Source of the DNA: Clostridia bacterium
GTDB taxonomy: Bacteria > Bacillota > Clostridia > Oscillospirales > CAG-272
Reading direction: 5' to 3'
DNA: 39,240 nucleotides
NCBI GenBank assembly: GCA_017467085.1
Contig: JAFTSW010000083.1
Coordinates: 1 to 39,240, forward strand
Shown here: positions 1-39,240 of the stretch, one piece after another
How positions within the stretch are numbered: position 1 is the stretch's first letter
Layout of the letters: every line of letters starts with the position of its first letter
The notes under the pieces: generated by a model
What the model was told of the DNA's origin: nothing
The model's database searches: none
Seen by the model: only the letters and a program-made list of their open reading frames with translations
Program-made: the position numbers and the translations under genes

Positions 1-2
1 TT

Positions 3-68
3 CTTAATGGCGAGCGCATTGAAACGGACGGCACCTTCCGCCGCGCCCCTCTTGGAAAAAACGAATAA
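3..68 (+). CDS. C-terminal end of an unidentified protein, cut by the window edge
   Basis: An open frame enters from the window edge and reads 21 residues ending in ...RAPLGKNE before a TAA at 66-68. It is followed almost at once by terminator-like hairpins, as expected at a gene end. The tail is polar and arginine-rich. Too little is present to name a family, and it could also be a chance open frame. Confidence 0.4.
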   Translation, partial: LNGERIETDGTFRRAPLGKNE

Positions 69-79
69 AAAGAAAAAAG

Positions 80-258
80 GGGCTGTCTCACTATTTCGTG
101 AGACACCAAAAAGGAGCCGAAAACGGCTCCTTTTTTGCCCCTGTTCGTTTCACTTTTGAAAAAAAGCGAAACGAACGCACAAATTTTCTTCGAAAATTTC
201 CTCATTTTGCGCCTTTCTTGACGCAAAATGAGACGGGCTGCCTCAAATGAGACAGCCC
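80..258. mobile_element. MITE-like block bounded by 11-bp inverted repeats and tiled with hairpins
   Basis: GGGCTGTCTCA (80-90) is repeated inverted as TGAGACAGCCC (248-258). Between and including these ends, six hairpins follow one another almost without gaps: 84-105 (8-bp stem), 108-135 (12 bp, AAAA loop, oligo-T after it), 143-176 (9 bp, one mismatch, 5 bp), 181-199 (8 bp), 201-232 (11 bp) and 233-260 (8 bp, one mismatch, 3 bp). There is no coding capacity. Terminal inverted repeats, short length and absence of a transposase fit a miniature inverted-repeat element. No clear target-site duplication is visible, so a cluster of terminators is the alternative reading. Confidence 0.45.
108..136. 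terminator. Bidirectional intrinsic terminator hairpin
   Basis: AAGGAGCCG (111-119), loop AAAA, CGGCTCCTT (124-132), extended by three A-T pairs and followed by T in one direction and by a run of A (T on the other strand) in the opposite direction. It could end both the truncated plus-strand gene at 3-68 and the minus-strand gene at 271-1266. Confidence 0.7.
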
Positions 259-270
259 GTTTTTGAAGGC

Positions 271-1266
271 TTACCAATTTTGACGGTCGCTTCCGTCATG
301 ATAGCTGCGTCCGCTACCGTCATTGTAGGTGCGTCCGCTTCCGTCGTCATAGCCGCTATTATTGCCGCCACCGCCGTTGCCGTTCTTGCGCTGACGTATG
401 GCACGAACCAGAAGCACGATGGCCACGATGACCGCCACGGCAAGCGCTACGGTAATGACGATGCTACCGATGGGCATGGTTTTGCCAAAGACGTTTTCCG
501 CGGTATCCACCACGATAACGGCAGGAATATCGGTTCTTTCGGTGAAGCGCTCCAGCGCCATATTCACCGTTTGCTCGTTGATAACGATATTGGAATAGTT
601 GGTTACGTGGGAGGGGATGCTCTTGTCGCTTTCAAAGCCCTCGATAAAGGAGGAGGAAAGCCCCTCGCTTACCACGCTATCTCCCATTTTGTTCATCACG
701 GAGGCAAGGTTAGAGCTGAGAGAGTTGGCATAGTAATTGGCAACGGAGCCCGTAACCGCCAAGCCGAACTCGGTATATTCATTGCCGAACTTATCCTTGA
801 TACCGTCCTTTACATAGTCGCCTATCCAGGCGATGCAATAATAGCTGTCCGCCTCCTCGTTGGTCAAAAAGACGATAAGAAGGTTGGTTTCGTAGGAGTC
901 GCTCTCTCCAAATTCCGCCACGTACTGCTCCGAGGCATATTCCTGAAAGGCTCTTTCGCTATATTTCACCCGACCGCCGTTGGCAACATCCGACACCACA
1001 GAGCCGAGGGACGCGGCAAAGCTGATAGCCACGATAATCAACATCACAATGGGGAAAAACAGCAAGCCCAAAAGCCCGTTTAAGCACCCCACTCTACCGT
1101 AGTAATAGGGTCTTCCGTACATACGGGGTCCAAAGCCGAAATGGGGTCGGAAGCCGCCTCCCATTCCAAAGCCGCCGCGATGACCGCCGCCACCGAAGCC
1201 GCCGCCTCCTCCGAATCCGCCGCCGCCAAAGCCGCCGCCGCGTCCTCCTCCACCGGGTCCTGGCAT
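271..1266 (-). CDS. Glycine-rich two-helix membrane protein with extracytoplasmic domain, function unknown
   Basis: A 331-residue protein that I do not recognise as a named family. Residues 4-38 are almost only Gly with Phe and a few Arg (GGGF-type repeats). A hydrophobic helix at about 62-88 and a second at about 266-288 enclose a polar domain (about 89-265) that would face outside, because the second helix is followed by the basic stretch RAIRQRK. The C-terminal tail (about 300-330) carries three degenerate copies of a Y-x-DGSGR unit. The central domain, with an early FQEYA segment and a LIVFLTNEE strand, recalls TPM-type domains only loosely. The ATG follows a GTGAGGA ribosome site. It lies 49 bp downstream of the D-lactate dehydrogenase gene on the same strand, so co-transcription is possible. 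Homology is unproven. Confidence 0.8.
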   Translation of the reverse strand: MPGPGGGGRGGGFGGGGFGGGGGFGGGGHRGGFGMGGGFRPHFGFGPRMYGRPYYYGRVGCLNGLLGLLFFPIVMLIIVAISFAASLGSVVSDVANGGRVKYSERAFQEYASEQYVAEFGESDSYETNLLIVFLTNEEADSYYCIAWIGDYVKDGIKDKFGNEYTEFGLAVTGSVANYYANSLSSNLASVMNKMGDSVVSEGLSSSFIEGFESDKSIPSHVTNYSNIVINEQTVNMALERFTERTDIPAVIVVDTAENVFGKTMPIGSIVITVALAVAVIVAIVLLVRAIRQRKNGNGGGGNNSGYDDGSGRTYNDGSGRSYHDGSDRQNW

Positions 1267-1315
1267 AACAAAGTCCTCACTTTCTTGATTTATTGCTTAT
1301 AAGGTAAACAGTTCT

Positions 1316-2353
1316 TTACGAAAAGCATTTTCCGCTTTTACAGTCCTTGGCCTCGCCACCGCGGTAGCAAAGCTCGTTGGGGCATTCCCCTGTTTCGGCA
1401 AGGGTGACGATGTTTTTCACCGTGGTTTCCGCAATATTCTCCAACGCCTCCTCGGTGAGGAATGCCTGGTGAGAGGTAACCAAGACGTTGGGCATCGTGA
1501 TAAGACGCGCCAAGGTATCGTCCTCCATAATGTGTCCCGAATTGTCCTCGAAGAAGAGGTCTGCCTCCTCCTCGTAGACGTCAAGGCAGGCGGCGCCCAC
1601 CTGGCGGGACTTGATGCCCGATAGCAGCGCCTCGGAATCCACCAGCGCCCCACGGGAGGTATTAATAATAACAACGCCCTTCTTCATACGGGAAATAGAA
1701 TCGGCGTTAACGAGGTAGTGGGTTTCCTCGGTGAGGGGACAGTGGAGAGAAATCACGTCACTTTCCGCAAAGAGAGCGTCCAGCGTCACGTATTCCACCC
1801 CTGCCCGTTTTACCAGCTCCGCATCGGGGTATTTATCGTATGCCAGCACCCGCATACCGAAGCCAAGGCAGATACCGGCAAAGACCTTGCCGATTTTGCC
1901 CGTTCCGACGATGCCAACCGTTTTACCGTGCAAATCAAAGCCTGTCAGCCCCGACAGGCTGAAATTAAATTCCTTGGAGCGAATATACGCCTTATGAATA
2001 CGGCGCACGGAGGTTAAAAGCAGCGCCATAGCGTGCTCGGCAACGGCGTAGGGCGAATAGGCAGGCACACGCAAAACGTGCAGACGCCCAAAGGCGTGCT
2101 TCATATCCACGTTGTTGAAGCCCGCGCAGCGAAGCGCCAGAATCCCCACGCCCAGCTCCTGCAATCTGTCGATGACGGCGGCATCCACACGGTCATTGAC
2201 GAAGGCACAAACGCCGTCATACCCTGCGGCAAGCTCCACGGTATCCGCCGTCAGCTTGGTTTCAAAAAACTTGAAGGTGACGCCGTACTCCTTTCCGTAT
2301 TTTTCAAAATAGGGCTTATCGTACGGCTTTGTATCAAAAAAAGCGATTTTCAT
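1316..2353 (-). CDS. ldhA: D-lactate dehydrogenase (D-isomer-specific 2-hydroxyacid dehydrogenase family)
   Basis: Cytoplasmic NADH-dependent enzyme expected to reduce pyruvate to D-lactate and so recycle NAD+ during fermentation. The 345 residues match the usual length of about 330-345. The N-terminus MKIAFFDTKPYD is typical of LdhA-type members. The Rossmann motif VGTGKIG is at 149-155. The catalytic residues of the family fit R234 (TSRG), E263 and H295 (SHQAF). The C-terminus has an unusual cysteine-rich extension (C324, C329, C338, C343). The start ATG has an AAGGAA site 11 bp upstream, a slightly long spacing, and sits after a structured leader of about 125 nt. Other 2-hydroxyacid substrates cannot be excluded, but the LdhA-like start favours lactate. 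Confidence 0.88.
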   Translation of the reverse strand: MKIAFFDTKPYDKPYFEKYGKEYGVTFKFFETKLTADTVELAAGYDGVCAFVNDRVDAAVIDRLQELGVGILALRCAGFNNVDMKHAFGRLHVLRVPAYSPYAVAEHAMALLLTSVRRIHKAYIRSKEFNFSLSGLTGFDLHGKTVGIVGTGKIGKVFAGICLGFGMRVLAYDKYPDAELVKRAGVEYVTLDALFAESDVISLHCPLTEETHYLVNADSISRMKKGVVIINTSRGALVDSEALLSGIKSRQVGAACLDVYEEEADLFFEDNSGHIMEDDTLARLITMPNVLVTSHQAFLTEEALENIAETTVKNIVTLAETGECPNELCYRGGEAKDCKSGKCFS

Positions 2354-2382
2354 ATAGTTGGCTGTTCCTTTCTTGCCAGGCG

Positions 2383-2419
2383 CCCTTGCGACGGCTTGCT
2401 ATGCTTTTCGGCGCAAGGG
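2383..2419 (-). other. Stem-loop in the leader of the D-lactate dehydrogenase gene
   Basis: On the minus strand the 5' leader contains CCCTTGCG (2412-2419) and CGCAAGGG (2383-2390), a perfect 8-bp stem around a 21-nt loop. It lies about 30 bp before the start codon and just upstream of the ribosome site. There is no oligo-T, so it is not a terminator. A role in translation control or mRNA stability is possible but unproven. Confidence 0.4.
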
Positions 2420-2485
2420 GTATTGATTGAATTTATCTTTTCTGCTTTTGCGGCGCAGTATTCCCGATAGCGTGCTTCTAACAGT

Positions 2486-2514
2486 ATTATACACTATTTT
2501 TCCCTATGAAGCAA
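2486..2514 (-). promoter_or_regulatory. Vegetative (sigma-A type) promoter of the D-lactate dehydrogenase gene
   Basis: Read on the minus strand: TTGCTT (-35), 17-bp spacer, TATAAT (-10). It leaves a leader of about 125 nt before the start codon. It is divergent from the rpmG promoter about 70 bp away, with an A/T-rich stretch between them. Confidence 0.75.
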
Positions 2515-2583
2515 GTAAAAAAACAAAAAAATGAAAGAAGATAATAATAAAGAAGAAAAGACGAAAAAAATATGCAAATTCTC

Positions 2584-2612
2584 TTGACAAAAGAAGAAAA
2601 GTATGGTATGAT
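2584..2612 (+). promoter_or_regulatory. Strong vegetative promoter of the rpmG-secE-nusG-rplK-rplA operon
   Basis: TTGACA (2584-2589), 17-bp spacer, TATGAT (2607-2612). The predicted transcription start is near 2619, about 125 nt upstream of rpmG. No other plus-strand promoter of similar quality was seen before rplA, so the five genes are probably one transcription unit. Confidence 0.85.
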
Positions 2613-2618
2613 AGGTAT

Positions 2619-2644
2619 ACCTCTGTCGGAGAGGTCTTTTTTTT
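2619..2644 (+). terminator. Terminator-like hairpin at the very 5' end of the rpmG operon transcript
   Basis: ACCTCT (2619-2624), loop GTCGG, AGAGGT (2630-2635), then C and eight T (2637-2644). The stem begins at about the predicted transcription start, so the first 26 nt of the message would form a complete intrinsic terminator shape. No gene on this strand lies upstream that it could serve. It may attenuate, may produce a very short RNA, or may only protect the 5' end. Confidence 0.6.
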
Positions 2645-2646
2645 GT

Positions 2647-2712
2647 GCGCTTTTTCTGGGACATAGCGCCAAAGAAGCCCCGATATGAGGGAGGTACTCG
2701 GCTACAAGCCGA
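2647..2712 (+). other. Structured part of the rpmG leader
   Basis: Two small stem-loops lie between the leader terminator and rpmG: GCGCT (2647-2651) with AGCGC (2665-2669), and TCGGCT (2698-2703), loop ACA, AGCCGA (2707-2712). GGAGGT at 2690-2695 could also pair with the transcript 5' end (2619-2624), competing with the first hairpin. I do not recognise a known riboswitch or ribosomal-protein leader here. Confidence 0.35.
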
Positions 2713-2743
2713 AATAATATTAAGAAAGAAAGAGGTGCCGCAC

Positions 2744-2893
2744 ATGAGAGTCAAAATTACCCTTGCCTGCACGGAATGTAAGCAAAGAAATTATGACACG
2801 ATGAAAAACAAAAAGAATGACCCGGACAGAATCGAGCTGAACAAGTTCTGCCGCTTCTGCCGCAAACACACCCTGCACAAAGAAACGAAATAA
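2744..2893 (+). CDS. rpmG: 50S ribosomal protein L33, zinc-binding form
   Basis: A 49-residue basic protein of the large ribosomal subunit. The four cysteines C9, C12, C36 and C39 form two CxxC pairs, which marks the zinc-containing (C+) form. The ATG at 2744 is preceded by AGAGGTG at a normal distance. An upstream in-frame ATG at 2645 would add 33 residues unlike the family and would start inside the leader, so it was not used. It opens the operon and lies 17 bp before secE, the common Firmicutes order rpmG-secE-nusG. Confidence 0.95.
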
Positions 2894-2910
2894 GGAACAG
2901 GGAGGAAAAA

Positions 2911-3210
2911 ATGGCTGATTTGAACGAAAAGCTGCCTGAGGAAGCTGCTTCCTCCGCCGCTGAAAAGAAAACCAAAGAAGAAAAGAAGCCTAACTTTTTC
3001 GCTCGTACTTGGGGAAAAATCAAGAAGTTTTTCCGTGATTACGTCAGCGAGATGAAGAAGGTTGTCTGGCTGTCCCGCAAGGAGACTGTCAGAAGCTCTG
3101 TCGTCGTTGTCGTGATGGTCGTCATTCTCAGCATTGCGATTGCCTTGGTTGACACCGGCTTGGAATACGGTGTTATCGGTCTTCGCAACCTTGGATATTT
3201 TCTAAGATAA
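2911..3210 (+). CDS. secE: Preprotein translocase subunit SecE
   Basis: Small membrane subunit that clamps and stabilises SecY in the SecYEG export channel. Of 99 residues, 1-45 are charged and lysine-rich. The conserved amphipathic segment SEMKKVVWLSRKET covers 46-59, and a single membrane helix runs from about 62 to 82. This single-helix form is usual outside Enterobacteria. The start follows GGGAGG by 5 bp. NusG begins 12 bp after the stop, and the secE-nusG pairing is conserved across bacteria, which supports the call. Confidence 0.95.
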   Translation: MADLNEKLPEEAASSAAEKKTKEEKKPNFFARTWGKIKKFFRDYVSEMKKVVWLSRKETVRSSVVVVVMVVILSIAIALVDTGLEYGVIGLRNLGYFLR

Positions 3211-3222
3211 GGACAGAGGACG

Positions 3223-3768
3223 ATGAGCGATTTTGACGAAATGAACCTTGGTCCCAGATGGTATGTTGTTCACACTTACTCCGGCTATGAAAACAAAGTA
3301 AAGCTCAGCATTGAGAAGATTGTGGAAAACCGCGGACTTGGACATCTGATTTACGATGTGCAAATCCCGATTGAAAAATCTCTCGTTTCCAATGAAAAGG
3401 GGCAGGTCAAGGAAGTGGAAACCAAGATTTTCCCTACCTACGTGCTTGTAAAAATGACGATGACAGACGAAAGCTGGCACGTTGTTCGTAACATCACGGG
3501 TGTGACCGGCTTCGTAGGCCCCGGCTCCAAGCCCGTGCCGCTGACTGAGGAAGAGGTTGAGTTCTTCCGCGTGGAATCCAAGCGCGAGGAGGAATTTGCT
3601 TTGAAGGTCGGCAAGAAGGTCAAGCTCGTTTCCGGCGCTTTCGCAGGTTACGAGGGCGTTCTTCAAGAAATCTCCGAGGACAAGAAGCAGGTTACTGTTC
3701 TTGTTTCTACGGGTAGACGCGACATCCCCGTTATCGTAGACGCAAAGGATGTTTGCGCCAACGAATGA
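3223..3768 (+). CDS. nusG: Transcription termination/antitermination factor NusG
   Basis: Binds RNA polymerase during elongation and affects pausing and coupling to translation. Its 181 residues are the normal length. The NGN domain spans about 10-118 and starts with the typical RWYVVHTYSGYENKV segment. The KOW domain lies near 131-175 with the GAFAGYEG turn. No domain insertion is seen. It sits between secE (12-bp gap) and the rplK leader. Confidence 0.96.
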   Translation: MSDFDEMNLGPRWYVVHTYSGYENKVKLSIEKIVENRGLGHLIYDVQIPIEKSLVSNEKGQVKEVETKIFPTYVLVKMTMTDESWHVVRNITGVTGFVGPGSKPVPLTEEEVEFFRVESKREEEFALKVGKKVKLVSGAFAGYEGVLQEISEDKKQVTVLVSTGRRDIPVIVDAKDVCANE

Positions 3769-3788
3769 TAGCATTCGCATTTTGCCTA

Positions 3789-3850
3789 TGCCCGTAAGGG
3801 CAACCGTGGGAGGAAGAAAAAATCTTTAATTCTTCCGAATAATCACCACA
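3789..3850 (+). promoter_or_regulatory. Probable L1-binding autoregulatory leader of rplK-rplA
   Basis: In the 99-bp nusG-rplK gap, GTGG (3806-3809) pairs with CCAC (3846-3849) and GGAAGAA (3812-3818) with TTCTTCC (3830-3836), leaving an asymmetric internal loop next to GTGGGAGG. This layout resembles the L1-binding leader described upstream of rplK in other bacteria, by which L1 represses its own operon. The rplK ribosome site GGAGGT (3854-3859) follows directly. A second hairpin, TGCCC-GTAA-GGGCA (3789-3802), precedes it. Confidence 0.6.
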
Positions 3851-3867
3851 TCAGGAGGTACAGAAAA

Positions 3868-4293
3868 ATGGCAAAGAAAATTTCCGGATATATTAAGCTT
3901 CAGTTGCCTGCCGGTAAGGCTACTCCCCAGCCCCCCGTAGGTCCCGCACTTGGTCAGTACGGTGTTTCTATCCCGAACTTCACCAAGGAATTTAACGAAA
4001 GAACCAAGAATGACGCAGGTCTTATTATCCCTGTTGTTATTACGGTATACGCTGACCGTTCTTTCACCTTTATCACCAAGACTCCTCCCGCAGCCGTTCT
4101 CATTAAGAAGGCTTGCGGCATCGAGACTGCTTCTCCCGCTCCTAACAAGACCAAGGTTGCCGTTCTGACCAAGGAACAGCTGACCAAGATTGCAGAGACC
4201 AAAATGAAAGACCTGAACGCCGCTTCCCTGGAAGCCGCTATGAGCATGGTTGCGGGCACCGCACGCAGCATGGGCGTTACGGTGGAAGAGTGA
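3868..4293 (+). CDS. rplK: 50S ribosomal protein L11
   Basis: Component of the GTPase-associated centre of the large subunit, where it binds 23S rRNA and contacts elongation factors; in many bacteria it is needed for RelA activation. Its 141 residues are the standard length. The proline-rich N-terminal loop with P22-P23 ([12 protein letters not shown]) is the thiostrepton-site region. The C-terminal RNA-binding domain ends in AGTARSMGV. It is translated from a strong GGAGGT site within the leader described above. Confidence 0.97.
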
Positions 4294-4308
4294 TAGGAGG
4301 AACGAAAG

Positions 4309-5001
4309 ATGTTGAACGGAAAGAAATACGTTGAAAGCGCAAAATTGATTGATAAATCCAAGCTCTACGAGTCCGTTGAGGCTATGGAGCTGGTTTGCCA
4401 GACCGCAAAGGCTAAGTTTGACGAGACCGTTGAGGCTCACATCCGCTTGGGTGTTGACTCCCGTCACGCTGACCAGCAGGTTCGCGGCGCCATCGTTCTT
4501 CCTCACGGTACCGGTAAGACCGTGAGAACCCTCGTATTCGCTCGTGGCGACAAGGCAAAGGCTGCCGAAGAGGCAGGTGCCGACTACGTTGGTGCTGAGG
4601 AATACGTTACCAAGATTCAGTCCGAGAACTGGTTTGAATTCGACGTTGTTATCGCAACCCCCGACATGATGGGCGTTATCGGCCGTCTGGGTAAGGTTCT
4701 GGGTCCTAAGGGCTTGATGCCTAACCCCAAGGCCGGCACCGTTACGATGGACGTTGCAAAGGCTGTTACCGAGGCTAAGGCAGGTAAGATTGAGTACCGT
4801 CTGGACAAGACCAACATCATTCACTGCCCTGTTGGTAAGGCTTCCTTCGGCGCTGAAAAGCTTGCTGAAAACTTTAACACCCTGATGTCTGCCATTATCA
4901 AGGCGAAGCCCGCTTCCGCTAAGGGTCAGTACATCAAGAGCTGCGTTGTGGCTTCCACGATGGGCCCCGGTGTCAAGGTTAACGCTGCTAAGATTAACTA
5001 A
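4309..5001 (+). CDS. rplA: 50S ribosomal protein L1
   Basis: Large-subunit protein of the mobile L1 stalk, and in many bacteria the translational repressor of its own operon. Its 230 residues match the family. The signature region [20 protein letters not shown] lies at about 125-144. The gene begins 15 bp after rplK with an AGGAGGA site. In many Firmicutes rplJ and rplL follow. Here two terminators follow instead, so the L10/L7-L12 genes must lie elsewhere. Confidence 0.97.
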
Positions 5002-5010
5002 TAGCAACCA

Positions 5011-5046
5011 AAAAGGCAAACGCTGTGCGTTTGCCTTTTTTCTTTT
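5011..5046 (+). terminator. Intrinsic terminator of the rpmG-rplA operon
   Basis: AAAAGGCAAACGC (5011-5023), loop TGT, GCGTTTGCCTTTT (5027-5039), then T-rich sequence to 5046. It begins 9 bp after the rplA stop. Confidence 0.9.
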
Positions 5047-5050
5047 TTAT

Positions 5051-5086
5051 ACAAAAACGCAAATGCCGTGGCATTTGCGTTTTTGT
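5051..5086. terminator. Bidirectional terminator between rplA and the small RHH gene
   Basis: A perfect 16-bp stem, ACAAAAACGCAAATGC (5051-5066) and GCATTTGCGTTTTTGT (5071-5086), with loop CGTG. T runs on both strands let it serve the minus-strand gene that ends at 5088 and back up the rplA terminator. Confidence 0.85.
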
Positions 5087-5087
5087 A

Positions 5088-5282
5088 CTATCCGTTTTCC
5101 TCTTCACTTTTGGGAAGAACAATTTCTCCTTCTTGCTTCTCAAAAGCTTTAATTTCTTGCCGTATCAGATACAGGATTTCTCCATTGGCGGAACGACCGT
5201 AATATTTGGAGATATAATGCAGCTTGTAATGAAGCGAAGGGTCAATCTCAATTCCAAGATGCTTGTTTTTCTTATTTCTCAT
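5088..5282 (-). CDS. Small Arc-like ribbon-helix-helix DNA-binding protein
   Basis: A 64-residue protein with the layout of Arc/MetJ-type repressors: a short beta strand (about HLGIEID, 8-14), helix A (about 16-28) and the turn plus helix B GRSANGEILYLI (29-40), very close in pattern to the GRSxNxEI segment of phage Arc. Such proteins bind DNA as dimers through the paired strands. The ATG at 5282 follows GGAG by 6 bp. An in-frame TTG four codons earlier overlaps that site and was not chosen. No toxin partner is adjacent, so it may be a lone, possibly self-regulating repressor. Its target is unknown. Confidence 0.75.
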   Translation of the reverse strand: MRNKKNKHLGIEIDPSLHYKLHYISKYYGRSANGEILYLIRQEIKAFEKQEGEIVLPKSEEENG

Positions 5283-5302
5283 ATATTTCTCCAAAAAATC
5301 TT

Positions 5303-5340
5303 ATTATAATATCAATCTCATATTGCTAAGGGATTGATAT
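5303..5340 (-). promoter_or_regulatory. Promoter with overlapping inverted repeat upstream of the RHH gene
   Basis: On the minus strand ATATCAATC and GATTGATAT form a perfect 9-bp inverted repeat 14 bp apart (outer limits 5309-5340). TATAAT (5303-5308) follows at once as a -10 box. The -35 region lies inside the repeat and is poor. A repeat covering the promoter is where a self-repressing RHH protein would bind. Confidence 0.5.
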
Positions 5341-5344
5341 GGAT

Positions 5345-5370
5345 GCGGCGAGTCCTTAAGGACGCGCCGC
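5345..5370. other. Hairpin after the aconitase gene, without T run
   Basis: GCGGCG (5345-5350), one mismatch, GTCC, loop TTAA, GGAC, one mismatch, CGCCGC (5365-5370). It lies 7 bp beyond the aconitase stop. A strong G/C stem without oligo-U suggests an mRNA 3' stabilising structure or an inefficient terminator. Confidence 0.5.
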
Positions 5371-5377
5371 TAAACGG

Positions 5378-7306
5378 TCAGTTCTTCGAGCCTGTGTAGG
5401 CGAGAAGGCCGCCTGCCTTGAGCATATCCTTCTGGCGCTCGGTGAAGGCGCAGACCAAGGGAATTTGTTTGCCGTTGGTTTCATCGGTCAACAGCATTTT
5501 GCCATCCTCCATACCTTGGTACACACCCGAAAGGGAGAGGCGGTCGCCCTGGTTGAGGGCATCGTAATCCTCGGGATTCTCAAAGGTGAGGGGCATAATG
5601 CCTGCGTTGATGAGGTTTGCCACGTGGATACGGGCAAAGCTCTTGGCGATAACCACACGGACGCCTAAGTACAAGGGAACGAGAGCCGCGTGCTCACGGG
5701 AGGAGCCCTGGCCGTAGTTTACGCCGCCTACCACGAAGCACTCTCCTGCCGCCTTGGCTCTTTCGGGGAAGGTGGGGTCACAAACGCCGAAGCAATACTG
5801 GGACAGATGGGGGATATTGGAGCGATAGGGGAGAATTTTGGCGCCTGCGGGCATAATGTGGTCGGTGGTGATATTGTCGCCAACCTTCAACACCAGCTCG
5901 GCGGTGAGGCTATCGGTCTGGGGACGGCTATCGGGGAATTTCTTGATGTTGGGTCCGCGCAGTACCTCCACCGCATCTGCCTTATCGGCAGGAGCAGGAG
6001 CAAGGACGGCGCTATCGTCGATGCGGAATTTCTCGGGTAGGGTCACCGCGGGCGCCTCGCCAAGCAGACGGGGGTCGGTGATTTCTGCCGTTAAAGCGGC
6101 GGCAACTGCCGTTTCGGGGGAAACAAGGTAGACGCCCGCGTCCTTGGTGCCGCTTCTGCCCTCAAAGTTGCGGTTGAAGGTACGGAGGCTCACGCCGGCG
6201 GAATTGGGGGAGAAGCCCATACCGATACAGGGACCGCACGCGCACTCCAGAACTCTTGCGCCTGCTGCCAGCATATCGGTCAAGGCGCCGCACTCGGCAA
6301 GCATAGAAAGCACCTGCTTGCTTCCGGGGGAGATGGAGAGGCTGACGTCGGGATGAATGGTTTTGCCCTTCAAGAGCGCCGCAACCTTGAGCATATCCAA
6401 CAGCGAAGAGTTGGTGCAGGAGCCGATGCACACCTGATGCACCTTGGTGCCACGGAGGCTTTCCACCGTTACCACGTTGTCGGGCATATGGGGGCAAGCA
6501 ATCAAGGGCTTCAGCTCGGAGAGGTTGATATCAATCACTCTATCGTAGACGGCATCGGGGTCGGAGGCGAGGGGGGTATAGTCCTCTTCTCTGCCCTCTG
6601 CCTTTAAGAAGGCACGGGTAATCTCATCGGAGGGGAAAATAGAGGTGGTGGCACCAAGCTCGGTGCCCATATTGGTGATGGTGGCACGCTCGGGAACGGA
6701 GAGGCTGGCAATGCCCTCGCCACCCCATTCGATGATAGCGCCAACGCCGCCCTTCACCGAAAGGATACGCAGAATTTCAAGGCTGACGTCCTTGGCGGTA
6801 ACAAAGGGATTGAGCTTGCCCGTCAGATTGACCTTAATCATACGGGGCATAGTGATGTAGTAGGCGCCGCCGCCCATTGCCACGGCAACGTCAAGACCGC
6901 CCGCGCCAAACGCCAGCATACCGATACCGCCGCCTGTGGGGGTGTGGCTATCGGAGCCGATAAGGGTCTTTCCCGGGATACCGAAGCGCTCCAGATGCAC
7001 CTGGTGACAGATGCCGTTGCCGGGACGGGAGAACCAAATGCCGTATTTGGAGGCAATAGACTGGATAAATCTGTGGTCATCGGCGTTTTCAAAGCCGCTT
7101 TGCAGGGTATTGTGGTCGATATACGCCACGCTCTTCTCCGTTCTGACACGGGGAATACCCATTGTTTCAAATTCCAGGTATGCCATTGTACCCGTGGCGT
7201 CCTGGGTTAAGGTCTGGTCGATACGGAGGGCGATTTCCTCGCCTACCTCCATCTTGCCCGAAACAAGATGGGATTTGATAATTTTTTGCGCAAGAGTCAG
7301 TCCCAT
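5378..7306 (-). CDS. acnA: Aconitate hydratase, Aquifex-type
   Basis: [4Fe-4S] enzyme converting citrate to isocitrate through cis-aconitate. The 642 residues fit the short Aquifex-type aconitases found in Clostridia rather than the ~890-residue AcnA. The cluster ligands are C297 (in CIGSCTNSS), C357 and C360 (CACGPC). The substrate-site histidine region SDSHTPTGG is at 118-126. DNITTDHIMPAG (477-488) and the swivelling-domain motif GQGSSREH (532-539) are intact. It is the third gene of a minus-strand operon, 20 bp after the GntR gene, with a GAAGGA ribosome site. Homoaconitase or isopropylmalate isomerase are alternatives, but those are usually two separate subunits. The Re-citrate synthase-like partner favours aconitase. 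Confidence 0.92.
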   Translation of the reverse strand: MGLTLAQKIIKSHLVSGKMEVGEEIALRIDQTLTQDATGTMAYLEFETMGIPRVRTEKSVAYIDHNTLQSGFENADDHRFIQSIASKYGIWFSRPGNGICHQVHLERFGIPGKTLIGSDSHTPTGGGIGMLAFGAGGLDVAVAMGGGAYYITMPRMIKVNLTGKLNPFVTAKDVSLEILRILSVKGGVGAIIEWGGEGIASLSVPERATITNMGTELGATTSIFPSDEITRAFLKAEGREEDYTPLASDPDAVYDRVIDINLSELKPLIACPHMPDNVVTVESLRGTKVHQVCIGSCTNSSLLDMLKVAALLKGKTIHPDVSLSISPGSKQVLSMLAECGALTDMLAAGARVLECACGPCIGMGFSPNSAGVSLRTFNRNFEGRSGTKDAGVYLVSPETAVAAALTAEITDPRLLGEAPAVTLPEKFRIDDSAVLAPAPADKADAVEVLRGPNIKKFPDSRPQTDSLTAELVLKVGDNITTDHIMPAGAKILPYRSNIPHLSQYCFGVCDPTFPERAKAAGECFVVGGVNYGQGSSREHAALVPLYLGVRVVIAKSFARIHVANLINAGIMPLTFENPEDYDALNQGDRLSLSGVYQGMEDGKMLLTDETNGKQIPLVCAFTERQKDMLKAGGLLAYTGSKN

Positions 7307-7326
7307 TTTCTTTTCCTTCTTTATAT

Positions 7327-7959
7327 TTATACTTTAATGTGGTTTTTAGCGTTTTGCACGTGCAGCACCATTGCCGCCTCGGCACGGTCTGCATCGTGGG
7401 CGGCGATTGCCTCATAGATAGCCTGATGCTCCTGCACAGAGGAGGAGGCACGGCTATGATTCTCTACCGAGGCGCCGCGGAATTTCTGCACCTTTTTATG
7501 CAGGGGCAAGAGGGTATCGTAAAAGACACGGCTACCGCTGAAGCGGTAAATCAGCTGATGAAAGCGGCTGTCCATATACTTGATGTGCCCTGCATCGTGC
7601 TTTTCGGCGTAATAGGCTTGCAAATCAAGCGCCTCCTTCAGCTCCGCTAACTCCTCTTCGGTGATATTCTTTGCCGCTTCTGCCGCCGCCAAGCCCTCGA
7701 TATGCAGGCGAAGCTCGTAAATATCCTGCAAATCCTTCGCGCTGACGCCAAGGACGGTGATGCCCTTCGCGGAAACCTCCAAGAGGCTTTCCTGCTCCAA
7801 GCGCTTGACCGCCTCACGCACAGGGGTACGGCTGACGCCCAGGTCTGCCACCAGCTTCATTTCGTTCAGAATCTCGCCACGGGCATAAACTCCTGTCAAG
7901 ATATCGTTTTCCAGGCGCTCAAAGACCTGGTCTGCTAAGGATATACTTTTATGCTCCAT
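7327..7959 (-). CDS. GntR-family transcription regulator, FCD (FadR C-terminal) subfamily
   Basis: A 210-residue regulator. The winged helix is at about 8-72, with recognition segment LGVSRTPVREAVKRLEQE (40-57). The C-terminal all-helical FCD domain (about 78-205) keeps the likely metal/ligand residues D130, H134, H178 and H200. FCD regulators commonly sense small carboxylates. Its place between the citrate synthase-like and aconitase genes (gaps of 15 and 20 bp) suggests it senses citrate or a related acid and controls its own operon. A matching palindrome overlaps the operon promoter. The ATG follows AAAGGAGGG. The effector is inferred, not shown. Confidence 0.9.
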   Translation of the reverse strand: MEHKSISLADQVFERLENDILTGVYARGEILNEMKLVADLGVSRTPVREAVKRLEQESLLEVSAKGITVLGVSAKDLQDIYELRLHIEGLAAAEAAKNITEEELAELKEALDLQAYYAEKHDAGHIKYMDSRFHQLIYRFSGSRVFYDTLLPLHKKVQKFRGASVENHSRASSSVQEHQAIYEAIAAHDADRAEAAMVLHVQNAKNHIKV

Positions 7960-7974
7960 TGTGTTTACCCTCCT

Positions 7975-9354
7975 TTAAGCCCTTCTCGTCAGCTTGCCAC
8001 CCGAAAGCTCGGTGATTTTTTCTTCCAGCTCAATGGGCGCTAAGGTGGTTTGTCTGCCGTTTTCATACGCCTCGTCAATCCACTCCTTCAAGGCAATGAC
8101 GAGGGCGTCCTTCTTGGTCACCGCCTTGTCACCCGACAGGCGATAGTAATCGTTAATCCAATAGGCGATGCCTGCCAAGCCCGACGCCTTGCCAATCATC
8201 ACGCTGGGCTTTTTACCAAGCAGGCTTTCGGTATCAAAGATGTTGTAAATCTCCTGGTCCTTCATCAAGCCGTCGGCGTGAATGCCTGCTCTTGTGACGT
8301 TGAAGCTCTGTCCCACGAAGGGAGTCATAGGCGGTGCGGTATAGCCGATTTCTTCCTTGAAATACTCGGCAATCTCGGTGATGACCGTGGGGTCCATACC
8401 GTCAAGCGACCCACGCAGGGAGGCATATTCAAAGACCATTGCCTCCAAGGGAATGTTGCCCGTTCTCTCGCCAATGCCAAGCAGCGAGCAGTTGACGGCG
8501 GAGGCGCCGTAGAGCCAGGCGGTGGAGGCGTTGGTGACTGCCTTATAGAAATCGTTGTGTCCGTGCCATTCCAGCATTTCGCTGGGCACGTCGGAATAAT
8601 GCTGCAAGCCGTAGATGATGCCTGCCACGCTTCGGGGCAGTGCCACCTCGGTATAGGGAACGCCGTAGCCCATGGTATCGCAGGCGCGAATCTTGACGGG
8701 AATGCCCGCATCCTCGGACATCTTCATCAGCTCGTTGACGAAGGGCACCACGAAGCCGTAGAAGTCGGCACGGGTGATATCCTCTAAGTGGCAACGGGGC
8801 ATAACCCCTGCCTCAAACGCCTCTGCCATGGCGGAAAGGTACTTATTCATACACTCCCGACGGGTCATCTTCATTTTCTTGAAGATGTGATAGTCACTGC
8901 AGGAAACCAGAATGCCCGTTTCCCGAATGCCCAAGTCACGCACCAGCTTGAAGTCCTCCTTGCTGGCACGAATCCAGGTGGTGATTTCGGGGAATTTAAG
9001 TCCCAGGGCACGGCATTCCTCGATGGCGCGTCTATCCTTTTCGCTGTATACGAAAAACTCGGTCTGACGAATTAAGCCGTAGGGTCCGCCAAGACGGGAC
9101 ATCAAGCGATACAAATCCACTATCTGCTTCACCGTATAGGGCTCCACGGACTGCTGACCGTCACGGAAGGAGGTATCGGTAATCCAGATATCCTTGGGCA
9201 TATTCATAGGCACACGGCGATGGTTGAACGCCACACGGGGTACCTCGGTATAGGGATAGATATCCCGATAGAGGTTGGGGTCCGCTACGTCCTGCATCGA
9301 ATACTTATAGTTTTTTTGCTCCAAAAGATTGGTTTTGGACGATGTTTCTAACAT
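7975..9354 (-). CDS. Re-citrate synthase-like enzyme (DRE-TIM metallolyase, isopropylmalate/homocitrate synthase superfamily)
   Basis: Expected to condense acetyl-CoA with oxaloacetate to citrate. The 459 residues form one TIM-barrel catalytic domain with a helical C-terminal part and no LeuA-type allosteric domain. The metal and catalytic motif DTSFRDGQQS (60-69) includes R64 and D65. The metal histidines are H264 and H266 (HGHND), GERTGN is at 295-300, and H359 lies in AGIHADG. This pattern fits the Re-face citrate synthases known from Clostridium kluyveri and relatives, often mislabelled isopropylmalate synthase. First gene of the operon, followed by a GntR regulator and aconitase, which strongly suggests citrate as product. 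Homocitrate or isopropylmalate synthesis remain possible, since no leu or lysine genes are nearby to decide. Confidence 0.8.
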   Translation of the reverse strand: MLETSSKTNLLEQKNYKYSMQDVADPNLYRDIYPYTEVPRVAFNHRRVPMNMPKDIWITDTSFRDGQQSVEPYTVKQIVDLYRLMSRLGGPYGLIRQTEFFVYSEKDRRAIEECRALGLKFPEITTWIRASKEDFKLVRDLGIRETGILVSCSDYHIFKKMKMTRRECMNKYLSAMAEAFEAGVMPRCHLEDITRADFYGFVVPFVNELMKMSEDAGIPVKIRACDTMGYGVPYTEVALPRSVAGIIYGLQHYSDVPSEMLEWHGHNDFYKAVTNASTAWLYGASAVNCSLLGIGERTGNIPLEAMVFEYASLRGSLDGMDPTVITEIAEYFKEEIGYTAPPMTPFVGQSFNVTRAGIHADGLMKDQEIYNIFDTESLLGKKPSVMIGKASGLAGIAYWINDYYRLSGDKAVTKKDALVIALKEWIDEAYENGRQTTLAPIELEEKITELSGGKLTRRA

Positions 9355-9395
9355 ATTTTCTCCTTTGCATACTTGTTTTCGGGTATTCCTGTATT

Positions 9396-9434
9396 ATTGT
9401 ATACAATTATACAACAATACGTGACAAATTGCAA
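9396..9434 (-). promoter_or_regulatory. Promoter of the citrate operon with a GntR-type operator
   Basis: On the minus strand: TTGCAA (-35, 9429-9434), 17-bp spacer, TATAAT (-10, 9406-9411). The perfect palindrome ATTGTATACAAT (9396-9407) overlaps the end of the -10 box and the start site. TTGT-AT-ACAA fits the TNGT...ACNA form of FCD-type GntR operators, so the regulator encoded in the operon probably represses here. No second good match was seen in the intergenic regions. Confidence 0.75.
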
Positions 9435-9646
9435 GAGGAAAATGAAAGAAATTCGGGAGAAAATAAAGAAAATCAGCAAAAGCGCAGAGGTGCAAGGGGG
9501 TGAGGCGTCAAGGAGGGCTACTGCGGCAGGAGCCTCGGCGCTTATATGTAGGCTGGCGTACGGTGGCTTTTCTCGCTCGGTAGCATAAAAGGCGAGGGGG
9601 ACGCATATGGTGGAGTGAGAAAAAATAAAGAAAGGTGGGGTCTTTT
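9435..9646 (+). other. Upstream region of the sipL-like gene, no recognised element
   Basis: About 210 bp between the divergent citrate-operon promoter and the sporulation gene. It is G-rich on the plus strand and contains the ribosome site AAAGGTGGGG (9631-9640). I could not find a convincing vegetative, sigma-E or sigma-K promoter pair, although a sporulation sigma factor would be expected. A short open frame here overlaps the opposite promoter and is not a gene. Confidence 0.4.
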
Positions 9647-11215
9647 ATGTTAGATGCCTTTACACCCTCTAAAGAAGAGAAAAACGATTTACTGGCGGAC
9701 GCGGCGGGCGAGAACGTTTATGCCGAATGCGCCGAGGATTTTATTCTGCCCGATTATCTGCCCGAAATCCGCAAGCTGGTGCGAGTGGACGCTTTGCCCG
9801 TTTCCACGGGGCATTTCGTGGGTAGCGAGGAGGTGGAATGGGCAGGGCAGGTGCGCTATACTCTGCTTTACACCGATAGCGAGGGCAAGCTCGCCTCCGT
9901 TCCCCTGCACACCGATTACAGCTACCGTGTTGCCCATAGCGGCACGCCGCTTTCCATCGTCTACCACGAGTGCGTGGAGGGGCTTTGGTGCCGTCCCGCG
10001 GGGCCGAGAAAGGTATCCATTCGCTGTCGCATTTGCGCCAAGCCACACCTATACACCGAGAGCGAGGGACAAAAGCCCTTATCCCTTCTTTTGCCTGAGG
10101 GGGTTACCCCCGAAGCACTTCCCTATTCTACCCAACGGGCAAGGGTGACCTCCTTGCTTTCCGATGAATACAACGAGGACACCGTCTTTGAATGGGAGGG
10201 CAAGAAGGCGGACACCTTGCAGGTAATGAGCAAGGATGCCGCCGTTTACATAGAGGGGCTTCGGGCAGAAAAGGGCAAGGTGCTTTGCCGCGGAAGCCTG
10301 CATCTTTCCTTGCTTGTATCGGACGGGGCTTCTTTATTTCCTCAGAGCCGCCGTCTGCCCTTTGAGGTGGAGCTATCCGAGGAGGGGGTTTTATCGGGAG
10401 ATAGCCTATTGGCGGAGGGGTACGTGCGCTCTATTGAGTGCGACCTGGCAGACAGCGAGTCGGGCGCCGTTCTGACGGTGTCCCCTGCCTACGTCATTAT
10501 GGCAGAGGCTTGGCGCAACGAGCCCTTGACCCTATATACCGACGCTTATGCGGCAGGCTATTCCCTTACCTTATCCAGTAAGGTTAAAAGCAGCCTCTGC
10601 TTTGTGGGGGCGGCGCGCAACAGCTTTACCGTTTCGGGAGAAACGGCGGCACACGGAGAGGCGGGCGCCAGGGTCCCGCTTTCCGCTAAGCTTTTGCCCG
10701 GCGCCGTTACCCTTTCCCTTTCGGGCAACCAGGTGGTGGTATCGGGTGAATGCAAGGCATCCGTTCTTTTAGAGTGTCGGGAGGGCGAGGGCGCAGGATG
10801 CGTGGAGGAGGAAAGCTTCCTTTTCCCCTTCCGTCTTTCGCTGACGATGCCCGAGGCGCTTTATGACACGGACGAGGTAGAATTCGTTTTGCGTCCCCTT
10901 TTCGCCTCTGCCAAGCAGGAGAAGGGGCAGCTTTCGGTGGTGGGTGAGATGAGCCTTTCTGCCAGAGCCCTGCGCCGTGAGAGCATTTCCGTTCCCGAAA
11001 AAATAGATGCGGAGCCCCTTCCCCAAGAACAGAAAAAGGAAATCCGCATCTATTATCCCACCCCAAAGGATAGCCTTTGGAGCGTTGGCAAGCGCTACAA
11101 TATGCCGCTTGCCGCTCTGATTGCCGCCAACGATATGCCCAAGGAGCTGTTAGCGGAAGCAGACAACACCAAAAGCTTAGACGGTATGGCCTGGCTTTTG
11201 GTGCGTGCTGTATGA
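9647..11215 (+). CDS. sipL: SipL-like spore morphogenesis protein with SPOCS (DUF3794) and C-terminal LysM domains
   Basis: A 522-residue soluble protein of sporulation. The N-terminal part has the SPOCS signature around DYLPEIRKLVRVDA (36-49), a second SPOCS-like unit is likely near 190-265, and residues about 467-520 form a LysM-like domain (DSLWSVGKRYNMPLAALIAAN). The order and length resemble SipL of Clostridioides difficile, which binds SpoIVA through its LysM domain to attach the coat to the forespore. The family call is firm; orthology is inferred. An in-frame GTG at 9635 lies within the ribosome site, so the ATG at 9647 was chosen. It converges on the spoIIQ-like gene with 4 bp between stops. 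Confidence 0.8.
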   Translation: MLDAFTPSKEEKNDLLADAAGENVYAECAEDFILPDYLPEIRKLVRVDALPVSTGHFVGSEEVEWAGQVRYTLLYTDSEGKLASVPLHTDYSYRVAHSGTPLSIVYHECVEGLWCRPAGPRKVSIRCRICAKPHLYTESEGQKPLSLLLPEGVTPEALPYSTQRARVTSLLSDEYNEDTVFEWEGKKADTLQVMSKDAAVYIEGLRAEKGKVLCRGSLHLSLLVSDGASLFPQSRRLPFEVELSEEGVLSGDSLLAEGYVRSIECDLADSESGAVLTVSPAYVIMAEAWRNEPLTLYTDAYAAGYSLTLSSKVKSSLCFVGAARNSFTVSGETAAHGEAGARVPLSAKLLPGAVTLSLSGNQVVVSGECKASVLLECREGEGAGCVEEESFLFPFRLSLTMPEALYDTDEVEFVLRPLFASAKQEKGQLSVVGEMSLSARALRRESISVPEKIDAEPLPQEQKKEIRIYYPTPKDSLWSVGKRYNMPLAALIAANDMPKELLAEADNTKSLDGMAWLLVRAV

Positions 11216-11219
11216 GGCA

Positions 11220-11903
11220 TTACGATTCGTAGGACTTATCTCCGTTTAAGGACGCCTCATAGCTTTCCTCGGAGATATAGGAGAGGGGGTCTACCTGCTT
11301 GCCGTCAACCTCCATTTCAAAGTGCAGGTGAGGAGAATCGGCGCTTTCAATGCTGGCGCTTTCGCCAACGGCGGCAAAGACCTCCCCTGCCTCAAGCTCA
11401 CTGCCAACGGCAACGCCGTCCACCAGCTGCTCAGCTAAGTTCTTGTAGATGCTGACTACCCCGTTGCCGTGGTCGATGGTGACGCAATAGCCCATAAAGG
11501 CGTCCTTGGATACGGACTTCACCGTGCCCTTGGCGGTTGCCTTAACGGCGTCACCGAGGTTAGCGGCAATGTCAATGCCCTGATGCACACGCCAATCGTT
11601 CATCGTGATAGAATAGACGGGGGCGGCAGAATCGTGGTACTTGGAAACGACGCCGTCCATAGGAGCTAAAAACACGGTGGGAGTTTGCTCGGGGGTTGCG
11701 TCCTCGCTACCGCCGTCCCCCTGGTTCTGGTCGGGGGTGGGCGTTTGTCCTTCGTTCTGGTCGGGCTCGGGGGTGACGGTGGGGGCCTTATTGGCGGTAA
11801 AGGCGGCGGTCAGACCGATAACCAGGGACACCACCACCAAAATTCCCACCACGACCAAATATAGCGCGCGGTTTGTTTTGACTTGAGAGGGTTTGTTTTC
11901 CAT
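11220..11903 (-). CDS. spoIIQ: SpoIIQ-like forespore protein, M23 (LytM) peptidase domain
   Basis: A 227-residue membrane-anchored protein. A single N-terminal helix (about 13-37) is followed by a Pro/Gln/Asp-rich linker with repeated TPDQN-like units (41-76) and a LytM domain (about 80-208). The zinc motifs are intact: H107-x3-D111 in WRVHQGIDIA and H192-x-H194 in HLHFE, so catalytic activity is possible, unlike in Bacillus SpoIIQ. NDWRVHQGIDI is the phrase typical of SpoIIQ. In the forespore, SpoIIQ pairs with SpoIIIAH across the intermembrane space and drives engulfment. The start used (MENKPS) follows GGAAAGG by 10 bp; a longer frame would run back through the leader and terminator. Its neighbour is another sporulation gene. 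A generic M23 endopeptidase is the alternative. Confidence 0.75.
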   Translation of the reverse strand: MENKPSQVKTNRALYLVVVGILVVVSLVIGLTAAFTANKAPTVTPEPDQNEGQTPTPDQNQGDGGSEDATPEQTPTVFLAPMDGVVSKYHDSAAPVYSITMNDWRVHQGIDIAANLGDAVKATAKGTVKSVSKDAFMGYCVTIDHGNGVVSIYKNLAEQLVDGVAVGSELEAGEVFAAVGESASIESADSPHLHFEMEVDGKQVDPLSYISEESYEASLNGDKSYES

Positions 11904-11933
11904 TTTGTTTATTCCTTTCCGAATTTCTGTTTC

Positions 11934-11962
11934 TATTTTTGACAATTCTCCAAGGTTTATAC
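11934..11962 (-). promoter_or_regulatory. Possible forespore (sigma-F/G type) promoter of the spoIIQ-like gene
   Basis: On the minus strand GTATA (11958-11962) is followed 14 bp later by GTCAAAAATA, close to the sigma-F -10 pattern (GgNrAnAnTw), about 30 bp before the start codon. The position fits, but the spacing is about 2 bp shorter than usual, so this is only a candidate. Confidence 0.3.
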
Positions 11963-12001
11963 AAAAAAGGAAAAATAATATTTTTCTGCCGCAGGGCATA
12001 C

Positions 12002-12049
12002 AAAAAGCCCGTTTTGCGACGCACCCAAGGGCGCGCAAAACGGGCTTTT
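12002..12049 (-). terminator. Intrinsic terminator of the pgk-tpiA operon
   Basis: A perfect 16-bp stem, AAAAGCCCGTTTTGCG (12003-12018) with CGCAAAACGGGCTTTT (12034-12049), around a 15-nt loop. On the minus strand it ends in a T run 15 bp after the tpiA stop and separates that operon from the spoIIQ-like gene. Confidence 0.9.
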
Positions 12050-12064
12050 CTTTTTTTGAATAAA

Positions 12065-12820
12065 TTAGTTGGCTGCGTCAACGATAGTGGTGAATGCGTC
12101 TACCTTCAAGGAGGCGCCGCCAATCAAGCCGCCGTCAACGTTTTCCTTGCCGAGAAGCTCCTTGGCGTTCTTATCGTTCATAGAGCCGCCGTACTGAATG
12201 ATGATTTCCTCAGCTGCCTTCTCGCCGTACAGAGCGGCAATGGTCTTGCGGATAACGCCGCAGGTTTCATCAGCCTGCTCGGGGGTAGCGGTCAAGCCGG
12301 TACCGATAGCCCAAACGGGCTCGTAGGCGATGATAACGTTCTTCAAATCCTCGGCGGAAATGCCTGCCAGGTCAAGCTTGGTCTGCATAGCCACAACCTC
12401 GTCGGTGATGCCTGCCAGACGCTCTTCCTTCACCTCGCCAAGGCAAACGATTGCCTTCAGACCGGCAGCCAAAGCTGCCTTGGTGCGCAGGTTTACGGTG
12501 GTGTCGGTTTCGCCGAAATACTGTCTTCTCTCGGAGTGACCGATGATAACGTACTCAGCGCCAACCTCCTTCAGCATAGCGGTAGAAACCTCACCCGTGT
12601 AAGCGCCCTTTGCCTCGTAATGCACGTTCTCGGCGCCAATGTGAATGTTGGTGCCCTTGGCAGCCTCAGCTGCCACGTAGATGTCTACGTAGGGAACACA
12701 AAGAACGATGTCGCATCCGTCCTTACCTGCTACGCAGGGAGCCAATTCGGTGATAAACGCCTTGGCCTCGGAGGGAGTCATATTCATTTTCCAGTTGCCT
12801 GCAATAACGTACTTTCTCAT
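12065..12820 (-). CDS. tpiA: Triosephosphate isomerase
   Basis: Cytoplasmic glycolytic enzyme that interconverts dihydroxyacetone phosphate and glyceraldehyde 3-phosphate. Its 251 residues are the standard length for this TIM barrel. Active-site residues are in place: N9 and K11 (GNWKMN), H95 (IIGHSERR), E167 (AYEPVWAIGTG, with the flexible loop after it) and the phosphate-binding GGS and GGASL segments near the C-terminus. It begins 17 bp after pgk with an AAAGGAG site, as the second gene of the operon. Confidence 0.97.
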   Translation of the reverse strand: MRKYVIAGNWKMNMTPSEAKAFITELAPCVAGKDGCDIVLCVPYVDIYVAAEAAKGTNIHIGAENVHYEAKGAYTGEVSTAMLKEVGAEYVIIGHSERRQYFGETDTTVNLRTKAALAAGLKAIVCLGEVKEERLAGITDEVVAMQTKLDLAGISAEDLKNVIIAYEPVWAIGTGLTATPEQADETCGVIRKTIAALYGEKAAEEIIIQYGGSMNDKNAKELLGKENVDGGLIGGASLKVDAFTTIVDAAN

Positions 12821-12837
12821 AGCTCTTCTCCTTTTCC

Positions 12838-14142
12838 TTATTCCTTATCCATCAGACAAGCGATGCCGGGAAGGCTCTTGCCCTCCAAGAATTCCAAGGA
12901 TGCGCCGCCACCCGTAGAGATGTGGGTCATCTTGTCGGCAAAGCCCAGCTTTTCAACGGCTGCCGCGGAGTCACCGCCGCCGATGATGGAGATAGCGCCG
13001 GAATCAGCAACTGCCTTAGCAACAGACTCGGTGCCTGCGGCGAAGTTCTTCCACTCGGAAACGCCCATAGGTCCGTTCCAAACAACGGTGCCGGCGCCCT
13101 GAATGGTCTTGGCGAACAGCTCTCTGGTTACAGGACCGATGTCCAGACCCATCCAGCCGTCGGGAATAGAATCGGAATAGATATCCATATGAATAGCGTT
13201 CTCGTCATACTCTCTGGCGATAACGTTGTCCACAGGCAGAAGGAAGGAAACGCCCTTCTCACGGGCCTTGGCAAGCAAATCGTTTGCCAGGTCCAGCTTA
13301 TCCTCCTCGCAGAGGGAGGTGCCGATGGTAGAGCCCATAGCGCGGAAGAAGGTGTATGCCATACCGCCACCGATAATCAAGGTGTCTACCTTGTCGATGA
13401 GGTTGTTGATAACGCCAATCTTATCGGAAACCTTTGCGCCGCCCAGAATGGCAACGAAGGGACGGACGGGCTCCTCCAGAGCCTTACCCATCACGCTGAT
13501 TTCCTTCTGAATGAGGTAGCCGCAAACGGCAGGCAAATAATCAGCCACACCTGCGGTAGATGCGTGAGCACGGTGAGCGGTACCGAAGGCATCGTTTACA
13601 TAGATGTCGGCATACTCTGCCAATTCCTTGGCAAAGCCTGCATCGTTCTTTTCCTCACGGGCATCAAAGCGGATGTTTTCAAGCAATACGGCGGTGCCTT
13701 CCTTCATAGCGGCAACCTTTGCCTTGGCGTCCTCGCCGACGATGTCCTCAGCGAATACAACCTTGCCGGCGCCCAGAAGCTCGTTCAAGCGAACGGCAAC
13801 GGGCTTCAGGGTGAACTTCTTCTTGTCGCCCTTTGCCTTTTCCAAAAGCTCGGCAGTTGCGGCAGCCTGCTCCTCAGCGGGGAGAGCGGCAACCTTCTTC
13901 TTTTCCTTCTTGGTCAAGCCGAAGCCCTCGGTCAGAATGTTGTGGGGCTTACCCATATGGGAGCTCAAAATAACCTTTGCGCCGTGGTTCAAGAGATACT
14001 GAATGGTGGGGATGGCGCCAACGATTCTCTTATCGCTGGTGATAACACCGTCCTTCATGGGTACGTTAAAGTCGCAACGCACGAACACGCGCTTGCCTGC
14101 AACGTCCACATCTTCTACGCTTTTCTTGTTGTAAGTAGCCAT
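12838..14142 (-). CDS. pgk: Phosphoglycerate kinase with an N-domain insertion
   Basis: Glycolytic enzyme transferring phosphate from 1,3-bisphosphoglycerate to ADP. Family landmarks are clear: RCDFNVP (22-28), SSHMGKP (60-66), GGAKVSDK (234-241), GGGDSAA (388-394) and [13 protein letters not shown] (409-421). It has 434 residues against the usual 390-400. The surplus is a Lys/Ala/Glu-rich helical stretch at about 71-109, right after the SHMGKP substrate loop, where typical enzymes go almost directly to the LKPVAVRL segment. The insertion is in frame and does not remove known active-site residues. First gene of pgk-tpiA, under a strong promoter, with an AAAGGAG site. Confidence 0.96.
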
Positions 14143-14238
14143 GGAAAATCTCCTTTTCGTTTTTTATCAATATTTTTATTTATTCTGAAATGAAAAAACG
14201 GATTTTATACAAATTGAGAAAAATTCCCAACCTTTGAT

Positions 14239-14267
14239 AGTATAGCACACTTTATTCGGTTAGTCAA
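14239..14267 (-). promoter_or_regulatory. Vegetative promoter of pgk-tpiA
   Basis: On the minus strand TTGACT (14262-14267), 17-bp spacer, TATACT (14239-14244), giving a leader of about 90 nt. The rest of the 261-bp gap to rsmG is very A/T-rich. A TATACT at 14371-14376 could be the rsmG -10 box, but no good -35 box lies at the right distance. Confidence 0.8.
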
Positions 14268-14403
14268 GAAATTTTTGTTAAAAAATACACAAAGGCGCAT
14301 TTTTTTATAAGGGAGGAAATAAAAAGCCAAAAATTAACAAAAAGTTCACCCAAAAAAAAGGATTTTTTTCTATACTAAATCGTATCAAGAGGGGGGTAAT
14401 GGA

Positions 14404-15144
14404 ATGACCGTAGACGAAAAGACTTTTATAGAGGCGCTTCGCCGCGCCGCCGCGCAAAACGGCATTGCCGCGCTCATAGATGAGGAAAAGGCAGAAAAGC
14501 TTTATGCGTTGACCGTGCGTATGCTGGCGGTGAACGAGCAATTTAATCTAACGGCGATTACCGACCCCGACCGCATTATTTTCTTGCATTATATTGACTG
14601 TCTTTTGGAGGCGGCGCATTTTCCTCTTGGCGCTTCTGTCATTGACGTGGGCTGTGGAGCGGGCTTTCCCTCTCTTCCCCTTGCCGTCTGCCGCCCCGAT
14701 TTAGAGATAACCGCCCTGGACTCTACCGCCAAGCGTGTAGCATACGTAGAGGAAACTGCCTCTTCTCTGGGGCTTACCAAGCTTAAGACGGTGACTGCCC
14801 GTGCCGAGGAGGCGGCGCGTCTGCCCTCCCTCCGCGAGTGCTTTGACTGCGCCACTGCCCGTGCCGTTGCCGCTTTGCCCGTGCTTTCGGAGCTTTGCTT
14901 GCCCTTTGTGAAGGAGGGCGGGCTTTTCATTGCGATGAAGGGCAAGAACGCCAAGGCAGAGCTTGCCGCATCCAAGAACGCCATCAAGACCCTGGGAGCA
15001 ACCTTGGAGGGGGTCATTGACACCCCTATCACCGATTTTGCGGGAGAGGTTTTCGCCCGTGGCACTTTGCTGTTGCGCAAGAGCGCTAAGACCCCTGCGC
15101 TGTATCCCCGTCCCTATGCTAAAATTGTTAAAAAACCACTTTGA
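14404..15144 (+). CDS. rsmG: 16S rRNA (guanine-N7)-methyltransferase RsmG (GidB)
   Basis: Methylates N7 of the G in the 530 loop of 16S rRNA (G527 in E. coli numbering) using S-adenosylmethionine. Its 246 residues are typical of the Firmicutes form. The SAM motif VIDVGCGAGFPSLPLAV is at 79-95, preceded by NLTAITDP (48-55) and the HYIDCL segment; TARAVAALPVL follows at 151-161. The ATG has a strong AGAGGGGGG site. The usual neighbours mnmG and parA/parB are absent, so the gene is detached from the classical origin-region cluster. Next gene 19 bp downstream. Confidence 0.95.
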   Translation: MTVDEKTFIEALRRAAAQNGIAALIDEEKAEKLYALTVRMLAVNEQFNLTAITDPDRIIFLHYIDCLLEAAHFPLGASVIDVGCGAGFPSLPLAVCRPDLEITALDSTAKRVAYVEETASSLGLTKLKTVTARAEEAARLPSLRECFDCATARAVAALPVLSELCLPFVKEGGLFIAMKGKNAKAELAASKNAIKTLGATLEGVIDTPITDFAGEVFARGTLLLRKSAKTPALYPRPYAKIVKKPL

Positions 15145-15163
15145 AAGAAGGTAAATATCTATT

Positions 15164-16018
15164 ATGAAGGACCAAAAACGCGTATTAGCCATTCACGACC
15201 TTTGCTGCGTCGGCAAATGCTCTTTGACCACTGCCATTCCCATTTTATCTGCCGCGGGAATGGAGGCCTGCGCTCTGCCGACAGCTGTTTTTTCCACCCA
15301 TACCGCCTTCCCCACCTTTACCTTTTTAGATTTGACGGACGAGCTGACAAGGATGGCAAGCGCCGTTAAGGAGCATCAATTCCATTTTGACGCCTTTTAT
15401 ACGGGTTATCTCGGCACCGCCGCCCAGGCTGCCATCGTCAAGGACATTATTGCCCTTTTGAAGAGCGAGGACTCCTGCGTTATCGTGGACCCCGTGATGG
15501 CAGACAACGGCTCGCTTTATAAGCATTTAACCCCCGATTTTCCCCAAGAGATGCTTTTGCTCTCCGCACACGCTGACGTGATTACCCCCAACGTGACCGA
15601 GGCGGCGCTGATGCTTGGCAAGCCCTATATGCCTGCGCCCCAAACCGAGGAATACGTGCGCTCGCTTTTAACCGAGCTTCACGAAAAGACGGGTGCTTCC
15701 GTTGTTCTCACCAGCATTTGCCTGCACGAGGGAGATATCGGCTGCGCCTGCCTTGACAGAGAAACGGGCGCCGTCACCTACACCTTCCAGCCCAAGGAGC
15801 CTACCTCCTACCACGGCACAGGGGACGTGTTCGCCTCGGTGCTTTGCGCCGCCTATATGCAATCGGGCAAGCTCGCCAAGAGCATGGAGGTTGCCGCCAC
15901 CTTCGTCCGTGACGCCATTCAGACCACCGAGGAGCAGCCCTCCCTGTGGTACGGCATCCGCTTCGAGGATTTGCTTTCCGAGCTACAGCCCAGAATTAAA
16001 GAAATTATCTCCAATTAA
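15164..16018 (+). CDS. pdxY: Pyridoxal/pyridoxine/pyridoxamine kinase (PfkB-like, PdxK/PdxY type)
   Basis: ATP-dependent kinase of the vitamin B6 salvage pathway that makes pyridoxal 5'-phosphate or its precursors. The 284-residue ribokinase-like fold is recognised by the N-terminal VLAIHDLCCVGKCSL, DPVMADNGSLY (109-119), ITPNVTEA (140-147) and the anion hole GTGD (218-221) with catalytic D221. The HDLCCVG start and the length favour a pyridoxal-kinase-type enzyme over ThiD. It lies 19 bp after rsmG, so the two are probably co-transcribed. Exact substrate preference cannot be read from sequence. Confidence 0.85.
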   Translation: MKDQKRVLAIHDLCCVGKCSLTTAIPILSAAGMEACALPTAVFSTHTAFPTFTFLDLTDELTRMASAVKEHQFHFDAFYTGYLGTAAQAAIVKDIIALLKSEDSCVIVDPVMADNGSLYKHLTPDFPQEMLLLSAHADVITPNVTEAALMLGKPYMPAPQTEEYVRSLLTELHEKTGASVVLTSICLHEGDIGCACLDRETGAVTYTFQPKEPTSYHGTGDVFASVLCAAYMQSGKLAKSMEVAATFVRDAIQTTEEQPSLWYGIRFEDLLSELQPRIKEIISN

Positions 16019-16069
16019 AAAATCAATTGCGCTTTTCAACACTACAGACGGAAGGTATTTCATTTATTT

Positions 16070-16273
16070 ATGGTACGACTGACTATTGATAAATATTTGA
16101 ATGAGCACGGTATCACACGGTACGAATTGGCAAAGAGAACTGAGGTTAAATTTCAAACCATAGACCGTTACTACAAAAACCGTGTTGTTCGCTATGACAG
16201 TTACATTTTAGACATAATATGCGCCGCTTTGGAGTGCAATCTTTGTGACATTCTCGAATATGTAAAGGATTGA
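16070..16273 (+). CDS. Small XRE/Cro-type helix-turn-helix regulator
   Basis: A 67-residue protein made of one Cro/CI-like domain: helix 1 near 5-13, HTH at about 17-38 (YELAKRTEVKFQTIDRYYKN), and a C-terminal helix ending LCDILEYVKD, typical of the small YozG-like regulators of Firmicutes. The ribosome site is weak (GAAGG 14 bp upstream), which suggests low expression. It lies 51 bp after the kinase gene and before a shared terminator. Its target is unknown. Confidence 0.85.
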   Translation: MVRLTIDKYLNEHGITRYELAKRTEVKFQTIDRYYKNRVVRYDSYILDIICAALECNLCDILEYVKD

Positions 16274-16284
16274 TTTTTATACAG

Positions 16285-16322
16285 AAAAAGCCGATATGGA
16301 TTTGACTCCGTATCGGCTTTTT
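16285..16322. terminator. Bidirectional terminator between the XRE gene and the alpha-galactosidase gene
   Basis: A 16-bp stem with one G-T pair, AAAAAGCCGATATGGA (16285-16300) and TCCGTATCGGCTTTTT (16307-16322), with a 6-nt loop and T runs on both strands. It serves both convergent genes. Confidence 0.9.
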
Positions 16323-16343
16323 TCTATTGTACATCGGGACATA

Positions 16344-18500
16344 TCAGTCCTTTGCCACCAAATAATAAAGCGTGGCGTGGTGCTTCTCGCCCGTCAGGGG
16401 GAGGCGAATGCCGCGGCGCAGCTCATCGCCCGAGAAGGCTTTGCCCGACAGGGCGTCGGTATAGGTGACGCCGGGAAGGGCGGCGCGGAAGCGCAGAAGC
16501 GCCGTTTCGCCTGCCTTACAGCCCTCGCACTCTGCCAAGGAGAAGAGCAGCTCCTTGCCGTTTTCCGTGGCGTAATAGTGGGCATCGTACTTCTTTTCGT
16601 AGGGGCAAGCCAGGTTGTAATAGTCGCCTAAGCGAATGACGTGGGCAAAGGACTTATACTCGGCAATCTGGCGCGCCATTTCCTGCTTGACGGCATCGCT
16701 CATTTTCAGAATGTTCAGCTCGTAGCCAAGCATACCGCCCACGGCAACCTTATAGCGGAAGTCCAGGGATTTCATATCCTCGTGGGGGTCGGACACGTGG
16801 CAGGACATGGTGGCGGCGGGGTATGCCAGGAGGGCGCCGCGCTGGATATCGATACGGGCGTAGGGCTCGGTGTTATCGCTGGTCCAAATCTGGAAGCCGT
16901 AGCGCATCATGCCGAGGTCATAGCGTCCGCCGCCGCCCGAGCAGCTTTCGATAATGGCGTTGGGGAAACGGGTAGTCATATAGTCCAACAGCTCGTACAC
17001 ACCCTTCATATAGCGGAAGGTGACCTCCTTCTGACGCTCGGGAGGAAGGAGAGGCGAGCCAACGGCTGCCAAGTGTCTATTCATATCCCACTTGAAGTAG
17101 TCAATACCCACGTCCCCGAAGGTTTTATCGTAGGACGCCTTGAGGTATTCTATAACCGCAGGGTTTGCCATATCCAGCACCAGCTGATTACGGGAGAGCA
17201 GCAATTCTCTTCCCTCAATCCGCAGGCACCAATCGGGATGGGCACGGTAAAGGTCGGAGTCGGGGTTTACCATTTCAGGCTCAATCCAGATACCGAACTT
17301 AACCCCTCTCTCGTGAATGCCCTCCACAAAGGATTTCAAGCCGTTCTTGAACTTCTGGGGATTGGGATACCAGTCGCCAAGGCCCGCGTCATCATAGTTA
17401 CGGGCGCCAAACCAGCCGTCATCCATAACCAGCATATCAATGCCCAGCTTTGCCGATTCCTCGGCAAAGGCAAAGAGGGTTGCCTCGTCAATATCAAAAT
17501 AGCACGCCTCCCAGGTGTTCAGCACCACGGGATGGGGCTGCAGGGCGTGGGCAGGCATAATGCGGCGGCGCACGAAGCGGTGCATCAAGCGGGACATTTC
17601 ACCAAGTCCGTCCTTGGTATAGAGCATCAGCGCCTCGGGGGAGGTAAATTCCTCACCGGGGGCGAGGGTATAGGCAAAGGTATCGCTGCCAAGACCCAGC
17701 TGCACACGGGTGTTGCATTGCTGGTCAACCTCTACCTCGTCTAAGAAGGAGCCCGAATAGACCAGATTAAAGGCGTACACGTCACCCTTGGTTTCGGTGG
17801 TCTTGGGCGCGCAGAGCGCCAAGAAGGGGTTGTGCTGCGGCGAGGAGGCGCCGCGGCGGGAGAAGATGGACTGGGTACCGTGGTGCAGGGGGAAGCGCTG
17901 GATATTGCACTCATCGTTGTGAGTTCCCCAGAGAGAAATCATATGATAGTCGCAGCCCTTCAAATCAAGGGAGAGGGGCATACATCTGGCAACGGTAACG
18001 GGGACCTTGCCCTTGTTCTTGATAGCCATAGAGCGAGAGATAACGTCATCCTCGTAAAAGACGGTGTAGTAGAGGTACAGCTCACAGCCCGTGACCCGGT
18101 CCACCATTTTGATTTCCAGGGTCTTGGTATCCTCGTCCACACGGGCGGCAGGAATACCGTCGATATCTCTTCTGCCCTGCAGAATGCGGTAGGAGCGATA
18201 GACAAAGTCGGTGACGCCCGTGCCGTCCTTGCCCTCTATGCGCAGGGCGGAAATACGGTAGTCGCCCGAATCAAAGAAGGGGCACTCCTGGGGAATCTCA
18301 TCGGGGTTCCAGTTGGCGCCGAGGGATTCGGGATAGGCGGCGTAGGACAGGGGGGCACCCGAAAAGGGGGTGATTTCCTTGCCCTTTTTGCCGTAATAGG
18401 TATGTACAAGATAGCGCCCCGCGCCGATATCAAAGGCATAGGCGGTATTCTTCGTAGTCAACAGAAAGCGGTTGTTTTTGCGCTGAAAATGAATGGGCAT
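16344..18500 (-). CDS. Alpha-galactosidase, glycoside hydrolase family 36
   Basis: Releases terminal alpha-galactose from raffinose-type oligosaccharides or melibiose by a retaining mechanism. The 718 residues match the tetrameric bacterial GH36 enzymes (about 720-740). An N-terminal beta-sandwich (about 1-310) is followed by a (beta/alpha)8 barrel and a C-terminal beta domain. The nucleophile is D472 in FKWDMNR and the acid/base is D542 in WTSDNTEP; CSGGGGRYD (520-528) and VMDDGWFG (358-365) form the sugar-binding site. There is no signal peptide, so it is cytoplasmic and needs a sugar importer, not present here. The ATG follows AAGGAG. The WYL regulator gene lies just upstream on the same strand. 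Confidence 0.95.
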   Translation of the reverse strand: MPIHFQRKNNRFLLTTKNTAYAFDIGAGRYLVHTYYGKKGKEITPFSGAPLSYAAYPESLGANWNPDEIPQECPFFDSGDYRISALRIEGKDGTGVTDFVYRSYRILQGRRDIDGIPAARVDEDTKTLEIKMVDRVTGCELYLYYTVFYEDDVISRSMAIKNKGKVPVTVARCMPLSLDLKGCDYHMISLWGTHNDECNIQRFPLHHGTQSIFSRRGASSPQHNPFLALCAPKTTETKGDVYAFNLVYSGSFLDEVEVDQQCNTRVQLGLGSDTFAYTLAPGEEFTSPEALMLYTKDGLGEMSRLMHRFVRRRIMPAHALQPHPVVLNTWEACYFDIDEATLFAFAEESAKLGIDMLVMDDGWFGARNYDDAGLGDWYPNPQKFKNGLKSFVEGIHERGVKFGIWIEPEMVNPDSDLYRAHPDWCLRIEGRELLLSRNQLVLDMANPAVIEYLKASYDKTFGDVGIDYFKWDMNRHLAAVGSPLLPPERQKEVTFRYMKGVYELLDYMTTRFPNAIIESCSGGGGRYDLGMMRYGFQIWTSDNTEPYARIDIQRGALLAYPAATMSCHVSDPHEDMKSLDFRYKVAVGGMLGYELNILKMSDAVKQEMARQIAEYKSFAHVIRLGDYYNLACPYEKKYDAHYYATENGKELLFSLAECEGCKAGETALLRFRAALPGVTYTDALSGKAFSGDELRRGIRLPLTGEKHHATLYYLVAKD

Positions 18501-18532
18501 AGCGATTTCTCCTTATGTTTTTTTCCATTTTT

Positions 18533-18561
18533 ATTGTAACACGCAGAGGGGGCTTTGTCAA
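18533..18561 (-). promoter_or_regulatory. Vegetative promoter of the alpha-galactosidase gene
   Basis: On the minus strand TTGACA (18556-18561), 17-bp spacer, TACAAT (18533-18538), in the 86-bp gap after the WYL gene. CTTTG and CAAAG flank the -35 start as a short inverted repeat, a possible but weak operator. The enzyme can thus be transcribed independently of the regulator. Confidence 0.8.
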
Positions 18562-18586
18562 GGCAAAGACCCGTCTTTTTCCCTGT

Positions 18587-19582
18587 TTATTCCTCTTGAT
18601 AGGCGCGTAGCACGCCCTTTGCCATATCCAGATACCCGTCCACCACCGATTGGGGGGAGAGGATTTTCACCTTGCCGCCAAAGCCGAACACCCAGGAATA
18701 AAAGAGGGGACTGACGGACACGCCGATATGGACGCGGAAGAAGCCCTCCTCCTCATCGGCTAAAAAGGGGACGTCCCGTCCGAATTTGTCCAGTATCGCG
18801 CCTGCCACTGAGCCCTCGCACCGCAGGGTGACGCTTTGGCGCTCGCCGCCGAACATACCGAACACGCTTCTGGCGTAAAGCCCTGCGTCTAAGCCCTGCA
18901 GGGCGTCCTCCCCCTCACGAGGCTCGTCGGTCACGGCAACGTCCGTCATTTTATCCACCCGATAGTGGCGAAGGGCGCGGCTTTTGCTATCGTAGGCAAT
19001 CAGATAATAGTTTTCGTCCTCCCAGGAAAGCACGAAGGGGCTGACCAGATACCTTTCGCCCCCGTGGCGCAGGACCTTTTCCTTCTTGGCGTTCCATTCA
19101 TAATAGAGGAAGGAAAGCTTTTTGTTCTGGGATATGGCGCTGTGGAGGACATCCACCGTGTAATAGATGCTTTCGTTCATCGTCTTGACACGGTTGGAAA
19201 CCTGCACCTGTCGCTTCAAGGAGGCGGCGGTATAGACGCTTGCATCCTTGGAGAGCTTCTCTATCAGCTCGTTGCTCTTTTTCAAGGTGATAAAACGAGA
19301 GCTTTGCACCGCATCCACCAAGAGCTTCAGCTCTGCCGTTTCAAAGGCACGGGCGCCCAGATAATACCCCGTGTTTTTTCCGCGCAGGGTGATGATGTCT
19401 GCCCCGAAGGTGGCAAGCGCCTCGAGGTCGCTATAAATGGACTTGCGCTCCGCATCAATGCCCGCCTCCGCCAAGGCGCTGATAATATCGCCCACGGTGA
19501 CGGGGTGCGCCTCGTCACTCCTTTCGCGCAAAAAGCGCAGAATGGTCAGAAGCTTTAGTTTTTGGTTTTGCTTTCTCGGCAT
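18587..19582 (-). CDS. WYL-domain transcription regulator with N-terminal winged helix
   Basis: A 331-residue DeoR/PafC-like regulator. The N-terminal winged helix covers about 5-75 (SIYSDLEALATFGADI as recognition helix and wing start). The WYL domain covers about 140-215, and its name-giving triad reads YYL (192-194, in NYYLIAYD), followed by RHYRVDKM. A C-terminal WCX-like region follows to 331. WYL domains bind nucleic-acid or small ligands. The position directly upstream of the alpha-galactosidase suggests local control of that gene, but this is inference. It starts only 38 bp from the palindrome axis, and no usable promoter fits in that space, so its natural upstream region is missing. 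The ATG has an AAAGGAG site. Confidence 0.88.
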   Translation of the reverse strand: MPRKQNQKLKLLTILRFLRERSDEAHPVTVGDIISALAEAGIDAERKSIYSDLEALATFGADIITLRGKNTGYYLGARAFETAELKLLVDAVQSSRFITLKKSNELIEKLSKDASVYTAASLKRQVQVSNRVKTMNESIYYTVDVLHSAISQNKKLSFLYYEWNAKKEKVLRHGGERYLVSPFVLSWEDENYYLIAYDSKSRALRHYRVDKMTDVAVTDEPREGEDALQGLDAGLYARSVFGMFGGERQSVTLRCEGSVAGAILDKFGRDVPFLADEEEGFFRVHIGVSVSPLFYSWVFGFGGKVKILSPQSVVDGYLDMAKGVLRAYQEE

Positions 19583-19658
19583 GGGGCTTCTCCTTTCGTT
19601 TTATACCTCGGAACCCGATGCATCGGGTTCCGAGGTATAAAACGAAAGGAGAAGCCCC
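19583..19658. repeat. Axis of the palindrome between the two back-to-back WYL genes
   Basis: The 76 bp between the two start codons are self-complementary from end to end. The core is GAACCCGATGCATCGGGTTC (19611-19630). Each side holds only one ribosome site and a TATAAA (19636-19641 on the right) too close to the start codon to act as a -10 box. No spacer exists at the axis. Confidence 0.95.
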
Positions 19659-20654
19659 ATGCCGAGAAAGCAAAACCAAAAACTAAAGCTTCTGACCATT
19701 CTGCGCTTTTTGCGCGAAAGGAGTGACGAGGCGCACCCCGTCACCGTGGGCGATATTATCAGCGCCTTGGCGGAGGCGGGCATTGATGCGGAGCGCAAGT
19801 CCATTTATAGCGACCTCGAGGCGCTTGCCACCTTCGGGGCAGACATCATCACCCTGCGCGGAAAAAACACGGGGTATTATCTGGGCGCCCGTGCCTTTGA
19901 AACGGCAGAGCTGAAGCTCTTGGTGGATGCGGTGCAAAGCTCTCGTTTTATCACCTTGAAAAAGAGCAACGAGCTGATAGAGAAGCTCTCCAAGGATGCA
20001 AGCGTCTATACCGCCGCCTCCTTGAAGCGACAGGTGCAGGTTTCCAACCGTGTCAAGACGATGAACGAAAGCATCTATTACACGGTGGATGTCCTCCACA
20101 GCGCCATATCCCAGAACAAAAAGCTTTCCTTCCTCTATTATGAATGGAACGCCAAGAAGGAAAAGGTCCTGCGCCACGGGGGCGAAAGGTATCTGGTCAG
20201 CCCCTTCGTGCTTTCCTGGGAGGACGAAAACTATTATCTGATTGCCTACGATAGCAAAAGCCGCGCCCTTCGCCACTATCGGGTGGATAAAATGACGGAC
20301 GTTGCCGTGACCGACGAGCCTCGTGAGGGGGAGGACGCCCTGCAGGGCTTAGACGCAGGGCTTTACGCCAGAAGCGTGTTCGGTATGTTCGGCGGCGAGC
20401 GCCAAAGCGTCACCCTGCGGTGCGAGGGCTCAGTGGCAGGCGCGATACTGGACAAATTCGGACGGGACGTCCCCTTTTTAGCCGATGAGGAGGAGGGCTT
20501 CTTCCGCGTCCATATCGGCGTGTCCGTCAGTCCCCTCTTTTATTCCTGGGTGTTCGGCTTTGGCGGCAAGGTGAAAATCCTCTCCCCCCAATCGGTGGTG
20601 GACGGGTATCTGGATATGGCAAAGGGCGTGCTACGCGCCTATCAAGAGGAATAA
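19659..20654 (+). CDS. WYL-domain transcription regulator, second copy
   Basis: Identical reverse-complement twin of the gene at 18587-19582: winged helix plus WYL domain with a YYL triad, 331 residues. It begins 38 bp from the axis and precedes the second alpha-galactosidase gene by 86 bp. Confidence 0.88.
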   Translation: MPRKQNQKLKLLTILRFLRERSDEAHPVTVGDIISALAEAGIDAERKSIYSDLEALATFGADIITLRGKNTGYYLGARAFETAELKLLVDAVQSSRFITLKKSNELIEKLSKDASVYTAASLKRQVQVSNRVKTMNESIYYTVDVLHSAISQNKKLSFLYYEWNAKKEKVLRHGGERYLVSPFVLSWEDENYYLIAYDSKSRALRHYRVDKMTDVAVTDEPREGEDALQGLDAGLYARSVFGMFGGERQSVTLRCEGSVAGAILDKFGRDVPFLADEEEGFFRVHIGVSVSPLFYSWVFGFGGKVKILSPQSVVDGYLDMAKGVLRAYQEE

Positions 20655-20679
20655 ACAGGGAAAAAGACGGGTCTTTGCC

Positions 20680-20708
20680 TTGACAAAGCCCCCTCTGCGT
20701 GTTACAAT
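20680..20708 (+). promoter_or_regulatory. Alpha-galactosidase promoter, second copy
   Basis: TTGACA (20680-20685), 17-bp spacer, TACAAT (20703-20708). Twin of 18533-18561. Confidence 0.8.
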
Positions 20709-20740
20709 AAAAATGGAAAAAAACATAAGGAGAAATCGCT

Positions 20741-22897
20741 ATGCCCATTCATTTTCAGCGCAAAAACAACCGCTTTCTGTTGACTACGAAGAATACCGCC
20801 TATGCCTTTGATATCGGCGCGGGGCGCTATCTTGTACATACCTATTACGGCAAAAAGGGCAAGGAAATCACCCCCTTTTCGGGTGCCCCCCTGTCCTACG
20901 CCGCCTATCCCGAATCCCTCGGCGCCAACTGGAACCCCGATGAGATTCCCCAGGAGTGCCCCTTCTTTGATTCGGGCGACTACCGTATTTCCGCCCTGCG
21001 CATAGAGGGCAAGGACGGCACGGGCGTCACCGACTTTGTCTATCGCTCCTACCGCATTCTGCAGGGCAGAAGAGATATCGACGGTATTCCTGCCGCCCGT
21101 GTGGACGAGGATACCAAGACCCTGGAAATCAAAATGGTGGACCGGGTCACGGGCTGTGAGCTGTACCTCTACTACACCGTCTTTTACGAGGATGACGTTA
21201 TCTCTCGCTCTATGGCTATCAAGAACAAGGGCAAGGTCCCCGTTACCGTTGCCAGATGTATGCCCCTCTCCCTTGATTTGAAGGGCTGCGACTATCATAT
21301 GATTTCTCTCTGGGGAACTCACAACGATGAGTGCAATATCCAGCGCTTCCCCCTGCACCACGGTACCCAGTCCATCTTCTCCCGCCGCGGCGCCTCCTCG
21401 CCGCAGCACAACCCCTTCTTGGCGCTCTGCGCGCCCAAGACCACCGAAACCAAGGGTGACGTGTACGCCTTTAATCTGGTCTATTCGGGCTCCTTCTTAG
21501 ACGAGGTAGAGGTTGACCAGCAATGCAACACCCGTGTGCAGCTGGGTCTTGGCAGCGATACCTTTGCCTATACCCTCGCCCCCGGTGAGGAATTTACCTC
21601 CCCCGAGGCGCTGATGCTCTATACCAAGGACGGACTTGGTGAAATGTCCCGCTTGATGCACCGCTTCGTGCGCCGCCGCATTATGCCTGCCCACGCCCTG
21701 CAGCCCCATCCCGTGGTGCTGAACACCTGGGAGGCGTGCTATTTTGATATTGACGAGGCAACCCTCTTTGCCTTTGCCGAGGAATCGGCAAAGCTGGGCA
21801 TTGATATGCTGGTTATGGATGACGGCTGGTTTGGCGCCCGTAACTATGATGACGCGGGCCTTGGCGACTGGTATCCCAATCCCCAGAAGTTCAAGAACGG
21901 CTTGAAATCCTTTGTGGAGGGCATTCACGAGAGAGGGGTTAAGTTCGGTATCTGGATTGAGCCTGAAATGGTAAACCCCGACTCCGACCTTTACCGTGCC
22001 CATCCCGATTGGTGCCTGCGGATTGAGGGAAGAGAATTGCTGCTCTCCCGTAATCAGCTGGTGCTGGATATGGCAAACCCTGCGGTTATAGAATACCTCA
22101 AGGCGTCCTACGATAAAACCTTCGGGGACGTGGGTATTGACTACTTCAAGTGGGATATGAATAGACACTTGGCAGCCGTTGGCTCGCCTCTCCTTCCTCC
22201 CGAGCGTCAGAAGGAGGTCACCTTCCGCTATATGAAGGGTGTGTACGAGCTGTTGGACTATATGACTACCCGTTTCCCCAACGCCATTATCGAAAGCTGC
22301 TCGGGCGGCGGCGGACGCTATGACCTCGGCATGATGCGCTACGGCTTCCAGATTTGGACCAGCGATAACACCGAGCCCTACGCCCGTATCGATATCCAGC
22401 GCGGCGCCCTCCTGGCATACCCCGCCGCCACCATGTCCTGCCACGTGTCCGACCCCCACGAGGATATGAAATCCCTGGACTTCCGCTATAAGGTTGCCGT
22501 GGGCGGTATGCTTGGCTACGAGCTGAACATTCTGAAAATGAGCGATGCCGTCAAGCAGGAAATGGCGCGCCAGATTGCCGAGTATAAGTCCTTTGCCCAC
22601 GTCATTCGCTTAGGCGACTATTACAACCTGGCTTGCCCCTACGAAAAGAAGTACGATGCCCACTATTACGCCACGGAAAACGGCAAGGAGCTGCTCTTCT
22701 CCTTGGCAGAGTGCGAGGGCTGTAAGGCAGGCGAAACGGCGCTTCTGCGCTTCCGCGCCGCCCTTCCCGGCGTCACCTATACCGACGCCCTGTCGGGCAA
22801 AGCCTTCTCGGGCGATGAGCTGCGCCGCGGCATTCGCCTCCCCCTGACGGGCGAGAAGCACCACGCCACGCTTTATTATTTGGTGGCAAAGGACTGA
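20741..22897 (+). CDS. Alpha-galactosidase GH36, second copy
   Basis: Identical twin of 16344-18500: 718 residues, nucleophile D472 and acid/base D542, cytoplasmic. Useful as the plus-strand reading of the gene. Confidence 0.95.
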   Translation: MPIHFQRKNNRFLLTTKNTAYAFDIGAGRYLVHTYYGKKGKEITPFSGAPLSYAAYPESLGANWNPDEIPQECPFFDSGDYRISALRIEGKDGTGVTDFVYRSYRILQGRRDIDGIPAARVDEDTKTLEIKMVDRVTGCELYLYYTVFYEDDVISRSMAIKNKGKVPVTVARCMPLSLDLKGCDYHMISLWGTHNDECNIQRFPLHHGTQSIFSRRGASSPQHNPFLALCAPKTTETKGDVYAFNLVYSGSFLDEVEVDQQCNTRVQLGLGSDTFAYTLAPGEEFTSPEALMLYTKDGLGEMSRLMHRFVRRRIMPAHALQPHPVVLNTWEACYFDIDEATLFAFAEESAKLGIDMLVMDDGWFGARNYDDAGLGDWYPNPQKFKNGLKSFVEGIHERGVKFGIWIEPEMVNPDSDLYRAHPDWCLRIEGRELLLSRNQLVLDMANPAVIEYLKASYDKTFGDVGIDYFKWDMNRHLAAVGSPLLPPERQKEVTFRYMKGVYELLDYMTTRFPNAIIESCSGGGGRYDLGMMRYGFQIWTSDNTEPYARIDIQRGALLAYPAATMSCHVSDPHEDMKSLDFRYKVAVGGMLGYELNILKMSDAVKQEMARQIAEYKSFAHVIRLGDYYNLACPYEKKYDAHYYATENGKELLFSLAECEGCKAGETALLRFRAALPGVTYTDALSGKAFSGDELRRGIRLPLTGEKHHATLYYLVAKD

Positions 22898-22918
22898 TAT
22901 GTCCCGATGTACAATAGA

Positions 22919-22956
22919 AAAAAGCCGATACGGAGTCAAATCCATATCGGCTTTTT
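22919..22956. terminator. Bidirectional terminator, second copy
   Basis: Twin of 16285-16322, between the convergent alpha-galactosidase and XRE genes. Confidence 0.9.
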
Positions 22957-22967
22957 CTGTATAAAAA

Positions 22968-23171
22968 TCAATCCTTTACATATTCGAGAATGTCACAAAG
23001 ATTGCACTCCAAAGCGGCGCATATTATGTCTAAAATGTAACTGTCATAGCGAACAACACGGTTTTTGTAGTAACGGTCTATGGTTTGAAATTTAACCTCA
23101 GTTCTCTTTGCCAATTCGTACCGTGTGATACCGTGCTCATTCAAATATTTATCAATAGTCAGTCGTACCAT
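22968..23171 (-). CDS. Small XRE/Cro-type regulator, second copy
   Basis: Identical twin of 16070-16273: 67 residues, single Cro/CI-like HTH, weak ribosome site. Confidence 0.85.
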   Translation of the reverse strand: MVRLTIDKYLNEHGITRYELAKRTEVKFQTIDRYYKNRVVRYDSYILDIICAALECNLCDILEYVKD

Positions 23172-23222
23172 AAATAAATGAAATACCTTCCGTCTGTAGT
23201 GTTGAAAAGCGCAATTGATTTT

Positions 23223-24077
23223 TTAATTGGAGATAATTTCTTTAATTCTGGGCTGTAGCTCGGAAAGCAAATCCTCGAAGCGGATGCCGTACCACAGGGA
23301 GGGCTGCTCCTCGGTGGTCTGAATGGCGTCACGGACGAAGGTGGCGGCAACCTCCATGCTCTTGGCGAGCTTGCCCGATTGCATATAGGCGGCGCAAAGC
23401 ACCGAGGCGAACACGTCCCCTGTGCCGTGGTAGGAGGTAGGCTCCTTGGGCTGGAAGGTGTAGGTGACGGCGCCCGTTTCTCTGTCAAGGCAGGCGCAGC
23501 CGATATCTCCCTCGTGCAGGCAAATGCTGGTGAGAACAACGGAAGCACCCGTCTTTTCGTGAAGCTCGGTTAAAAGCGAGCGCACGTATTCCTCGGTTTG
23601 GGGCGCAGGCATATAGGGCTTGCCAAGCATCAGCGCCGCCTCGGTCACGTTGGGGGTAATCACGTCAGCGTGTGCGGAGAGCAAAAGCATCTCTTGGGGA
23701 AAATCGGGGGTTAAATGCTTATAAAGCGAGCCGTTGTCTGCCATCACGGGGTCCACGATAACGCAGGAGTCCTCGCTCTTCAAAAGGGCAATAATGTCCT
23801 TGACGATGGCAGCCTGGGCGGCGGTGCCGAGATAACCCGTATAAAAGGCGTCAAAATGGAATTGATGCTCCTTAACGGCGCTTGCCATCCTTGTCAGCTC
23901 GTCCGTCAAATCTAAAAAGGTAAAGGTGGGGAAGGCGGTATGGGTGGAAAAAACAGCTGTCGGCAGAGCGCAGGCCTCCATTCCCGCGGCAGATAAAATG
24001 GGAATGGCAGTGGTCAAAGAGCATTTGCCGACGCAGCAAAGGTCGTGAATGGCTAATACGCGTTTTTGGTCCTTCAT
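23223..24077 (-). CDS. pdxY: Pyridoxal/pyridoxine/pyridoxamine kinase, second copy
   Basis: Identical twin of 15164-16018: 284-residue ribokinase-fold enzyme with GTGD anion hole and D221. Confidence 0.85.
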   Translation of the reverse strand: MKDQKRVLAIHDLCCVGKCSLTTAIPILSAAGMEACALPTAVFSTHTAFPTFTFLDLTDELTRMASAVKEHQFHFDAFYTGYLGTAAQAAIVKDIIALLKSEDSCVIVDPVMADNGSLYKHLTPDFPQEMLLLSAHADVITPNVTEAALMLGKPYMPAPQTEEYVRSLLTELHEKTGASVVLTSICLHEGDIGCACLDRETGAVTYTFQPKEPTSYHGTGDVFASVLCAAYMQSGKLAKSMEVAATFVRDAIQTTEEQPSLWYGIRFEDLLSELQPRIKEIISN

Positions 24078-24096
24078 AATAGATATTTACCTTCTT

Positions 24097-24837
24097 TCAA
24101 AGTGGTTTTTTAACAATTTTAGCATAGGGACGGGGATACAGCGCAGGGGTCTTAGCGCTCTTGCGCAACAGCAAAGTGCCACGGGCGAAAACCTCTCCCG
24201 CAAAATCGGTGATAGGGGTGTCAATGACCCCCTCCAAGGTTGCTCCCAGGGTCTTGATGGCGTTCTTGGATGCGGCAAGCTCTGCCTTGGCGTTCTTGCC
24301 CTTCATCGCAATGAAAAGCCCGCCCTCCTTCACAAAGGGCAAGCAAAGCTCCGAAAGCACGGGCAAAGCGGCAACGGCACGGGCAGTGGCGCAGTCAAAG
24401 CACTCGCGGAGGGAGGGCAGACGCGCCGCCTCCTCGGCACGGGCAGTCACCGTCTTAAGCTTGGTAAGCCCCAGAGAAGAGGCAGTTTCCTCTACGTATG
24501 CTACACGCTTGGCGGTAGAGTCCAGGGCGGTTATCTCTAAATCGGGGCGGCAGACGGCAAGGGGAAGAGAGGGAAAGCCCGCTCCACAGCCCACGTCAAT
24601 GACAGAAGCGCCAAGAGGAAAATGCGCCGCCTCCAAAAGACAGTCAATATAATGCAAGAAAATAATGCGGTCGGGGTCGGTAATCGCCGTTAGATTAAAT
24701 TGCTCGTTCACCGCCAGCATACGCACGGTCAACGCATAAAGCTTTTCTGCCTTTTCCTCATCTATGAGCGCGGCAATGCCGTTTTGCGCGGCGGCGCGGC
24801 GAAGCGCCTCTATAAAAGTCTTTTCGTCTACGGTCAT
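24097..24837 (-). CDS. rsmG: 16S rRNA methyltransferase RsmG, second copy
   Basis: Identical twin of 14404-15144: SAM motif at residues 79-95, 246 residues. Confidence 0.95.
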   Translation of the reverse strand: MTVDEKTFIEALRRAAAQNGIAALIDEEKAEKLYALTVRMLAVNEQFNLTAITDPDRIIFLHYIDCLLEAAHFPLGASVIDVGCGAGFPSLPLAVCRPDLEITALDSTAKRVAYVEETASSLGLTKLKTVTARAEEAARLPSLRECFDCATARAVAALPVLSELCLPFVKEGGLFIAMKGKNAKAELAASKNAIKTLGATLEGVIDTPITDFAGEVFARGTLLLRKSAKTPALYPRPYAKIVKKPL

Positions 24838-24973
24838 TCCATTACCCCCCTCTTGATACGATTTAGTATAGAAAAAAATCCTTTTTTTTGGGTGAACTTT
24901 TTGTTAATTTTTGGCTTTTTATTTCCTCCCTTATAAAAAAATGCGCCTTTGTGTATTTTTTAACAAAAATTTC

Positions 24974-25002
24974 TTGACTAACCGAATAAAGTGTGCTATA
25001 CT
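24974..25002 (+). promoter_or_regulatory. pgk-tpiA promoter, second copy
   Basis: TTGACT (24974-24979), 17-bp spacer, TATACT (24997-25002). Twin of 14239-14267. Confidence 0.8.
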
Positions 25003-25098
25003 ATCAAAGGTTGGGAATTTTTCTCAATTTGTATAAAATCCGTTTTTTCATTTCAGAATAAATAAAAATATTGATAAAAAACGAAAAGGAGATTTTCC

Positions 25099-26403
25099 AT
25101 GGCTACTTACAACAAGAAAAGCGTAGAAGATGTGGACGTTGCAGGCAAGCGCGTGTTCGTGCGTTGCGACTTTAACGTACCCATGAAGGACGGTGTTATC
25201 ACCAGCGATAAGAGAATCGTTGGCGCCATCCCCACCATTCAGTATCTCTTGAACCACGGCGCAAAGGTTATTTTGAGCTCCCATATGGGTAAGCCCCACA
25301 ACATTCTGACCGAGGGCTTCGGCTTGACCAAGAAGGAAAAGAAGAAGGTTGCCGCTCTCCCCGCTGAGGAGCAGGCTGCCGCAACTGCCGAGCTTTTGGA
25401 AAAGGCAAAGGGCGACAAGAAGAAGTTCACCCTGAAGCCCGTTGCCGTTCGCTTGAACGAGCTTCTGGGCGCCGGCAAGGTTGTATTCGCTGAGGACATC
25501 GTCGGCGAGGACGCCAAGGCAAAGGTTGCCGCTATGAAGGAAGGCACCGCCGTATTGCTTGAAAACATCCGCTTTGATGCCCGTGAGGAAAAGAACGATG
25601 CAGGCTTTGCCAAGGAATTGGCAGAGTATGCCGACATCTATGTAAACGATGCCTTCGGTACCGCTCACCGTGCTCACGCATCTACCGCAGGTGTGGCTGA
25701 TTATTTGCCTGCCGTTTGCGGCTACCTCATTCAGAAGGAAATCAGCGTGATGGGTAAGGCTCTGGAGGAGCCCGTCCGTCCCTTCGTTGCCATTCTGGGC
25801 GGCGCAAAGGTTTCCGATAAGATTGGCGTTATCAACAACCTCATCGACAAGGTAGACACCTTGATTATCGGTGGCGGTATGGCATACACCTTCTTCCGCG
25901 CTATGGGCTCTACCATCGGCACCTCCCTCTGCGAGGAGGATAAGCTGGACCTGGCAAACGATTTGCTTGCCAAGGCCCGTGAGAAGGGCGTTTCCTTCCT
26001 TCTGCCTGTGGACAACGTTATCGCCAGAGAGTATGACGAGAACGCTATTCATATGGATATCTATTCCGATTCTATTCCCGACGGCTGGATGGGTCTGGAC
26101 ATCGGTCCTGTAACCAGAGAGCTGTTCGCCAAGACCATTCAGGGCGCCGGCACCGTTGTTTGGAACGGACCTATGGGCGTTTCCGAGTGGAAGAACTTCG
26201 CCGCAGGCACCGAGTCTGTTGCTAAGGCAGTTGCTGATTCCGGCGCTATCTCCATCATCGGCGGCGGTGACTCCGCGGCAGCCGTTGAAAAGCTGGGCTT
26301 TGCCGACAAGATGACCCACATCTCTACGGGTGGCGGCGCATCCTTGGAATTCTTGGAGGGCAAGAGCCTTCCCGGCATCGCTTGTCTGATGGATAAGGAA
26401 TAA
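25099..26403 (+). CDS. pgk: Phosphoglycerate kinase, second copy
   Basis: Identical twin of 12838-14142, including the extra Lys/Ala/Glu-rich segment at residues about 71-109; 434 residues. Confidence 0.96.
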
Positions 26404-26420
26404 GGAAAAGGAGAAGAGCT

Positions 26421-27176
26421 ATGAGAAAGTACGTTATTGCAGGCAACTGGAAAATGAATATGACTCCCTCCGAGGCCAAGGCGTTTATCACCGAATTGGC
26501 TCCCTGCGTAGCAGGTAAGGACGGATGCGACATCGTTCTTTGTGTTCCCTACGTAGACATCTACGTGGCAGCTGAGGCTGCCAAGGGCACCAACATTCAC
26601 ATTGGCGCCGAGAACGTGCATTACGAGGCAAAGGGCGCTTACACGGGTGAGGTTTCTACCGCTATGCTGAAGGAGGTTGGCGCTGAGTACGTTATCATCG
26701 GTCACTCCGAGAGAAGACAGTATTTCGGCGAAACCGACACCACCGTAAACCTGCGCACCAAGGCAGCTTTGGCTGCCGGTCTGAAGGCAATCGTTTGCCT
26801 TGGCGAGGTGAAGGAAGAGCGTCTGGCAGGCATCACCGACGAGGTTGTGGCTATGCAGACCAAGCTTGACCTGGCAGGCATTTCCGCCGAGGATTTGAAG
26901 AACGTTATCATCGCCTACGAGCCCGTTTGGGCTATCGGTACCGGCTTGACCGCTACCCCCGAGCAGGCTGATGAAACCTGCGGCGTTATCCGCAAGACCA
27001 TTGCCGCTCTGTACGGCGAGAAGGCAGCTGAGGAAATCATCATTCAGTACGGCGGCTCTATGAACGATAAGAACGCCAAGGAGCTTCTCGGCAAGGAAAA
27101 CGTTGACGGCGGCTTGATTGGCGGCGCCTCCTTGAAGGTAGACGCATTCACCACTATCGTTGACGCAGCCAACTAA
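26421..27176 (+). CDS. tpiA: Triosephosphate isomerase, second copy
   Basis: Identical twin of 12065-12820: N9, K11, H95 and E167 present, 251 residues, 17 bp after pgk. Confidence 0.97.
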   Translation: MRKYVIAGNWKMNMTPSEAKAFITELAPCVAGKDGCDIVLCVPYVDIYVAAEAAKGTNIHIGAENVHYEAKGAYTGEVSTAMLKEVGAEYVIIGHSERRQYFGETDTTVNLRTKAALAAGLKAIVCLGEVKEERLAGITDEVVAMQTKLDLAGISAEDLKNVIIAYEPVWAIGTGLTATPEQADETCGVIRKTIAALYGEKAAEEIIIQYGGSMNDKNAKELLGKENVDGGLIGGASLKVDAFTTIVDAAN

Positions 27177-27191
27177 TTTATTCAAAAAAAG

Positions 27192-27239
27192 AAAAGCCCG
27201 TTTTGCGCGCCCTTGGGTGCGTCGCAAAACGGGCTTTTT
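27192..27239 (+). terminator. pgk-tpiA terminator, second copy
   Basis: Twin of 12002-12049: 16-bp stem followed by five T (27235-27239). Confidence 0.9.
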
Positions 27240-27278
27240 GTATGCCCTGCGGCAGAAAAATATTATTTTTCCTTTTTT

Positions 27279-27307
27279 GTATAAACCTTGGAGAATTGTC
27301 AAAAATA
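27279..27307 (+). promoter_or_regulatory. Possible forespore promoter of the spoIIQ-like gene, second copy
   Basis: GTATA (27279-27283) and GTCAAAAATA (27298-27307), 14 bp apart. Twin of 11934-11962, with the same doubt about spacing. Confidence 0.3.
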
Positions 27308-27337
27308 GAAACAGAAATTCGGAAAGGAATAAACAAA

Positions 27338-28021
27338 ATGGAAAACAAACCCTCTCAAGTCAAAACAAACCGCGCGCTATATTTGGTCGTGGTGGGAATT
27401 TTGGTGGTGGTGTCCCTGGTTATCGGTCTGACCGCCGCCTTTACCGCCAATAAGGCCCCCACCGTCACCCCCGAGCCCGACCAGAACGAAGGACAAACGC
27501 CCACCCCCGACCAGAACCAGGGGGACGGCGGTAGCGAGGACGCAACCCCCGAGCAAACTCCCACCGTGTTTTTAGCTCCTATGGACGGCGTCGTTTCCAA
27601 GTACCACGATTCTGCCGCCCCCGTCTATTCTATCACGATGAACGATTGGCGTGTGCATCAGGGCATTGACATTGCCGCTAACCTCGGTGACGCCGTTAAG
27701 GCAACCGCCAAGGGCACGGTGAAGTCCGTATCCAAGGACGCCTTTATGGGCTATTGCGTCACCATCGACCACGGCAACGGGGTAGTCAGCATCTACAAGA
27801 ACTTAGCTGAGCAGCTGGTGGACGGCGTTGCCGTTGGCAGTGAGCTTGAGGCAGGGGAGGTCTTTGCCGCCGTTGGCGAAAGCGCCAGCATTGAAAGCGC
27901 CGATTCTCCTCACCTGCACTTTGAAATGGAGGTTGACGGCAAGCAGGTAGACCCCCTCTCCTATATCTCCGAGGAAAGCTATGAGGCGTCCTTAAACGGA
28001 GATAAGTCCTACGAATCGTAA
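27338..28021 (+). CDS. spoIIQ: SpoIIQ-like M23 protein, second copy
   Basis: Identical twin of 11220-11903: one membrane helix, Pro/Gln linker, LytM domain with H107, D111, H192 and H194; 227 residues. Confidence 0.75.
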   Translation: MENKPSQVKTNRALYLVVVGILVVVSLVIGLTAAFTANKAPTVTPEPDQNEGQTPTPDQNQGDGGSEDATPEQTPTVFLAPMDGVVSKYHDSAAPVYSITMNDWRVHQGIDIAANLGDAVKATAKGTVKSVSKDAFMGYCVTIDHGNGVVSIYKNLAEQLVDGVAVGSELEAGEVFAAVGESASIESADSPHLHFEMEVDGKQVDPLSYISEESYEASLNGDKSYES

Positions 28022-28025
28022 TGCC

Positions 28026-29594
28026 TCATACAGCACGCACCAAAAGCCAGGCCATACCGTCTAAGCTTTTGGTGTTGTCTGCTTCCGCTAACAGCTCCTT
28101 GGGCATATCGTTGGCGGCAATCAGAGCGGCAAGCGGCATATTGTAGCGCTTGCCAACGCTCCAAAGGCTATCCTTTGGGGTGGGATAATAGATGCGGATT
28201 TCCTTTTTCTGTTCTTGGGGAAGGGGCTCCGCATCTATTTTTTCGGGAACGGAAATGCTCTCACGGCGCAGGGCTCTGGCAGAAAGGCTCATCTCACCCA
28301 CCACCGAAAGCTGCCCCTTCTCCTGCTTGGCAGAGGCGAAAAGGGGACGCAAAACGAATTCTACCTCGTCCGTGTCATAAAGCGCCTCGGGCATCGTCAG
28401 CGAAAGACGGAAGGGGAAAAGGAAGCTTTCCTCCTCCACGCATCCTGCGCCCTCGCCCTCCCGACACTCTAAAAGAACGGATGCCTTGCATTCACCCGAT
28501 ACCACCACCTGGTTGCCCGAAAGGGAAAGGGTAACGGCGCCGGGCAAAAGCTTAGCGGAAAGCGGGACCCTGGCGCCCGCCTCTCCGTGTGCCGCCGTTT
28601 CTCCCGAAACGGTAAAGCTGTTGCGCGCCGCCCCCACAAAGCAGAGGCTGCTTTTAACCTTACTGGATAAGGTAAGGGAATAGCCTGCCGCATAAGCGTC
28701 GGTATATAGGGTCAAGGGCTCGTTGCGCCAAGCCTCTGCCATAATGACGTAGGCAGGGGACACCGTCAGAACGGCGCCCGACTCGCTGTCTGCCAGGTCG
28801 CACTCAATAGAGCGCACGTACCCCTCCGCCAATAGGCTATCTCCCGATAAAACCCCCTCCTCGGATAGCTCCACCTCAAAGGGCAGACGGCGGCTCTGAG
28901 GAAATAAAGAAGCCCCGTCCGATACAAGCAAGGAAAGATGCAGGCTTCCGCGGCAAAGCACCTTGCCCTTTTCTGCCCGAAGCCCCTCTATGTAAACGGC
29001 GGCATCCTTGCTCATTACCTGCAAGGTGTCCGCCTTCTTGCCCTCCCATTCAAAGACGGTGTCCTCGTTGTATTCATCGGAAAGCAAGGAGGTCACCCTT
29101 GCCCGTTGGGTAGAATAGGGAAGTGCTTCGGGGGTAACCCCCTCAGGCAAAAGAAGGGATAAGGGCTTTTGTCCCTCGCTCTCGGTGTATAGGTGTGGCT
29201 TGGCGCAAATGCGACAGCGAATGGATACCTTTCTCGGCCCCGCGGGACGGCACCAAAGCCCCTCCACGCACTCGTGGTAGACGATGGAAAGCGGCGTGCC
29301 GCTATGGGCAACACGGTAGCTGTAATCGGTGTGCAGGGGAACGGAGGCGAGCTTGCCCTCGCTATCGGTGTAAAGCAGAGTATAGCGCACCTGCCCTGCC
29401 CATTCCACCTCCTCGCTACCCACGAAATGCCCCGTGGAAACGGGCAAAGCGTCCACTCGCACCAGCTTGCGGATTTCGGGCAGATAATCGGGCAGAATAA
29501 AATCCTCGGCGCATTCGGCATAAACGTTCTCGCCCGCCGCGTCCGCCAGTAAATCGTTTTTCTCTTCTTTAGAGGGTGTAAAGGCATCTAACAT
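28026..29594 (-). CDS. sipL: SipL-like SPOCS/LysM spore protein, second copy
   Basis: Identical twin of 9647-11215: 522 residues, SPOCS near the N-terminus and LysM at the C-terminus, stop 4 bp from the stop of the spoIIQ-like gene. Confidence 0.8.
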   Translation of the reverse strand: MLDAFTPSKEEKNDLLADAAGENVYAECAEDFILPDYLPEIRKLVRVDALPVSTGHFVGSEEVEWAGQVRYTLLYTDSEGKLASVPLHTDYSYRVAHSGTPLSIVYHECVEGLWCRPAGPRKVSIRCRICAKPHLYTESEGQKPLSLLLPEGVTPEALPYSTQRARVTSLLSDEYNEDTVFEWEGKKADTLQVMSKDAAVYIEGLRAEKGKVLCRGSLHLSLLVSDGASLFPQSRRLPFEVELSEEGVLSGDSLLAEGYVRSIECDLADSESGAVLTVSPAYVIMAEAWRNEPLTLYTDAYAAGYSLTLSSKVKSSLCFVGAARNSFTVSGETAAHGEAGARVPLSAKLLPGAVTLSLSGNQVVVSGECKASVLLECREGEGAGCVEEESFLFPFRLSLTMPEALYDTDEVEFVLRPLFASAKQEKGQLSVVGEMSLSARALRRESISVPEKIDAEPLPQEQKKEIRIYYPTPKDSLWSVGKRYNMPLAALIAANDMPKELLAEADNTKSLDGMAWLLVRAV

Positions 29595-29806
29595 AAAAGA
29601 CCCCACCTTTCTTTATTTTTTCTCACTCCACCATATGCGTCCCCCTCGCCTTTTATGCTACCGAGCGAGAAAAGCCACCGTACGCCAGCCTACATATAAG
29701 CGCCGAGGCTCCTGCCGCAGTAGCCCTCCTTGACGCCTCACCCCCTTGCACCTCTGCGCTTTTGCTGATTTTCTTTATTTTCTCCCGAATTTCTTTCATT
29801 TTCCTC

Positions 29807-29845
29807 TTGCAATTTGTCACGTATTGTTGTATAATTGTATACAAT
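29807..29845 (+). promoter_or_regulatory. Citrate-operon promoter and GntR-type operator, second copy
   Basis: TTGCAA (29807-29812), 17-bp spacer, TATAAT (29830-29835), with ATTGTATACAAT at 29834-29845. Twin of 9396-9434. Confidence 0.75.
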
Positions 29846-29886
29846 AATACAGGAATACCCGAAAACAAGTATGCAAAGGAGAAAAT

Positions 29887-31266
29887 ATGTTAGAAACATC
29901 GTCCAAAACCAATCTTTTGGAGCAAAAAAACTATAAGTATTCGATGCAGGACGTAGCGGACCCCAACCTCTATCGGGATATCTATCCCTATACCGAGGTA
30001 CCCCGTGTGGCGTTCAACCATCGCCGTGTGCCTATGAATATGCCCAAGGATATCTGGATTACCGATACCTCCTTCCGTGACGGTCAGCAGTCCGTGGAGC
30101 CCTATACGGTGAAGCAGATAGTGGATTTGTATCGCTTGATGTCCCGTCTTGGCGGACCCTACGGCTTAATTCGTCAGACCGAGTTTTTCGTATACAGCGA
30201 AAAGGATAGACGCGCCATCGAGGAATGCCGTGCCCTGGGACTTAAATTCCCCGAAATCACCACCTGGATTCGTGCCAGCAAGGAGGACTTCAAGCTGGTG
30301 CGTGACTTGGGCATTCGGGAAACGGGCATTCTGGTTTCCTGCAGTGACTATCACATCTTCAAGAAAATGAAGATGACCCGTCGGGAGTGTATGAATAAGT
30401 ACCTTTCCGCCATGGCAGAGGCGTTTGAGGCAGGGGTTATGCCCCGTTGCCACTTAGAGGATATCACCCGTGCCGACTTCTACGGCTTCGTGGTGCCCTT
30501 CGTCAACGAGCTGATGAAGATGTCCGAGGATGCGGGCATTCCCGTCAAGATTCGCGCCTGCGATACCATGGGCTACGGCGTTCCCTATACCGAGGTGGCA
30601 CTGCCCCGAAGCGTGGCAGGCATCATCTACGGCTTGCAGCATTATTCCGACGTGCCCAGCGAAATGCTGGAATGGCACGGACACAACGATTTCTATAAGG
30701 CAGTCACCAACGCCTCCACCGCCTGGCTCTACGGCGCCTCCGCCGTCAACTGCTCGCTGCTTGGCATTGGCGAGAGAACGGGCAACATTCCCTTGGAGGC
30801 AATGGTCTTTGAATATGCCTCCCTGCGTGGGTCGCTTGACGGTATGGACCCCACGGTCATCACCGAGATTGCCGAGTATTTCAAGGAAGAAATCGGCTAT
30901 ACCGCACCGCCTATGACTCCCTTCGTGGGACAGAGCTTCAACGTCACAAGAGCAGGCATTCACGCCGACGGCTTGATGAAGGACCAGGAGATTTACAACA
31001 TCTTTGATACCGAAAGCCTGCTTGGTAAAAAGCCCAGCGTGATGATTGGCAAGGCGTCGGGCTTGGCAGGCATCGCCTATTGGATTAACGATTACTATCG
31101 CCTGTCGGGTGACAAGGCGGTGACCAAGAAGGACGCCCTCGTCATTGCCTTGAAGGAGTGGATTGACGAGGCGTATGAAAACGGCAGACAAACCACCTTA
31201 GCGCCCATTGAGCTGGAAGAAAAAATCACCGAGCTTTCGGGTGGCAAGCTGACGAGAAGGGCTTAA
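29887..31266 (+). CDS. Re-citrate synthase-like enzyme, second copy
   Basis: Identical twin of 7975-9354: DRE-TIM metallolyase with D60/R64/D65, HGHND and GERTGN motifs, 459 residues; first gene of the operon. Confidence 0.8.
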   Translation: MLETSSKTNLLEQKNYKYSMQDVADPNLYRDIYPYTEVPRVAFNHRRVPMNMPKDIWITDTSFRDGQQSVEPYTVKQIVDLYRLMSRLGGPYGLIRQTEFFVYSEKDRRAIEECRALGLKFPEITTWIRASKEDFKLVRDLGIRETGILVSCSDYHIFKKMKMTRRECMNKYLSAMAEAFEAGVMPRCHLEDITRADFYGFVVPFVNELMKMSEDAGIPVKIRACDTMGYGVPYTEVALPRSVAGIIYGLQHYSDVPSEMLEWHGHNDFYKAVTNASTAWLYGASAVNCSLLGIGERTGNIPLEAMVFEYASLRGSLDGMDPTVITEIAEYFKEEIGYTAPPMTPFVGQSFNVTRAGIHADGLMKDQEIYNIFDTESLLGKKPSVMIGKASGLAGIAYWINDYYRLSGDKAVTKKDALVIALKEWIDEAYENGRQTTLAPIELEEKITELSGGKLTRRA

Positions 31267-31281
31267 AGGAGGGTAAACACA

Positions 31282-31914
31282 ATGGAGCATAAAAGTATAT
31301 CCTTAGCAGACCAGGTCTTTGAGCGCCTGGAAAACGATATCTTGACAGGAGTTTATGCCCGTGGCGAGATTCTGAACGAAATGAAGCTGGTGGCAGACCT
31401 GGGCGTCAGCCGTACCCCTGTGCGTGAGGCGGTCAAGCGCTTGGAGCAGGAAAGCCTCTTGGAGGTTTCCGCGAAGGGCATCACCGTCCTTGGCGTCAGC
31501 GCGAAGGATTTGCAGGATATTTACGAGCTTCGCCTGCATATCGAGGGCTTGGCGGCGGCAGAAGCGGCAAAGAATATCACCGAAGAGGAGTTAGCGGAGC
31601 TGAAGGAGGCGCTTGATTTGCAAGCCTATTACGCCGAAAAGCACGATGCAGGGCACATCAAGTATATGGACAGCCGCTTTCATCAGCTGATTTACCGCTT
31701 CAGCGGTAGCCGTGTCTTTTACGATACCCTCTTGCCCCTGCATAAAAAGGTGCAGAAATTCCGCGGCGCCTCGGTAGAGAATCATAGCCGTGCCTCCTCC
31801 TCTGTGCAGGAGCATCAGGCTATCTATGAGGCAATCGCCGCCCACGATGCAGACCGTGCCGAGGCGGCAATGGTGCTGCACGTGCAAAACGCTAAAAACC
31901 ACATTAAAGTATAA
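31282..31914 (+). CDS. GntR/FCD regulator, second copy
   Basis: Identical twin of 7327-7959: 210 residues, winged helix plus FCD domain with D130, H134, H178 and H200. Confidence 0.9.
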   Translation: MEHKSISLADQVFERLENDILTGVYARGEILNEMKLVADLGVSRTPVREAVKRLEQESLLEVSAKGITVLGVSAKDLQDIYELRLHIEGLAAAEAAKNITEEELAELKEALDLQAYYAEKHDAGHIKYMDSRFHQLIYRFSGSRVFYDTLLPLHKKVQKFRGASVENHSRASSSVQEHQAIYEAIAAHDADRAEAAMVLHVQNAKNHIKV

Positions 31915-31934
31915 ATATAAAGAAGGAAAAGAAA

Positions 31935-33863
31935 ATGGGACTGACTCTTGCGCAAAAAATTATCAAATCCCATCTTGTTTCGGGCAAGATGGAGGTAGGC
32001 GAGGAAATCGCCCTCCGTATCGACCAGACCTTAACCCAGGACGCCACGGGTACAATGGCATACCTGGAATTTGAAACAATGGGTATTCCCCGTGTCAGAA
32101 CGGAGAAGAGCGTGGCGTATATCGACCACAATACCCTGCAAAGCGGCTTTGAAAACGCCGATGACCACAGATTTATCCAGTCTATTGCCTCCAAATACGG
32201 CATTTGGTTCTCCCGTCCCGGCAACGGCATCTGTCACCAGGTGCATCTGGAGCGCTTCGGTATCCCGGGAAAGACCCTTATCGGCTCCGATAGCCACACC
32301 CCCACAGGCGGCGGTATCGGTATGCTGGCGTTTGGCGCGGGCGGTCTTGACGTTGCCGTGGCAATGGGCGGCGGCGCCTACTACATCACTATGCCCCGTA
32401 TGATTAAGGTCAATCTGACGGGCAAGCTCAATCCCTTTGTTACCGCCAAGGACGTCAGCCTTGAAATTCTGCGTATCCTTTCGGTGAAGGGCGGCGTTGG
32501 CGCTATCATCGAATGGGGTGGCGAGGGCATTGCCAGCCTCTCCGTTCCCGAGCGTGCCACCATCACCAATATGGGCACCGAGCTTGGTGCCACCACCTCT
32601 ATTTTCCCCTCCGATGAGATTACCCGTGCCTTCTTAAAGGCAGAGGGCAGAGAAGAGGACTATACCCCCCTCGCCTCCGACCCCGATGCCGTCTACGATA
32701 GAGTGATTGATATCAACCTCTCCGAGCTGAAGCCCTTGATTGCTTGCCCCCATATGCCCGACAACGTGGTAACGGTGGAAAGCCTCCGTGGCACCAAGGT
32801 GCATCAGGTGTGCATCGGCTCCTGCACCAACTCTTCGCTGTTGGATATGCTCAAGGTTGCGGCGCTCTTGAAGGGCAAAACCATTCATCCCGACGTCAGC
32901 CTCTCCATCTCCCCCGGAAGCAAGCAGGTGCTTTCTATGCTTGCCGAGTGCGGCGCCTTGACCGATATGCTGGCAGCAGGCGCAAGAGTTCTGGAGTGCG
33001 CGTGCGGTCCCTGTATCGGTATGGGCTTCTCCCCCAATTCCGCCGGCGTGAGCCTCCGTACCTTCAACCGCAACTTTGAGGGCAGAAGCGGCACCAAGGA
33101 CGCGGGCGTCTACCTTGTTTCCCCCGAAACGGCAGTTGCCGCCGCTTTAACGGCAGAAATCACCGACCCCCGTCTGCTTGGCGAGGCGCCCGCGGTGACC
33201 CTACCCGAGAAATTCCGCATCGACGATAGCGCCGTCCTTGCTCCTGCTCCTGCCGATAAGGCAGATGCGGTGGAGGTACTGCGCGGACCCAACATCAAGA
33301 AATTCCCCGATAGCCGTCCCCAGACCGATAGCCTCACCGCCGAGCTGGTGTTGAAGGTTGGCGACAATATCACCACCGACCACATTATGCCCGCAGGCGC
33401 CAAAATTCTCCCCTATCGCTCCAATATCCCCCATCTGTCCCAGTATTGCTTCGGCGTTTGTGACCCCACCTTCCCCGAAAGAGCCAAGGCGGCAGGAGAG
33501 TGCTTCGTGGTAGGCGGCGTAAACTACGGCCAGGGCTCCTCCCGTGAGCACGCGGCTCTCGTTCCCTTGTACTTAGGCGTCCGTGTGGTTATCGCCAAGA
33601 GCTTTGCCCGTATCCACGTGGCAAACCTCATCAACGCAGGCATTATGCCCCTCACCTTTGAGAATCCCGAGGATTACGATGCCCTCAACCAGGGCGACCG
33701 CCTCTCCCTTTCGGGTGTGTACCAAGGTATGGAGGATGGCAAAATGCTGTTGACCGATGAAACCAACGGCAAACAAATTCCCTTGGTCTGCGCCTTCACC
33801 GAGCGCCAGAAGGATATGCTCAAGGCAGGCGGCCTTCTCGCCTACACAGGCTCGAAGAACTGA
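31935..33863 (+). CDS. acnA: Aconitate hydratase, Aquifex-type, second copy
   Basis: Identical twin of 5378-7306: cluster cysteines C297, C357 and C360, 642 residues; third gene of the operon. Confidence 0.92.
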   Translation: MGLTLAQKIIKSHLVSGKMEVGEEIALRIDQTLTQDATGTMAYLEFETMGIPRVRTEKSVAYIDHNTLQSGFENADDHRFIQSIASKYGIWFSRPGNGICHQVHLERFGIPGKTLIGSDSHTPTGGGIGMLAFGAGGLDVAVAMGGGAYYITMPRMIKVNLTGKLNPFVTAKDVSLEILRILSVKGGVGAIIEWGGEGIASLSVPERATITNMGTELGATTSIFPSDEITRAFLKAEGREEDYTPLASDPDAVYDRVIDINLSELKPLIACPHMPDNVVTVESLRGTKVHQVCIGSCTNSSLLDMLKVAALLKGKTIHPDVSLSISPGSKQVLSMLAECGALTDMLAAGARVLECACGPCIGMGFSPNSAGVSLRTFNRNFEGRSGTKDAGVYLVSPETAVAAALTAEITDPRLLGEAPAVTLPEKFRIDDSAVLAPAPADKADAVEVLRGPNIKKFPDSRPQTDSLTAELVLKVGDNITTDHIMPAGAKILPYRSNIPHLSQYCFGVCDPTFPERAKAAGECFVVGGVNYGQGSSREHAALVPLYLGVRVVIAKSFARIHVANLINAGIMPLTFENPEDYDALNQGDRLSLSGVYQGMEDGKMLLTDETNGKQIPLVCAFTERQKDMLKAGGLLAYTGSKN

Positions 33864-33870
33864 CCGTTTA

Positions 33871-33896
33871 GCGGCGCGTCCTTAAGGACTCGCCGC
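33871..33896. other. Post-aconitase hairpin, second copy
   Basis: Twin of 5345-5370, G/C-rich stem without a T run. Confidence 0.5.
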
Positions 33897-33900
33897 ATCC

Positions 33901-33938
33901 ATATCAATCCCTTAGCAATATGAGATTGATATTATAAT
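33901..33938 (+). promoter_or_regulatory. RHH gene promoter with inverted repeat, second copy
   Basis: ATATCAATC (33901-33909), GATTGATAT (33924-33932) and TATAAT (33933-33938). Twin of 5303-5340. Confidence 0.5.
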
Positions 33939-33958
33939 AAGATTTTTTGGAGAAATAT

Positions 33959-34153
33959 ATGAGAAATAAGAAAAACAAGCATCTTGGAATTGAGATTGAC
34001 CCTTCGCTTCATTACAAGCTGCATTATATCTCCAAATATTACGGTCGTTCCGCCAATGGAGAAATCCTGTATCTGATACGGCAAGAAATTAAAGCTTTTG
34101 AGAAGCAAGAAGGAGAAATTGTTCTTCCCAAAAGTGAAGAGGAAAACGGATAG
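33959..34153 (+). CDS. Arc-like ribbon-helix-helix protein, second copy
   Basis: Identical twin of 5088-5282: 64 residues with the GRSANGEI turn; ATG chosen over the upstream TTG that overlaps the ribosome site. Confidence 0.75.
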   Translation: MRNKKNKHLGIEIDPSLHYKLHYISKYYGRSANGEILYLIRQEIKAFEKQEGEIVLPKSEEENG

Positions 34154-34154
34154 T

Positions 34155-34190
34155 ACAAAAACGCAAATGCCACGGCATTTGCGTTTTTGT
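34155..34190. terminator. Bidirectional terminator, second copy
   Basis: Twin of 5051-5086, a perfect 16-bp stem. Confidence 0.85.
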
Positions 34191-34194
34191 ATAA

Positions 34195-34230
34195 AAAAGA
34201 AAAAAGGCAAACGCACAGCGTTTGCCTTTT
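34195..34230 (-). terminator. rpmG-rplA operon terminator, second copy
   Basis: Twin of 5011-5046. Confidence 0.9.
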
Positions 34231-34239
34231 TGGTTGCTA

Positions 34240-34932
34240 TTAGTTAATCTTAGCAGCGTTAACCTTGACACCGGGGCCCATCGTGGAAGCCACAACGCAG
34301 CTCTTGATGTACTGACCCTTAGCGGAAGCGGGCTTCGCCTTGATAATGGCAGACATCAGGGTGTTAAAGTTTTCAGCAAGCTTTTCAGCGCCGAAGGAAG
34401 CCTTACCAACAGGGCAGTGAATGATGTTGGTCTTGTCCAGACGGTACTCAATCTTACCTGCCTTAGCCTCGGTAACAGCCTTTGCAACGTCCATCGTAAC
34501 GGTGCCGGCCTTGGGGTTAGGCATCAAGCCCTTAGGACCCAGAACCTTACCCAGACGGCCGATAACGCCCATCATGTCGGGGGTTGCGATAACAACGTCG
34601 AATTCAAACCAGTTCTCGGACTGAATCTTGGTAACGTATTCCTCAGCACCAACGTAGTCGGCACCTGCCTCTTCGGCAGCCTTTGCCTTGTCGCCACGAG
34701 CGAATACGAGGGTTCTCACGGTCTTACCGGTACCGTGAGGAAGAACGATGGCGCCGCGAACCTGCTGGTCAGCGTGACGGGAGTCAACACCCAAGCGGAT
34801 GTGAGCCTCAACGGTCTCGTCAAACTTAGCCTTTGCGGTCTGGCAAACCAGCTCCATAGCCTCAACGGACTCGTAGAGCTTGGATTTATCAATCAATTTT
34901 GCGCTTTCAACGTATTTCTTTCCGTTCAACAT
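34240..34932 (-). CDS. rplA: 50S ribosomal protein L1, second copy
   Basis: Identical twin of 4309-5001, 230 residues. Confidence 0.97.
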
Positions 34933-34947
34933 CTTTCGTTCCTCCTA

Positions 34948-35373
34948 TCACTCTTCCACCGTAACGCCCATGCTGCGTGCGGTGCCCGCAACCATGCTCA
35001 TAGCGGCTTCCAGGGAAGCGGCGTTCAGGTCTTTCATTTTGGTCTCTGCAATCTTGGTCAGCTGTTCCTTGGTCAGAACGGCAACCTTGGTCTTGTTAGG
35101 AGCGGGAGAAGCAGTCTCGATGCCGCAAGCCTTCTTAATGAGAACGGCTGCGGGAGGAGTCTTGGTGATAAAGGTGAAAGAACGGTCAGCGTATACCGTA
35201 ATAACAACAGGGATAATAAGACCTGCGTCATTCTTGGTTCTTTCGTTAAATTCCTTGGTGAAGTTCGGGATAGAAACACCGTACTGACCAAGTGCGGGAC
35301 CTACGGGGGGCTGGGGAGTAGCCTTACCGGCAGGCAACTGAAGCTTAATATATCCGGAAATTTTCTTTGCCAT
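34948..35373 (-). CDS. rplK: 50S ribosomal protein L11, second copy
   Basis: Identical twin of 3868-4293, 141 residues. Confidence 0.97.
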
Positions 35374-35390
35374 TTTTCTGTACCTCCTGA

Positions 35391-35452
35391 TGTGGTGATT
35401 ATTCGGAAGAATTAAAGATTTTTTCTTCCTCCCACGGTTGCCCTTACGGGCA
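35391..35452 (-). promoter_or_regulatory. Probable L1-binding leader, second copy
   Basis: Twin of 3789-3850. Confidence 0.6.
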
Positions 35453-35472
35453 TAGGCAAAATGCGAATGCTA

Positions 35473-36018
35473 TCATTCGTTGGCGCAAACATCCTTTGCG
35501 TCTACGATAACGGGGATGTCGCGTCTACCCGTAGAAACAAGAACAGTAACCTGCTTCTTGTCCTCGGAGATTTCTTGAAGAACGCCCTCGTAACCTGCGA
35601 AAGCGCCGGAAACGAGCTTGACCTTCTTGCCGACCTTCAAAGCAAATTCCTCCTCGCGCTTGGATTCCACGCGGAAGAACTCAACCTCTTCCTCAGTCAG
35701 CGGCACGGGCTTGGAGCCGGGGCCTACGAAGCCGGTCACACCCGTGATGTTACGAACAACGTGCCAGCTTTCGTCTGTCATCGTCATTTTTACAAGCACG
35801 TAGGTAGGGAAAATCTTGGTTTCCACTTCCTTGACCTGCCCCTTTTCATTGGAAACGAGAGATTTTTCAATCGGGATTTGCACATCGTAAATCAGATGTC
35901 CAAGTCCGCGGTTTTCCACAATCTTCTCAATGCTGAGCTTTACTTTGTTTTCATAGCCGGAGTAAGTGTGAACAACATACCATCTGGGACCAAGGTTCAT
36001 TTCGTCAAAATCGCTCAT
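35473..36018 (-). CDS. nusG: NusG, second copy
   Basis: Identical twin of 3223-3768: NGN and KOW domains, 181 residues. Confidence 0.96.
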   Translation of the reverse strand: MSDFDEMNLGPRWYVVHTYSGYENKVKLSIEKIVENRGLGHLIYDVQIPIEKSLVSNEKGQVKEVETKIFPTYVLVKMTMTDESWHVVRNITGVTGFVGPGSKPVPLTEEEVEFFRVESKREEEFALKVGKKVKLVSGAFAGYEGVLQEISEDKKQVTVLVSTGRRDIPVIVDAKDVCANE

Positions 36019-36030
36019 CGTCCTCTGTCC

Positions 36031-36330
36031 TTATCTTAGAAAATATCCAAGGTTGCGAAGACCGATAACACCGTATTCCAAGCCGGTGTCAACCAAGGCA
36101 ATCGCAATGCTGAGAATGACGACCATCACGACAACGACGACAGAGCTTCTGACAGTCTCCTTGCGGGACAGCCAGACAACCTTCTTCATCTCGCTGACGT
36201 AATCACGGAAAAACTTCTTGATTTTTCCCCAAGTACGAGCGAAAAAGTTAGGCTTCTTTTCTTCTTTGGTTTTCTTTTCAGCGGCGGAGGAAGCAGCTTC
36301 CTCAGGCAGCTTTTCGTTCAAATCAGCCAT
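36031..36330 (-). CDS. secE: SecE, second copy
   Basis: Identical twin of 2911-3210: one membrane helix, 99 residues. Confidence 0.95.
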   Translation of the reverse strand: MADLNEKLPEEAASSAAEKKTKEEKKPNFFARTWGKIKKFFRDYVSEMKKVVWLSRKETVRSSVVVVVMVVILSIAIALVDTGLEYGVIGLRNLGYFLR

Positions 36331-36347
36331 TTTTTCCTCCCTGTTCC

Positions 36348-36497
36348 TTATTTCGTTTCTTTGTGCAGGGTGTGTTTGCGGCAGAAGCGGCAGAACTTGT
36401 TCAGCTCGATTCTGTCCGGGTCATTCTTTTTGTTTTTCATCGTGTCATAATTTCTTTGCTTACATTCCGTGCAGGCAAGGGTAATTTTGACTCTCAT
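36348..36497 (-). CDS. rpmG: 50S ribosomal protein L33, second copy
   Basis: Identical twin of 2744-2893: four zinc cysteines, 49 residues. Confidence 0.95.
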
Positions 36498-36596
36498 GTG
36501 CGGCACCTCTTTCTTTCTTAATATTATTTCGGCTTGTAGCCGAGTACCTCCCTCATATCGGGGCTTCTTTGGCGCTATGTCCCAGAAAAAGCGCAC

Positions 36597-36622
36597 AAAA
36601 AAAAGACCTCTCCGACAGAGGT
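36597..36622 (-). terminator. Leader terminator-like hairpin of the rpmG operon, second copy
   Basis: Twin of 2619-2644. Confidence 0.6.
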
Positions 36623-36628
36623 ATACCT

Positions 36629-36657
36629 ATCATACCATACTTTTCTTCTTTTGTCAA
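36629..36657 (-). promoter_or_regulatory. rpmG operon promoter, second copy
   Basis: Twin of 2584-2612. Confidence 0.85.
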
Positions 36658-36726
36658 GAGAATTTGCATATTTTTTTCGTCTTTTCTTCTTTATTATTAT
36701 CTTCTTTCATTTTTTTGTTTTTTTAC

Positions 36727-36755
36727 TTGCTTCATAGGGAAAAATAGTGTATAAT
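36727..36755 (+). promoter_or_regulatory. D-lactate dehydrogenase promoter, second copy
   Basis: TTGCTT (36727-36732), 17-bp spacer, TATAAT (36750-36755). Twin of 2486-2514. The leader stem-loop follows at 36822-36858. Confidence 0.75.
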
Positions 36756-36887
36756 ACTGTTAGAAGCACGCTATCGGGAATACTGCGCCGCAAAAGCAGA
36801 AAAGATAAATTCAATCAATACCCCTTGCGCCGAAAAGCATAGCAAGCCGTCGCAAGGGCGCCTGGCAAGAAAGGAACAGCCAACTAT

Positions 36888-37925
36888 ATGAAAATCGCTT
36901 TTTTTGATACAAAGCCGTACGATAAGCCCTATTTTGAAAAATACGGAAAGGAGTACGGCGTCACCTTCAAGTTTTTTGAAACCAAGCTGACGGCGGATAC
37001 CGTGGAGCTTGCCGCAGGGTATGACGGCGTTTGTGCCTTCGTCAATGACCGTGTGGATGCCGCCGTCATCGACAGATTGCAGGAGCTGGGCGTGGGGATT
37101 CTGGCGCTTCGCTGCGCGGGCTTCAACAACGTGGATATGAAGCACGCCTTTGGGCGTCTGCACGTTTTGCGTGTGCCTGCCTATTCGCCCTACGCCGTTG
37201 CCGAGCACGCTATGGCGCTGCTTTTAACCTCCGTGCGCCGTATTCATAAGGCGTATATTCGCTCCAAGGAATTTAATTTCAGCCTGTCGGGGCTGACAGG
37301 CTTTGATTTGCACGGTAAAACGGTTGGCATCGTCGGAACGGGCAAAATCGGCAAGGTCTTTGCCGGTATCTGCCTTGGCTTCGGTATGCGGGTGCTGGCA
37401 TACGATAAATACCCCGATGCGGAGCTGGTAAAACGGGCAGGGGTGGAATACGTGACGCTGGACGCTCTCTTTGCGGAAAGTGACGTGATTTCTCTCCACT
37501 GTCCCCTCACCGAGGAAACCCACTACCTCGTTAACGCCGATTCTATTTCCCGTATGAAGAAGGGCGTTGTTATTATTAATACCTCCCGTGGGGCGCTGGT
37601 GGATTCCGAGGCGCTGCTATCGGGCATCAAGTCCCGCCAGGTGGGCGCCGCCTGCCTTGACGTCTACGAGGAGGAGGCAGACCTCTTCTTCGAGGACAAT
37701 TCGGGACACATTATGGAGGACGATACCTTGGCGCGTCTTATCACGATGCCCAACGTCTTGGTTACCTCTCACCAGGCATTCCTCACCGAGGAGGCGTTGG
37801 AGAATATTGCGGAAACCACGGTGAAAAACATCGTCACCCTTGCCGAAACAGGGGAATGCCCCAACGAGCTTTGCTACCGCGGTGGCGAGGCCAAGGACTG
37901 TAAAAGCGGAAAATGCTTTTCGTAA
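36888..37925 (+). CDS. ldhA: D-lactate dehydrogenase, second copy
   Basis: Identical twin of 1316-2353: R234, E263 and H295 in place, cysteine-rich C-terminal tail, 345 residues. Confidence 0.88.
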   Translation: MKIAFFDTKPYDKPYFEKYGKEYGVTFKFFETKLTADTVELAAGYDGVCAFVNDRVDAAVIDRLQELGVGILALRCAGFNNVDMKHAFGRLHVLRVPAYSPYAVAEHAMALLLTSVRRIHKAYIRSKEFNFSLSGLTGFDLHGKTVGIVGTGKIGKVFAGICLGFGMRVLAYDKYPDAELVKRAGVEYVTLDALFAESDVISLHCPLTEETHYLVNADSISRMKKGVVIINTSRGALVDSEALLSGIKSRQVGAACLDVYEEEADLFFEDNSGHIMEDDTLARLITMPNVLVTSHQAFLTEEALENIAETTVKNIVTLAETGECPNELCYRGGEAKDCKSGKCFS

Positions 37926-37974
37926 AGAACTGTTTACCTTATAAGCAATAAATCAAGAAAGTGAGGACTTTGTT

Positions 37975-38970
37975 ATGCCAGGACCCGGTGGAGGAGGACG
38001 CGGCGGCGGCTTTGGCGGCGGCGGATTCGGAGGAGGCGGCGGCTTCGGTGGCGGCGGTCATCGCGGCGGCTTTGGAATGGGAGGCGGCTTCCGACCCCAT
38101 TTCGGCTTTGGACCCCGTATGTACGGAAGACCCTATTACTACGGTAGAGTGGGGTGCTTAAACGGGCTTTTGGGCTTGCTGTTTTTCCCCATTGTGATGT
38201 TGATTATCGTGGCTATCAGCTTTGCCGCGTCCCTCGGCTCTGTGGTGTCGGATGTTGCCAACGGCGGTCGGGTGAAATATAGCGAAAGAGCCTTTCAGGA
38301 ATATGCCTCGGAGCAGTACGTGGCGGAATTTGGAGAGAGCGACTCCTACGAAACCAACCTTCTTATCGTCTTTTTGACCAACGAGGAGGCGGACAGCTAT
38401 TATTGCATCGCCTGGATAGGCGACTATGTAAAGGACGGTATCAAGGATAAGTTCGGCAATGAATATACCGAGTTCGGCTTGGCGGTTACGGGCTCCGTTG
38501 CCAATTACTATGCCAACTCTCTCAGCTCTAACCTTGCCTCCGTGATGAACAAAATGGGAGATAGCGTGGTAAGCGAGGGGCTTTCCTCCTCCTTTATCGA
38601 GGGCTTTGAAAGCGACAAGAGCATCCCCTCCCACGTAACCAACTATTCCAATATCGTTATCAACGAGCAAACGGTGAATATGGCGCTGGAGCGCTTCACC
38701 GAAAGAACCGATATTCCTGCCGTTATCGTGGTGGATACCGCGGAAAACGTCTTTGGCAAAACCATGCCCATCGGTAGCATCGTCATTACCGTAGCGCTTG
38801 CCGTGGCGGTCATCGTGGCCATCGTGCTTCTGGTTCGTGCCATACGTCAGCGCAAGAACGGCAACGGCGGTGGCGGCAATAATAGCGGCTATGACGACGG
38901 AAGCGGACGCACCTACAATGACGGTAGCGGACGCAGCTATCATGACGGAAGCGACCGTCAAAATTGGTAA
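37975..38970 (+). CDS. Glycine-rich two-helix membrane protein, second copy
   Basis: Identical twin of 271-1266: glycine/phenylalanine-rich N-terminus, two membrane helices, Y-x-DGSGR tail repeats; 331 residues. Confidence 0.8.
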   Translation: MPGPGGGGRGGGFGGGGFGGGGGFGGGGHRGGFGMGGGFRPHFGFGPRMYGRPYYYGRVGCLNGLLGLLFFPIVMLIIVAISFAASLGSVVSDVANGGRVKYSERAFQEYASEQYVAEFGESDSYETNLLIVFLTNEEADSYYCIAWIGDYVKDGIKDKFGNEYTEFGLAVTGSVANYYANSLSSNLASVMNKMGDSVVSEGLSSSFIEGFESDKSIPSHVTNYSNIVINEQTVNMALERFTERTDIPAVIVVDTAENVFGKTMPIGSIVITVALAVAVIVAIVLLVRAIRQRKNGNGGGGNNSGYDDGSGRTYNDGSGRSYHDGSDRQNW

Positions 38971-38982
38971 GCCTTCAAAAAC

Positions 38983-39161
38983 GGGCTGTCTCATTTGAGG
39001 CAGCCCGTCTCATTTTGCGTCAAGAAAGGCGCAAAATGAGGAAATTTTCGAAGAAAATTTGTGCGTTCGTTTCGCTTTTTTTCAAAAGTGAAACGAACAG
39101 GGGCAAAAAAGGAGCCGTTTTCGGCTCCTTTTTGGTGTCTCACGAAATAGTGAGACAGCCC
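38983..39161. mobile_element. MITE-like hairpin block, second copy
   Basis: Twin of 80-258, including the 11-bp terminal inverted repeats and the bidirectional terminator hairpin (39105-39133). Confidence 0.45.
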
Positions 39162-39172
39162 CTTTTTTCTTT

Positions 39173-39238
39173 TTATTCGTTTTTTCCAAGAGGGGCGCGG
39201 CGGAAGGTGCCGTCCGTTTCAATGCGCTCGCCATTAAG
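39173..39238 (-). CDS. C-terminal end of an unidentified protein, second copy
   Basis: Twin of 3-68, 21 residues, cut by the right window edge. Confidence 0.4.
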   Translation of the reverse strand, partial: LNGERIETDGTFRRAPLGKNE

Positions 39239-39240
39239 AA

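Follow-up and report, generated by a model that had tools for sequence, protein, structure and literature searches.

The whole stretch of DNA that was analysed (the window, 39,240 bases) is one complete contig, C58, of a draft genome, and we conclude, with a probability of about 0.88, that it is an assembly artefact in which a de Bruijn graph folded back on itself at a short natural palindrome. That its symmetry is an artefact of some kind is close to certain, and its housekeeping genes, although they appear twice, are almost certainly not duplicated. The host draft genome, G000, comprises 1,937,180 bases in 83 contigs and is 94.41% complete and 2.59% contaminated.

Symmetry and gene content of the contig

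When the window was compared with its reverse complement, all 39,240 positions agreed with 0 mismatches, bearing out the preliminary description of a spacerless perfect palindrome of 2 x 19,620 bp. The axis lies at 19620|19621, has the centre GATGCATC and lacks a spacer; as the window is the whole contig, the symmetry reaches both contig ends. Arm against arm there is not one sequence difference, and both arms terminate at the same base, which is where the contig ends. Coincidence is out of the question as the source of this symmetry. The features discussed below are as follows, where the choice of which arm to call the copy is arbitrary:

1-39240, no strand: entire contig C58, a perfect palindrome of 2 x 19,620 bp (self-comparison)
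19621-39240, forward: arm treated as the real single-copy sequence (symmetry; colinearity with contig C6 of the relative G010 for arm positions 18-6719)
1-19620, reverse: mirror copy of the arm, judged spurious (symmetry, rplA copy number, gene order in G010)
19603-19638, no strand: natural 36-bp perfect palindrome of the ATACCTCGGANNCCGATGCATCGGNNTCCGAGGTAT type at the fold axis (pattern search, one of five genome copies)
19659-20654, forward (mirror 18587-19582, reverse): WYL-domain transcription regulator, first gene past the axis (PF13280/PF25583, on the mirror copy)
16344-18500, reverse (mirror 20741-22897, forward): GH36 alpha-galactosidase, Melibiase (Pfam)
12065-12820, reverse: tpiA, housekeeping, mirrored (Pfam)
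12838-14142, reverse: pgk, housekeeping, mirrored (Pfam)
14404-15144, forward: rsmG, housekeeping, mirrored (Pfam)
2645-5001, forward: cluster of L33, secE, nusG, rplK and rplA, mirrored (Pfam)
1-265, no strand (mirror 38976-39240): outer arm end, with an interspersed repeat (about 74-265) and some 72 bases beyond it (nucleotide search, end comparison)

The genes of the arm are ordinary chromosomal genes. Seventeen of the 18 proteins scanned from one arm matched a Pfam family, comprising a D-2-hydroxyacid dehydrogenase, L33, SecE, NusG, L11 (rplK), L1 (rplA), an aconitase-family protein, a GntR/FCD regulator, an HMGL-like enzyme, a SipL/SPOCS protein, an M23 peptidase, triosephosphate isomerase (tpiA), phosphoglycerate kinase (pgk), RsmG (GidB), a Phos_pyr_kin family kinase, the GH36 alpha-galactosidase and the WYL regulator. 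It had been claimed that nusG, secE, rplK, rplA, pgk, tpiA and rsmG are present twice, and Pfam indeed finds each of them once per arm. A tRNA scan of the window and an Rfam scan of positions 1-19800 at the gathering threshold both returned 0 matches.

The interspersed repeat at the outer end is about 190 bp long. Its ends are inverted and of the GGGCTGTCTCA type, it contains internal hairpins, and we take it to resemble a MITE-type element; in a longer variant, of about 220 bp, there is one more hairpin. It occurs in at least 29 other places in G000, each match spanning at least 115 bases, as judged from a 3-kb query whose 44 matches (with 40 of 116 candidates scored) comprised the two arms, 29 matches to the repeat and 13 shorter pieces. 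The 72 or so bases outside the repeat also occur at the end of contig C4. The contig breaks at its outer end as contigs ordinarily do at repeats, and the break appears twice because the arm is mirrored.

In relatives, rplA and the WYL gene were found in single copy. Both matches to rplA in G000 lie on C58, and exactly one match was found in each of 18 of the 24 other genomes (none in the remaining 6), so that the single copy in relatives that the preliminary description had proposed looking for was found for rplA, the one gene followed across these genomes. Likewise, the WYL gene has two matches in G000, both on C58, and one in G010.

A natural palindrome at the axis

The axis coincides with an element of the pattern TACCTCGG-n-CCGATGCATCGG-n-CCGAGGTA, of which a pattern search found five copies in G000, the other four being at C20:17324-17359, C21:2485-2520, C25:37289-37324 and C29:1042-1077. 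The copies on C21, C25 and C29 are perfect palindromes for exactly 36 bases, after which the flanks are unrelated, and the copy on C20 has two mismatched pairs; the variable positions of the family change on both sides of the element, which keeps four of the five copies perfect. Since copies with unrelated flanks occur elsewhere, positions 19603-19638 hold a natural 36-bp palindrome, which the preliminary description had not mentioned, and its presence there explains why C58 folds at precisely 19620|19621 and without a spacer. The four copies away from the axis are not folded in the assembly.

The element is absent from the 29 other, related genomes that were searched with up to three mismatches allowed, and a looser pattern returned the same five copies together with one match in G003 that has a different core. 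There is no third copy of the axis region in the genome by a 160-bp query, which matched the two arms and otherwise gave E values of 0.27 or worse; it was this query that led to the near-palindrome on C20. At the axis, the element lies directly 5' of a ribosome-binding-site-like AAAGGAG and the WYL start codon. The C21 and C29 copies fall outside all open frames of at least 100 residues in their stretches; mechanically called open frames cross the C20 and C25 copies, and we judged these frames spurious. The family may serve as a regulatory site or as a repeat that forms hairpins. With RNA parameters, a 120-base stretch around the axis has a folding energy of -113 kcal/mol, a figure that is inflated by the mirrored flanks.

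Further natural spacerless palindromes of 44, 40, 32 and 26 bases were present in the stretches read, the two longest being perfect ones at C44:38201-38244 (44 bp) and C26:6215-6254 (40 bp). The former is perhaps a terminator, because it lies between convergent matches to an ABC-F protein and to U1.

Gene order in a relative and the likely true neighbour

A search with the WYL protein gave matches in 20 of 40 genomes, its own included, with G010, of the same genus, as the closest useful relative (68%); against genome contigs, the relatives had identities of 38-56% among the best 80 of 90 matches. Contig C6 of G010 carries the order ABC-F (so labelled from our reading of the protein sequence), U1 on the reverse strand, WYL regulator, alpha-galactosidase, kinase, rsmG and pgk, and then ends. 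Its positions 29053-35469, the latter being the contig end, are colinear in several blocks with arm positions 18-6719, which together with rplA (on C53 of G010) make up the part of the arm that was compared. Its positions 19583-28947 are colinear, again in several blocks, with C44:30051-39593 of G000, so that a single contig of G010 bridges both regions with 105 bases between the two alignments.

The protein matches agree with this placement. U1 has a single match in G000, on C44 (71% over 1-424), and the best G000 match of the ABC-F protein (74% over 1-641) adjoins it, the next of 36 matches being at 32%. C44 continues for 212 bases beyond the U1 match; its terminal part aligns with the G010 sequence that lies upstream of WYL, scoring 128, the maximum over 100 shuffles being 73. 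After the alignable part the contig ends in a low-complexity tail, where repeats have periods of 10 and 14, and stops short of the 36-bp palindrome. No contig was found that continues the C44 end: the query matched itself and gave 12 weak partial hits with E values of 0.003 or worse.

From the order in G010 and the match at the C44 end, the chromosome therefore most likely runs from the axis to C44 and not into the mirror copy, an adjacency that for G000 rests on synteny with one relative of 85% completeness. The real order is most likely C44 (ABC-F, U1, promoter), a short unassembled stretch, the 36-bp palindrome, WYL regulator, alpha-galactosidase, then pgk, rplA and nusG, and the outer repeat.

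Contig ends and the signature of the assembler

Four pairs of contig ends, C58 with C4 among them, have exactly 141 terminal bases in common (28 of the 166 ends were compared). Such shared ends are characteristic of a de Bruijn graph with k = 141. Six further pairs overlap in inverted orientation by 34 to 68 bases; we place these overlaps within the interspersed repeat and read no k signal from them. Both ends of C21 bear the same 141 bases in inverted orientation. Terminal overlaps at the k lengths of the assembler are described in an extended-data legend of CheckV, and MEGAHIT was used with k from 21 to 141 in PMC9927493; other k lists are also in use, such as the MEGAHIT list in PMC12697128 that stops at 87, not 141. 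The final k of 141 fits an assembler of the MEGAHIT kind, which was probably the kind used here.

When 21 stretches, either contig ends or small contigs in full, were scanned for fold-backs, the right end of C26 was the only place with an exact terminal inverted copy. There, C26:15263-15354 and 15581-15672 form an exact 92-base inverted copy across the interspersed repeat, with spacers that differ on each side; it is possibly a second fold-back in the same assembly. The repeat is inverted at both ends of C12, which we take as ordinary, and the remaining results of the scan were short palindromes or imperfect inverted repeats.

Folding of toy de Bruijn graphs

Toy graphs were built from the 36-bp element and 3 kb of actual arm sequence. 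When the sequence started at the element, a palindromic unitig of 2 x 3 kb formed at k = 21, 29 and 35, and there was no fold at k = 37, 39, 59 and 141. Once upstream bases were present, even five, the unitig broke at the branch unless tips were clipped, that is, unless dead ends shorter than 2k were removed. With clipping at k = 21, the graph folded back in 20 of 20 runs at each of the upstream stub lengths 0, 5, 20 and 35, and in 0 of 20 at 50, 100 and 600; at k = 29, it did so in 20 of 20 runs at each of 0, 5, 20, 35 and 50, and in 0 of 20 at 100 and 600. At k = 39, fold-back occurred in 5 of 140 runs, presumably through random bases that extended the palindrome.

In a toy graph of a real palindrome alone, the palindromic contig stayed unbroken at k = 21, 29 and 141; a graph that contained the surviving original junction as well broke at the axis at each of these values. 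The continuity of C58 thus counts only against a duplication that kept its original junction.

Origin of the fold and competing explanations

Several of the marks by which we would recognise a graph fold-back are present in C58: the entire contig is self-reverse-complementary, its axis lies on a natural palindrome able to fold the graph (a criterion of our own), rplA is single in the relatives that match it, and a likely true neighbour is found elsewhere in the assembly, at the C44 end, by synteny with G010. With k no greater than 35, the 36-bp palindrome would lead the arm straight into its own reverse complement. If the true exit towards C44, whose assembled end is the low-complexity tail, was missing or clipped, the sole remaining path would be arm, palindrome and reverse complement of the arm. 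Iterative-k assemblers carry contigs from smaller to larger k, and one of these would have passed the folded contig upwards, here as far as 141. We infer the origin of the fold at small k, its upward carry and the cause of the lost exit; the carry-over is assumed because the 36-bp palindrome alone cannot fold a graph with k = 141. Against this reading, a genuine palindrome would yield an identical unbroken contig at k = 141, the toy fold needs an upstream side that is absent or short enough to clip, and the other four copies of the element did not fold. The preliminary description had put an assembly or library fold-back first, and it gains support from the recurrence of the axis palindrome, the G010 gene order that leads to C44, the 141-base ends and the rplA count.

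A fold-back in the laboratory, where single strands snap back at the 36-bp hairpin during amplification or library making and the resulting inverted chimeric reads are assembled, is unlikely. The axis is a strong hairpin former by the (inflated) folding energy given above, PMC13265396 reports inverted chimeric reads to be common after whole-genome amplification, and C26 likewise ends in an exact inverted self-copy of 92 bases around a repeat. However, a looped hairpin that snaps back would be expected to leave a spacer, the graph mechanism suffices on its own, and the contig ends resemble those of an ordinary graph assembly with k = 141. More improbable still is a real inverted duplication of 19.6 kb that arose very recently through a template switch at the palindrome. 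In yeast deficient in repair, large palindromic duplications can start from short inverted repeats (PMC7999016), and the axis is such a site; the toy of a true palindrome on its own likewise stayed unbroken at k = 141. Against it, the two arms terminate at an identical base, where the contig itself ends, and the 18 other genomes that match rplA carry it once each. Had the original junction to C44 survived, the graph would have broken at the axis as the toy did at k = 21, 29 and 141, so that under a real duplication C44 would need a different partner. The review PMC7999016 also associates longer arms and the lack of a spacer with a greater risk to genome stability. It is correspondingly very doubtful that the population carries a real duplication of 2 x 19.6 kb, seeded by one of the five palindromes and tolerated by the host, with nusG-rplA and pgk-tpiA doubled.

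The least probable origin, to which we give almost no weight, is a covalently closed hairpin telomere of a linear chromosome, with sequencing having passed through the hairpin. Telomeres of this kind do yield a perfect palindrome about the axis, but four further copies of the palindrome lie inside contigs that continue on both sides. A search for the protelomerase family (ResT/TelK, PF16684) gave 0 matches in G000, an absence that is not absolute in a genome of 94.41% completeness and for which the positive control was thin, with one of 14 control genomes, Synechococcus elongatus, giving a match. Given the lack of a PF16684 match and a gene order in G010 that passes through the site, the hairpin telomere was rejected.

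Precedents and significance

Palindromic contigs are already known as likely assembly errors. Passages of two papers describe 81 of them in Mycobacterium bovis, judged a likely assembly error (PMC9455707), and a small number in cyanobacterial single-cell genomes, regarded as very likely artefacts (PMC12755884). As in C58, the second half of these contigs exactly mirrors the first and the genes are doubled; the passages give no cause, whereas for C58 a palindrome at the axis and a likely true neighbour were identified. The palindromic reads described in PMC13265396 resemble C58 in that one sequence is repeated in inverted form with no biological cause, but they are chimeras at the level of reads, whereas C58 bears the signature of a contig from a de Bruijn graph. 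The passages considered from PMC7674155, PMC8346664 and PMC8862349 contain nothing on palindromic contigs, and literature searches by graph and self-complementary terms and for SbcCD found no papers.

The palindrome of C58 is very probably no biological feature, and its importance lies in quality control. In G000, some 19.6 kb are counted twice, and with them at least 17 genes that Pfam supports; the single-copy markers on C58 could inflate estimates of contamination, for which 2.59% is listed. A simple check that can be applied elsewhere is to look for a mirrored contig whose axis lies on a natural palindrome that exceeds the assembler's smallest k in length.
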